Below the pieces are notes generated by a model. That model searched no databases, was not told the origin of the DNA, and saw only the letters and a program-made list of their open reading frames with translations. Shown here in pieces: positions 1 to 64,000 of a DNA stretch of 64,000 nucleotides (the first letter of the stretch is position 1; each line of letters begins with the position of its first letter). This DNA comes from Pagrus major (lineage: Eukaryota; Chordata; Actinopteri; Spariformes; Sparidae), in assembly GCF_040436345.1 (NCBI RefSeq), contig NC_133230.1, forward strand, positions 7,895,297 through 7,959,296, written 5' to 3'. The position numbers and the translations under genes were made by a program.

Positions 1-221
1 AGACAGTGCATCAAGTAATGAAAGTTTATGTTGTCGGCATGGCACAGGCAAAATCCATTTTAGCTGCTCAACCCTGACCTCTGGTCTCATTTAGGACGGT
101 GACAGGATTGTAACCAAAGTGGATTTTTCCGGGCCTCAGATGACGGTCCCCTTGGACCCGAGAGGTGAATCTCTGTGCTGTAGAAGGCAGTTTCTGTTGC
201 TGTCCATCATGTCAAGGTGTT
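1..221 (-). other. 3' flank / 3' UTR side of slc1a7
   Basis: This stretch lies downstream of the slc1a7 stop codon (222-224, minus strand) and is probably 3' UTR. No open frame with support is seen on either strand. No polyadenylation signal was picked out with confidence, and the transcript may run beyond the window. Confidence 0.4.
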
Positions 222-3200
222 TTAGACTTGGCAGAGGTTGTAGCAGGCCACAGGTCTCTCCGTCACGCAGTCTCCGTCCACCTCGAACACGTAATCGCAG
301 CGGTGTGTGATGAGAGGAGCATCAGACAACGCCACGCTCTGATTGCCAAAGGAGATGACCGTGTCTCTCTGTAGGGAAGACATCACAAACAGTACCGTTA
401 GTTAAGATAGAAAAATAAGTTCTCAGAGGTTGGGTTTTTCAAGAATTACACGAAAACAGGTAACAATGAGTCTGAAGGTGATCTGTTTTTATCTCAGGTC
501 ATTCATAAAATGATTTTTCTAAATTTCAATATGGCCTTTACTACTACTTTAAGTAGCAGAAAATGGAAATACTTAAGTGTCGTACTTGAGTAAACTGTAG
601 TTTCATCACTGGTTTGTGGGTTCTGACACTTAGATTTTTATTGTTACTGCAAATGTATGTCTTTTCCAAATATCAGTTATTGGTCTCCTTGATTTCTAGT
701 AATCAATATCGACCCTAATAAACCATATCAGCCCGAATGTAGGTTTTCAGGGCTTTTAAATCGTCACAGGTGCATGTAACATGACATTTGTTACATAGAA
801 ACACCCAAGTAGTCTTTTTTTTGGGACTGGAAAATACTTAGCAGGTATTTGGACTTCAACCAATCAGAGCAATGAACCGTAAGACTCTTTTCCATCGAGA
901 AAAGCCTTTATTGCCGTTCTTTGCTCCTCTTTCCATGAAGGAATACTTTCTCGTGTGATTTCATGATCTCATGAAACCAGCTGCCTCACAAGATAAACAA
1001 CATACATGTGCATGTTGCCCAGAGCAAATAGAGATTGTCTGTCTTACCCGTTGGTTGGTAGCTCCGTTACTGGAAGGAGTGGGGGTATCTGAAGTACAAG
1101 TGGCTGCTTTCTCAAAGTCCTTCTTGCATAAATGAGCCATAATCCCAGCCGCGAAGGCATCCCCGAGAACGTTGATCATCGTCCTGAACCGATCACTGAG
1201 AATCAGACAGAAAAATAATTTACACGTTGCCCCGTCAGCCTCTAAAAGACCCAGTGATGCTCTTTAAAGGATAATCATTTTTGTGCTACTCACAGGACCC
1301 AATCGATGGCCACAATCAGCGAGATGTCAGCAGGCGGTAACCCCACAGAAGTCAGGACGATCACCATGGTAACCAGACCAGCTTGAGGTATCCCAGCTGC
1401 CCCGATGCTGGCTGCTGTTGCCGTTATACTGATGAGACAAGAGTCAGGATGTTAATGGATGTGATATAAAGAACTTGTAATGCAGAGATAATGAGCTCAG
1501 AGTTTATCTCACCTAATAGTGACCAGCTGGCCGAAGTCCAAGTCATACTCATTGACCTGAGCGATAAAGATGGCCGCCACTGCCTCGTACAGGGCCGTGC
1601 CGTCCATGTTGATGGTGGCTCCTACTGGCAGCACGAAGCGAGCGATCTGCCGGTCCACTCCGCAGTTCTCCAGGAGACACTTCATGGTGATTGGCAATGT
1701 GGCTGAGCTGTAAAGGAAGAGGAAAACGGTCATGGTACTCACTGGGCTTCATTCCAAAAGATGATCAATCAGAACCGGTAAAAACAAATGGTATCCTCTT
1801 ACCTGGATGACGTGGCCAGCGCGATGACAAGGGCCTGCAGCAGCCCTCTGATGTAGGGGAAGGGATTTTTGCGAGTGAAGAAGTAGAAGAAGAGAGGCAG
1901 CAGGATGAGGCCGTGCACAAACAAACCCGACAGGACCGTGATGAAGTACATGCCCAGCTTCTCTCCCAGGTGGGCCGGGTCGTGCATGTCCAGGATCTTG
2001 CCTGCCACAAGGAACACGATGCCAAAGGGGAAGTACCTACACAGAGGAGAGAAGAGGAGGAACATGATCATGGATGTCCTACTATCACTTTCTGGCAGAG
2101 GATGTGCATTTGTGTAACAAAAATAGTCTTCACTTTCTCTTAATCCGAAAAAACATAAGAGGAAATGAGCTGTGTCAGGGTCATACATGGATCTTACCTC
2201 TGTATTCATACACTATTTATATTATACACCTTTATGTAACCAGAAACACAAGTCTTGTTCAAGGAGAAATCTCCTGAGAGGTGAGTTGTTGCAGGAAGCC
2301 AACAGTGGAAACATGAGTCAGAGTTGGAGAGAGGAGTCTGGAGATTACCTCGAGGAACTGCCAGCAAGAATTTATCTCCAAAGTCATAATTCGACATTCA
2401 AAGTTGGCCCAAAGGATTACATTGCAGCCATTGCAGCTTTTTTTGTCATTCTTTATTGCCCTCGAAACTTTTCAGCCCAGCCTCAACACACATATCGTAT
2501 GAGTTATCAAGAAAACAAGTGTTTGGGATGTTGGACGCTCGAGAAAACACTGTGGCTACCCCAACATCACACCCGCATGTGATATTTGAACGTCTCACTT
2601 TAAATTAACCTGCTGTGACAGCTTACTCTCCTCTGTAGCCTGGCTGGAGGGATTTGCTCACATTCAGCCACAAGAGCATTAGTGAGGTTATGCACCGGTG
2701 CTGGGCCAGATAAGGCTCTCAGTCGGCAGTGCAATTCATCTCAAAGGTGCTGAGGATAGGTCTGTCAAACTTTTCTTAATGAACCTGGCTTTGTGCACAC
2801 AGGCTTTTTCAAGTTGAAAGAGGTAACGGCCTTCCCCTGAAAATGTTGTCATATACTTTCAAGAGTCAAGGGTTTCATCGTATTTACAGTTATTCAGCTC
2901 TAATCTTATTTGTGAAAGTGCCTCTTAGATCCATTCACACAAGCCGACTCATCACCTCCCGTGGGAGGCAGTGAGGACACCTCGGCAACACCTGTAACTC
3001 TCTCTGGTGTTTATTTTTACACATAATCTGGCTCTAAACTCTGTGTTGTCTGTCTTTTTTTGGATGTGTTTGCGTGACACTCTTTTTGAAAGTGCTCGTG
3101 GGTGCTATCTTACCACATGGCAGCGTTAATGATCTTCATGACGCACTCGTTGATGCACTGGCACACGTTGACCAGTGGCGCTCCACGTTCTCCCATCTTC

Positions 3201-6200
3201 CCCAGCAGCAGACCTGAGAAAGGGAACATAGGAGTTACCTCTGATAAAAGGTTTATTAGGTGTTTAATTTAATACTTAATTAATGGTTAACAAGTCATGC
3301 TTTATGGATCAGATATACGTCATTAATCAGAATAACTTTTGCCAGGTTGTGAATGTCCCTTTGGCTGGATCAACTGAATTAACAATGTCAGGTAGTCATT
3401 AGCAGTGGTGGAAAGTAAGAAAGTAATCTGAAAGTTGAAGTCACGATTAACTTTTCTTAGATTTATTGTCAGACTACACTATCTGTATAAAAAAAATATT
3501 TAAACTTCACCTCCACCCCTTTCATGCATCAGAACCCATCTTCTAATATCATAATCTAGTTGCGGGGCAATTTTTCTGCAGAATGAGTATTTAACTTTTG
3601 AAGCTTCAAGTATATTCTGCTAACATGTCTTTACTTTTACTTAAGTAAAGAATGAATATTTCCTCCATCACTGGTTGCTAGAAAAAGGGTTAATTCCTGG
3701 GTCTTCAACAGAGGGTCAAGGATCCCTAAGTGGTCCTCAGAGTACTGCAAGGAGACACCAAGTTGTGTTTTTTTGTTGTTGTTGTTGTTGTTTTTATAAC
3801 CCATATCAATATGAATCCAACATATAATTGGCAAATATCAATTTGTTAAAGAAAAAACATTATGTTTACACAACATTGACGATAGTCTACACATGATTCT
3901 TTGTGCAATTATGAGAGCAAGCCATACGCTGAATATCTGTGCAGCACCTATACATTAGGGGTCCTTGGTCTTGTTGACCAAGTGTTTGACGACACTGGTT
4001 GTCGGGTCGACGTTTATCAATTTGTATCAATCTAATCAGCTTGTTTTTGCCTGCTTGTGTGTTTGTTGGTGCATGCTTATGTTTAATAAGTTATGTGTCA
4101 TGTTGGAGCAGAATAAACACCAGCCAGGGGGATTTTTCACAACCTGGCAACCCAAAAGTTGTAATGGTTTAAAATGTAGGGAATAAAATAATGGCTTATA
4201 ATTGATCTACAAAGTTTAAGTTCAAATTGGATTTGTTAACCGGCAGTGCAGCCATTAGTAAGAAGCTATGAACCCTTCAGTGTGTTATTAGAAAGTACCA
4301 CAACAAGGATTATACTGAAATAAACAAAGATTTGGAGATGTTCATTGAGCTCTGTGGTTATCTTACCCATGGTGGCTGAGAAGATGACAATCCCCAGTAC
4401 GTTCATGCCCTTGCTGGTACTGGGAACAATTTTGTACTTGATGTCCGGTGCAGGAGTGATCTCCAGGAAGACTGGGTGACCCAGCTGAGGGTTGTGGTAG
4501 TCGGGCATGACGTACACATAGTTGGCCTGAGACTCTTTAACATCAGAGTTCTGTACAATAGGAACCAGGTCGGTTCGGTACTGGAGTGGGATGAAAGAGA
4601 ACAACCACAGAGAGCTGTTAATATGTGGATGTTGAACATTGAAATAATTTTGCAGTATAATGAAAGCCAGTGAGAGATTTTGATCACTCACCTGCTGAAA
4701 AGTTGCTTCGATTAGATTTGACGGGATCATGTTCCTGTAAAAGACAATAAACAGACAAATATATCAGATCATGTCGAGTAAAAACTATAATTCAACAATA
4801 CAGCCTGGCAAATATATTCAATCTGAAGTCCTGAAAACGTTTCTACATGGAAATGCTACTTTTAAAGTAATTGATCAGAATACAACACTGGCTGTTTAAG
4901 TTAAATTACTGACAGTCTGACCTCCCCTCTGCTTCATGGACATTCAGTCTTGCTATCTTACATGCAACTCATGAATGCCAACAAAATATCTTCCAACACA
5001 ACTAGCAGAGATTTTCCACACGATGAAGGAAAACAGAGAAAGACCTTCACATGTGAGCAAGGTGAAAATCGCATGTGGAAAGCCAGCATCATGTGCCAGG
5101 ACTGTATTTATACAGCGTGCGTCAATGACACTGACCTCAGGTAGGAACACGTAAGAGTTGGACTGAGTGTACACCTGACCTCTGGCTTACAGCAACAAAC
5201 CAGCTCGCTAAACTAAGGCTTTTAGAAGAAGGTATTAATGAGCCTCTGGCATGAATGGCCCGGCAGTAAGCCTGAACACAAACACACACACACACACACA
5301 CCAGACTGCAGGCTCTGTCTTACAGAGAGTAACATTGCATAAGAACCTTCTGAGAAAGTGCAGGCTTAACAGATCACATTAAGTGTCTCCCTATTCTTAG
5401 CCGACTTGCTGCGTAGCGGTGATGCTGCAACTACCTCACAAGCACAATTTCCCTTTATCGCCGACTTCCTTCCTCTCCTGACAGAAAGGTCCAGGTTCTC
5501 CAGGTTTATATGCAGATCATGATAGATTTTTGTCATATGTAATAATTGATTTAAATGTGCCCCATTTTATTAGCTATTTCTTTTTTTTTTTTTTTTTTTG
5601 GATCCTTGTTCACTTAACATTAGAAGCAACATCATTTTCAGCTTTGCTTGCTGAGAATTGCATGATGCCTGACTTGTTATGTTCTGAAAGCTATTATGTT
5701 GGCTCCCAGGATCAAACTGAAGCCGTGAGCTTTTGTGATTAGGGGGCTTCCTGTTCCCGAGGAAGCCTGTGGGAGGTCACAAGGTCTAAACTGGATCTGT
5801 ACTGGTTTTAATTGGTCTGTACTGGTCTTCCGTGTGTGTTAAATGGTATTACAAAGCAAATCTTGGTCCTGGAAAATAACACTAATGAGATAGAAGAGTT
5901 GAAAATCTGGAATCTCCTGAAAAGCCGAGACCAGGCGGGGAATTTTCTCCATCTTATAGAAATGCAGGTTTTAAGTGCTTTTTTCAGTTATCAGATCTTT
6001 TCCAAAAATAGCAGAGACTCCAGGTAAGTAACAATGTCTTCTAATGAGGGATCCGCTTAGGAACAAGGAAAAAACGGAAGAAAAACCTATTTACAAAGTA
6101 AGCCTGATTGGCTCGTTTAACAAAATGCTGTATAGTCTTCTAAGCTGCTTTTATGAAAGAGGAGGAACATCTTAACCAAGCTAACTGAAAGAGGAGATGA

Positions 6201-9200
6201 TGTTCATCACTCTAAGCCATGCTCGTGGTCTGCAGGCCCACCACTATGGTCCTGACTAATGAACGTCAAGAACTGTTTTATGGATCGCTGTGAAATGTGC
6301 TACATATATTCATGGTACCCAGAGGAGGAATCTTAGTGACTGTTGATCCTTTGAGTTTTCATCCAGCACAAGCAACAGGTTAAGATATTAATTAACCTTG
6401 TAATAAATCTCAATATCTGCTAGCTGAATTGGCACAGTATTTGTAGACATTCATGGCTCTCAGATGATGAATCTTGATGACTTTGGTGATCCCCACCGGC
6501 ACAATTTGAGGGTTCTGGGGGTTCACAAATAATGTACAGGAAATGTAATGTGTATCAACAGGAACTTTGTTTGCATGCAAGTTAATAATAAGGATACCGG
6601 TAGGTGCATCATATCCCGACTGATACTTCCAATGATTGAGGGAATATTGCGAGGATTACCATCGGAACCACACTCAACCAAGCCCAATTGGTAAAACAGA
6701 TACAGATCCCAGCTATTAGAGTTTCTCAGAGATGAGCCTTTAAAAAGTTATCATCCACCAAAAACTGAACTCCAAAACCATGCCTGTGGAGATCACCCTG
6801 ATTATTTAGCTTTGCCATTGCGGTTGTGTCAGCATCCTGATGTTAGCATTTAGCTCGAAGCACCGCTAGGCCTAAACACAGCCACACTCAGCTGTTTGAA
6901 TGGTTGTAAACTCTTCCATCATGGAAAGAGGAATTACACTGAAGAGCTGGTAGGGACTCATGGCTCTTCAGTGAGGTAACATCTGAATGAAAGTGTTCCT
7001 ATCTCTATGTTCATTTTGTCATAGTGTGATCGTGTTTGTGTCCATCAATATTCACCTGATGAGGTCCAGCAGAGCGTCAGCAGAGGTCATAACAGGCCCT
7101 GAACTTGAATGGTGGCCATCTTTTTCTGAGCCTGTCCCCGGGTGGATGATGAGCACCAGCACGATGCCGACGATGACAGCGATGAAGGTCGTCCACAGGT
7201 AGTAGGTGATGGTAAGGACTCCCAGCCGACCGCTTGCCCTTGTGTCCATGGCTGACAGGCCCGACATAAGACTGGGTGAGAAAACAAGAAATGTCATATT
7301 AACTTTAAAGTGTTCAAAACAGTGAATGAAAGACTTATTTAGTTTAGTTTTGATGTACTTTCAGGAATCTAAAACTAAGAATTTGATTAGAAAAGTACTA
7401 GTCATTTGCTGGTTTGCTGGTGTTTGCATTTTTCTTATGACCATTTCATTCACTACAGATGGATGAAACAAAAGTGAAAAAATACTTTAATGCACTTTTT
7501 AAAGTGCTCACTTTTTAGATGCATTACAATTTAAAGTTTGTGGATTGTGGAATGTAAAATCAGTGCGTTGATTACTTTCAACCGAAGAGACTGAGAAAAG
7601 GACGAGGGGATGATGTGGTAGATATTACGGTAGTTTTCTGTGGTTGATGCAATAACAGCTTGTTTGGTGTATCAGAGGAGTGACAACACAGGTGAGGCCT
7701 TTTCTTACCTGGAGGTGATGAGCGGCAGAATCAACATCTTTAACATCCTCATCAGCAGTTCTCCAGGGAAGGAGAAGTAGATCTTAGCCTGTGTGTGAGA
7801 GAAACACCTGTAGCAAACCTTACTTCTATAAAAGTCTGCCCTCTCAAAGTTTACCATCATACTGTTCAGACCAAGTAATATCTCAAGTAATATCTCACAG
7901 CTGAAAACCCTGTAAGGACATTTTTCTAGTGTAGTTCAGCACAAAACAATGTTAGCTAAATAAATCTGATGTGATTTATATTCATTAGATTAGATTTATG
8001 CCACCCGAGCACTTACAGGATCTCCTTTTAAAAAGTCCAGTTTGTAAGAAAGTTGATATTCCCAACTCGTCAAATTCTGACACTTTGGATGGGCAGGTCG
8101 GGCTGGCCACCAACCCATGGAGATTTGATGAGTCGGGAATGAGACTCAACAATCATCTTTCTTTGAATTGAACCTTAAATGTTTTAAATGTTATCTTTTC
8201 AATTTCTTAAATACAGTTTCGGATTCAGCACTTACAGAAAAATAGTGTGTATTACTGTTGTTATTATGAAAAGAAGCCTAATTCAATTTTATTTGGACCA
8301 AATAATTTTTGCTTTTGTTGAAATCAAATTCTCCAATAAATCATTTTGCCAAATAATTCAAAAAAGGTTATTTGTCTCATTCAGAGTAACTCTTTAAGAT
8401 CACTTTGAGATCGATTGCTATTGTCCCCTTGATGCTCTTTGTGTTTCCCAAATTCGTTTCTTTGCAGATGATGACGCTGTGTGTGTCATAGGCTGCTGCC
8501 AGCACACAAGGTTAGATCGCGGGGCTCGCTGGCCACTTATCATTGATTTAGCTGCTGCCAAAACACATCTACTACTAACATCTACTCATTAAAGAATAAC
8601 AGATGGTCACCATTTGAGCACATATGACTAACTTTTTAGCAAGTAGTTACACATCCAGCAGTTTGGGAGCAACAGTATAATTCATTTTGAGCCATGGTTC
8701 TGGCCCCTTGATGAATGTAAGTTCAATATTCACAGCTCTGTTTTGGTTCCCTCCAACTACTGAGGGAAATATTTGGCTCTTCGCTAACTGCCTGTCTGCT
8801 GTTGGGTGATCAGCAGGTAGTGTAGTCTGGGTTTATAGAGCTTTATTTTCATGAAAACATCAATGACATGACGCTATGAGAGTGAGAATGAAGCAAAACA
8901 TTTAAGTTGTAGCTGTAAAACCAGAACAATGAGTTAAAAGATGCAATAAAACTTAGCTGTGGGTTCATCACAATAAGAATCACCCTCCTTCTAGTGCTCA
9001 GGTGATCCAGTGTTAACATAAAATCTATCTATTATAGCTGCTTCAACTATTTTTGCACTTCTTCTGATACCTTTGGCTCTCTGACTCATCTATCTGCTTC
9101 TGCTCTCACTGTGACATAACCAGCTTTATCGACAGCGTCAGGACACATGAGGTGTGAACAGGAGAGGCTGGCTGTTACTTCCTATCATTAATGTTGAGTT

Positions 9201-9465
9201 AATTTGCACTCAGTGTTGAATATCCCACTACATCCTATCAACATAAGACTGTAAGGTCCAGTCACATTGCTGTCTGCTGAATTTCAATCAATCCATTCAT
9301 CCATACCTGTGTAGACAGGTTCAGTGACCTGAGGACAAATCCAAGCACACAGCCCGTCACTACAGCAATGACCGATAGTGTCAGCAGGCCGTTCCTCTTG
9401 CAGTAGTCCTTAATATACGCCCTGGCTTTCACCGACACCACGCTCTTAAACATCTTGTCCAACAT
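222..9465 (-). CDS. slc1a7: Excitatory amino acid transporter, EAAT5-like (SLC1 family)
   Basis: Sodium-coupled glutamate transporter with an associated chloride conductance; EAAT5 members act in the plasma membrane of retinal photoreceptors and bipolar cells. Coding exons from 5' to 3': 9307-9465, 7709-7788, 7056-7271, 4692-4734, 4367-4580, 3114-3213, 1803-2036, 1513-1707, 1294-1428, 1048-1195, 222-368. All junctions have GT/AG sites and the phases fit, giving 556 residues (family about 560). Visible signatures are [17 protein letters not shown] (exon 2), the serine-rich TSSSSATLP across exons 7-8, [20 protein letters not shown] (exon 8), [17 protein letters not shown] (exon 9) and INVLGD (exon 10). 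The loop [14 protein letters not shown] and the run [15 protein letters not shown] match EAAT5 better than EAAT1-4. An in-frame TAG eight codons upstream supports the start. The C-terminus reads YNLCQV. The a or b paralogue cannot be decided here. Confidence 0.93.
541..611. mobile_element. Partial short DNA-transposon-like repeat in slc1a7 intron 10
   Basis: The stretch from TTTAAGTAGCAGAAAATGG to TCATCACTG resembles one end of the common fish repeat whose termini read CAGTGGTGGAAAGTA, and whose interior is rich in ACTTAAGTA-type steps. Only one end remains. It is related to the fuller copy at 3403-3673. Recognition is from memory of the family pattern. Confidence 0.4.
3403..3673. mobile_element. 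Short non-autonomous DNA-transposon-like element with inverted ends
   Basis: Left end CAGTGGTGGAAAGTAAG and right end CCTCCATCACTG are imperfect inverted repeats about 270 bp apart, inside slc1a7 intron 5. The interior has ACTTTTACTTAAGTAAAG-like steps typical of an abundant fish element. Flanking octamers GTCATTAG and GTTGCTAG agree at five of eight bases, which could be a decayed target duplication. No coding capacity is seen. The superfamily assignment (hAT-like) is a guess. Confidence 0.5.
3773..3791. repeat. (TTG)n microsatellite
   Basis: About six TTG units inside slc1a7 intron 5, flanked by short T runs. Confidence 0.85.
5282..5302. repeat. (CA)n microsatellite
   Basis: About ten CA dinucleotides in the 2.3-kb intron 3 of slc1a7. 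The rest of this intron shows nothing recognisable except the T run at 5579-5599 and a repeat fragment near 6760-6905. Confidence 0.9.
5579..5599. repeat. Poly-T tract
   Basis: An uninterrupted run of about 21 T, within slc1a7 intron 3. It could be the tail of a retroposed copy on the minus strand, but no body was recognised beside it. Confidence 0.8.
6760..6905. repeat. Interspersed repeat fragment (fish-type)
   Basis: The stretch containing CCATTGCGGTTGTGTCAGCA and GTTAGCATTTAGCTCGAAGC resembles an interspersed repeat seen widely in fish introns. No ends or target duplication were found. The family is not identified. Confidence 0.35.
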
Positions 9466-9479
9466 GATACAAACTCGGT

Positions 9480-11278
9480 CCGTATCCTAGCAGGCCCCCC
9501 CTCCCCCCTGAGCAGCGACAGATATCCTGATATCCTGGTTGGGGAAGTTGATCAGTGTGTATCCACCAAGAGCCGAGGCGGAGGAGTGAATCTGATCAAA
9601 TGTGAGTCCTCTCTTGCACTGAGGAGCTCATCCAGTCTGGGAGAGGAAGTGTTGACTAACTGATTCCTAGTAAAGCATTGCCTAAAAGGATTATCCCTAT
9701 CCCATGCTAAGAGATACTCCTCCACAGCCACTTAAGCTTTATTAAAGAGGCTAAAGCCAAGACTTCAGTGCTGATCAGCTCCTCCATTTATAGCTTATTA
9801 TGAGTTATTACGACCGACCTGCAAGTCATCTCATTCATAAAACTGCTTGAGCATTGACCTCTGTGACTCTCATTTAAACAGGGTCGTAGCACCACCAACT
9901 TTTACTCACCTTCAGTCAATCATGTTTCAGATTAATTGACAATTTAGACAACATTTAGTCACAAGACAAAAGTTATTGAAACAAAATATAAATAAGACTA
10001 ATCTTAACAAGATAAAAGTGGCATGAACCAGAATATTACTGTTTAAGTGACCACTGATATTTGTCACATAGCAACGTGCAAGTGAAGGAGTTGAACTGTG
10101 CAGGCAGGATTATCAGAGGGCAGAGGCTAAAGGTAAGACACCGGCATCAGTCCTCGGTGTTCAGGACATGCACTTGATCTTACCATGACGTTAAACTCTG
10201 TCCTCTGTGCAGAGGGGTCAGTGCGTGCATTGAGAGGCCTTAACTTCTGGACTTGGCATTTTAGGTGGGGAAATAACCCTGAGAAGAATTTGTTTGGACT
10301 CAAAGTATCACTGCTACGCTAACATGGTGTATATTGTACTGTACTTTTGCCGCAATTTCAGCAGAATCAAACCTAAAAAAGGTGGAATCAGAGTTATTAA
10401 TGAATAGATAATAGGAAAATAGTTCAAATGGAGAATCTAACAGAGGAAGAAGATTGTAAATGACATGCCATTGTTATCAGCTGTTCCAGTTACTCTAGCG
10501 TGTTGTTGATTCTCCAGCTGACCTATCTCCTCTGACGTCACAGTCTCCACGCTGACCTTGGAACAGATCCAAATTTGACTGTCCAACAATGTCTGCAGAC
10601 GTCACCTTTTAACCAATCCAATCACATGTAATCCTTGTCCTGAATAATGCACGCAGCGAGATCAGAGAATGATGGAAAAGCGAAACACACAGACTTAGAG
10701 ACAATTGTCTCCGTTTCTTTTCAAAGGTTTTTTTCTTTCCTGCTAAATCTTGATTCTCCAACTCTTCTCAAAATTAACTCTTTATAGGGCTTTATAGTGA
10801 GATTCAACTCATCATTTAGCTGTCTGCAACTTAACTGTTTGGGTTCAGTCTTGCTGCTCTCATAGCAGCTGTTTTCAATGAAAAAGCTCAAAGCTCAGCA
10901 TCAAACAGCAGACAGACACAGTTAGCAACTCGCTGGTGATCACAGTGGAGCATTAGCAGCTAAAGAGCCAGATATTTTCCCCAAGTATCCAGAAAATAAA
11001 GTCTAAATACGTGTGAAAAATGGACTTACTGTTTATTCTCCAACTCCAACTAAATCATAATGGTGCTTTGTGACTTCTGGATGTACTATCAATTTAAGGT
11101 GATGATATGTCAATGTTGTCTTTTAACTGAATGACCGGAATAAATACAGTTCAGAGCAAGGGACGTTTCTGCAAAGCAACAGATAAGTTAAAACTTCATG
11201 TTTTTATGTTCCAACTTCATGTTTCCCTAGGCTGATTTTTAAATTGTTCTCTTGTCACAAGACAAAAGTAGAGATCAG
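9480..11278. other. Gene-free interval between slc1a7 and the light-chain array
   Basis: No coding segment is supported on either strand. This interval must hold the slc1a7 promoter and any 5' untranslated exons. A full cyclic-AMP response palindrome TGACGTCA lies at 10533-10540, and a second GACGTCA core lies about 65 bp further on, near 10598. Whether either belongs to slc1a7 is unknown. Homology to the cassette repeats begins at about 11279. Confidence 0.5.
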
Positions 11279-11436
11279 AATATTGTGTGCTTGGTGAGGT
11301 TCCTGTCAGCTCTGTGTTCAGTGGTCTGTGTCAGAGTCTCTTCCTCTTCAGCAGCTGCAGTCGGTTCCTGCTGTAACAGCTCAGTATCTCTGCAGTCTGA
11401 CTGAGGGAGGTTTTTGTACGATGGAAAATCACTGTG

Positions 11437-11907
11437 TGAACACAGCAGCACTGCTGATATAATGGTAACTCTGACAGTAATAAACTGCTGCATCTTCAGT
11501 CTGAACTCCACTGATGGTCAAAGTGAAGTCAGGGCTGCTTCCACTGCCAATAAACCGAGCTGGTGTTTCTAATTCACGTGTGCTCACATATCTTATTAGG
11601 AGCTTTGGGGTCTGTCCAGGTTTCTGTTGATACCAGAACATAGCCTGAACAGTATCAGACCAACTGTAAACAGCTGGGTTTGTCTTACAGGTGAGAGTGA
11701 CAGTGGATCCTGGATTAAATGTCACTACTGGAGGCTGAGTCACAGTCACCTGACCGCTGCATCCTGCACACAAAAACAAATCATTGATTTATCAGCAGAA
11801 ATAAATGAGAGAAAAGGCAGCACATCATGTCTGAAATGTTGCTGAGTGAACAAACCTGTAAAACAGCAGCAGGCCAGCGTCCAGATGAGGATGGTGATGA
11901 GAGTCAT
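11437..11907 (-). CDS. Ig light chain V gene, family A, copy 1 (V-A1)
   Basis: Supplies the light-chain variable domain. Leader exon 11856-11907 encodes [18 protein letters not shown], with the start in ACCACCATGA. V exon 11437-11763 follows a 92-bp intron. The domain starts [11 protein letters not shown] and has Cys23 (LTCKTN), Trp ([10 protein letters not shown]), a long CDR1 ([12 protein letters not shown]), and Cys88 in [16 protein letters not shown]. The signal at 11409-11436 has heptamer CACAGTG, a 12-bp spacer and nonamer ACAAAAACC on the minus strand, which is the kappa rule. The promoter has octamer variant CTTTGCAT (12010-12017) and TTTATA (11974-11979), and is nearly identical in all eleven family members. 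Ile in RFIGSG and Pro in SSPDF are unusual framework changes, but the frame is intact. Joining to J1 needs inversion. Confidence 0.93.
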
Positions 11908-12605
11908 GGTGGTTGTGCTTTCTGCTGTGTTGACTGACAGATCTGAGTCCTGCAGTGTTGAACTCACAGGACTATAAACCTTCTCAGTTCACTGGAGGAT
12001 CAGCTGACCATGCAAAGCCTCCTCTCTATGGAAATGATTTCTCTGCTCTCAACACACTGAAGGCAACGTGGGACACAAAATCAGGAGAAATACTGCTTGG
12101 ATTTACACCATCTATGATCTTAATGGAACAGAGGAAAATATTTATATTAGAAGTGCAGTTGAGGATTTAAGGATGAGTTTGTGTCCACTGTGGTTGGTAT
12201 GATATGTCTGTTTGTCAGCCTTTCATTTACTCACAGGGTTTACTGGAGATAAATAATATATTTAATATCTGTTTAATCTGAGTTATCAGTAAATTATGAT
12301 TATTTCAAAAGCATCATGTTAATTTAACCATGTATCACCTGATATAAACTGTGAAGAAATGAGTTTGTTTCAAGGCGACTGTAATCGTTTCTCTGTCAGG
12401 AGTAGAAAAGTCAAGAAAAATTAAAGAAATGATTCTTATTTATTCAATATTTTCAATCTATAACATTGAACAATCTTTGTAGATTCAAAATATATATATT
12501 TGTTCTGTGTTAATATGAAAAGCAGAGAGTGTTTTCAGTGGATAGATGCTTGTTCACAGTGCAGGAGGTTTTTGTATGGCCACTTAATGAGTTTGTATCA
12601 CTGTG

Positions 12606-12643
12606 GTGGACTTTTGGTGGAGGAACCAAACTCATCGTTGACT
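12606..12643 (+). CDS. Ig light chain J segment 1 (J1)
   Basis: Encodes [12 protein letters not shown] with the FGGG bulge motif, ending at a GTAAGT donor. Its signal is nonamer GGTTTTTGT (12567-12575), a 23-bp spacer and heptamer CACTGTG (12599-12605), the partner class for the 12-spacer V genes. One J serves each cassette. The last J base T completes a Ser codon with C1. An isolated CACAGTG lies at 12555-12561, five bases before the nonamer; this is true of every cassette. Confidence 0.93.
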
Positions 12644-13117
12644 GTAAGTATCACAGATTTTATTATTTCTGCAACATTAAAAATATTAGACAAAGTTTTG
12701 TGTCAGAATGTGATAAAACAAGAATTTATTCTGTATAATTTACATGTTGTGGATATTTTTTGATGATAATTGAGCTGGTCTGATAACAGTTTGGAAACAT
12801 TTGTGCTGAGATTAATATTCTTTCAGTATTATAGATAATGTGGGATAATATTTGACAAATACCTCGACTTTTCTTTTCTTATGTTTGGAATAAATATTTG
12901 TTTTTTAGCAAACTTTGGTTGTAACATTTCTCTCAGCAGCTTTCTAACACTCAGAAAAAATACGTTGTTTATTTTTTAATTTGTAAAATTCAACAATTGT
13001 TTGATATAAAATCTAACTTTGATGCCGTAGTATTTATATATAAATAAGTGAGTTTTCATGAACATCCATTAAAGATGTAGTTTGTGTTCACAGCTCGTTA
13101 GTTTAAAGTGGTGAAAA

Positions 13118-13127
13118 GGAAGTGAAA
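13118..13127 (+). promoter_or_regulatory. ETS-IRF composite motif in J1-C1 intron (putative enhancer core)
   Basis: AAAAGGAAGTGAAAC fits the PU.1/IRF4 composite consensus GGAANNGAAA known from mammalian kappa 3' and lambda enhancers. An E-box CAGATG follows at 13132-13137. The block keeps its sequence in both C isotypes while the surrounding intron differs. Enhancer function is inferred. Confidence 0.65.
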
Positions 13128-13564
13128 CAGACAGATGACAAAGTCTTTAACTGTGTACAGATGTTACATTTTTAAACATGAAAATCACTGAAGGGATGAA
13201 TTATTTATTGTCAAACAATATAAAGCAGATATGAAGATTTCAGTAAAATGTTGAATTAGAATTACACCAAAGTCATGTTGCATTTTATTGTCTAATTCTT
13301 ATTGATTCATGCTGAGTGTCACAGTAGAAGATGAATTGTTTTAAAAGTCAAAATGACATCAACTTTTATCATTTAGTTTTATTTGTTAAACTCTCATTTC
13401 CTCCATGTGTCACCTCCTCTCCTCTGTCTGATCACAGTATCTTGCACACAGCTCATCCACAGTACTGATAACCTCTGTCATGTATCATCAGTGTCTCATG
13501 TCCAGCTGTCTGTCCTGCAGTGGAAGTTAATCTGCTCCTTGTGTGTCTCTGCTCTCCCCTCCAG

Positions 13565-13884
13565 CTGCCCCCACGGTCAGGCCCTCCGTCTCTCTGCTTC
13601 CCCCCTCCTCTGAGCAGCTCTCCGGGGGCTCGGCCACGCTGGCCTGCCTGCTGACCGGCTACTCTCCTCAGGGAGCCGTGGTGCACTGGGAGGTGGACGG
13701 TACTGAGGTGACAGAGGGGGTCCTGAGCAGCTCAGAGGTGGAGAGCAGCGGACGCTACAGCAGTAGCAGCACCCTGAGCCTGAGCCAGGAGCGCTGGATG
13801 GGAGGAGAGCTGTACAACTGCAAGGTCCTCCATCATGGCCACAGCCAGACCCAGTCCATCCACAGGAGCCAGTTTAAGGCCTAG
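13565..13884 (+). CDS. Ig light chain constant exon, isotype C-A, copy 1 (C1)
   Basis: Constant domain of about 106 residues. It opens SAPTVRPSVSLLPPSSEQL, with domain cysteines in SATLACLLTGY and ELYNCKVLHH and core Trp in VVHWEVDG. The acceptor is CCCCTCCAG. The last residues are SQFKA, where the other six C-A copies have SQCKA, so the usual heavy-chain-bonding cysteine is Phe (TTT for TGT). It also differs from its sisters at APTV (GPMV elsewhere) and GAVVHW. Polyadenylation signal AATAAA is at 14087-14092. With C2 it lacks the roughly 38-bp 3' UTR segment that the other C-A copies carry. The J1-C1 intron is 921 bp. The isotype is kappa-like, perhaps the teleost L3-like class. Confidence 0.92.
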
Positions 13885-14580
13885 AGGGGCTGGCTGAAGC
13901 CCAGGACGGGAGCTGTGTGTGAATCTGAGTTTGAATGTTTGTAGAGGAAACTAAAGCTTTGTGTGACAGAGAACAACACTGCTGTAAAGTGTTGGACAAC
14001 AACAGCTTAGAGAGTGATGTGTGTAGCTCAGCAGCTGGATGTGAGTGTGCTTAATAACTGTCATGATGATGACTGATGTTTTTGCTAATAAAGCTTGAAG
14101 TGATCAATAACTTTATGAAGTGTTTGGTCTTTTATTTTGTGAAGAGTCATAAGAAATAAAATGGTTTCATAACTTCAACTGATACTCCTCTCTGTGGAGA
14201 ATGAAACACTTTGGATTCATCATGTAGATATAACATGACATACTCTATTAAATATTGCACAATAATGTGATATAACAAGACATTTTGAGGTCATTTATAT
14301 GTTGTATATATTCCTTGTTTTCATATGAAGCTTGGCTGATATTGCATTTTGGCATCAACATTGTTACAGAGACACTGAAGTTTAAAACTGTATATGGAAG
14401 AGTGTCTGTGAGTCTGTTTCAGCTTTATTTAGATTCATTGTGGTTCTGCTTGATGACTCTTGTGTTCACTGGACAAGTTCTCCTCATCACAGTCTCTTCA
14501 CTAACCCTCTGCACCTGCAGCAGGCCATTCTCACTTCAGTCAAACTGAAGGAGGTTTTTGTACGGCTCTGAATCACTGTG

Positions 14581-15034
14581 TGAACGTTGAACCAGCACCC
14601 AGACAGTAGTAATCTCCTACATCTTCAGCCTGAACTCCACTGATCGTCAGAGTGTAGTCAGAACCAGAATAGCTGCCACTGAATCGAGACGGAGTTCCAG
14701 AGTTTAGAGTTGATGAAGTGTATATCAGGAGTTTGGGAGCCTGTCCAGGTTTCTGAAGGTACCAACTGAGATCATCATCAATATTTGAACTCCCTGTGGC
14801 GCTGATGGTCACAGTCCCTCCAAGACTAACAGACTTGGATTTGTCAGCCTGAGTCAGGAAATTGTTTGCAGAAGACTCTGAAATGAGAAATGACAAATCT
14901 TGTGAATAAAAATGAAAAAAGTTAAACAAAAATTAAGTGGAAGGAACAAACTGAATTTGCACCCAACGTTTTCAAAATCTCTCACCCTGACTCAGAAAAC
15001 CCAACATGACAATCAGAGTTATTGGCGACATCAT
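14581..15034 (-). CDS. Ig light chain V gene, family B, copy 1 (V-B1)
   Basis: Second variable family of the array. Leader exon 14986-15034 encodes [18 protein letters not shown] exon is 14581-14877. The domain reads [17 protein letters not shown], then [34 protein letters not shown], and ends [15 protein letters not shown]. Trp35 and Cys88 are present, but the first cysteine (Cys23, expected in TISCTG) is Ala (GCC). No other cysteine is present in the mature domain. The signal at 14553-14580 has CACAGTG, a 12-bp spacer and ACAAAAACC. Octamer variant CTTTGCAT is at 15129-15136. The gene is otherwise intact, so Cys loss is not part of general decay. It lies right of C1 on the opposite strand; joining to J1 would flip the J-C segment. 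Confidence 0.92.
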
Positions 15035-15357
15035 CCTGATGCAGTTTTCAGTGTGAGTGCATGAAAACAGTTCAGACTCTCTGTGACATAAGAACTTAAA
15101 CTGTGAGGAGCAGTGATGCATTAAAATCATGCAAAGTATATTTAAGAAGGCAAACACACACCTGTTCATGTGAAACAGAAAAAGAGGAGGTGAGGTGGAG
15201 TGACAGCTCATCATGTTGAGGATCATTGGACAGTTTAAAGTCCATCTAGAAAATTTAGACTTTGATCTGTTTTACATTTCTTCTCCACATTTTAAACATC
15301 CTGCATTTCACATCTTTATGATCTCACATGACTTTGTCCTCATTAACAGGTCTATAT

Positions 15358-15370
15358 CACCCCCTGCTGG
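15358..15370 (-). promoter_or_regulatory. CTCF-like motif in spacer 1
   Basis: The minus strand reads CCAGCAGGGGGTGAT, close to the vertebrate CTCF core CCASYAGRKGGC. The same motif in the same orientation occurs in all ten spacers (the 11-bp core starts at 15360, 21260, 26016, 30914, 35643, 41486, 46205, 51118, 55842 and 61843). Binding is not shown. Confidence 0.4.
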
Positions 15371-15720
15371 CCAACTTCATCAACACTGACCTCACTATGA
15401 ACTGACACAATTATTGACTGATTTTGAATGTATTCACTATTTCCCTAAATCCTGTTGTTGAGACTTCTTTCTTGCTAGTTGTGACTAGTGATAGCATAGC
15501 ATCCTTTTCAATGTTGGAAAAATAGAGCTGTGTGAATCTTATGGCAGTGAGACACAACTATCACAGGTTATAGTTGGTGAAAGATTGAATTTCATTTGTA
15601 TCTCCAGGTCAAGATGCATCAGAAAAATATCATCATTCTTTAAAATAAACAAGAGAAAGCCTGAGCCCTGTCCTTAGTCAGGAAACTGATAGTGCAAGAT
15701 GTAGGTTATCTTAATTGAGA

Positions 15721-15873
15721 TTTAGCTTAGCTTAGCTGAGACTGATAACATGTGAAAACAGCTGCCATGTCCCCATAGGCAAGTAAATCTGACCATCAGC
15801 ACCTCTAAAGCTGTCGTGTTCCTGACATTTCTGTCTGGTTTTGTTGTGTGTTTAATGCTAAGCTAAGCTAGCC
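15721..15873. repeat. Short repeat with AGCTTAGCTTAGC inverted ends (spacer 1)
   Basis: TTAGCTTAGCTTAGCTGAG at the left and its near inverted complement ATGCTAAGCTAAGCTAGC at the right bound about 150 bp. This looks like a miniature inverted-repeat element. Its core (ACTGATAACATGTGAAAACA onward) is shared with the spacer repeats of the other cassettes. Confidence 0.5.
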
Positions 15874-15915
15874 GACTGCTAATTGACTGATATAACCAAT
15901 ATCAACCTATAACGA

Positions 15916-16984
15916 AGGTCAGACTCTATCTGCTGAGGAAGCTCAGGTCCTTTGGAGTGCAGGGGGCACTCCTGAGGACTTTCTATGACTCTGTGGTGGC
16001 ATCAGCCATTTTCTATGAAGTAGTCTGCTGGAGCAGCAGCATCTCGGCAGCAGATAGGAAGAAACTTGATAAACTTATCAAGAAGGCCAGCTCCATCCTG
16101 GGATGCCCTCTTGACCCAGTGCAGGTGTTGGGAGAGAGCGGGATGATGGATAAACTGTCATCGCTGCTGGTGAAGGAGTCCCACCACTGCAGGACACTAT
16201 CACAGCACTGAGCAGCTCCTTCAGCGGTAGACTGATACACCCCAAGTGTGTGAAGGAGAGGTATCGCAGGTCCAAGTGTGTGAAGGAGAGGTATCGCAGG
16301 TCCAAGTGTGTGAAGGAGAGGTATCGCAGGTCCAAGTGTGTGAAGGAGAGGTATCGCAGGTCCATGTGTGTGAAGGAGAGGTATCGCAAGTCCATGTGTG
16401 TGAAGGAGAGGTATCGCAGGTCCAAGTGTGTGAAGGAGAGGTATCACAGGTCCAAGTGTGTGAAGGAGAGGTATCGCAGGTCCAAGTGTGTGAAGGAGAG
16501 GTATCGCAGGTCCAAGTGTGTGAAGGAGAGGTATCGCAGGTCCAAGTGTGTGAAGGAGAGGTATCGCAGGTCCAAGTGTGTGAAGGAGAGGTATCACAGG
16601 TCCTTCCCTCCTGCTGCTGTCAGACTCTACAACCAGCACTGCTCCCAGGAGACCTCACTGTGCACTGTGCAATAAAAACTGTATTCATAACTCATTTCTC
16701 ATTTGGTTTGCACTAACTGGGCAATTTTCATTCTCATATTTATTATTTATTAATAACAATACAAAGTCCACACTGTTTATAATTACACTGTTTATATTTG
16801 TACATATTATGAATATATGATTCTATTTCTGCTACAGCTCTTCTTCTTACCTTTTTATTAAATTGTTTATTTGTTACTATTATTATTGTTTATTGTTATA
16901 TTGAACTGTCCTTTGGCTGCTGTGACGTACAAATTTCCCCCTTTGCGGGTCTAATAAAGGAATTTCTGATTCTGATTCTGACTC
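15916..16984 (+). mobile_element. LINE 3' end, L2/CR1 group, with internal minisatellite (spacer 1)
   Basis: The 5'-truncated tail of a non-LTR retrotransposon. It encodes the end of a reverse-transcriptase protein (RLYLLRKLRSFGVQGALLR, VVCWSSS, LDKLIKKASSILGCPLD, later AAVRLYNQH). A 3' UTR ends TAATAAAGGAATTTCTGA followed by TTCTGA repeats. The frame shifts before the minisatellite. Without the minisatellite the copy is 709 bp, the same as the copies after cassettes 5 and 9 (709 and 710 bp), so it moved with the segment and was not inserted three times. Confidence 0.8.
16244..16603. repeat. 30-bp minisatellite, 12 units
   Basis: Exactly twelve 30-bp units, starting AAGTGTGTGAAGGAGAGGTA, inside the LINE coding tail. 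Each unit is ten codons (KCVKERYRRS), so the frame is kept. Units differ by single bases (CGC or CAC, AAG or ATG). Confidence 0.95.
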
Positions 16985-17354
16985 TAAATGTGATATCAGT
17001 CAGCACACTTCTGTAAATTTTGAATGTATGATTTGAAAGTTATGTAAGAGTGTTTTGTATATTTGGATTTATGTGTGATATACTTTTCATATCTTTTGCT
17101 TATTTCATCTTTTTGAAAATGAACATTGTAGGATGTTGGTTAAAATAACAGTGTTATTTTTTTATATGATATTTTGATAATATATTTAAATTAATAGGTA
17201 TCGTGTGCTTGGTGAGGTCCCTGTCAGCTCTGTGTTCAGTGGTCTGTGTCAGAGTCTCTTCCTCTTCAGCCGCTGCAGTCGGTTCCTGCTGTAACAGCTC
17301 AGTGTCTCTGCAGTCTGACTGAGGGAGGTTTTTGTACGACGACAAATCACTGTG

Positions 17355-17813
17355 TGAACACATCAACGCTGGTTAGAGTGGGTTCATTCATACAGTAATA
17401 AACTGCTGCATCTTCAGTCTGAACTCCACTGATGGTCAAAGTGAAGTCCAGGTTGCTTCCACTGCCACTAAACCGAGCTGGTGTTCCTGATTCACGTGTG
17501 CTCACAAATTTTATTAGGAGCTTCGGAGTCTGTCCAGATTTCTGTTGATACCAGTACAGATAACTACCATCGTGAGGACGTTTGTTGGTGTTACAGGTGA
17601 GAGTGACAGTGGATCCTGGAGCAGATGTCACTACTGGAGGCTGAGTCACAGTCACCTGACCGCTGCATCCTGCACACGAAAACAAATCATTGATTTATCA
17701 GCAGAAATAAATGAGAGAAAAGGCAGCACATCATGTCTGAAATGTTGCTGAGTGAACCAACCTGTAAAACAGCAGCAGGCCAGCGTCCAGATGAGGATGG
17801 TGATGAGAGTCAT
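17355..17813 (-). CDS. Ig light chain V gene, family A, copy 2 (V-A2)
   Basis: Leader exon 17762-17813, V exon 17355-17669, 12-spacer signal 17327-17354, octamer variant 17916-17923. The domain is intact with both cysteines. CDR1 ([14 protein letters not shown]) belongs to a short class shared with V-A9 and V-A10. CDR3 reads [13 protein letters not shown], nearly the same as V-A10 and unlike all others. V-A2, V-A6 and V-A10 occupy the same position (next to the LINE spacer) in the four-cassette period, and V-A6 does not share this CDR3. Confidence 0.93.
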
Positions 17814-18510
17814 GGTGGTTGTGCTTTCTGCTGTGTTGACTGACAGATCTGAGTCCTGCAGTGTTGAACTCACAGGACTATAAACCTTCTCAGTTCACTG
17901 GAGGATCAGCTGACCATGCAAAGCCTCCTCTCTATGGAAATGATTTCTCTGCTCTCAACACACTGAAGGCAACGTGGGACACAAAATCAGGAGAAATACT
18001 GCTTGGATTTACACCATCTATGATCTTAATGGAACAGAGGAAAATATTTATATTAGAAGTGCAGTTGAGGATTTAAAGATGAGTTTGTGTCCACTGTGGT
18101 TGGTATGATATGTCTGTTTGTCTGCCGTTCATTTACTCACAGGGTTTACTGTAGATAAATAATATATTTAATATCTCTTTAATATGAGTTATCAGTAAAT
18201 TATGATTATTTCAAAAGCATCATGTTAATTTAACCATGTATCAACTGATATAAACTGTGAAGAAATGACTTTGTTTCAAGGAGACTGTAATCGTTTCTCT
18301 GTCAGGAGTAGAAAAGTCAAGAAAAATGAAAGAAATGATTCTTATTTCTTCAATATTTTCAATCCATAACATTGAACAATGTTTGTAGATTCAACAAATA
18401 TGAATATTTCTGTGTTAATATGAAAAGCAGAGAGTGTTTTCAGTGGATAGATGCTTGTTCACAGTGCAGGAGGTTTTTGTACGGCCACTTAATGAGTTTG
18501 TATCACTGTG

Positions 18511-18548
18511 GTACACTTTTGGTGGAGGAACCAAACTCATCATTCACT
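18511..18548 (+). CDS. Ig light chain J segment 2 (J2)
   Basis: Encodes [18 protein letters not shown] donor. The 23-spacer signal has nonamer 18472-18480 and heptamer 18504-18510. Only J2 and J7 begin with Tyr (TAC), and their flanks match closely. Confidence 0.93.
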
Positions 18549-19016
18549 GTAAGTACCAGAGATTTTATTTTTCTGCACCATTAAAAATATTAGACAAAGT
18601 TTTGTGTCAGAATGTGATAAAACAAGACTTAATTCTGTATAATTTACATGTTGTGGATATTTTTTGATGATAATTGAGCTGGTCTGATAACAGTTTGGAA
18701 ACATTTGTGCTGAGATCAATATTCTTTCAGTATTATAGATAATGTGGTATAATATTTGACAAATACCTTGACTTTTCTTTTCTTATGTTTGCAATAAATA
18801 TTTGTTTTTTTAGCAAACTTTGGTTGTAACATTTCTCTCAGCAGCTTTCTAACACTCAGAAAAAATATATGTTGTTTATTTTTTAATTTGTAAAAGTCAG
18901 CAGTTGTTTGGTATAAAGTCAAACGTTGATGCCATAGTATTTATAAGTGAGTTTTCATGAACATCCATTAAAGATGTAGTTTGTGTTCACAGCTCATTAG
19001 TTTAAAGTGGTGAAAA

Positions 19017-19026
19017 GGAAGTGAAA
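19017..19026 (+). promoter_or_regulatory. ETS-IRF composite motif, J2-C2 intron
   Basis: GGAAGTGAAA followed by CAGATG, as in cassette 1. Confidence 0.65.
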
Positions 19027-19462
19027 CAGACAGATGACAAAGTCTTTAACTGTGTACAGATGTTACATTTTTAAACATGAAAATCACTGAAGGGATGAAT
19101 TATTTATTGTCAAACAATATAAAGCAGATATGAAGATTTCAGTAAAATGTTGAATTAGATTTACACCAAAGTCATGTTGATTTTATTGTCTAATTCTTAT
19201 TGATTCATGCTGAGTGTCACAGTAGAAGATGAACTGTTTTAAAAGTCAAAATGACATCAACTTTTATCATTTAGTTTTATTTGTTAAACTCTCATTTCCT
19301 CCATGTGTCACCTCCTCTCCTCTGTCTGATCACAGTATCTTGCACACAGCTCATCCACAGTACTGTTAACCTCTGTCATGTATCATCAGTGTCTCATGTC
19401 CAGCTGTCTGTCCTGCAGTGGAAGTTAATCTGCTCCTTGTGTGTCTCTGCTCTCCCCTCCAG

Positions 19463-19782
19463 CTGGCCCCATGGTCAGGCCCTCCGTCTCTCTGCTTCCC
19501 CCCTCCTCTGAGCAGCTCTCCGGGGGCTCGGCCACGCTGGCCTGCCTGCTGACCGGCTACTCTCCTCAGGGAGCCGCGGTGCGCTGGGAGGTGGATGGTA
19601 CTGAGGTGACAGAGGGGGTCCTGAGCAGCTCAGAGGTGGAGAGCAGCGGACGCTACAGCAGTAGCAGCACCCTGAGCCTGAGCCAGGAGCGCTGGATGGC
19701 AGGAGAGCTGTACAACTGCAAGGTCCTCCATCATGGCCACAGCCAGACCCAGTCCATCCACAGGAGCCAGTGTAAGGCCTAG
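19463..19782 (+). CDS. Ig light chain constant exon, isotype C-A, copy 2 (C2)
   Basis: Opens GPMVRPSVSLL and ends SQCKA, so the terminal cysteine for the heavy-chain bond is present. It has AAVRWEVDG and RWMAGELYNC; Ala in WMAGEL is shared only with C9. Polyadenylation signal is at 19985-19990. The 3' UTR is of the short form shared with C1. J2 and the following V-B2 match cassette 7, but this C exon matches cassette 9 better, which is a sign of exchange inside the array. Confidence 0.94.
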
Positions 19783-20477
19783 AGGGGCTGGCTGAAGTCC
19801 AGAACAGGAGCTGTGTGTGAATCTGAGTTTGAATGTTTGTAGAGGAAACTAAAGCTTTGTGTGACAGAGAACAACACTGCTGTAAAGTGTTGGACAACAA
19901 CAGCTTAGAGAGTGATGTGTGTAGCTCAGCAGCTAGATGTGAGTGTGCTTAATAACTGTCATGATGATGACTGATGTTTTTGCTAATAAAGCTTGAAGTG
20001 ATCAATAACTTTATGAAGTGTTTGGTCTTTTATCTTGTGAAGAGTCATAAGAAATAAAATGGTTTCATAACTTCAGCTGATACTCCTCTCTGTGGAGAAT
20101 GAAACACTTTGGACTCATCATGTAGATATAACATGACATACTCTATTAAATATTGCACAATAATGTGATAAAACAAGACATTTTGAGGTCATTTACATGT
20201 TTCATATATTCGTTGTTTTGATATGAAGCTTGGCTGATATTGCATTTTGGCATCAACATTGTGCAGAGACACTGAAGTTTAAAACTGTATATGGAAGAGT
20301 GTCTGTGAGTCTGTTTCAGCTTTATTTAGATTCATTGTGGTTCTGCTTGATGACTCTTGTGTTCACTGGACCAGTTCTCCTCATCACAGTCTCTTCACCA
20401 ACCCTCTGCACCTGCAGCAGGCCGTTTTCCCTTCAGTCAAACTGAAGGAGGTTTTTGTACGGCTCTGAATCACTGTG

Positions 20478-20936
20478 TGAACGCTCCATCACCATGTTCA
20501 CCCAGACAGTAGTAATCTCCTACATCTTCAGCCTGAACCCCACTGATGGTCAGAGTGTAGTCAGAACCAGAATAGCTGCCACTGAATCGAGACGGAGTTC
20601 CAGAGTTTAGAGTTGATGAATAATATATCAGGAGTTTGGGAGCCTGTCCAGGTTTCTGAAGGTACCAACTGAGATCATCTTCAATATCTGAACTCCCTGT
20701 GGCGCTGATGGTCACAGTCCCTCCAACACTAACAGACTTGGATTTGTCAGCCTGAGTCAGAAAATTGTTTGCAGAAGATTCTGAAATGAGAAATGAGAAA
20801 TCTTGTGAATAAACATTTAACAAGTTAAACAAAAATAAGTGGAAGGAACAAACTGAATTTGCACCAAACATTTTCAAAATCTCTCACCCTGACTCAGAAA
20901 ACCCAACATGACAATCAGAGTTATTGGCGACATCAT
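20478..20936 (-). CDS. Ig light chain V gene, family B, copy 2 (V-B2)
   Basis: Leader exon 20888-20936, V exon 20478-20780, 12-spacer signal 20450-20477, octamer variant 21031-21038. Ala at position 23, Cys88 kept. CDR1 [13 protein letters not shown]2 [12 protein letters not shown]3 [10 protein letters not shown]. Framework 1 has VSVGG where most copies have VSLGG. The encoded domain is identical to V-B7 about 25 kb away. Confidence 0.92.
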
Positions 20937-21278
20937 CCTGATGCAGTTTTCAGTGTGAGTGCATGAAAACAGTTCAGACTCTCTGTGACATAAGAACTTA
21001 AACTCTGAGGAGCAGTGATGCATTAAAATCATGCAAAGTATATTTAAGAAGGCAAACACACACCTGTTCATGTGAAACAGAAAAAGAGGAGGTGGTGGAG
21101 TGACAGCTCATCATCTTGAGGATCATTGGACAGTTTAAAGTCCATCTAGAAAATTTAGACTTTGAGCTGTTTTACATTTCTTCTCCTCATTTTAAACATC
21201 CTGAATTTCACATCTTTATGATCTCACATGACTTTGTCCTCATTCACAGGTCTATATCACCCCCTGCTGGAAAACTTC

Positions 21279-21689
21279 AGCTTAGCTTAGCTTAACACAA
21301 AGACTGATAATATGTGAAAACAGCTGGCATGTCCCTATAGGTAAGTAAATCTGACCATCAACACCTCTAAAGCTGTCGTGGTCCTGACATTTCTGTCTGG
21401 TTTCATTGTGTTTTCTGGATGTTTGTGGTCTGTCTGCACTTTGTTTCCCTCCTGTGTTCCTGTGCTCCTCCCCGGCCTGCTTTTCCCTCCACACCTGCCC
21501 TGCTTCAGCCTCGTTAGCTCTGCCCTGTTCCCAGTGTTTTCACCAGCCAATCAGCTCCTTTCCTGTTCTCCTGTTCCTTCACCTCATTCTCCTCACCTGA
21601 GCTTCTCCACCTATCTCTCCACCTGCACCTCAATACATCGTCAATTTATTTTCCATTTAAGTTCAGTTTTCAGTTCAGTGTTTCTGGAC
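21279..21689. repeat. Spacer repeat, short form (after cassette 2)
   Basis: Starts AGCTTAGCTTAGCTTAACAC, shares the ACTGATAA..CATGTGAAAACA core with the LINE-type spacers, and continues into a C/T-rich stretch (CTGCTTTTCCCTCCACACCT onward) ending near GTGTTTCTGGAC. It is joined directly to ACTTC after the CTCF-like motif, whereas LINE-type spacers have about 350 bp more at that point. Small open frames on both strands show no domain. The family is unidentified. Confidence 0.6.
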
Positions 21690-22046
21690 AAATATAAGAG
21701 TGATATCAGTCAACACACTTCTGAAAATTTGAATGTATAATTTTAAATTTATGTAACAGGGTTTTGTATATTTGGATTTATATGTGATACACTTTTCATA
21801 TGTTTTGCTTATTTCATACCTTGAAAATGTGAGGTGAAAATGGACATTGTGGGATGTTAGTTATCATAACAGTGTTAAATTATTAATAAGTATTGTGTGC
21901 TTGGTGAGGTTCCTGTCAGCTCTGTGTTCAGTGGTCTGTGACAGAGTCTCTTCCTCTTCAGCAGCTGCAGTCGGTTCCTGCTGTAACAGCTCAGTGTCTC
22001 TGCAGTCTGACTGAGGGAGGTTTTTGTACGACGACAAATCACTGTG

Positions 22047-22517
22047 TGAACACAGCAGCACTGCTGATTTCATGGTAACTCTGACAGTAATAAACTGCTG
22101 CATCTTCAGTCTGAACTCCACTGATGGTCAAAGTGAAGTCAGAGCTTCTTCCACTGCCACTGAACCGAGCTGGTGTTCCTGATATACGTTGGCTCACAAG
22201 TGTTATTAGGAGCTTTGGAGACTGTCCAGATTTCTGTTGATACCAGTACATACCCTGAACAGTATCAGACCATCTGTAAACAGCTGGATTTGTCTTACAG
22301 GTGAGAGTGACAGTGGATCCTGGAGCAGATGTCACTACTGGAGGCTGAGTCACAGTCACCTGACCGCTGCATCCTGCACACAAAAACAAATCATTGATTT
22401 ATCAGCAGAAATAAATGAGAGAAAAGGCAGCACATCATGTCTGAAATGTTGCTGAGTGAACCAACCTGTAAAACAGCAGCAGGCCAGCGTCCAGATGAGG
22501 ATGGTGATGAGAGTCAT
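22047..22517 (-). CDS. Ig light chain V gene, family A, copy 3 (V-A3)
   Basis: Leader exon 22466-22517, V exon 22047-22373, 12-spacer signal 22019-22046, octamer variant 22620-22627. Intact. Long CDR1 class ([13 protein letters not shown]). CDR2 region [13 protein letters not shown] is unlike the YVSTRESG consensus. CDR3 [13 protein letters not shown] is close to V-A1. Confidence 0.93.
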
Positions 22518-23214
22518 GGTGGTTGTGCTTTCTGCTGTGTTGACTGACAGATCTGAGTCCTGCAGTGTTGAACTCACAGGACTATAAACCTTCTCAGTTC
22601 ACTGGAGGATCAGCTGACCATGCAAAGCCTCCTCTCTATGGAAATGATTTCTCTGCTCTCAACACACTGAAGGCAACGTGGGACACAAAATCAGGAGAAA
22701 TACTGCTTGGATTTACACCATCTATGATCTTAATGGAACAGAGGAAAATATTTATATTAGAAGTGCAGTTGAGGATTTAAGGATGAGTTTGTGTCCACTG
22801 TGGTTGGTATGATATGTCTGTTTGTCTGCCTTTCAATTACTCCCAGGGTTTACTGTAGATAAACAACATATTTAATATCTGTTTAATATGAGTTATCAGT
22901 AAATTATGATTATTTAAAAAGCATCATGTTAATTTAACCATGTATCAACTGATATAAACTGTGAAGAAATGAGTTTGTTTCAAGGAGACTGTGATCGTTT
23001 CTCTGTCAGGAGTAGAAAAGTCAAGAAAAATGAAAGAAATGATTCTTATTTATTCAATATTTTCAAAACATAACATTGAACAATCTTTATAGATTCAACA
23101 AATATTAATATTTCTGTGTTAATATGAAAAGCAGAGAGTATTTTCAGCGGATAGATGCTTGTTCACAGTGCAGGAGGTTTTTGTACGGCCACTTAATGAG
23201 TTTGTATCACTGTG

Positions 23215-23252
23215 GTGGACTTTTGGTGGAGGAACCAAACTCATCGTTGACT
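23215..23252 (+). CDS. Ig light chain J segment 3 (J3)
   Basis: Encodes [12 protein letters not shown]. The 23-spacer signal has nonamer 23176-23184 and heptamer 23208-23214. Just past the donor the intron changes to the C-B type (ATTTCATACAACATGTAGCA), marking the left edge of the alternative C module. The last J base makes Leu with the C-B exon. Confidence 0.93.
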
Positions 23253-23721
23253 GTAAGTATCAAAGATTTGATTTCATACAACATGTAGCAAATATAACTT
23301 TTATCAAATATTTAACAAGATTCTGATCAAGTTTAATGTTTGTGTATTATTGAAAATGTTTATTTTTATCTGAAGTGAGGCTGATCTCTCAGTCTGAGGC
23401 ACAAGTTTGCTGAAATCAAAATGTATTCAGTGTTCAGTATAATTTTAAGGAACATAAAACTGCTCAGCTATGTTTTATATTCTCCTTTGTCATTACTTTG
23501 AATTAGTTTCTGCTTAAAAATAATCCAAATGAACGTTTTGTGAAGACAAACAAAAAATGCTCAAAACACAGCATCAATAGTTTATTTTAATTCATTCATG
23601 TTTAACTTTTAAAAAGTTTTTAGATTTAAAATCTGAATCATGTTGAACACAATTATGATTTTATCGGTAAATGCAGCTTATCTTTGTGTTCACGCTTCAT
23701 TCATTCTACATGTGGTTAAAA

Positions 23722-23731
23722 GGAAGTGAAA
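23722..23731 (+). promoter_or_regulatory. ETS-IRF composite motif, J3-C3 intron
   Basis: AAAAGGAAGTGAAAGAGACAG in a C-B intron: the same GGAAGTGAAA and CAGATG pair as in C-A introns, though the flanks are poorly alignable by eye. Confidence 0.65.
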
Positions 23732-24085
23732 GAGACAGATGACAAAGGTTTGAACTGTGTTCACATGAGTGTTTCAGCTCTGTCAGTTTCAACAGAAGAA
23801 AATCATCACAGGGATGAGTTATTCACTGTCACACATTATGAAACACACATGAAGATGTCGTCAATAATCATCATCAGTGAACCTTTTTAGTTGCATTTCC
23901 ACTTGAATCATGTGTCTGATGGTCTGATACTGAGTGATGTATGAGAGCAACAGCAGCACAACTTATTCTGTTTGACCTGATCAAATATAAGAAATGAGCA
24001 GTTTGTCATGTGTCTTTATTACCAAGCCTTCACTCTCATGACTTTGTCTTCTCTCCCCCTCTCCTCCCCGCTCTCTCTCCTCCAG

Positions 24086-24408
24086 TGGGTGTGGTGCGGC
24101 CCACCCTGACCGTCCTCCCCCCCTCCAGAGAGGAGCTGCAGCAGGGCAGTGCCACACTGGTGTGTCTGTCCAGCGGGGGCTTCCCCTCCACCTGGAGGCT
24201 GGGCTGGAAGGTGGGGGGCAGCAGCAGCTCCTCAGGGGTGTCACACAGCTCAGAGGTCCTGGGGACGGACGGCCACTACGGCTGGAGCAGCACCCTGAGC
24301 CTCTCTGCAGACCAGTGGAGGAAGGCGGGCTCAGTGAGCTGTGAGGCCAGTCTGAATGGACAGAGCCCTGTCACTCAAAGCCTGGAGCCTGAGCGCTGCT
24401 CAGAGTAG
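24086..24408 (+). CDS. Ig light chain constant exon, isotype C-B, copy 1 (C3)
   Basis: Second constant isotype, about 107 residues. It opens GVVRPTLTVLPPSREELQQG, with domain cysteines in TLVCLSSGGF and SVSCEASLNG, core Trp in LGWKVGGSSSS, the strand WSSTLSLSADQWRKAG, and a terminal Cys in EPERCSE. Overall similarity to C-A is low, beyond the C1-set fold landmarks. It resembles teleost L1-type kappa-like constants as I remember them. Polyadenylation signals are at 24649-24654 and 24664-24669. The whole module from the J donor to about 25035 replaces the C-A module; both modules are about 1.75 kb. Confidence 0.93.
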
Positions 24409-25234
24409 AGCTTCAGCAACACTTCCTGTCTGGAGATGATGCTGCTGCTTTGATAGAGATCTTGATGAAGCTACAGATCTCCTCTGTTCACATGTTTCTG
24501 CAGGTTTCACAGCTCTCTGCTCAGTGTTTCAGTCTGCATGTTGCTGTCTAATACTGATCTTCTGCATATTCTTCTTCATCTTCTTTACTTTCAAACTGAA
24601 TATGATCAGTTTCACTCCAAGAGAAACTTCATCTATGAACTATCATTTAATAAAACAGTGAATAATAAAGAGTCAGTGTCTTTGTATTTCTTTTATTATA
24701 TATTCATCATGAAAAATACCTTCTTGATCATCTCAGTATGATAACTGATATTATTGCATGCTTAATGGTCCAGGAAGTTACTTGTTTTTTCAATTTCTTT
24801 CTGACAATTAAACATAAAATCATACATTTTGAAAATGAAATCATTTGGATTAATAAAATGAAGAGTATGAAGAATGAAACACTAAATGTGTTCCTACATG
24901 GACTGTTGTTATTTCAGACTGTTTTGTATCGCTATCAGAAATGATCTTTTGACATCACTGGTTATAGTCCAACAAGAATCGAACTTTCACAGCTTATTTA
25001 TGAAGAAACTGAATGAACTGACAGGAACTCAGAGTTTAAAACTGTATATGGAAGAGTGTCTGTGAGTCTGTTTCAGCTTTATTTAGATTCATTGTGGTTC
25101 TGCTTGATGACTCTTGTGTTCACTGGACCAGTTCTCCTCATCACAGTCTATTCACCAACCCTCTGCACCTGCAACAGGCCGTTTTCACTTCAGTCAAACT
25201 GAAGGAGGTTTTTGTACGGCTCTGAATCACTGTG

Positions 25235-25686
25235 TGAACGTTGAACCAGCACCCAGACAGTAGTAATCTCCTAGATCTTCAGCCTGAACCCCACTGATGG
25301 TCAGAGTGTAGTCAGAACCAGAATAGCTGCCACTGAATCGAGACGGAGTTCCAGAGTTTAGAGTTGATGACTTGTATATCAGGAGTTTGGGAGCCTGTCC
25401 AGGTTTCTGAAGGTACCAACTCAAATCAGCACCAATATTTGAACTCCCTGTGGCGCTGATGGTCACAGTCCCTCCAAGATTAACAGACTTGGATTTGTCA
25501 GCCTGAGTCACAAAATCGTTTGCAGAAGACTCTGAAATGAGAAATGAGAAATCTTGTGAATAAAAATTTAAAAAAGTTAAACAAAAATTAAGTGGAAGGA
25601 ACAAACTGAATTTCCACCAAACATTTTCAAAATCTCTCACCCTGACTCAGAAAACCCAACATGACAATCAGAGTTATTGGCGACAT
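25235..25686 (-). CDS. Ig light chain V gene, family B, copy 3 (V-B3)
   Basis: Leader exon 25641-25686, V exon 25235-25531, 12-spacer signal 25207-25234, octamer position 25784-25791 (TTTTGCAT). Unlike its sisters the first of the two leader ATGs is ACG, so translation would start one codon later ([10 protein letters not shown]). Ala at 23, Cys88 kept. CDR1 [13 protein letters not shown]2 [12 protein letters not shown]3 [12 protein letters not shown] and VNLGG are private changes. Confidence 0.91.
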
Positions 25687-26034
25687 CGTCCTGATGCAGT
25701 TTTCAGTGTGAGTGCATGAAAACAGTTCAGACTCTCTGTGACATAAGAACTTAAACTCTGAGGAGCAGTGATGCATTCAAATCATGCAAAAATATATTTA
25801 AGAAGGCAAACACACACCTGTTCATGTGAAACAGAAAAAGAGGAGGTGAGGTGGAGTGACAGCTCATCATCTTGAGGATCATTGGACAGTTTAAAGTCCA
25901 TCTAGAAAATTTAGACTTTGAGCTGTTTTACATTTCTTCTCCACATTTTAAACATCCTGCATTTCACATCTTTATGATCTCACATGACTTTGTCCTCATT
26001 AACAGGTCTATATCACCCCCTGCTGGCACACTTC

Positions 26035-26600
26035 AGCTTAGCTTAGCTTAACACAAAGACTGATAACATGTGAAAACAGCTGGTATGTCCCTATAGGTAA
26101 GTAAATCTGACCATCAACACCTCTAAAGCTGTCGTGGTCCTGACATTTCTGTCTGCTTTCATTGTGTTTTCTGGATGTTTGTGGTCTGTCTGCACTTTGT
26201 TTCCCTCCTGTGTTCCTGTGCTCCTCCCCGGCCTGCTTTTCCCTCCACACCTGCCCTGCTTCAGCCTCGTTAGCTCTGCCCTGTTCCCAGTGTTTTCACC
26301 AGCCAATCAGCTCCTTTCCTGTTCTCCTGTTTCTTCACCTCATTCTCCTCACCTGAGCTTCTCCACCTATCTCTCCACCTGCACCTCATTACATAGTCAG
26401 TTATTTTTCCATTTGAGTCAAGTTTTCAGTTTAGTGTTTGAGGAGTTGTCTGCCTGTTCCTGTGTCAGGGTTTTTGTGTTTTTATATTAGGTAATTTCAA
26501 TGTAAATGTGGATTTTCTAACAATTGGATCGAGCCAAGCAACCTGTGTCCCCTGACTTTCAGCCTTCATGCTAACCTGAGCTCACCAATTGCTAATGGAC
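26035..26600. repeat. Spacer repeat, long form (after cassette 3)
   Basis: Same start and C/T-rich body as the short form. After CACCTCATTACAT it runs on into about 160 extra bp including CTGTTCCTGTGTCAGGGTTT and GGATTTTCTAACAATTGGAT. The only other long form follows cassette 7. It may be the more complete element from which the short form derives. Unidentified. Confidence 0.55.
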
Positions 26601-26974
26601 TAATATAAGAGTCATATCAGTCAGCAAGAAAGCGAATAAGCAAACTTCAGAAAATGTTGAATGTTTAATTTTAAAGTCATGTAACAGGGTTTTGTATATT
26701 TGGATTTATATGTGATAGGCTTTTCCTATATTTTGCTTATTTCATATCTTGAAAATGTGAGGTGAAAATGGACATTGTGGGATGTTAGTTATCATAACAG
26801 TGTTAAATTATTAATAAGTATTGTGTGCTTGGTGAGGTTCCTGTCAGCTCTGTGTTCAGTGGTCTGTGTCAGAGTCTCTTCCTCTTCAGCAGCTGCAGTC
26901 GGTTCCTGCTGTAACAGCTCAGTGTCTCTGCAGTCTGACTGAGGGAGGTTTTTGTACGACGATAAATCACTGTG

Positions 26975-27433
26975 TGAACACATCCACACTGCTGATATAA
27001 TGGAGACTCTTACAGTAATAAACTGCTGCATCTTCAGTCTGAACTCCACTGATGGTCAAAGTGAAGTCAGAGCTGCTTCCACTGCCACTAAACCGAGCTG
27101 GTGTTCCTGATTCACGTGTGCTCACATATCTTATTATGAGCTTTGGAGTCTGTCCAGATTTCTGTTGATACCAGAACAGATGATTACCATTGTGAACAGC
27201 TGGGTTTGTCTTACAGGTGAGAGTGACAGTTGATCCTGGAGCAGATGTCACTACTGGAGGCTGAGTCACAGTCACCTGACCGCTGCATCCTGCACACAAA
27301 AACAAATCATTGATTTATCAGCAGAAATAAATGAGAGAAAAGGCAGCACATCATGTCTGAAATGTTGCTGAGTGAACCAACCTGTAAAACAGCAGCAGGC
27401 CAGCGTCCAGATGAGGATGGTGATGAGAGTCAT
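26975..27433 (-). CDS. Ig light chain V gene, family A, copy 4 (V-A4)
   Basis: Leader exon 27382-27433, V exon 26975-27289, 12-spacer signal 26947-26974, octamer variant 27536-27543. Intact, both cysteines. Short CDR1 ([13 protein letters not shown]), CDR2 [13 protein letters not shown]3 [13 protein letters not shown]. The tail SVDVF is shared with V-A2 and V-A10, while HYISS is shared with V-A1 and V-A8, as expected of a mosaic. Confidence 0.93.
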
Positions 27434-28130
27434 GGTGGTTGTGCTTTCTGCTGTGTTGACTGACAGATCTGAGTCCTGCAGTGTTGAACTCACAGGACTA
27501 TAAACCTTCTCAGTTCACTGGAGGATCAGCTGACCATGCAAAGCCTCCTCTCTATGGAAATGATTTCTCTGCTCTCAACACACTGAAGGCAACGTGGGAC
27601 ACAAAATCAGGAGAAATACTGCTTGGATTTACACCATCTATGATCTTAATGGAACAGAGGAAAATATTTATATTAGAAGTGCAGTTGAGGATTTAAGGAT
27701 GAGTTTGTGTCCACTGTGGTTGGTATGATATGTCTGTTTGTCTGCCTTTCATTTACTCACAGGGTTTACTGTAGAAAAACAACATATTTAATATCTGTTT
27801 TTTATGAGTTATCAGTAAATTATGATTATTTAAAAAGCATCATGTTAATTTAACCATGTATCAACTGATATAAACTGTGAAGAAATGAGTTTGTTACAAG
27901 GAGACTGTAATCGTTTCTCTGTCAGGAGTAGAAAAGTCAAGAAAAATGAATGAAATAATCTTCATTTAAACAATATTTTCAATCCATAACATTGAACAAT
28001 GTTTGTAGATTCAACAAATATGAATATTTCTGTGTTAATATGAAAAGCAGAGAGTGTTTTCAGTGGATAGATGCTTGTTCACAGTGCAGGAGGTTTTTGT
28101 ACGGCCACTTAATGAGTTTGTATCACTGTG

Positions 28131-28168
28131 GTGGACTTTTGGTGGAGGAACCAAACTCATCATTCACT
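28131..28168 (+). CDS. Ig light chain J segment 4 (J4)
   Basis: Encodes [12 protein letters not shown]. The 23-spacer signal has nonamer 28092-28100 and heptamer 28124-28130. The early intron (TTTTTTTGTATAAATTGAGC) matches cassette 9 best. Confidence 0.93.
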
Positions 28169-28634
28169 GTAAGTACCACAGATTTTATTATTTCTGCAAC
28201 ATTAAAAATATTAGACAAAGTTTTGTGTCAGAATGTGATAAAACAAGAATTTATTCTGTATAATTTACATGTTGTGGATATTTTTTTGTATAAATTGAGC
28301 TGGTCTGATAACAGTTTGGAAACCTTTGTGCTGATATTAATATTCTTTCAGTATTATAGATAATGTGGTATAATATTTGACAAAGACCTCGACTTTTCTT
28401 TTCTTATTTTTGCAATAAATATATGTTTTTTAGCAAACTTTGGTTGTAACATTTCTCTCAGCAGCTTTCTAACACTCAGAAAAAATACGTTGTTTATTTT
28501 TTAATTTGTAAAATTCAACAATTGTTTGATATAAAATCTAACGTTGATGCCGTTGTATTTATAAGTGAGTTTTCATAAACATCCAGTAAAGCTGTAGTTT
28601 GTGTTCACAGCTCGTTAGTTTAAAGTGGTGAAAA

Positions 28635-28644
28635 GGAAGTGAAA
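28635..28644 (+). promoter_or_regulatory. ETS-IRF composite motif, J4-C4 intron
   Basis: GGAAGTGAAA then CAGATG. Confidence 0.65.
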
Positions 28645-29081
28645 CAGACAGATGACAAAGTCTTTAACTGTGTACAGATGTTACATTTTTAAACATGAAA
28701 ATCACTGAAGGGATGAATTATTTATTGTCAAACAATATGAAGCAGATATGAAGATTTCAGTAAAATGTTGAATTAGATTTACACCAAAGTCATGTTGCAT
28801 TTTATTGTCTAATTCTTATTGATTCATGCTGAGTGTCACAGTAGAAGATGAATTGTTTTAAAAGTCAAAATGACATCAACGTTTATCACTTAGTTTTATT
28901 TGTTAAACCCTCATTTCCTCCATGTGTCACCTCCTCTCCTCTGTCTGATCACAGTATCTTGCACACAGCTCATCCACAGTACTGTTAACCTCTGTCATGT
29001 ATCATCAGTGTCTCATGTCCAGCTGTCTGTCCTGCAGTGGAAGTTAATCTGCTCCTTGTGTGTCTCTGCTCTCCCCTCCAG

Positions 29082-29401
29082 CTGGCCCCATGGTCAGGCC
29101 CTCCGTCTCTCTGCTTCCCCCCTCCTCTGAGCAGCTCTCCGGGGGCTCGGCCACGCTGGCCTGCCTGCTGACCGGCTACTCTCCTCAGGGAGCCGCGGTG
29201 CGCTGGGAGGTGGACGGTACTGAGGTGACAGAGGGGGTCCTGAGCAGCTCAGAGGTGGAGAGCAGCGGACGCTACAGCAGCAGCAGCACCCTGAGCCTGA
29301 GCCAGGAGCGCTGGATGGGAGGAGAGCTGTACAACTGCAAGGTCCTCCATCATGGCCACAGCCAGACCCAGTCCATCCACAGGAGCCAGTGTAAGGCCTA
29401 G
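29082..29401 (+). CDS. Ig light chain constant exon, isotype C-A, copy 3 (C4)
   Basis: Opens GPMVRPSVSLL; AAVRWEVDG and RWMGGELYNC; ends SQCKA with the terminal Cys. Polyadenylation signal is at 29639-29644. This is the first copy from the left with the longer 3' UTR form: about 38 extra bases after GCTGTGTGTG, including GAGCAGGAGGAACACACCTG. C7 to C10 of this isotype have it as well. Confidence 0.94.
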
Positions 29402-30131
29402 AGGGGCTGTCTGAAGCCCAGGACAGGAGCTGTGTGTGGGAAGAGCAGGAGGAACACACCTGCTGCTGTGATCAATCTGAGTTTGAATGTTTGTAGAGGA
29501 AACTAAAGCTTTGTGTGACAGAGAACAACACTGCTGTAAAGTGTTGGACAACAATAGCTTAGAGAGTGATGTGTGTAGCTCAGCAGCTAGATGTGAGTGT
29601 GCTTAATAACTGTCATGATGATGACTGATGTTTCTGCTAATAAAGCTTGAAGTGATCAATAACTTTATGAAGTGTTTGGTCTTTTATCTTGTGAAGAGTC
29701 ATAAGAAATAAAATGGTTTCATAACTTCAGCTGATACTCCTCTCTGTGGAGAATGAAACACTTTGGATTCATCATGTAGATATAACATGACATACTCTAT
29801 TAAATATTGCACAATAATGTGATAAAACAAGACATTTTGAGGTCATTTATATGATGTATATATTCTTTGTTTTCATTAGAAGTTTGGCTGATATTGCATT
29901 TTGGCATCAACATTGTGCAGAGACACTGAAGTTTAAAACTGTATATGGAAGAGTGTCTGTGAGTCTGTTTCAGCTTTATTTAGATTCATTGTGGTTCTGC
30001 TTGATGACTCTTGTGTTCACTGGACCAGTTCTCCTCATCACAGTCTCTTCACCAACCCTCTGCACCTGCAGCAGGCCGTTTTCACTTCAGTCAAACTGAA
30101 GGAGGTTTTTGTACGGCTCTGAATCACTGTG

Positions 30132-30588
30132 TGAACGCTCCACCATGGTTGCCCAGACAGTAGTAATCTCCTACATCTTCAACCTGAACCCCACTGATGG
30201 TCAGAGTGTATTGAGAACCAGATCTACTGCCACTGAATCGAGACGGAGTTCCAGAGAAGCGAGTTGATGAACCGTATATCAGGAGTTTGGGAGCCTGTCC
30301 AGGTTTCTGAAGGTACCAATCGAGAGTGCTACCAATATTTGAACTCCCTGTGGCGCTGATGGTCACAGTCCCTCCAAGACTAACAGACTTGGATTTGTCA
30401 GCCTGAGTCAGGAAATTGTTTGCAGAAGACTCTGAAATGAGAAATGACAAATCTTGTGAATAAGAATTAAACAAGTTAAACAACAATTAAGTGGAAGGAA
30501 CAAACTGAATTTGCACCAAACGTTTTCAAAATCTCTCACCCTGACTCAGAAAACCCAACATGACAATCAGAGTTATTGGCGACATCAT
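30132..30588 (-). CDS. Ig light chain V gene, family B, copy 4 (V-B4)
   Basis: Leader exon 30540-30588, V exon 30132-30431, 12-spacer signal 30104-30131, octamer variant 30683-30690. Ala at 23, Cys88 kept. CDR1 [10 protein letters not shown] is the only copy with LDW. CDR2 YGSSTRFSG shares the RFSG variant with V-B10. Framework 3 [17 protein letters not shown]3 CLGNHGGAF. Intact. Confidence 0.92.
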
Positions 30589-30932
30589 CCTGATGCAGTT
30601 TTCAGTGTGAGTGCATGAAAACAGTTCAGACTCTCTGTGACATAAGAACTTAAACTCTGAGGAGCAGTGATGCATTCAAATCATGCAAAGTATATTTAAG
30701 AAGGCAAACACACACCTGTTCATGTGAAACAGAAAAAGAGGAGGTGAGGTGGAGTGACAGCTCATCATCTTGAGGATCATTCAACAGTTTAAAGTCCATC
30801 TAGAAAATTTTGACTTTGAGCTGTTTTACATTTCTTCTCCTCATTTTAAACATCCTGCATTTCACATCTTTATAATCTCACATGACTTTGTCCTCATTAA
30901 CAGGTCTATATCACCCCCTGCTGGCCAACTTC

Positions 30933-31341
30933 AGCTTAGCTTAGGTTAACACAAAGACTGATAACATGTGAAAACAGGTGGCATGTCCCTATAGGTAAGT
31001 AAATCTGACCATCAACACCTCTAAAGCTGTCGTGGCCCTGACATTTCTGTCGGGATGATTGTGTTTTCTGGATGTTTGTGGTCTGTCTGCACTTTGTTTC
31101 CCTCCTGTGTTCCTGTGCTCCTCCCCGGCCTGCTTTTCCCTCCACACCTGCCCTGCTTCAGCCTCGTTAGCTCTGCCCTGTTCCCAGTGTTTTCACCAGC
31201 CAATCAGCTCCTTTCCTGTTCTCCTGTTTCTTCACCTCATTCTCCTCACCTGAGCTTCTACACCTATCTCTCCACCTGCACCTCATTACATCGTCAATTT
31301 ATTTTCCATTTAAGTTCAGTTTTCAGTTCAGTGTTTCTGGA
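30933..31341. repeat. Spacer repeat, short form (after cassette 4)
   Basis: The same element form as after cassette 2, with a private change near TCGGGATGATTGTGTTTTC. No gene is seen in it. Confidence 0.55.
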
Positions 31342-31699
31342 CTAATATAAGAGTGATATCAGTCAGCACACTTCTGAAAATTTGAATGTATAATCTTAAA
31401 GTTATGTAACAGGGGTTTGTATATTTGGATTTATATGTGATACACTTTTCATATATTTAGCTTATTTCATATCTTGAAAATGTAAGGTGAAAATGGACAT
31501 TGTGCGATGTTAGTTATCATAACAGTGTTAAATTATTAATAAGTATTGTGTGCTTGGTGAGGTTCCTGTCAGCTCTGTGTTCAGTGGTCTGTGTCAGAGT
31601 CTCTTCCTCTTCAGCAGCTGCAGTCGGTTCCTGCTGTAACAGCTCAGTGTCTCTGATGTCTGACTGAGGGAGGTTTTTGTACGACGGAAAATCACTGTG

Positions 31700-32149
31700 T
31701 AAACACTCCACCACTGTGGTAACTCTGACAGTAATAAACTGCTGCATCTTCAGTCCGAACTCCACTGATGGTCAAAGTGAAGTCAGAGCTGCTTCCACTG
31801 CCACTAAACCGAGCTGGTGTTCCTGATGCACGTGTGCTCACATATTTTATTATGAGCTTTGGAGTCTGTCCAGATTTCTGTTGATACCAGGACAGACGAT
31901 TATTATTGTAAACAGCTGGGTTTGTCTTACAGGTGAGAGTGACAGTGGATCCTGGAGTAAATGTCACTACTGGAGGCTGAGTCACAGTCACCTGACCGCT
32001 GCATCCTGCACACAAAAACAAATCATTGATTTATCAGCAGAAATAAATGAGAGAAAAGGCAGCACATCATGTCTGAAATGTTGCTGAGTGAACCAACCTG
32101 TAAAACAGCAGCAGGCCAGCGTCCAGATGAGGATGGTGATGAGAGTCAT
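31700..32149 (-). CDS. Ig light chain V gene, family A, copy 5 (V-A5)
   Basis: Leader exon 32098-32149, V exon 31700-32005, 12-spacer signal 31672-31699, octamer variant 32252-32259. Intact. CDR1 [16 protein letters not shown]2 [13 protein letters not shown]3 [10 protein letters not shown] is three codons shorter than in the other family-A copies. It begins the second four-cassette block, 20,263 bp from V-A1. Confidence 0.93.
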
Positions 32150-32845
32150 GGTGGTTGTGCTTTCTGCTGTGTTGACTGACAGATCTGAGTCCTGCAGTGT
32201 TGAACTCACAGGACTATAAACCTTCTCAGTTCACTGGAGGATCAGCTGACCATGCAAAGCCTCCTCTCTATGGAAATGATTTCTCTGCTCTCAACACACT
32301 GAAGGCAACGTAGGACACAAAATCAGGAGAAATACTGCTTGGATTTACACCATCTATGATCTTAATGGAACAGAGGAAAATATTTATATTAGAAGTGCAG
32401 TTGAGGATTTAAGGATGAGTTTGTGTCCACTGTGGTTGGTATGATATGTCTGTTTGACTGCCTTTCATTTACTCACAGGGTTTACTGTAGATAAATAACA
32501 TATTTAATATCTGTTTAATATGAGTTATCAGTAAATTATGATTATTTAAATAGCATCATGTTAATTTAACCATGTATCAACTGATATAAACTGTGAAAAA
32601 TGAGTTTGTTACAAGGAGACTGTGATCGTTTCTCTGTCAGGAGTAGAAATGTCAAGAAAAATGAAAGAAATAATCTTCATTTAAACAATATTTTCAATCC
32701 ATAACATTGAACAATCTTTGTAGTTTCAACAAATATGAATTTTTCTGTGTTAATATGAAAAGCAGAGGGTGTTTTCAGTGGATAGATGCTTGTTCACAGT
32801 GCAGGAGGTTTTTGTACGGCCACTTAATGAGTTTGTATCACTGTG

Positions 32846-32883
32846 GTGGACTTTTGGTGGAGGAACCAAACTCATCGTTGACT
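32846..32883 (+). CDS. Ig light chain J segment 5 (J5)
   Basis: Encodes [12 protein letters not shown]. The 23-spacer signal has nonamer 32807-32815 and heptamer 32839-32845. The IVD ending goes with C-B introns in J3, J5 and J6; J1 is the only IVD copy before a C-A exon. Confidence 0.93.
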
Positions 32884-33352
32884 GTAAGTACCAGAGATTT
32901 TATTTTATACAACAAATGGCAAATATAACTTTTATCAAGTATTGATTGAGATTCTGATCAAGTGAGGTGTTTGGATGTTGTTGATAATTATTATTATTTC
33001 ATGAAGCTGATCAAAATCTGAGAGAAAACTTGGCAGATATCAATATTTTGTGGTAATTGCATACCATTTAATTTTACAAGGCACAAAATAAATCTCCTCT
33101 TTTTTAATTTTCTGTTCTTTATGATCACTTTGAATTGTTCTTTGCTTAAAAATGTTTAATATCAACCTTAAAGTAAAACCTCTAATGCTCAAGACACAAC
33201 TTCAATAGTTTAATTTTATTGCAATGTTTTTATTCTGAACATTTAAACAGTTTTTAGATGTAAAAAGCTGATTTTAAACACAAATAGTATTTTATCAGTA
33301 AATGCAGCTTATCTTTGCGTTCACGCTTCATTCATTCTACATGTGGTTAAAA

Positions 33353-33362
33353 GGAAGTGAAA
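33353..33362 (+). promoter_or_regulatory. ETS-IRF composite motif, J5-C5 intron
   Basis: GGAAGTGAAA then CAGATG, C-B intron. Confidence 0.65.
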
Positions 33363-33714
33363 GAGACAGATGACAAAGGTTTGAACTGTGTTCACATGAG
33401 TGTTTCAGCTCTGTCAGTTTAAACAAGAAAATCATCACAGGGATGAGTTATTCACTGTCACACATTATGAAACACACATGAAGATGTCGTCAATAATCAT
33501 CATCAGTGAACCTTTTTAGTTGCATTTCCACTTGAATCATGTGTCTGATGGTCTGATACTGAATGATGTATGAGAGCAACAGCAGCACAACTTATTCTGT
33601 TTGATCTGATCAAATATAAGAAATGAGCAGTTTGTCATGTGTCTTTATTACCAAGCCTTCACTCTCATGACTTTGTCTTCTCTCCCCCTCTCCTCCCCCC
33701 TCTCTCTCCTCCAG

Positions 33715-34037
33715 TGGGTGTGGTGCGGCCCACCCTGACCGTCCTCCCCCCCTCCAGAGAGGAGCTGCAGCAGGGCAGTGCCACACTGGTGTGTCTGTCC
33801 AGCGGGGGCTTCCCCTCCACCTGGAGGCTGGGCTGGAAGGTGGGGGGCAGCAGCAGCTCCTCAGGGGTGTCTCACAGTTCAGAGGTCCTGGGGACGGACG
33901 GCCACTACGGCTGGAGCAGCACCCTGAGCCTCTCTGCAGACCAGTGGAGGAAGGCGGGCTCAGTGAGCTGTGAGGCCAGTCTGAATGGACAGAGCCCTGT
34001 CACTCAAAGCCTGGAGCCTGAGCGCTGCTCAGAGTAG
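33715..34037 (+). CDS. Ig light chain constant exon, isotype C-B, copy 2 (C5)
   Basis: Protein sequence is the same as C3 over the exon (GVVRPTLTVLPP to EPERCSE), with a few silent changes. The upstream intron has diverged more (GAAGCTGATCAAAATCTGAG stretch) than between C3 and C6, and the 3' flank also differs (TTTTCAGATAATATTCAGAT), so C5 is the outlying member of the three C-B modules. Polyadenylation signal is at 34278-34283. Confidence 0.93.
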
Positions 34038-34864
34038 AGCTTCAGCAACACTTCCTGTCTGGAGATGATGCTGCTGCTTTGATAGAGATCTTGATGAAGC
34101 TACAGATCTCCTCTGTTCACATGTTTCTGCAGGTTTCACAGCTCTCTGCTCAGTGTTTCAGTCTGCATGTTGCTGTCTAATACTGATCTTCTGCATATTC
34201 TTCTTCATCTTCTTTACTTTCAAGCTGAATATGATCAGTTTCACTCCAAGAGAAACTTCATCTATGAACTATCATTTAATAAAACAGCGAATAATGAAGA
34301 GTCAGTGTCTTTGTATTTCTTTTATTATATATTCATCATGAGAAATACCTTCTCGATCATCTCAGTATGATAACTGATATTATTGCATGCTTAAGTGTCC
34401 AAGAAATTATTAGTTTTTTTGTTTCTTTCTGACAATTAAACATAAAATCATACATTTTGAAAATGAAATCATTTGGATTAATAAAATGAAGAGTATGAAG
34501 AATAAAACACTAAATGTGTTCCTACATGGACTGTTGTTATTTTCAGATAATATTCAGATCGCTATCAGAAATTATTATTTGACATCACTGGTTATAGTCC
34601 AACAAGAATTTATCTTTCACAGCTTATTTATGAAGAAACTGAATGAACTGACAGGAACTCAAAGTTTAAAACTGTATATGGAAGAGTGTCTGTGAGTCTG
34701 TTTCAGCTTTATTTAGATTCATTGTGGTTCTGCTTGATGACTCTTGTGTTCACTGGACCAGTTCTCCTCATCACAGTCTGTTCACCAACCCTCTGCACCT
34801 GCAGCAGGCCGTTTTCACTTCAGTCAAACTGAAGGAGGTTTTTGTACGGCTCTGAATCACTGTG

Positions 34865-35317
34865 TGAACGTTGAACCAGCACCCAGACAGTAGTAATCTC
34901 CTACATCTTCAGCCTGAACCCCACTGATGGTCAGAGTGTAGTCAGAACCAGAATAGCTGCCACTGAATCGAGACGGAGTTCCAGAGTTTAGAGTTGATGA
35001 AGTGTATATCAGAAGTTTGGGAGCCTGTCCAGGTTTCTGAAGGTACCAACTGAGATCATCATCAATATCTGAACTCCCTGTGGCGCTGATGGTCACAGTC
35101 CCTCCAAGACTAACAGACTTGGATTTGTCAGCCTGAGTCAGAAAAGTGTTTGCAGAAGACTCTGAAATGAGAAATGACAAATCTTGTGAATGAAAATTTA
35201 AAAAGTTAAACAAAAATTAAGTGGAAGGAACAAACTGAATTTGCACCAAATGTTTCAAAATCTCTCACCCTGACTCAGAAAACCCAACATGACAATCAGA
35301 GTTATTGGCGACATCAT
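34865..35317 (-). CDS. Ig light chain V gene, family B, copy 5 (V-B5)
   Basis: Leader exon 35269-35317, V exon 34865-35161, 12-spacer signal 34837-34864, octamer position 35412-35419 (TTTTGCAT). Ala at 23, Cys88 kept. CDR1 [13 protein letters not shown]2 [12 protein letters not shown]3 CLGAGSTF. Nearly the same as V-B1, its counterpart one four-cassette block to the left. NTFLTQ is private. Confidence 0.92.
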
Positions 35318-36003
35318 CCTGATGCAGTTTTCAGTGTGAGTGCATGAAAACAGTTCAGACTCTCTGTGACATAAGAACTTAAACTCTGAGGAGCAGTGAC
35401 GCATTAAAATCATGCAAAATATATTTAAGAAGGCAAACACACACCTGTTCATGTGAAACAGAAAAAGAGGAGGTGAGGTGGAGTGACAGCTCATCATCTT
35501 AAGGATCATTCGACAGTTTAAAGTCCATCAAGAAAATTTAGACTTTGAGCTGTTTTACATTTCTTCTCCTCATTTTAAACATCCTGCATTTCACATCTTT
35601 ATGATCTCACATAACTTTGTCCTCATTAACAGGTCTATATCACCCCCTGCTGGCACACTTCATCAACACTGACCTCACTATGAACTGACACAATTAGTGA
35701 CTGATTTTGAATGTATTCACTATTTCCCTAAATCCTGTTGTTGAGACTTCTTTCTTGCTAGTTGTGACTTGTGATAGCATAGCATCCTTTTCAATGTTGG
35801 AAAAATAAAGCTGTGTGAATCTTATGGCAGTGAGACACAACTATCACAGGTTATAGTTGGTGAAAGATTGAATTTCATTTGTATCTCCAGGTCAAGATGC
35901 ATCAGAAAAATATCATCATTCTTTAAAATAAACAAGAGAAAGCCTGAGCCCTGTCCTTAGTCAGGAAACTGATAGTGCAAGATGTAGGTTATCTTAATTG
36001 AGA

Positions 36004-36155
36004 TTTAGCTTAGCTTAGCTGAGACTGATAACATGTGAAAACAGCTGCCATGTGCCCATAGGCAAGTAAATCTGACCATCAGCACCTCTAAAGCTGTCGT
36101 GGTCCTGACATTTCTCTCTGGTTTTGTTGTGTGTTTAATGCTAAGCTAAGCTAGC
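36004..36155. repeat. Short repeat with AGCTTAGCTTAGC inverted ends (spacer 5)
   Basis: Counterpart of 15721-15873 with few changes. The 35640-36000 stretch to its left carries the CTCF-like motif and otherwise nothing recognised. Confidence 0.5.
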
Positions 36156-36197
36156 CGACTGCTAATTGACTGATATAACCAATATCAACCTATAATA

Positions 36198-37146
36198 AAG
36201 GTCAGACTCTATCTGCTGAGGAAGCTCAGGTCCTTTGGAGTGCAGGGGGCACTCCTGAGGACTTTCTATGACTCTGTGGTGGCATCAGCCATTTTCTATG
36301 GAGTAGTCTGCTGGAGCAGCAGCATCTCGGCAGCAGAGAGGAAGAAACTTGATAAACTTATCAAGAAGGCCAGCTCCATCCTGGGATGCCCTCTTGACAC
36401 AGTGCAGGTGGTGGGAGAGAGCAGGATGATGGATAAGCTGTCATCGCTGCTGCTGAAGGAGTCCCACCACTGCAGGACACTATCACAGCACTGGGCAGCT
36501 CCTTCAGCGGTAGACTGATACACCCCAAGTGTGTGAAGGAGAGGTATCGCAGATCCAAGTATGTGAAGGAGAGGTATCGCAGGTCCAAGTGTGTGAAGGA
36601 GAGGTATCGCAGGTCCAAGTGTGTGAAGGAGAGGTATCGCAGGTCCAAGTGTGTGAAGGAGAGGTATCGCAGGTCCAAGTGTGTGAAGGAGAGGTATCGC
36701 AGGTCCAAGTGTGTGAAGGAGAGGTATCGCAGGTCCAAGTGTGTGAAGGAGAGGTATCGCAGGTCCTTCCTTCCTGCTGCTGTCAGACTCTACAACCAGC
36801 ACTGCTCCCAGTAGACCTCACTGTGCACTGTGCAATAAAAACTCTACTCATAACTCATTTCTCATTTGGTTTGCACTAACTGGGCAATTTTCATTCTCAT
36901 ATTTATTATTTATTAATAACAATACAAAGTCCACACTCTTTATAATTACACTGTTTATATTTGTACATATTATGAATATGCGATTCTATTTCTGCTACAG
37001 CTCTTCTTCTTACCTTTTTATTATATTGTTTATTTGTTACTATTATTATTGTTTATTGTTATATTGAACTGTCCTTTGGCTGCTGTGACGTACAAATTTC
37101 CCCCTTTGTGGGACTAATAAAGGAATTTCTGATTCTGATTCTGACT
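36198..37146 (+). mobile_element. LINE 3' end, L2/CR1 group, with internal minisatellite (spacer 5)
   Basis: Counterpart of the spacer 1 copy, 709 bp without the minisatellite. The protein tail reads GALLRTFYDSVVASAIFYGV and later FLPAAVRLYNQHCS. It has the same truncation point and the same TTCTGA tail. Confidence 0.8.
36527..36766. repeat. 30-bp minisatellite, 8 units
   Basis: Eight 30-bp units, the shortest and most uniform of the three arrays. The first two units have private changes (AGATCC, AAGTATG). Confidence 0.95.
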
Positions 37147-37515
37147 CTAAATGTGATATCAGTCAGCACACTTCTGTAAATTTTGAATGTATGATTTGAA
37201 AGTTATGTGAGTGTTTTGTATATTTGGATTTATATGTGATACACTTTTCATATGTTTTACTTATTTCATCTTTTTGAAAATGAACATTGTGGGATGTTGG
37301 TTATAATAACAGTGTTAATTTTTGATATGATATTTTGATCACATATTTATATTAATAACTATTGTGTGCTTGGTGAGGTTCCTGTCAGCTCTGAGTTCAG
37401 TGGTCTGTGACAGAGTCTCTTCCTCTTCAGCAGCTGCAGTCGGTTCCTGCTGTAACAGCTCAGTGTCTCTGCAGTCTGACTGAGGGAGGTTTTTGTATGA
37501 CGGTAAATCACTGTG

Positions 37516-37986
37516 TGAACACCCAAGCACTGCTGACATGATGTTGACTCTGACAGTAATAAACTGCTGCATCTTCAGTCTGAACTCCACTGATGGTCAA
37601 AGTGAAGTCAGAGCTTCTTCCACTGCCGCTAAACCGAGCTGGTGTTCCTGATTCACGTGTGCTCACATATTTTATTAGGAGCTTTTGAGGCTGTCCAGAT
37701 TTCTGTTGATACCAGTACATACCCTGAACAGTATCAGACCATCTGTAAACAGCTGGGTTTGTCTTACAGGTGAGAGTGACAGTGGATCCTGGAGCAGATG
37801 TCACTACTGGAGGCTGAGTCACAGTCACCTGACCGCTGCATCCTGCACACAAAAACAAATCATTGATTTATCAGCAGAAATAAATGAGAGAAAAGGCAGC
37901 ACATCATGTCTGAAATGTTGCTGAGTGAACCAACCTGTAAAACAGCAGCAGGCCAGCGTCCAGATGAGGATGGTGATGAGAGTCAT
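37516..37986 (-). CDS. Ig light chain V gene, family A, copy 6 (V-A6)
   Basis: Leader exon 37935-37986, V exon 37516-37842, 12-spacer signal 37488-37515, octamer variant 38089-38096. Intact. Long CDR1 ([13 protein letters not shown]) as in V-A3; GQPQKLL is private (GQTPKLL elsewhere); CDR3 [13 protein letters not shown]. Its downstream flank matches V-A2 and V-A10, but its V exon does not, so the exon seems to have been replaced. Confidence 0.93.
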
Positions 37987-38683
37987 GGTGGTTGTGCTTT
38001 CTGCTGTGTTGACTGACAGATCTGAGTCCTGCAGTGTTGAACTCACAGGACTATAAACCTTCTCAGTTCACTGGAGGATCAGCTGACCATGCAAAGCCTC
38101 CTCTCTATGGAAATGATTTCTCTGCTCTCAACACACTGAAGGCAACGTGGGACACAAAATCAGGAGAAATACTGCTTGGATTTACACCATCTATGATCTT
38201 AATGGAACAGAGGAAAATATTTATATTAGAAGTGCAGTTGAGGATTTAAGGATGAGTTTGTGTCCACTGTGGTTGGTATGATATGTCTGTTTGTCTGCCT
38301 TTCATTTACTCACAGGGTTTACTGTAGATAAATAATATATTTAATATCTGTTTAATATGAGTTATCAGGAAATTATGATTATTTAAAAAGCATCATGTTA
38401 ATTTAACCATGTATCAACTGATATAAACTGTGAAGAAATGACTTTGTTTCAAGGAGACTGTGATCGTTTCTCTGTCAGGAGTAGAAAAGTCAAGAAAAAT
38501 GAAAGAAATGCTTCTTATTTATTCAATATTTTCAATCCATAACATTAAACAATCTTTGTAGATTCAACAAATATGAATATTTCTGTGTTAATGTGAAAAG
38601 CAGAGAGTGTTTTCAGTGGATAGATTCTTGTTCACAGTGCAGGAGGTTTTTGTACGGCCACTTAATGAGTTTGTATCACTGTG

Positions 38684-38721
38684 GTGGACTTTTGGTGGAG
38701 GAACCAAACTCATCGTTGACT
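38684..38721 (+). CDS. Ig light chain J segment 6 (J6)
   Basis: Encodes [12 protein letters not shown]. The 23-spacer signal has nonamer 38645-38653 and heptamer 38677-38683. It leads into a C-B intron. Confidence 0.93.
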
Positions 38722-39192
38722 GTAAGTAACAGAGATTTTATTTTATACAACATATAGCAAATATAACTTTCATCAAGTATTGAACAAGATTCTGATCAAG
38801 TTTAATGTTTGTGTGTTATTGAAAATGTTTATTTTTATCTGAAGTGAGGCTGATCTCTCAATCTGAGGCACAAGTTTGCTGAAATCAAAATGTATTCAGT
38901 GTTCAGTATAATTTTAAAGAACATAAAACTGCTCTGCTATGTTTTATATCCTCCTTTGTCGTTACTTTGAATTAGTTTCTGCTTAAAAATAATCCAAATG
39001 AACGTTTCATGAAGAAAAATTAAAAATGCTCAAAACACAGCATCAATAGTTTATTTCAATTTATTCATGTTTAATAGTAAAAAAAAGTTTTTAGATTTAA
39101 AATCTGATTCATGTTAAATACAATTATGATTTTATCGGTAAATGCAGCTTATCTTTGCGTTCACGCTTCATTCATTTTACATGTGGTTAAAA

Positions 39193-39202
39193 GGAAGTGA
39201 AA
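39193..39202 (+). promoter_or_regulatory. ETS-IRF composite motif, J6-C6 intron
   Basis: GGAAGTGAAA then CAGATG, C-B intron. Confidence 0.65.
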
Positions 39203-39557
39203 GAGACAGATGACAAAGGTTTGAACTGTGTTCACATGAGTGTTTCAGCTCTGTCAGTTTCAACAGAAGAAAATCATCACAGGGATGAGTTATTCACTGT
39301 CACACATTATGAAACACACATGAAGATGTCGTCAATAATCATCATCAGTGAACCTTTTTAGTTGCATTTCCACTTGAATCATGTGTCTGATGGTCTGATA
39401 CTGAGTGATGTATGAGAGCAACAGCAGCACAACTTATTCTGTTTGAGCTGATCAAATATAAGAAATGAGCAGTTTGTCATGTGTCTTTATTACCAAGCCT
39501 TCACTCTCATGACTTTGTCTTCTCTCCCCCCTCTCCTCCCCCATCTCTGTCCTCCAG

Positions 39558-39880
39558 TGGGTGTGGTGCGGCCCACCCTGACCGTCCTCCCCCCCTCCAG
39601 AGAGGAGCTGCAGCAGGGCAGTGCCACACTGGTGTGTCTGTCCAGCGGGGGCTTCCCCTCCACCTGGAGGCTGGGCTGGAAGGTGGGGGGCAGCAGCAGC
39701 TCCTCAGGGGTGTCACACAGCTCGGAGGTCCTGGGGACGGACGGCCACTACGGCTGGAGCAGCACCCTGAGCCTCTCTGCAGACCAGTGGAGGAAGGCGG
39801 GCTCAGTGAGCTGTGAGGCCAGTCTGAATGGACAGAGCCCTGTCACTCAAAGCCTGGAGCCTGAGCGCTGCTCAGAGTAG
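39558..39880 (+). CDS. Ig light chain constant exon, isotype C-B, copy 3 (C6)
   Basis: Protein matches C3 and C5. Intron and 3' flank match C3 closely: both carry CAGACTGTTTTGTATCGCTA and CAACAAGAATCGAACTTTCA, which C5 lacks. Polyadenylation signals are at 40121-40126 and 40136-40141. C3 and C6 are three cassettes apart, out of step with the four-cassette period. Confidence 0.93.
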
Positions 39881-40706
39881 AGCTTCAGCAACACTTCCTG
39901 TCTGGAGATGATGCTGCTGCTTTGATAGAGATCTTGATGAAGCTACAGATCTCCTCTGTTCACATGTTTCTGCAGGTTTCACAGCTCTCTGCTCAGTGTT
40001 TCAGTCTGCATGTTGCTGTCTAATACTGATCTTCTGCATATTCTTCTTCATCTTCTTTACTTTCAAACTGAATATGATCAGTTTCACTCCAAGAGAAACT
40101 TCATCATTGAACTATCATTTAATAAAACAGTGAATAATAAAGAGTCAGTGTCTTTGTATTTCTTTTATTATATATTCATCATGAAAAATACCTTCTTGAT
40201 CATCTCAGTATGACAACTGATATTATTGCATGCTTAATGGTCCAGGAAGTTACTTGTTTTTTCAATTTCTTTCTGACAATTAAACATAAAATCATACATT
40301 TTGAAAATGAAATCATTTGGATTAATAAAATGAAGAGTATGAAGAATGAAACACTAAATGTGTTCCTACATGGACTGTTGTTATTTCAGACTGTTTTGTA
40401 TCGCTATCAGAAATGATCTTTTGACATCACTGGTTATAGTCCAACAAGAATCGAACTTTCACAGCTTATTTATGAAGAAACTGAATGAACTGACAGGAAC
40501 TCAGAGTTTAAAACTGTATATGGAAGAGTGTCTGTGAGTCTGTTTCAGCTTTATTTAGATTCATTGTGGTTCTGCTTGATGACTCTTGTGTTCACTGGAC
40601 CAGTTCTCCTCATCACAGTCTATTCACCAACCCTCTGCACCTGCAGCAGGCCGTTTTCACTTCAGTCAAACTGAAGGAGGTTTTTGTACGGCTCTGAATC
40701 ACTGTG

Positions 40707-41160
40707 TGAACGTTGAACCAACACCCAGACAGTAGTAATCTCCTAGATCTTCAGCCTGAACCCCACTGATGGTCAGAGTGTAGTCAGAACCAGAATAGCT
40801 GCCACTGAATCGAGACGGAGTTCCAGAGTTTAGAGTTGATGACTTGTATATCAGGAGTTTGGGAGCCTGTCCAGGTTTCTGAAGGTACCAACTCAGATCA
40901 TCATCAATATTTGAACTCCCTGTGGCACTGATGGTCACAGTCCCTCCAAGACTAACAGACTTGGATTTGTCAGCCTGAGTCAGAAAATCGTTTGCAGAAG
41001 ACTCTGAAATGAAAAATGACAAATCTTGTGAATAAAAATTAAACAAGTTAAACAAAAATTAAGTGGAAGGAACAAACTGAATTTGCACCAAACATTTTCA
41101 AAATCTCTCACCCTGACTCAGAAAACCCAACATGACAATCAAAGTTATTGGCGACATCAT
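40707..41160 (-). CDS. Ig light chain V gene, family B, copy 6 (V-B6)
   Basis: Leader exon 41112-41160, V exon 40707-41003, 12-spacer signal 40679-40706, octamer variant 41255-41262. Ala at 23 (here AGT GCC; other copies AGC GCC), Cys88 kept. CDR1 [13 protein letters not shown]2 YKSSTLNSG as in V-B3, CDR3 CLGVGSTF. Intact. Confidence 0.92.
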
Positions 41161-41504
41161 CCTGATGCAGTTTTCAGTGTGAGTGCATGAAAACAGTTCA
41201 GACTCTCTGTGACATAAGAACTTAAACTGTGAGGAGCAGTGATGCATTAAAATCATGCAAAGTATATTTAAGAAGGCAAACACACACCTGTTCATGTGAA
41301 ACAGAAAAAGAGGAGGTGAGGTGGAGTGACAGCTCATCATGTTGAGGATCATTGGACAGTTTAAAGTCCATCTAGAAAATTTAGACTTTGAGCTGTTTTA
41401 CATTTCTTCTCCTCATTTTAAACATAATGGATTTCACATCTTTATGATCTCACATGACTTTGTCCTCATTAACAGGTCTATATCACCCCCTGCTGGCAAA
41501 CTTC

Positions 41505-41906
41505 AGCTTAGCTTAGCTTAACACAAAGACTGATAACATGTGAAAACAGCTGGCATGTCCCTATAGGCAAGTGAATCTGACCATCAACACCTCTAAAGCT
41601 GTCGTGGTCCTGACATTTCTGTCTGGTTTCATTGTGTTTTCTGGATGTTTGTGGTCTGTCTGCACTTTGTTTCCCTCCTGTGTTCCTGTGCTCCTCCCCG
41701 GCCTGCTTTTCCCTCCACACCTGCCCTGCTTCAGCCTCGTTAGCTCTGCCCTGTTCCCAGTGTTTTCACCAGCCAATCAGCTCCTTTCCTGTTCTCCTGC
41801 TTCTTCACCTCACCTGAGCTTCTCCACCTATCTCTCCACCTGCACCTCATTACATCGTCAATTTATTTTCCATTTAAGTTCAGTTTTCAGTTCAGTGTTT
41901 CTGGAC
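41505..41906. repeat. Spacer repeat, short form (after cassette 6)
   Basis: Short form with an 11-bp loss in the CTTCACCTCATTCTCCTCAC stretch. No gene is seen in it. Confidence 0.55.
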
Positions 41907-42263
41907 TGATATAAGAGTGATATCAGTCAGCACACTTCTGAAAATTTGAATGTATAATTTTAAAGTTATGTAACAGGGTTTTGTATATTTGGATTTATAT
42001 CTGATAGACTTTTCCTATATTTTGCTTATTTCATATCTTGAAAATGTAAGGTGAAAATGGACATTGTGGGATGTTTGTTATCATAACAGTGTTAAATTAT
42101 TAATAAGTATTGTGTGCTTGGTGAGGTTCCTGTCAGCTCTGTGTTCAGTGGTCTGTGTCAGAGTCTCTTCCTCTTCAGCAGCTGCAGTCGGTTCCTGCTG
42201 TAACAGCTCAGTGTCTCTGCAGTCTGACTGAGGGAGGTTTTTGTACGACGACAAATCACTGTG

Positions 42264-42722
42264 TGAACACCCAAGCACTGCTGATTATATGGGCACTCTG
42301 ACAGTAATAAACTGCTGCATCTTCTGTCTGAACTCCACTGATGGTCAAACTGAAGTCAGAGCCGCTTCCACTGCCACTAAACCGAGCTGGTGTTCCTGAT
42401 TCACGTGTGCTCACAAGTTTTATTAGGAGCTTTGGAGTCTGTCCAGATTTCTGTTGATACCAGTACAGAAAATTATTATTGTACACAGCTGGGTTGGTTT
42501 TACAGGTGAGAGTGACAGTGGATCCTGGAGCAGATGTCACTACTGGAGGCTGAGTCACAGTCACCTGACCGCTGCATCCTGCACACAAAAACAAATCATT
42601 GATTTATCAGCAGAAATAAATGAGAGAAAAGGCAGCACATCATGTCTGAAATGTTGCTGAGTGAACCAACCTGTAAAACAGCAGCAGGCCAGCGTCCAGA
42701 TGAGAATGGTGATGAGAGTCAT
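42264..42722 (-). CDS. Ig light chain V gene, family A, copy 7 (V-A7)
   Basis: Leader exon 42671-42722, V exon 42264-42578, 12-spacer signal 42236-42263, octamer variant 42825-42832. Intact. CDR1 [16 protein letters not shown]2 [13 protein letters not shown]3 [13 protein letters not shown]. Framework 3 [10 protein letters not shown] is private (SSSDFTLT in most). Confidence 0.93.
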
Positions 42723-43417
42723 GGTGGTTGTGCTTTCTGCTGTGTTGACTGACAGATCTGAGTCCTGCAGTGTTGAACTCACAGGACTATAAACCTTCTC
42801 AGTTCACTGGAGGATCAGCTGACCATGCAAAGCCTCCTCTCTATGGAAATGATTTCTCTGCTCTCAACACACTGAAGGCAACGTGGGACACAAAATCAGG
42901 AGAAATACTGCTTGGATTTACACCATCTATGATCTTAATGGAACAGAGGAAAATATTTATATTAGAAGTGCAGTTGAGGATTTAAGGATGAGTTTGTGTC
43001 CACTGTGGTTGGTATGATATGTCTGTTTGTCTGCCTTTCATTTACTCACAGGGTTTACTGTAGATAAATAATATATTTAATATCTGTTTAATATGAGTTA
43101 TCAGTAAATTATGATTATTTAAATAGCATCATGTTAATTTAACCATGTATCAACAGATATAAACTGTGAAGAAATGACTTTGTTTCAAGGCGACTGTAAT
43201 CGTTTCTGTCAGGAGTAGAAAAGTCAAGAAAAATGAAAGAAATGCTTCTTATTTATTCAATATTTTCAATCCATAACATTGAACAATGTTTGTAGATTCA
43301 ACAAATATGAATATTTCTGTGTTAATATGAAAAGCAGAGAGTGTTTTCAGTGGATAGATGCTTGTTCACAGTGCAGGAGGTTTTTGTACGGCCACTTAAT
43401 GAGTTTGTATCACTGTG

Positions 43418-43455
43418 GTACACTTTTGGTGGAGGAACCAAACTCATCATTCACT
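43418..43455 (+). CDS. Ig light chain J segment 7 (J7)
   Basis: Encodes [12 protein letters not shown], the same as J2. The 23-spacer signal has nonamer 43379-43387 and heptamer 43411-43417. About 500 bp after it are almost identical to cassette 2. Confidence 0.93.
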
Positions 43456-43923
43456 GTAAGTACCAGAGATTTTATTTTTCTGCACCATTAAAAATATTAG
43501 ACAAAGTTTTGTGTCAGAATGTGATAAAACAAGACTTAATTCTGTATAATTTACATGTTGTGGATATTTTTTGATGATAATTGAGCTGGTCTGATAACAG
43601 TTTGGAAACATTTGTGCTGAGATTAATATTCTTTCAGTATTATAGATAATGTGGTATAATATTTGACAGATACCTTGACTTTTCTTTTCTTATGTTTGCA
43701 ATAAATATTTGTTTTTTTAGCAAACTTTGGTTGTAACATTTCTCTCAGCAGCTTTCTAACACTCAGAAAAAATATATGTTGTTTATTTTTTAATTTGTAA
43801 AAGTCAGCAGTTGTTTGGTATAAAGTCAAACGTTGATGCCATAGGATTTATAAGTGAGTTTTCATAAACATCCATTAAAGCTGTAGTTTGTGTTCACAGC
43901 TCGTTAGTTTAAAGTGGTGAAAA

Positions 43924-43933
43924 GGAAGTGAAA
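43924..43933 (+). promoter_or_regulatory. ETS-IRF composite motif, J7-C7 intron
   Basis: GGAAGTGAAA then CAGATG. Confidence 0.65.
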
Positions 43934-44370
43934 CAGACAGATGACAAAGTCTTTAACCGTGTACAGATGTTACATTTTTAAACAAGAAAATCACTGAAGG
44001 GATGAATTATTTATTGTCAAACAATATAAAACAGATGTGACGATTTCAGTAAAATGTTGAATTAGATTTACACCAAAGTCATGTTGCATATTATTGTCTA
44101 ATTCTTATTGATTCATGCTGAGTGTCACAGTAGAAGATGAATTGTTTTAAAAGTCAAAATGACATCAACTTTTATCATTTAGTTTTATTTGTTAAACTCT
44201 CATTTCCTCCATGTGTCACCTCCTCTCCTCTGTCTGATCACAGTATCTTGCACACAGCTCATCCACAGTACTGTTAACCTCTGTCATGTATCATCAGTGT
44301 CTCATGTCCAGCTGTCTGTCCTGCAGTGGAAGTTAATCTGCTCCTTGTGTGTGTCTGCTCTCCCCTCCAG

Positions 44371-44690
44371 CTGGCCCCATGGTCAGGCCCTCCGTCTCTC
44401 TGCTTCCCCCCTCCTCTGAGCAGCTCTCCGGGGGCTCAGCCACGCTGGCCTGCCTGCTGACCGGCTACTCTCCTCAGGGAGCCGCGGTGCACTGGGAGGT
44501 GGACGGTACAGAGGTGACAGAGGGGGTCCTGAGCAGCTCAGAGGTGGAGAGCAGCGGACGCTACAGCAGCAGCAGCACCCTGAGTCTGAGCCAGGAGCGC
44601 TGGATGGGAGGAGAGCTGTACAACTGCAAGGTCCTCCATCATGGCCACAGCCAGACCCAGTCCATCCACAGGAGCCAGTGTAAGGCCTAG
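44371..44690 (+). CDS. Ig light chain constant exon, isotype C-A, copy 4 (C7)
   Basis: Opens GPMVRPSVSLL, has AAVHWEVDG (His as in C1, Arg in the rest) and RWMGGELYNC, and ends SQCKA. Polyadenylation signal is at 44928-44933; long 3' UTR form. It sits between a J and a V-B that are copies of cassette 2, yet it differs from C2 at Ala/Gly in WMxGEL, at Arg/His, and in the 3' UTR. Confidence 0.94.
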
Positions 44691-45420
44691 AGGGGCTGTC
44701 TGAAGCCCAGGACAGGAGCTGTGTGTGGGGGGAGCAGGAGGAACACACCTGCTGCTCTGATCAATCTGAGTTTGAATGTTTGTAGAGGAAACTAAAGCTT
44801 TGTGTGACAGAGAACAACACTGCTGTAAAGTGTTGGACAACAACAGCTTAGAGAGTGATGTGTGTAGCTCAGCAGCTAGATGTGAGTGTGCTTAATAACT
44901 GTCATGATGATGACTGATGTTTTTGCTAATAAAGCTTGAAGTGATCAATAACTTTATGAAGTGTTTGGTCTTTTATCTTGTGAAGAGTCATAAGAAATAA
45001 AATGGTTTCATAACTTCAGCTGATACTCCTCTCTGTGGAGAATGAAACACTTTGGACTCATCATGTAGATATAACATGACATACTCTATTAAATATTGCA
45101 CAATAATGTGATAAAACAAGACATTTTGAGGTCATTTACATGTTTCATATATTCGTTGTTTTGATATGAAGCTTGGCTGATATTGCATTTTGGCATCAAC
45201 ATTGTGCAGAGACACTGAAGTTTAAAACTGTATATGGAAGAGTGTCTGTGAGTCTGTTTCAGCTTTATTTAGATTCATTGTGGTTCTGCTTGATGACTCT
45301 TGTGTTCACTGGACCAGTTCTCCTCATCACAGTCTCTTCACCAACCCTCTGCACCTGCAGCAGGCCGTTTCCACTTCAGTCAAACTGAAGGAGGTTTTTG
45401 TACGGCTCTGAATCACTGTG

Positions 45421-45879
45421 TGAACGCTCCATCACCATGTTCACCCAGACAGTAGTAATCTCCTACATCTTCAGCCTGAACCCCACTGATGGTCAGAGTG
45501 TAGTCAGAACCAGAATAGCTGCCACTGAATCGAGACGGAGTTCCAGAGTTTAGAGTTGATGAATAATATATCAGGAGTTTGGGAGCCTGTCCAGGTTTCT
45601 GAAGGTACCAACTGAGATCATCTTCAATATCTGAACTCCCTGTGGCGCTGATGGTCACAGTCCCTCCAACACTAACAGACTTGGATTTGTCAGCCTGAGT
45701 CAGAAAATTGTTTGCAGAAGATTCTGAAATGAGAAATGAGAAATCTTGTGAATAAACATTTAACAAGTTAAACAAAAATAAGTGGAAGGAACAAACTGAA
45801 TTTGCACCAAACATTTTCAAAATCTCTCACCCTGACTCAGAAAACCCAACATGACAATCAGAGTTATTGGCGACATCAT
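45421..45879 (-). CDS. Ig light chain V gene, family B, copy 7 (V-B7)
   Basis: Leader exon 45831-45879, V exon 45421-45723, 12-spacer signal 45393-45420, octamer variant 45974-45981. The protein is identical to V-B2, including [19 protein letters not shown] and [10 protein letters not shown]. Ala at 23, Cys88 kept. Confidence 0.92.
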
Positions 45880-46223
45880 CCTGATGCAGTTTTCAGTGTG
45901 AGTGCATGAAAACAGTTCAGACTCTCTGTGACATAAGAACTTAAACTCTGAGGAGCAGTGATGCATTAAAATCATGCAAAGTATATTTAAGAAGGCAAAC
46001 ACACACCTGTTCATGTGAAACAGAAAAAGAGGAGGTGAGGTGGAGTGACAGCTCATCATCTTGAGGATCATTGGACAGTTTAAAGTCCATCTAGAACATT
46101 TTGACTTTGAGCTGTTTTACATTTCTTCTCCTCATTTTAAACATCCTGCATTTCACATCTTTATGATCTCACATGACTTTGTCCTCATTAACAGGTCTAT
46201 ATCACCCCCTGCTGGCACACTTC

Positions 46224-46790
46224 AGCTTAGCTTAGCTTAACACAAAGACTGATAACATGTGAAAACAGCTGGCATGTCCCTATAGGCAAGTGAATCTGAC
46301 CATCAACACCTCTAAAGCTGTCGTGGTGCTGACATTTCTGTCTGGTTTCATTGTGTTTTCTGGATGTTTGTGGTCTGTCTGCACTTTGTTTCCCTCCTGT
46401 GTTCCTGTGCTCCTCCCCGGCCTGCTTTTCCCTCCACACCTGCTCTGCTTCAGCCTCGTTAGCTCTGCCCTGTTCCCAGTGTTTTCACCAGCCAATCAGC
46501 TCCGTTCCTGTTCTCCTGTTTCTTCACCTCATTCTCCTCACCTGAGCTTCTCCACCTATCTCTCCACCTGCACCTCATTACATCATCAGTTTTATTTCTG
46601 TTTGAGTCAAGTTTTCAGTTTCATGTTTGTGGAGTTGTGTGCCTGTTCCTGTGTCAGGATTTTTGTGTTTTTATATTTGGTAATTTCAATGTAAATGTGG
46701 ATTTTCTAACACTTGGATCGAGCCAAGCAAACTGTGTCCCCTGACTTTCAGCCTTCATGCTAACCTGAGCTCACCAACTGCTACTGGACT
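46224..46790. repeat. Spacer repeat, long form (after cassette 7)
   Basis: Counterpart of the long form after cassette 3, with about 160 extra bp ending near CAACTGCTACTGGACTAATA. This position fits the four-cassette period. Confidence 0.55.
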
Positions 46791-47163
46791 AATATAAGAG
46801 TCATATCAGTCAGCAAGAAAGCGAATAAGCACACTTCTGAAAATGTTGAATGTATAACTTTAAAGTTGTGTAACAGGGTTTTGTATATTTGGATTAATAT
46901 GTGATAGACTTTTCCTATATTTTGCTTATTTCATATCTTGAAAATGTGAGGTGAAAATGGACATTGTGGGATGTTTGTTATCATAACAGTGTTAAATTAT
47001 TAATAAGTATTGTGTGCTTGGTGAGGTTCATGTCAGCTCTGTGTTCAGTGGTCTGTGTCAGAGTCTCTTCCTCTTCAGCAGCTGCAGTCGGTTCCTGCTG
47101 TAACAGCTCAGTGTCTCTGCAGTCTGACTGAGGGAGGTTTTTGTACGACGACAAATCACTGTG

Positions 47164-47634
47164 TGAACACCCAAGCACTGCTGATATAATGGGCACTCTG
47201 ACAGTAATAAACTGCTGCATCTTCTGTCTGAACTCCACTGATGGTCAAAGTGAAGTCAGAGCTTCTTCCACTGCCGCTAAACCGAGCTGGTGTTCCTGAT
47301 TCACGTGTGCTCACAAGTTTTATTAGGAGCTTTGGGGTCTGTCCAGACTTCTGTTGATACCAGTGCATACCCTGAACAGTATCAGACCAACTGTACACAG
47401 CTGGGTTTGTCTTGCAGGTGAGAGTGACAGTGGATCCTGGAGCAGATGTCACTACTGGAGGCTGAGTCACAGTCACCTGACCGCTGCATCCTGCACACAA
47501 AAACAAATCATTGATTTATCAGCAGAAATAAATGAGAGAAAAGGCAGCACATCATGTCTGAAATGTTGCTGAGTGAACCAACCTGTAAAACAGCAGCAGG
47601 CCAGCGTCCAGATGAGGATGGTGATGAGAGTCAT
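47164..47634 (-). CDS. Ig light chain V gene, family A, copy 8 (V-A8)
   Basis: Leader exon 47583-47634, V exon 47164-47490, 12-spacer signal 47136-47163, octamer variant 47737-47744. Intact. Long CDR1 [16 protein letters not shown]2 [13 protein letters not shown]3 [13 protein letters not shown]; the CDR2 and CDR3 are those of the neighbouring V-A7 with one change, while CDR1 is of the V-A1 class. Confidence 0.93.
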
Positions 47635-48331
47635 GGTGGTTGTGCTTTCTGCTGTGTTGACTGACAGATCTGAGTCCTGCAGTGTTGAACTCACAGGACT
47701 ATAAACCTTCTCAGTTCACTGGAGGATCAGCTGACCATGCAAAGCCTCCTCTCTATGGAAATGATTTCTCTGCTCTCAACACACTGAAGGCAACGTGGGA
47801 CACAAAATCAGGAGAAATACTGCTTGGATTTACACCATCTATGATCTTAATGGAACAGAGGAAAATATTTATATTAGAAGTGCAGTTGAGGATTTAAGGA
47901 TGAGTTTGTGTCCACTGTGGTTGGTATGATATGTCTGTTTGTCTGCCTTTCATTTACTCACAGGGTCTATTGTAGATAAACAACATATTTAATATCTGTT
48001 TAATATGAGTTATCAGTAAATTATGATTATTTAAAAAGCATCATGTTAATTTAACCATGTATCAACTGATATAAACTGTGAAGAAATGACTTTGTTTCAA
48101 GGAGACTGTCATCGTTTCTCTGTCAGGAGTAGAAAAGTCAAGAAAAATGAAAGAAATAATCTTCATTTAAACAATATTTTCAATCCATAACATTGAACAA
48201 TCTTTGTAGATTCAACAAATATAAATATTTCTGTGTTAATATGAAAAGCAGAGAGTGTTTTCAGTGGATAGATGCTTGTTCACAGTGCAGGAGGTTTTTG
48301 TATGGCCACTTAATGAGTTTGTATCACTGTG

Positions 48332-48369
48332 GTTGACTTTTGGTGGAGGAACCAAACTCATCATTCACT
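48332..48369 (+). CDS. Ig light chain J segment 8 (J8)
   Basis: Encodes [12 protein letters not shown], the only J starting with Leu (TTG for TGG). The 23-spacer signal has nonamer 48293-48301 and heptamer 48325-48331. The spacer starts ATGGCC as in J1, where the other copies have ACGGCC. Confidence 0.92.
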
Positions 48370-48834
48370 GTAAGTATCACATATTTTATTATTTCTGCAA
48401 CATTAAAAATATTAGACAAAGTTTTGTGTCAGAATGTGATAAAACAATAATTTATTCTTTATAATTTACATGTTGTGGATATTTTTTGACAATAATTAAG
48501 CTGGTCTGATAACAGTTTGGAAACATTTGTGCTGAGATTAATATTCTTTCAGTATTATAGATAATGTGGTATAATATTTGGGAAAGACCTGGACTTTTCT
48601 TTTCTTATTTTTGCAATAAATATGTTTTTTAGCAAACTTTGGTTGTAACATTTCTCTCAGCAGCTTTCTAACACTCAGAAAAAATATGTTCTATAATTTT
48701 TTGATTTGTAAAATTCAACAATTGTTTGGTATAAAATCTAACGTTGATGCCGTAGTATTTATAAGTGAGTTTTCATAAACATCCAGTAAAGATGTAGTTT
48801 GTGTTCACAGCTCGTTAGTTTAAAGTGGTGAAAA

Positions 48835-48844
48835 GGAAGTGAAA
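48835..48844 (+). promoter_or_regulatory. ETS-IRF composite motif, J8-C8 intron
   Basis: GGAAGTGAAA then CAGATG. Confidence 0.65.
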
Positions 48845-49281
48845 CAGACAGATGACAAAGTCTTTAACTGTGTACAGATGTTACATTTTTAAACAAGAAA
48901 ATCACTGAAGGGATGAATTATTTATTGTCAAACAATATAAAGCAGATATGAAGATTTTAGTGAAATGTTGAATTAGATTTACACCAAAGTCATGTTGCAT
49001 TTTATTGTCTAATTCTTATTGATTCATGCTGAGTGTCACAGTAGAAGATGAATTGTTTTAAAAGTCAAAATGACATCAACTTTTATCATTTAGTTTTATT
49101 TGTTAAACTCTCATTTCCTCCATGTGTCACCTCCTCTCCTCTGTCTGATCACAGTATCTTGCACACAGCTCATCCACAGTACTGTTAACCTCTGTCATGT
49201 ATCATCAGTGTCTCATGTCCAGCTGTCTGTCCTGCAGTGGAAGTTAATCTGCTCCTTGTGTGTCTCTGCTCTCCCCTCCAG

Positions 49282-49601
49282 CTGGCCCCATGGTCAGGCC
49301 CTCCGTCTCTCTGCTTCCCCCCTCCTCTGAGCAGCTCTCCGGGGGCTCGGCCACGCTGGCCTGCCTGCTGACCGGCTACTCTCATCCGGGAGCCGCGGTG
49401 CGCTGGGAGGTGGACGGTACTGAGGTGACAGAGGGGGTCCTGAGCAGCTCAGAGGTGGAGAGCAGCGGACGCTACAGCAGCAGCAGCACCCTGAGCCTGA
49501 GCCAGGAGCGCTGGATGGGAGGAGAGCTGTACAACTGCAAGGTCCTCCATCATGGCCACAGCCAGACCCAGTCCATCCACAGGAGCCAGTGTAAGGCCTA
49601 G
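49282..49601 (+). CDS. Ig light chain constant exon, isotype C-A, copy 5 (C8)
   Basis: Opens GPMVRPSVSLL. The loop before the core Trp reads YSHPGAAVRW, where other copies except C10 have YSPQGAAV. RWMGGELYNC and SQCKA are present. Polyadenylation signal is at 49839-49844; long 3' UTR form. Confidence 0.94.
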
Positions 49602-50332
49602 AGGGGCTGGCTGAAGCCCAGGACAGGAGCTGTGTGTGGGGGGAGCAGGAGGAACACACCTGCTGCTCTTATCAATCTGAGTTTGAATGTTTGTAGAGGA
49701 AACTAAAGCTTTGTGTGACAGAGAACAACACTGCTGTAAAGTGTTGGACAACAACAGCTTAGAGAGTTATGTGTGTAGCTCAGCAGCTAGATGTGAGTGT
49801 GCTTAATAACTGTCATGATGATGACTGATGTTTTTGCTAATAAAGCTTGAAGTGATCAATAACTTTATGAAGTGTTTGGTCTTTTATCTTGTGAAGAGTC
49901 ATAAGAAATAAAATGGTTTCATAACTTCAACTGATACTCCTCTCTGTGGAGAATGAAACACTTTGGATTCATCATGTAGATACAACATGACATACTCTAT
50001 TAAATATTAAACAATAATGTGATAAAACAAGACATTTTGAGGTCATTTATATGTTTCATATATTCCTTGTTTTCATATGAAGCTTGACTGATATTGCATT
50101 TTGGCATCAACATTGTTGCAGAAACACTGAAGTTTAAAACTGTATATGGAAGAGTGTCTGTGAGTCTGTTTCAGCTTTATTTAGATTCATTGTGGTTCTG
50201 CTTGATGACTCTTGTGTTCACTGGACCAGTTCTCCTCATCACAGTCTCTTCACCAACCCTCTGCACCTGCAGCAGGCCATTCACACTTCAGTCAAACTGA
50301 AGGAGGTTTTTGTACGGCTCTGAATCACTGTG

Positions 50333-50792
50333 TGAACCTTCCACTGCCATGGTTGCCCAGACAGTAGTAATCTCCTACATCTTCAGCCTGAACCCCACTG
50401 ATGGTCAGAGTGTAGCGAGAACCAGATCTACTGCCACTGAATCGAGACGGAGTTCCAGAGTTTAGAGTTGATGAATAATATATCAGAAGTTTGGGAGCCT
50501 GTCCAGGTTTCTGAAGGTACCAACTGAGATCACCACCAATATTTGAACTCCCTGTGGCGCTGATGGTCACAGTCCCTCCAAGACTAACAGACTTGGATTT
50601 GTCAGCATGAGTCAGGAAATCGTTTGCAGAAGACTCTGAAATGAGAAATGAGAAATCTTGTGAATAAAAATGAAAAAAGTTAAACAAAAATTAAGTGGAA
50701 GGAACAAACTGAATTTGCACCAAACGTTTTCAAAATCTCTCACCCTGACTCAGAAAACCCAACATGACAATCAGAGTTATTGGCGACATCAT
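50333..50792 (-). CDS. Ig light chain V gene, family B, copy 8 (V-B8)
   Basis: Leader exon 50744-50792, V exon 50333-50635, 12-spacer signal 50305-50332, octamer position 50887-50894 (TTTTGCAT). Ala at 23, Cys88 kept. CDR1 [13 protein letters not shown]2 YYSSTLNSG, framework 3 RSGSRY, CDR3 [17 protein letters not shown] is private (LTQADKS elsewhere). Confidence 0.92.
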
Positions 50793-51136
50793 CCTGATGC
50801 AGTTTTCAGTGTGAGTGCATGAAAACAGTTCAGACTCTCTGTGACATAAGAACTTAAACTCTGAGGAGCAGTGATGCATTAAAATCATGCAAAATATATT
50901 TAAGAAAGCAAACACACACCTGTTCATGTGAAACAGAAAAAGAGGAGGTGAGGTGGAGTGACAGCTCATCATCTTGAGGATCATTGGACAGTTTAAAGTC
51001 CATCTAGAAAATTTAGCCTTTGAGCTGTTTTACATTTCTTCTCCTCATTTTAAACATCCTGCATTTCACATCTTTATGATCTCACATGACTTTGTCCTCA
51101 TTAACAGGTCTATATCACCCCCTGCTGGCACACTTC

Positions 51137-51547
51137 AGCTTAGTTTAGCTTAACACAAAGACTGATAACATGTGAAAACAGCTGGCATGTCCCTATAGGC
51201 AAGTAAATCTGACCATCAACACCTCTAAAGCTGTCGTGGTCCTGACATTTCTGTCTGGTTTGATTGTGTTTTCTGGATGTTTGTGGTCTGTCTGCACTTT
51301 GTTTCCCTCCTGTGTTCCTGTGCTCCTCCCCGGCCTGCTTTTCCCTCCACACCTGCCCTGCTTCAGCCTCGTTAGCTCTGCCCTGTTCCCAGTGTTTTCA
51401 CAAGCCAATCAGCTCCTTTCCTGTTCTCCTGCTTCTTCACCTCATTCTCCTCACCTGAGCTTCTCCACCTATCTCTCCACCTGCACCTCAATACATCGTC
51501 AATTTATTTTCCATTTAAGTTCAGTTTTCAGTTCAGTGTTTCTGGAC
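51137..51547. repeat. Spacer repeat, short form (after cassette 8)
   Basis: Short form, with one change in the first AGCTTAG run (TTAGTTTAGCTTAAC). No gene is seen in it. Confidence 0.55.
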
Positions 51548-51904
51548 TAATATAAGAGTGATATCAGTCAGCACACTTCTGAAAATTTGAATGTATAATT
51601 TTAAAGTTATGTAACAGGGTTTTGTATATTTGGATTTATATGTGTTACACTTTTCATATATTTAGCTTATTTCATATCTTGAAAATGTAAGGTGAAAATG
51701 GACATTGTGGGATGTTAGTTATCATAACAGTGTTAAATTATTAATAAGTATTGTGTGCTTGGTGAGGTTCCTGTCAGCTCTGTGTTCAGTGGTCTGTGTC
51801 AGAGTCTCTTCCTCTTCAGCAGCTGCAGTCAGTTCCTGCTGTAACAGCTCAGTGTCTCTGCAGTCTGACTGAGGGAGGTTTTTGTACGACGACAAATCAC
51901 TGTG

Positions 51905-52363
51905 TGAACACCCGAGCATAGCCGATTTGATGGTAACTCTGACAGTAATAAACTACTGCATCTTCAGTCTGAACTCCACTGATGGTCAAAGTGAAGTCAG
52001 AGCAGCTTCCACTGCCACTAAACCGAGCTGGTGTTCCTGATTCACGTGTGCTCACAAATTTTATTAGGAGCTTTGGAGTCTGTCCAGATTTCTGTTGATA
52101 CCAGTACAGATATCTACCATCGTGAGGACGTTTGTTGGTGTTACAGGTGAGAGTGACAGTGGATCCTGGAGCAGATGTCACTACTGGAGGCTGAGTCACA
52201 GTCACCTGACCGCTGCATCCTGCACACAAAAACAAATCATTGATTTATCAGCAGAAATAAATGTGAGAAAAGGCAGCACATCATGTCTGAAATGTTGCTG
52301 AGTGAACCAACCTGTAAAACAGCAGCAGGCCAGCGTCCAGATGAGGGTGGTGATGAGAGTCAT
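51905..52363 (-). CDS. Ig light chain V gene, family A, copy 9 (V-A9)
   Basis: Leader exon 52312-52363, V exon 51905-52219, 12-spacer signal 51877-51904, octamer variant 52466-52473. Short CDR1 [14 protein letters not shown] as in V-A2, CDR3 [13 protein letters not shown]. Framework 3 reads [10 protein letters not shown], adding a third cysteine, and EDAVVYYC has Val for Ala. The frame is intact. The leader has one Ile to Thr change (LITTLIW). Confidence 0.92.
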
Positions 52364-53060
52364 GGTGGTTGTGCTTTCTGCTGTGTTGACTGACATATCT
52401 GAGTCCTGCAGTGTTGAACTCACAGGACTATAAACCTTCTCAGTTCACTGGAGGATCAGCTGACCATGCAAAGCCTCCTCTCTATGGAAATGATTTCTCT
52501 GCTCTCAGCACACTGAAGGCAACGTGGGACACAAAATCAGGAGAAATACTGCTTGGATTTACACCATCTATGATCTTAATGGAACAGAGGAAAATATTTA
52601 TATTAGAAGTGCAGTTGAGGATTTAAGGATGAGTTTGTGTCCACTGTGGTTGGTATGATATGTCTGTTTGTCTGCCTTTCATTTACTCACAGGGTTTACT
52701 GTAGATAAATAATATATTTAATATCTGTTTAATATGAGCTATCAGTAAATTATGATTATTTCAAAAGCATCATGTTAATTTAACCATGTATCAACTGATA
52801 TAAACTGTGAAGAAATGAGTTTGTTTCAAGGAGACTGTGATCGTTTCTCTGTCAGGAGTAGAAAAGTCAAGAAAAATGAAAGAAATGATTCCTATTTATT
52901 CAATATTTTCAATCCATAACATTGAACAATCTTTGTAGATTCAACAAATATGAATTTTTCTGTGTTAATATGAAAAGCAGAGAGTGTTTTCAGTGGATAG
53001 ATGCTTGTTCACAGTGCAGGAGGTTTTTGTACGGCCACTTAATGAGTTTGTATCACTGTG

Positions 53061-53098
53061 GTGGACTTTTGGTGGAGGAACCAAACTCATCATTCACT
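53061..53098 (+). CDS. Ig light chain J segment 9 (J9)
   Basis: Encodes [12 protein letters not shown]. The 23-spacer signal has nonamer 53022-53030 and heptamer 53054-53060. Confidence 0.93.
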
Positions 53099-53574
53099 GT
53101 AAGTATCACAGATTTTATTATTTCTGCAACATTAAAAATATTAGACAAAGTTTTGTGTCAGAATGTGATAAAACAAGAATTTATTCTGTATAATTTACAT
53201 GTTGTGGATATTTTTTTGTATAAATTGAGCTGGTCTGATAACAGTTTGGAAACCTTTGTGCTGAGATTAATATTCTTGCAGTATTATAGATAATTTGGTA
53301 TAATATTTGACAAATACCTCGACTTTTCTTTTATTATTTTCGCAATAAAAAATTGTTTTTTAGCAAACTTTGGATGTAACATTTCTCTCAGCAGCTTTCT
53401 AACACTCAGAAAAAAAACATGTTCTTTATTTTCTAATTTGTAAAAGTAAGCTATTGTTTGGTATAAAATCTAACTTTGATGCCGTAGAGTTTATATATAC
53501 ATAAGTGAGTTTTCATGAACATCCAGTAAAGCTGTAGTTTGTGTTCACAGCTCGTTAGTTTAAAGTGGTGAAAA

Positions 53575-53584
53575 GGAAGTGAAA
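53575..53584 (+). promoter_or_regulatory. ETS-IRF composite motif, J9-C9 intron
   Basis: GGAAGTGAAA is kept, but the E-box that follows in the other nine copies is changed (CAAATG for CAGATG). Confidence 0.6.
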
Positions 53585-54022
53585 CAGACAAATGACAAAG
53601 TCTTTAACTGTGTACAGATGTTACATTTTTAAACAAGAAAATCACTGAAGGGATGAATTAATTTATTGTCAAACAATATAAAACAGATATGAAGATTTCA
53701 GTGAAATGTTGAATTAAATTTACACCAAAGTCATGTTGCATTTAATTGTCTAATTCTTATTGATTCATGCTGAGTGTCACAGTAGAAGATGAATTGTTTT
53801 AAAAGTCAAAATGACATCAACTTTTATCATTTAGTTTTATTTGTTAAACTCTCATTTCCTCCATGTGTCACCTCCTCTCCTCTGTCTGATCACAGTATCA
53901 TGCACACAGCTCATCCACAGTACTGTTAACCTCTGTCATGTATCATCAGTGTCTCATGTCCAGCTGTCTGTCCTGCAGTGGAAGTTAATCTGCTCCTTGT
54001 GTGTCTCTGCTCTCCCCTCCAG

Positions 54023-54342
54023 CTGGCCCCATGGTCAGGCCCTCCGTCTCTCTGCTTCCCCCCTCCTCTGAGCAGCTCTCCGGGGGCTCGGCCACGCTGG
54101 CCTGCCTGCTGACCGGCTACTCTCCTCAGGGAGCCGCGGTGCGCTGGGAGGTGGATGGTACTGAGGTGACAGAGGGGGTCCTGAGCAGCTCAGAGGTGGA
54201 GAGCAGCGGACGCTACAGCAGCAGCAGCACCCTGAGCCTGAGCCAGGAGCGCTGGATGGCAGGAGAGCTGTACAACTGCAAGGTCCTCCATCATGGCCAC
54301 AGCCAGACCCAGTCCATCCACAGGAGCCAGTGTAAGGCTTAG
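54023..54342 (+). CDS. Ig light chain constant exon, isotype C-A, copy 6 (C9)
   Basis: Opens GPMVRPSVSLL; AAVRWEVDG and RWMAGELYNC as in C2; ends SQCKA. Polyadenylation signal is at 54580-54585; long 3' UTR form, which separates it from C2. Confidence 0.94.
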
Positions 54343-55071
54343 AGGGGCTAGCTGAAGCCCAGGACAGGAGCTGTGTGTGGGGGGAGCAGGAGGAACACAC
54401 CTGCTGCTCTGATCAATCTGGGTTTGAATGTTTGTAGAGGAAACTAAAGCTTTGTGTGACAGAGAACAACACTGCTGTAAAGTGTTGGACAACAACAGCT
54501 TAGAGAGTGATGTGTGTAGCTCAGCAGCTAGATGTGAGTGTGCTTAATAACTGTCATGATGATGACTGATGTTTTTGCTAATAAAGCTTGAAGTGATCAA
54601 TAACTTTATGAAGTGTTTGGTCTTTTATCTTGTGAAGAGTCATAAGAAATAAAATGGATTATAACTTCAGCTGATACTCCTCTCTGTGGAGAATGAAACA
54701 CTTTGGATTCATCATGTAGATACAACATGACATACTCTATTAAATATTGCACAATAATGTGATAAAACAAGACATTTTGAGGTCATTTATATGTTGTATA
54801 TATTCCTTGTTTTCATATGAAGCTTGGCTGATATTGCATTTTGGCATCAACATTGTGCAGAGACACTGAAGTTTAAAACTGTATATGGAAGAGTGTCTGT
54901 GAGTCTGTTTCAGCTTTATTTAGATTCATTGTGGTTCTGCTTGATGACTCTTGTGTTCACTGGACCAGTTCTCCTCATCACAGTCTCTTCACCAACCCTC
55001 TGCACCTGCAGCAGGCCGTTTTCACTTCAGTCAAACTGAAGGAGGTTTTTGTACGGCTCTGAATCACTGTG

Positions 55072-55531
55072 TGAACACTCCTCTGCCATGGTAGCCCATA
55101 CAGTAGTAATCTCCTAGATCTTCAGCCTGAACCCCACTGATGGTCAGAGTGTATTGAGAACCAGAATAGCTGCCACTGAATCGAGACGGAGTTCCAGAGT
55201 TTAGAGTTGATGAATCGTATATCAGGAGTTTGGGAGCCTGTCCAGGTTTCTGAAGGTACCAACTCAGATCAGCACCAATATTTGAACTCCCTGTGGCGCT
55301 GATGGTCACAGTCCCTCCAAGACTAACAGACTTGGATTTGTCAGCCTGAGTCAGGAAATTGTTTGCAGAAGATTCTGAAATGAGAAATGACAAATCTTGT
55401 GAATAAAAATCTTAAAAGTTAAACAAAAATAAAGCGGAAGGATCAAACTGACTTTCCACCAAACATTTTCAAAATCTCTCACCCTGACTCAGAAAACCCA
55501 ACATGACAATCAGAGTTATTGGCGACATCAT
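55072..55531 (-). CDS. Ig light chain V gene, family B, copy 9 (V-B9)
   Basis: Leader exon 55483-55531, V exon 55072-55374, 12-spacer signal 55044-55071, octamer variant 55626-55633. Ala at 23, Cys88 kept. CDR1 [13 protein letters not shown]2 YDSSTLNSG, framework 3 YSGSQY, CDR3 [11 protein letters not shown] 16-bp stretch present in the other copies upstream of the gene (near 55738) is missing here. Confidence 0.92.
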
Positions 55532-56201
55532 CCTGATGCAGTTTTCAGTGTGAGTGCATGAAAACAGTTCAGACTCTCTGTGACATAAGAACTTAAACTC
55601 TGAGGAGCAGTGATGCATTAAAATCATGCAAAGTATATTTAAGAAGGCAAACACACACCTGTTCATGTGAAACAGAAAAAGAGGAGGTGAGGTGGAGTGA
55701 CAGCTCATCATCTTGAGGATCATTCGACAGTTTAAAGTCGACTTTGAGCTGTTTTACATTTCTTCTCCTCATTTTAAACATCCTGCATTTCACATCTTTA
55801 TGATCTCACATAACTTTGTCCTCATTAACAGGTCTATATCACCCCCTGCTGGCAAACTTCATCAACACTGACCTCACTATGAACTGACACAATTAGTGAC
55901 TGATTTTGAATGTATTCACTATTTCCCTATATCCTGTTGTTGAGACTTCTTTCTCACTAGTTGTGACTTGTGATAGCATAGCGTCCTTTTCAATGTTGGA
56001 AAAATAGAGCTGTGTGAATCTTATGGCAGTGAGACACAACTATCACAGGTTATAGTTGGTGAAAGACTGAATTTCATTTGTATCTCCAGGTCAAGATGCA
56101 TCAGAAAAATATCATCATTCTTTAAAATAAACAAGAGAAAGCCTGAGCCCTGTCCTTAGTCAGGAAATTGATAGTGCAAGATGTGGGTTATCTTAATTGA
56201 G

Positions 56202-56354
56202 ATTTAGCTTAGCTTAGCTGAGACTGATAACATGTGAAAACAGCTGCCATGTCCCCATAGGCAAGTAAATCTGACCATCAGCACCTCTAAAGCTGCCGTG
56301 GTCCTGACATTTCTGTCTGGTTTTGTTGTGTGTTTAATGCTAAGCTAAGCTAGC
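56202..56354. repeat. Short repeat with AGCTTAGCTTAGC inverted ends (spacer 9)
   Basis: Counterpart of 15721-15873 and 36004-36155. Confidence 0.5.
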
Positions 56355-56396
56355 CGACTGCTAATTGACTGATATAACCAATATCAACCTATAATA

Positions 56397-57646
56397 AAGG
56401 TCAGACTCTATCTGCTGAGGAAGCTCAGGTCCTTTGGAGTGCAGGGGGCACTCCTGAGGACTTTCTATGACTCTGTGGTGGCATCAGCCATTTTCTATGG
56501 AGTAGTCTGCTGGAGCAGCAGCACCTCGGCAACAGATAGGAAGAAACTAAATAAACTTATCAAGAAGGCCAGCTCCATCCTGGGATGCCCTCTTGACCCA
56601 GTGCAGGTGGTGGGCAAAAGCAGGATGATGGATAAGCTGTCATCGCTGCTGCTGAAGGAGTCCCACCACTGCAGGACACTATCACAGCACTGGGCAGCTC
56701 CTTCAGCGATAGACTGATAGACCCCAAGTGTGTGAAGGAGAGGTATCGCAGGTCCAAGTGTGTGAAGGAGAGGTATCGCAGGTCCAAGTGTGTGAAGGAG
56801 AGGTATCGCAGGTCCAAGTGTGTGAAGGAGAGGTATCGCAGGTCCAAGTGTGTGAAGGAGAGGTATCGCAGGTCCAAGTGTGTGAAGGAGAGGTATCACA
56901 GGTCCAAGTGTGTGAAGGAGAGGTATCGCAGATCCAAGTGTGTGAAGGAGAGGTATCACAGGTCCAAGTGTGTGAAGGAGAGGTATCACAGGTCCAAGTG
57001 TGTGAAGGAGAGGTATCGCAAGTCCAAGTGTGTGAAGGAGAGGTATCACAGGTCCAAGTGTGTGAAGGAGAGGTATCACAGGTCCAAGTGTGTGAAGGAG
57101 AGGTATCGCAGGTCCAAGTGTGTGAAGGAGAGGTATCTCAGGTCCAAGTGTGTGAAGGAGAGGTATCTCAGGTCCAAGTGTGTGAAGGAGAGGTATCTCA
57201 GGTCCAAGTGTGTGAAGGAGAGGTATCGCAGGTCCAAGTGTGTGAAGGAGAGGTATCTCAGGTCCTTCCTTCCTGCTGCTGTCAGACTCTACAACCAGCA
57301 CTGCTCCCAGTAGACCTCACTGTGCACTGTGCAATAAAAACTCTACTCATAACTCATTTCTCATTTGGTTTGCACTAACTGGGCAATTTTCATTCTCATA
57401 TTTATTATTTATTAATAACAATACAAAGCCCACACTCTTTATAATTACACTGTTTATATTTGTACATATTATGAATATGCGATTCTATTTCTGCTACAGC
57501 TCTTCTTCTTACCTTTTTATTATGTTGTTTATTTTTTACTATTATTATTATTTATTGTTATATTGAACTGTCCTTTGGCTGCTGTGACATACAAATTTCC
57601 CCCTTTGTGGGACTAATAAAGGAATTTCTGATTCTGATTCTGACTC
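56397..57646 (+). mobile_element. LINE 3' end, L2/CR1 group, with internal minisatellite (spacer 9)
   Basis: Third copy of the same truncated LINE tail, 710 bp without the minisatellite. The long open frames on both strands here come from the 30-bp repeat and are not genes. Confidence 0.8.
56726..57265. repeat. 30-bp minisatellite, 18 units
   Basis: Eighteen 30-bp units, the longest of the three arrays. Unit variants (CGC, CAC, CTC before AGGTCC) are grouped, with three CTC units together near the right end, as expected from local unit duplication. Confidence 0.95.
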
Positions 57647-58011
57647 TAAGAGTGATATCAGTCAGCACACTTCTGAAAATTTTGAATATATAATTTGAAA
57701 GTTATGTCAGTGTTGTATATTTTGATTTATATGTGATACACTTTTCATGTCTGTTGCTTATTTAATCTTTTTGAAGATGAACATTGTGGGATGTTGTTTA
57801 TAATAACAGTGTTATATTTTATATGATATTTTGATCACATATTTATATTAATAAGTATTGTGTGCTTGGTGAGGTTCCTGTCAGCTCTGTGTTCAGTGGT
57901 CTGTGTCAGAGTCTCTTCCTCTTCAGCAGCTGCAGTCGGTTCCTGCTGTAACAGCTCAGTGTCTCTGCAGTCTGACTGAGGGAGGTTTTTGTACGACGAC
58001 AAATCACTGTG

Positions 58012-58470
58012 TGAACACATCCACACTGGTTAGAGTAGGTTCATTCAAACAGTAATAAACTGCTGCATCTTCAGTCTGAACTCCACTGATGGTCAAAGTG
58101 AAGTCGAGGTTGCTTCCACTGCCACTAAACCGAGCTGGTGTTCCTGATTCACGTGTGCTCACAAGTTTTATTAGGAGCTTCGGAGTCTGTCCAGATTTCT
58201 GTTGATACCAGGACAGACAATTACCATTGTAAGGACGTTTGTTGGTGTTACAGGTGAGAGTGACAGTGGATCCTGGAGCAGATGTCACTACTGGAGGCTG
58301 AGTCACAGTCACCTGACCGCTGCATCCTGCACACAAAAACAAATCATTGATTTATCAGCAGAAATAAATGAGAGAAAAGGCAGCGCATCATGTCTGAAAT
58401 GTTGCTGAGTGAACCAACCTGTAAAACAGCAGCAGGCCAGCGTCCAGATGAGGATGGTGATGAGAGTCAT
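58012..58470 (-). CDS. Ig light chain V gene, family A, copy 10 (V-A10)
   Basis: Leader exon 58419-58470, V exon 58012-58326, 12-spacer signal 57984-58011, octamer variant 58573-58580. CDR1 [14 protein letters not shown] contains an extra cysteine. CDR3 [13 protein letters not shown] pairs with V-A2. The frame is intact with Cys23 and Cys88. Confidence 0.92.
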
Positions 58471-59167
58471 GGTGGTTGTGCTTTCTGCTGTGTTGACTGA
58501 CAGATCTGAGTCCTGCAGTGTTGAACTCACAGGACTATAAACCTTCTCAGTTCACTGGAGGATCAGCTGACCATGCAAAGCCTCCTCTCTATGGAAATGA
58601 TTTCTCTGCTCTCAACACACTGAAGGCAACGTGGGACACAAAATCAGGAGAAATACTGCTTGGATTTACACCATCTATGATCTTAATGGAACAGAGGAAA
58701 ATATTTATATTAGAAGTGCAGTTGAGGATTTAAGGATGAGTTTGTGTCCACTGTGGTTGGTATGATATGTCTGTTTGTCTGCCTTTCATTTACTCACAGG
58801 GTTTACTGTAGATAAACAACATATTTAATATCTGTTTAATATGAGTTATCAGTAAATTATGATTATTTAAAAAGCATCATGTTAATTTAACCATGTATCA
58901 ACTGATATAAACTGTGAAGAAATGACTTTGTTTCAAGGAGACTGTGATCGTTTCTCTGTCAGGAGTAGAAAAGTCAAGAAAAATGAAAGAAATTGTTCTT
59001 ATTTATTCAATATTTTCAATCCATAACATTGAACAATCTTTGTAGATTCAACAAATATGAATATTTCTGTGTTAATATGAAAAGCAGAGAGTGTTTTCAG
59101 TGGATAGATGCTTGTTCACAGTGCAGGAGGTTTTTGTACGGCCACTTAATGAGTTTGTATCACTGTG

Positions 59168-59205
59168 GTGGACTTTTGGTGGAGGAACCAAACTCATCAT
59201 TCACT
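59168..59205 (+). CDS. Ig light chain J segment 10 (J10)
   Basis: Encodes [12 protein letters not shown]. The 23-spacer signal has nonamer 59129-59137 and heptamer 59161-59167. Confidence 0.93.
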
Positions 59206-59676
59206 GTAAGTATCACAGATTTTATTATTTCTGCAACATTAAAAATATTAAAATTTTGTGTCAGAATGTGATAAAACAAGAATTTATTCTGTATAATTTA
59301 CATGTTGTGGATATTTTTTTTGTATTAATTGAGCTGGTCTGATAACAGTTTGAAAAACTTTGTGTTGAGATTAATATTCTTTCAGTATTATAGATAACGT
59401 GGTATAATATTTGACAAAGACCTCGACTTTTCTTTTCTTATTTTTGCGATAAATATATGTTTTTTAGCAAACTTTAGTTGTTACATTTCTCTCAGCAGTT
59501 TTCTAACACTCAGAAAAAATATGTTCTTTATTTTTTAATTTGTAAAAGTCAGCTATTGTTTGATATAAAATCTAACGTTGATGCCGTAGAGTTTATATAT
59601 ACATAAGTGAGTTTTCATGAACATCCAGTAAAGATGTAGTTCGTGTTCACAGCTCGTTAGTTTAAAGTGGTGAAAA

Positions 59677-59686
59677 GGAAGTGAAA
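59677..59686 (+). promoter_or_regulatory. ETS-IRF composite motif, J10-C10 intron
   Basis: GGAAGTGAAA then CAGATG. About 100 bp present in the other C-A introns are missing further on, near 59867; the motif block itself is kept. Confidence 0.65.
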
Positions 59687-60020
59687 CAGACAGATGACAA
59701 AGTCTTTAACTGTGTACAGATGTTACATTTTTAAACAAGAAAATCACTGAAGGGATGAATTATTTATTGTCAAACAATATAAAACAGATGTGACGATTTC
59801 AGTAAAATGTTGAATTAGATTTACACCAAAGTCATGTTGCATTTTATTGTCTAATTCTTAATGATTCACCTCCTCTCCTCTGTCTGATCACAGTATCATG
59901 CACACAGCTCATCCACAGTACTGTTAACCTCTGTCATGTATCATCAGTGTCTCATGTCCAGCTGTCTGTCCTGCAGTGGAAGTTAATCTGCTCCTTGTGT
60001 GTCTCTGCTCTCCCCTCCAG

Positions 60021-60340
60021 CTGGCCCCATGGTCAGGCCCTCCGTCTCTCTGCTTCCCCCCTCCTCTGAGCAGCTCTCCGGGGGCTCGGCCACGCTGGCC
60101 TGCCTGCTGACCGGCTACTCTCATCCGGGAGCTGCGGTGCGCTGGGAGGTGGACGGTACTGAGGTGACAGAGGGGGTCCTGAGCAGCTCAGAGGTGGAGA
60201 GCAGCGGCCGCTACAGCAGCAGCAGCACCCTGAGCCTGAGCCAGGAGCGCTGGATGGGAGGAGAGCTGTACAACTGCAAGGTCCTCCATCATGGCCACAG
60301 CCAGACCCAGTCCATCCACAGGAGCCAGTGTAAGGCCTAG
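60021..60340 (+). CDS. Ig light chain constant exon, isotype C-A, copy 7 (C10)
   Basis: Opens GPMVRPSVSLL; YSHPGAAVRW as in C8; RWMGGELYNC; ends SQCKA. Polyadenylation signal is at 60578-60583; long 3' UTR form. The J-C intron is 815 bp, about 110 bp shorter than in cassette 9. This is the last constant exon seen in the window. Confidence 0.94.
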
Positions 60341-61057
60341 AGGGGCTGGCTGAAGCCCAGGACAGGAGCTGTGTGTGGGGGGAGCAGGAGGAACACACCT
60401 GCTGCTCTGATCAATCTGAGTTTGAATGTTTGTAGAGGAAACTAAAGCTTTGTGTGACAGAGAACAACACTGCTGTAAAGTGTTAGACAACAACAGCTTA
60501 GAGAGTGATGTGTGTAGCTCAGCAGCTAGATGTGAGTGTGCTTAATAACTGTCATGATGATGACTGATGTTTTTGCTAATAAAGCTTGAAGTGATCAATA
60601 ACTTTATGAAGTGTTTGGTCTTTTATCTTCTGAAGAGTCATAAGAAATAAAATGGTTTTATAACTTCTCTGTGGAGAATGAAACACTTTGGATTCATCAT
60701 GTAGATACAACATGACATACTCTATTAAATATTGCACAATAATGTGATAAAACAAGACATTTTGAGGTCATTTATATGTTGTATATATTCCTTGTTTTCA
60801 TATGAAGCTTGGCTGATATTGCATTTTGGCATCAACATTGTTGCAGAGACACTGAAGTTTAAAACTCTATGTGGAAGAGTGTCTATGAGTCTGTTTCAGC
60901 TTTATTTAGATTCATTGTGGTTCTGCTTGATGACTCTTGTGTTCACTGGACCAGTTCTCCTCATCACAGTCTCTTCACCAACCCTCTGCACCTGCAGCAG
61001 GCCGTTTTCACTTCAGTCAAACTGGAGGAGGTTTTTGTACGGCTCTGAATCACTGTG

Positions 61058-61517
61058 TGAACACTCCTCTGCCATGGTTGCCCAGACAGTAGTAATCTCC
61101 TAGATCTTCAGCCTGAACCCCACTGATGGTCAGAGTGTAGCGAGAACCAGATCTACTGCCACTGAATCGAGACGGAGTTCCAGAGAAGCGAGTTGAGTAA
61201 GTGTATATCAGGAGTTTGGGAGCCTGTCCAGGTTTCTGAAGGTACCAACTCAGATCATTACCAATATTTGAACTCCCTGTGGCGCTGATGGTCACAGTCC
61301 CTCCAAGACTAACAGACTTGGATTTGTCAGCCTGAGTCAGGAAATTGTTGGCAGAAGACTCTGAAATGAGAAATGACAAATCTTTTGAATAAACATTTAA
61401 CAAGTTAAACAAAAATAAAGTGGAAGGAACAAACTGAATTTGCACCAAACGTTTTCAAAATCTCTCACCCTGAATCAGAAAACCCAACATGACAATCAGA
61501 GTTATTGGCGACATCAT
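61058..61517 (-). CDS. Ig light chain V gene, family B, copy 10 (V-B10)
   Basis: Leader exon 61469-61517 (ending LGFLIQG, with Ile for Ser), V exon 61058-61360, 12-spacer signal 61030-61057, octamer variant 61612-61619. Ala at 23, Cys88 kept. CDR1 [13 protein letters not shown]2 YTYSTRFSG, framework 3 RSGSRY, CDR3 [10 protein letters not shown]. Intact. Confidence 0.92.
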
Positions 61518-61861
61518 CCTGATGCAGTTTTCAGTGTGAGTGCATGAAAACAGTTCAGACTCTCTGTGACATAAGAACTTAAACTCTGAGGAGCAGTGAT
61601 GCATTAAAATCATGCAAAGTATATTTAAGAAGGCAAACACACACCTGTTCATGTGAAACAGAAAAAGAGGAGGTGAGGTGGAGTGACAGCTCATCATCTT
61701 GAGGATCATTGGACAGTTTAAAGTCCATCTAGAAAATTTAGACTTTGAGCTGTTTTACATTTCTTCTCCTCATTTTAAACATCCTGCATTTCACATCTTT
61801 ATGATCTCACATGACTTTGTCCTCATTAACAGGTCTATATCACCCCCTGCTGGCAAACTTC

Positions 61862-62277
61862 AGCTTAGCTTAGCTTAGCTTAACACAAAGACTGATAACA
61901 TGTGAAAACTGCTGGTTTGTCCCTATAGGCAAGTAAATCTGACCATCAACACCTCTAAAGCTGTCGTGGTCCTGACATTTCTGTCTGGTTTGATTGTGTT
62001 TTCTGGATGTTTGTGGTCTGTCTGCACTTTGTTTCCCTCCTGTGTTCCTGTGCTCCTCCCCGGCCTGCTTTTCCCTCCACACCTGCCCTGCTTCAGCCTC
62101 GTTAGCTCTGCCCTGTTCCCAGTGTTTTCACCAGCCAATCAGCTCCTTTCCTGTTCTCCTGCTTCTTCACCTCATTCTCCTCACCTGAGCTTCTCCACCT
62201 ATCTCTCCACCTGCACCTCATTATATCCTCAATTTATTTTCCATTTAAGTTCAGTTTTCAGTTCAGTGTTTCTGGAC
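61862..62277. repeat. Spacer repeat, short form (after cassette 10)
   Basis: Short form, with one extra AGCTT step at its left end. No gene is seen in it. Confidence 0.55.
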
Positions 62278-62635
62278 TAATTTAACAGTGATATCAGTCA
62301 ACACACTTCTGAAAATTTGAATGTATAATTTTAAAGTTGTGTAACAGGGTTTTTGTATATTTGGATTTATATCTGATAGACTTTTCCTATATTTTGCTTA
62401 TTTCATACCTTGAAAATGTGAGGTGAAAATGGACATTGTGGGATGTTAGTTATCATAACAGTGTTAAATTATTAATAAGTATTGTGTGCTTGGTGAGGTT
62501 CCTGTCAGCTCTGTGTTCAGTGGTCTGTGTCAGAGTCTCTTCCTCTTCAGCAGCTGCAGTCGGTTCCTGCTGTAACAGCTCAGTGTCTCTGCAGTCTGAC
62601 TGAGGGAGGTTTTTGTACGACGACAAATCACTGTG

Positions 62636-63094
62636 TGAACGGCCAAGCACTGCCGATTTGATGGACACTCTGACAGTAATAAACTGCTGCATCTTCAGTC
62701 TGAACGCCACTGATGGTCAAAGTGAAGTCAGAGCTTCTTCCACTGCCACTAAACCGAGCTGGTGTTCCTGATTCACGTGTGCTCACATATTTTATTAGGA
62801 GCTTTGGGGTCTGTCCAGATTTCTGTTGATACCAGAAAAGACGATCACCACTGTAAACAGCTGGGTTTGTCTTGCAGGTGAGAGTGACAGTAGATCCTGG
62901 AGCAGATGTCACTACTGGAGGCTGAGTCACAGTCACCTGACCGCTGCATCCTGCACACAAAAACAAATCATTGATTTATCAGCAGAAATAAATGAGAGAA
63001 AAGGCAGCACATCATGTCTGAAATGTTGCTGAGTGAACAAACCTGTGAAACAGCAGCAGGCCAGCGTCCAGATGAGGATGGTGATGAGAGTCAT
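62636..63094 (-). CDS. Ig light chain V gene, family A, copy 11 (V-A11)
   Basis: Leader exon 63043-63094, V exon 62636-62950, 12-spacer signal 62608-62635, octamer variant 63197-63204. Intact with both cysteines. CDR1 [16 protein letters not shown]2 [13 protein letters not shown]3 [13 protein letters not shown]. No J or C follows to its right inside the window. Homology to the other V-A upstream regions stops at about 63267, right after GGGACACAAA. It could still join any J to its left by inversion. Confidence 0.93.
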
Positions 63095-63266
63095 GGTGGT
63101 TGTGCTTTCTGCTGTGTTGACTGACAGATCTGAGTCCTGCAGTGTTGAACTCACAGGACTATAAACCTTCTCAGTTCACTGGAGGATCAGCTGACCATGC
63201 AAAGCCTCCTCTCTATGGAAATGATTTCTCTGCTCTCAACACACTGAAGGCAACGTGGGACACAAA

Positions 63267-63509
63267 TGCATTCCTCAGTTTGTGTTATTTCCCGACTGCT
63301 TAAAAATGTACAGCACAGTAATCTACGTCACAGAGTGTGCTTTAGATCCTGTTTTAAAAGAGAAAATATTTTCTGCATTCATCCAAGCTGCCACTTTTAT
63401 CTTAGTGAGCAAGACTGGATGCATAATTGAACATCTGGAGCTGTAAAAAGGGAACAAACTGACTATGAGGGACATGGAAATCTAAGTTTCAGTTCTCCTT
63501 TGACTGACG
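63267..63509. other. Right border of the cassette array, unique sequence
   Basis: From here on nothing matches the cassette repeats. GATGCATAATTG (near 63418) and TGTAAAAAGG (near 63443) stand where an octamer and TATA box would be for the leader at 63510, but both are poor matches. No gene is supported. Confidence 0.4.
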
Positions 63510-63570
63510 ATGAGCTACCATAAGTTCCTGTACGTTGTGGTTGTGCTTTGGGTGACTGTGCTATTTTCAG
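63510..63570 (+). pseudogene. Orphan V-type leader exon on the plus strand
   Basis: ATG at 63510 opens a 61-base exon encoding MSYHKFLYVVVVLWVTVLFS plus one base, followed by a CAG|GTGAGC donor. Length, hydrophobic content and phase fit an Ig V leader exon. It is followed on this strand not by a V exon but by the signal end of the oppositely oriented V-C. Either the V exon was lost, or an inversion separated leader and V. The exon reading is an inference from pattern only. Confidence 0.5.
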
Positions 63571-63652
63571 GTGAGCAGTGGTGCGTATCAGAAGCTCTTG
63601 CAAAGGGTCACAGCTGCAACTAATTTGAGGGAGGTTTTTGTACGGCACTGTG

Positions 63653-63935
63653 TGCGGAGGCCTGTATACGCTCCCATGCAGTAGTAATCTCCTGCATCGT
63701 CTGCCTGGAATCCACCGATTGTTAGAGTGAACACAGGTTCAGATCCACTGCTCCTGAAATGACTTGGTGTACCAGACTGACGGCAGCAGTTTGGGAGGCT
63801 GTCCAGGTTTCTGCAGGTACCAACTGAGAACATCATCAACTCCTGTACTGGCTGTGCAGCTCAGAGAGACCGTCTCTCCCACACCAACAGACTTCGACGC
63901 AGGAGACTGAATCACAGTTGAACTGGCTGTTGATC
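63653..63935 (-). pseudogene. Ig light chain V pseudogene, third family (V-C)
   Basis: V exon after an acceptor TTTCTGCAG. It reads [47 protein letters not shown] deletion in the CDR2 region shifts the frame, and the domain goes on in another frame as [20 protein letters not shown] and [18 protein letters not shown]. Unlike family B it has Cys23. The recombination signal is also damaged: heptamer 63646-63652 and nonamer 63633-63641 are only 4 bp apart. The leader would lie near or past the right window edge, or may be the inverted orphan exon at 63510-63570. Confidence 0.85.
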
Positions 63936-64000
63936 CTGCAGAAAATAAATGACATTTCCAATGTAAAAATGCAACTACAACTCTGCATCAGTTATAGAAA

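Follow-up and report, generated by a model that had tools for sequence, protein, structure and literature searches.

An antibody light-chain V family of Pagrus major with alanine in place of the first canonical cysteine

A stretch of 64,000 nucleotides from Pagrus major (GCF_040436345.1, contig NC_133230.1, positions 7,895,297 to 7,959,296), hereafter the window, contains ten light-chain V genes, named V-B, in which codon 23 is GCC (Ala) in place of the first canonical cysteine, as an earlier note on this DNA had claimed. Trp35 (TGG) and Cys88 (TGT) are retained in all ten. The replacement is confined to a single clade. Judging by the gene sequences, V-B probably makes working light chains: the genes would be expressed, and the V domain would fold without a disulfide, leaving Cys88 free.

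The window is a kappa-type array (V12/J23) of small repeated clusters, in which the V genes are oriented opposite to J and C. The RSS spacers, which serve as one criterion for teleost kappa-type (L1/L3) loci, are 12 in 21/21 V and 23 in 10/10 J. The V-B genes, each with Ala23, are located on the minus strand at 14553..15034 (12-spacer RSS 14553-14580, V exon 14581-14877, leader 14986-15034), 20450..20936, 25207..25689, 30104..30588, 34837..35317, 40679..41160, 45393..45879, 50305..50792, 55044..55531 and 61030..61517. All ten lie where they had been placed before, with V exons within 14581-61360, and two of them (V-B at 20478 and at 45421) encode the same protein. Interleaved with them on the minus strand are eleven V-A genes (11409..63094; V exon ends at 11437, 17355, 22047, 26975, 31700, 37516, 42264, 47164, 51905, 58012 and 62636). 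The V-A label pools families A and C of the earlier note, both said there to bear Cys23, which was found in 11/11 genes (9 TGT, 2 TGC).

On the plus strand, a J segment with a 23-spacer RSS is located at 12567..12642, and nine further J start at 18511, 23215, 28131, 32846, 38684, 43418, 48332, 53061 and 59168. The C domains, also on the plus strand, are of two types, labelled here 'L1-like' and 'L3-like'; these labels are our own and were not derived from reference C sequences. The first type is represented at 13576..13884 (ending in SQFKA, two cysteines) and at 19474, 29093, 44382, 49293, 54034 and 60032 (ending in SQCKA, three cysteines), and the second at 24094..24408, 33723 and 39566 (ending in ERCSE, three cysteines). 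Pfam C1-set was recognized in one example of each type.

The V-B genes of the window are intact. Leader and V exon are free of stops with GT/AG splice sites in 10/10, and an exact CACAGTG-12-ACAAAAACC adjoins all 21 V genes (10 V-B and 11 V-A), which bears out the earlier description of frames, leaders, splice sites and 12-spacer RSS. The V-B leader is 49 nt long (46 counted from the second ATG; in the gene at 25207..25689 the first ATG of two is gone and the second retained), the intron 107–109 nt and the V exon 297–303 nt. An octamer-like element is present in 10/10 genes (CTTTGCAT in seven, TTTTGCAT in three), and lies 28 nt from TTTAAG in the two genes measured. CDR1 comprises 11 residues in every V-B gene and 13 or 17 in V-A; for CDR2 the script assumed a fixed length of 7, and the alignment has no insertion there. 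The Pfam V-set score was 49.1 bits for one V-B gene and 71.2 for a V-A example (cut-off 26).

The pattern ACCATCAG[CT]GCCACAGG matches ten times in the window with no mismatch in any match; with two mismatches allowed, at least ten matches were reached in none of 100 shuffles (mean 2.09). A misaligned position 23 was ruled out, as 11 residues separate positions 23 and 35 in V-B and in the related family V-D alike. No inverted repeats were found flanking one V-B gene, and a V-B protein compared with viral contigs gave no confirmed relative. Ala23 places all ten genes outside the IMGT 'functional' class (1st-CYS, conserved Trp and 2nd-CYS), so by that rule they belong to the 'ORF' class, like IGLV1 of torafugu.

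Genome-wide, 143 hits were obtained, of which 131 are readable at position 23: 14 V-B genes have Ala and the other 117 have Cys. This upholds the proposal that the loss is specific to the V-B lineage. The four V-B genes outside the window (three GCC, one GCT) bring the family to 14 members in four places, the window and three others, with Ala and Cys88 in 14/14. The claim that GCC occurs in every copy hence stands for the window, and for the genome it becomes 13 GCC and one GCT. The leader-plus-V frame is open in 12/14, both frameshifted copies lying outside the window. A degenerate V-B FR1 pattern was found in 14 places; V-B genes account for 11, and the other three, on C9, C21 and C22, were absent from the protein search.

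The four genes of the family that we name V-D (C16:16.997–17.022 Mb) carry Cys23 as TGT in 4/4 and are 57–61% identical to one V-B query. V-B forms a single group in two trees (99/96 and 98/94), with V-D as its sister (96/88 and 99/94). The V-D intron is 144 nt, against 107–109 nt in the window V-B genes. A 12-residue segment is common to V-B and all four V-D genes, and an 11-residue segment to V-B and three of them, the fourth having Leu for Trp. A V-D relic lies on the minus strand of the window at 63666..63930, with an FR1-FR2 piece at 63784-63930 and a piece in a different frame at 63666-63782.

Since Ala is confined to one V-B clade, a single derived loss accounts for it, and neither ten independent losses nor a base-calling or assembly error does; the latter is further ruled out by the spread of the 14 copies over four places and by the synonymous GCT in one of them. 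The ten window copies represent a single event as well, because they are duplicates within one array and two of their proteins are identical. Cys23 in the same-genome sister V-D indicates that the Ala state is the derived one, reached by loss of the cysteine. V-B would thus be a kappa-type teleost V family in which Cys23 was replaced by Ala once, on the V-B branch after the split from V-D; it would then have multiplied along with its V-J-C units, copies reaching three further places in the genome.

This same amplification allows a different interpretation, namely that the loss made the family useless and that V-B, now on its way out, looks intact owing to recent co-amplification with useful V-A, J and C. 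The single array of repeated units with two identical proteins would agree with it, and so would the two frameshifted copies among 14. Framework pN/pS is 0.59 for V-B and 0.56 for V-A, and leader pN/pS 0.17 and 0.15, so V-B evolves much as the Cys-bearing V-A does, a resemblance that argues against a dying family. V-B values for CDR1, CDR2 and CDR3 are 1.0, 1.83 and 1.18 (CDR3 from the 5/10 genes of equal length). By per-codon change counts, replacements in V-B frameworks were not below the neutral level (p 0.23–0.48), and no replacement excess was found in CDR1+2 (p 0.53–0.83); both are compatible with neutrality. The frameworks of V-A gave a non-significant result too (p 0.17–0.44).

V exons are more divergent than introns in V-B and V-A, which speaks for a working V-B. 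V-B 3′ flanks are more divergent than V exons (12.3 vs. 7.2%). The lack of significance in both counts, the two frameshifts and this excess in the flanks weigh against a working V-B. On the other hand, 12/14 frames are open despite differences of up to 11% between window V exons and up to 25% between 3′ flanks, and Ala persists in 14/14 although GCC is two or more substitutions away from TGT or TGC. Torafugu offers support to both sides: its IGLV1, lacking 1st-CYS, was classed as ORF and not as functional, yet the same Ala state is accompanied there by ESTs (Fu et al. 2017, PMC5241823). Taken together, we consider decay of V-B unlikely. The earlier argument that diversified CDRs speak against decay is correct as to the intact genes, but CDR diversity is indecisive alone, given the CDR1+2 counts and the two frameshifted copies.

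The geometry of the array suggests how V-B would be used. With a 12-RSS and the opposite orientation, V-B could be linked through inversion to the 23-RSS of a neighbouring J, and the product could be spliced to either type of C. Such a layout, with exact RSS and adjacent units placed for inversion, would also suit a family that serves rearrangement itself, through cluster-inactivating joins or as a donor in sequence exchange, under weak selection on the protein. However, leader, splice sites, octamer-like element and VL contact residues, needless for such roles, are all kept, and we regard service of this kind as a very improbable reason for the survival of V-B.

In the favoured reading, that of a working light chain, V-B would adopt the ordinary VL fold, with packing holding the core in place of the Cys23-Cys88 bond. 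AlphaFold2 models of the V exon only give V-B the same six strands as V-A at moderate confidence (mean pLDDT 76 and 74, respectively), and the top Foldseek rows are antibody chains; such models cannot prove the stability of the domain. Y36, Q38, P44, L46, Y49 and Y87, which we take to be the usual VH-contact positions, are kept in 10/10 window genes, so V-B should be able to pair with VH.

Cys88 is the sole cysteine of leader and V exon in all ten window genes, and no second cysteine was found there or in the J peptides. A substitute cysteine inside the V-B gene is thereby ruled out (0/10 window genes), and the prediction of one free thiol with no canonical partner in germline V or J is supported. 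Cys88 would stay reduced and is probably buried. Its retention in 14/14 genes after loss of the partner could mean that it is employed otherwise, bonded to VH or to a CDR-encoded cysteine or capped by glutathione or cysteine, in an altered disulfide architecture. That neither V-B nor J of the window supplies a second cysteine makes this less plausible, as do the C domains, nine of ten of which have three cysteines, the usual number for such domains. Position 88 sits inside the sandwich of a VL fold, so access for bonding would be poor. We therefore hold such employment of Cys88 to be quite improbable.

The earlier note had suspected that cysteine loss in fish VL might be on record, and a precedent was located. 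In torafugu (Takifugu rubripes), 14/20 IGLV1 genes are described as 'ORF' with 1st-CYS replaced by Ala; ESTs match the IGLV1 group, and the change is considered possibly torafugu-specific (PMC5241823). The text gives its extent as 'all' in the Results and 'the majority' in the Discussion, and counts 15 IGL ESTs, six of them at L1/L3 loci, so that EST support is thin. The V-B loss is thus not new in kind. Among the open-licence papers examined this was the only such Cys-to-Ala report; others may exist, and subscription journals may hold earlier ones.

Ala23 in a second genome argues against the torafugu-specific reading, IGLV1 being known here by description. We tentatively suggest, at somewhat below even chances, that a disulfide-less germline VL family was already present when pufferfish and this lineage diverged, and that it has served ever since in the working repertoire, each V-B antibody carrying a free Cys88. 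If true, it would be a long natural counter-example to the necessity of the Cys23-Cys88 bond, and the family might have heavy-chain partners or stability traits of its own. V domains of antibodies are treated as defined by this bond, and V genes without it are demoted to 'ORF' under the annotation rule of PMC5241823; annotation and repertoire pipelines demanding 1st-CYS may lose a real light-chain family. The second genome and the Cys-keeping sister make the loss datable and testable, and V-B and V-D offer a natural matched pair for what the stability of a disulfide-less VL demands.

Known antibodies provide partial parallels. A variant of the human kappa VL REI was reportedly made for the study of the disulfide-free fold. 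This solved structure (PDB 1AR2) resembles V-B in having a non-Cys residue at 23 (Val23) with Cys88 retained, so a VL fold without the disulfide is possible; unlike V-B, it is a human protein in variant form, with Val23 and His32. Antibody ABPC48, as described in PMC5734687, is natural and lacks one canonical cysteine, but the loss concerns the VH of a single antibody and not a germline VL family.

The closest match is torafugu IGLV1 (listed in PMC5241823 under GenBank KU350660-KU350678, KU359177-KU359180 and KU365386-KU365407), compared with V-B by its published description. Both have Ala for 1st-CYS, short CDR1 and CDR2, a 12-RSS CACAGTG/ACAAAAACC and V genes mostly opposite to J and C, are intermixed with a Cys-bearing family (IGLV3 in torafugu) and occur in clusters that contain L1 C as well as in clusters that contain L3 C. 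The distance from the TTTGCAT to the TTTAA element is 27 nt in IGLV1 and 28 nt in V-B (two genes), the V exon 285–300 and 297–303 nt, and 8/10 window J match the torafugu J 23-spacer at 21/23 letters. The octamer (ATTTGCAT in IGLV1, CTTTGCAT or TTTTGCAT in V-B) and the TATA element (TTTAAA and TTTAAG) each differ by one mismatch. Leader (40 and 49 nt) and intron (133–140 and 107–109 nt) differ in length, which may reflect drift between species. As described, IGLV3 in turn resembles V-A in the octamer ATTTCCAT, TTTATA, 65 nt to ATG, a 52 nt leader, a long CDR1 and Cys23, and differs in octamer-TATA distance (38 nt, against 49 nt in V-A) and intron length (84–85 nt, against 92 nt).

The window contains a kappa-type light-chain array (C16:7895297-7959296, C16 being NC_133230.1) of 11 V-A, 10 J, 10 C and 10 V-B genes, repeated in the order V-A(-), J(+), C(+), V-B(-) as read on the plus strand. 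V-B is the family with alanine at position 23, and V-A comprises the interleaved V genes (families A and C of the earlier note), all 11 of which have Cys23. In each of the ten V-B genes, position 23 is GCC (Ala), position 35 is TGG and position 88 is TGT. The leader is 49 nt, the intron 107-109 nt and the V exon 297-303 nt long; all ten genes are stop-free with GT/AG splice sites, and one lacks the first of two ATGs. The recombination signal CACAGTG-12-ACAAAAACC is exact in 21 of the 21 V genes, and all ten J genes carry a 23-spacer signal. The earlier note was thus correct in describing a V subfamily with Ala instead of Cys23, intact frames, leaders, splice sites and 12-spacer signals, and neighbouring families that keep the cysteine. 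Cys88 is the sole cysteine of the leader and V exon in all ten V-B genes, and none was found in the ten J peptides; therefore, the canonical disulfide is impossible in the germline V-B domain, as had been claimed.

V and J genes are oppositely oriented, and joining would therefore proceed by inversion; judging from the geometry, a V-B gene could join with the J-C of either its own or the next unit. Two clearly different types of C domain lie behind near-identical J genes, one with three copies (24094, 33723, 39566) and the other with seven (13576, 19474, 29093, 44382, 49293, 54034, 60032); they may correspond to teleost L3 and L1, respectively. Three cysteines are present in nine of the ten C domains, and two in the remaining one. 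The C exon at 13576-13884 (+), following J 12606, ends in SQFKA, compared with SQCKA in the other six of its type, and has lost the C-terminal cysteine that presumably connects to the heavy chain. A 30-bp minisatellite occupies three V-B to V-A intervals (16242-16603, 12 copies; 36525-36766, 8 copies; 56724-57265, 18 copies), and fragments of an SLC1A-like gene for a sodium:dicarboxylate symporter lie beside the array at about 1799-2212 and 7052-7360 (-).

The whole genome (785.9 Mb, 25 contigs) was searched at the protein level with one V-B query (E ≤ 0.001), which picks up kappa-like V only; the best 150 of 263 candidates were scored, and the census counts are lower bounds. At least 143 matches were obtained. 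Position 23 was readable in 131 and unread in 12 (six partial C3 matches and one relic piece without FR1, and five weak matches on C10 and C23). Among the matches listed, Ala23 occurs in 14 of the 131, ten in the window and four elsewhere (C16:7875781 (+), C5:28337577 (-), C16:17026602 (-) and C16:17005032 (-)). The claim of GCC in every copy holds within the window, but genome-wide there are 13 GCC and one GCT. The other 117 listed matches have cysteine: 22 V-A, four V-D (a sister family named here), one relic in the window, nine matches of a short-CDR1 family (C3 0.37-0.43 Mb) and 81 further C3 matches, some with stops (78 loci, 76 recognised by a script motif and two by eye, plus two plus one). 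Hence, the loss is confined to the V-B clade among the matches read, and the lineage specificity proposed earlier is supported. A degenerate V-B FR1 pattern was seen at C9:711987, C21:30292209 and C22:2109237, in mutually identical copies unlike the V-B form. Three V-A relatives (C16:7871409, 7873449 and 7879273, all +) have two extra CDR1 cysteines, e.g., NVNCGSSKC, which perhaps form an extra loop disulfide.

The closest V-B relatives among the matches listed are the four V-D genes (C16:16.997-17.022 Mb), with Cys23 encoded by TGT in all four; in one of them, C16:17021828 (-), Leu replaces Trp35 and both cysteines are kept. At the end of the array (63666-63930, -) is a V-D relic that retains Cys23; its two pieces are in different frames, the break falling between FR2 and FR3. 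In the first tree (41 rows), the 14 V-B genes form one group (99/96), and a branch with 96/88 separates V-D and V-B from the other rows. The second tree (38 rows), which took in seven of the 22 V-A rows and 12 of the 90 C3 matches that could be read, gave 99/94 for V-D with V-B and 98/94 for V-B. Both trees are midpoint-rooted as drawn, and the human outgroup is a long branch. Because Cys23 is present in all families other than V-B, the simplest reading is one derived loss on the stem of V-B. Getting from TGT or TGC to GCC requires two substitutions or more (three if from TGT), and the lineage therefore passed through another non-Cys state or several bases changed together.

In its substitution pattern, V-B behaves like V-A. 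The pN/pS values are 0.59 and 0.56 in FRs and 0.17 and 0.15 in leaders for V-B and V-A, respectively, and V-B values are 1.0 in CDR1, 1.83 in CDR2 and 1.18 in CDR3 (the last from five of ten genes of equal length). In V-A and V-B alike, divergence is higher in V exons than in introns, but in V-B it is higher still in 3′ flanks (12.3% versus 7.2% in V exons). Changes per codon in V-B were not significantly below neutral in FRs (p 0.23-0.48; V-A FRs 0.17-0.44) nor above neutral in CDR1+2 (p 0.53-0.83), so selection on V-B within the array is suggested but not proved. The leader-plus-V frame is open in 12 of the 14 V-B genes listed genome-wide; those at C16:7876 kb and on C5 have a frameshift near the V exon start. 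The view that V-B is not decaying is thus favoured by the ratios and open frames, but not by the per-codon counts or the two frameshifted genes.

AlphaFold2 models of the V exon alone, without the J strand, show the same six strands in V-B and V-A (mean pLDDT 76 and 74), and the best 50 Foldseek rows are antibody complexes; this is weak evidence for V-B folding, because such predictors follow the family. Residues Y36, Q38, P44, L46, Y49 and Y87, which usually contact VH, are kept in all ten V-B genes of the window. The solved human kappa VL 1AR2, in which the alignment places Val at 23 alongside a retained Cys88, is better evidence for a fold without the disulfide. PMC5734687 describes scFv that fold in the absence of disulfides, as well as a natural antibody, ABPC48, in which one VH cysteine is missing.

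The earlier suspicion that cysteine loss in fish VL had been noted before proved right. According to Table 1 of Fu et al. 2017 (PMC5241823), 14 of 20 torafugu (Takifugu rubripes) IGLV1 genes are ORFs with 1st-CYS replaced by Ala and the other six are pseudogenes. The same source reports ESTs matching IGLV1, from a set of 15 IGL ESTs with six at L1/L3 loci; here its text says "all" IGLV1 in the Results and "the majority" in the Discussion. As far as torafugu is described there, the window resembles its IGL loci in organisation and in the J 23-spacer (21 of 23 letters for eight of ten J), and the V-B promoter elements come within one mismatch each of those of IGLV1. V-A has the octamer and TATA of torafugu IGLV3, its 65-nt distance and its leader of 52 nt. 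V-B and IGLV1 have leaders and introns of different lengths; the 133-140 nt of torafugu is approached more closely by the intron of V-D (144 nt). With torafugu compared by description rather than sequence, one loss common to IGLV1 and V-B is the simplest reading, although the losses may be convergent. V-B is a second example of an oddity already in print rather than something new in kind; added here are that the loss is not confined to torafugu, that it appears as a single derived event with a Cys-bearing sister, V-D, in the same genome, and that it is limited to one clade among 131 V matches read.
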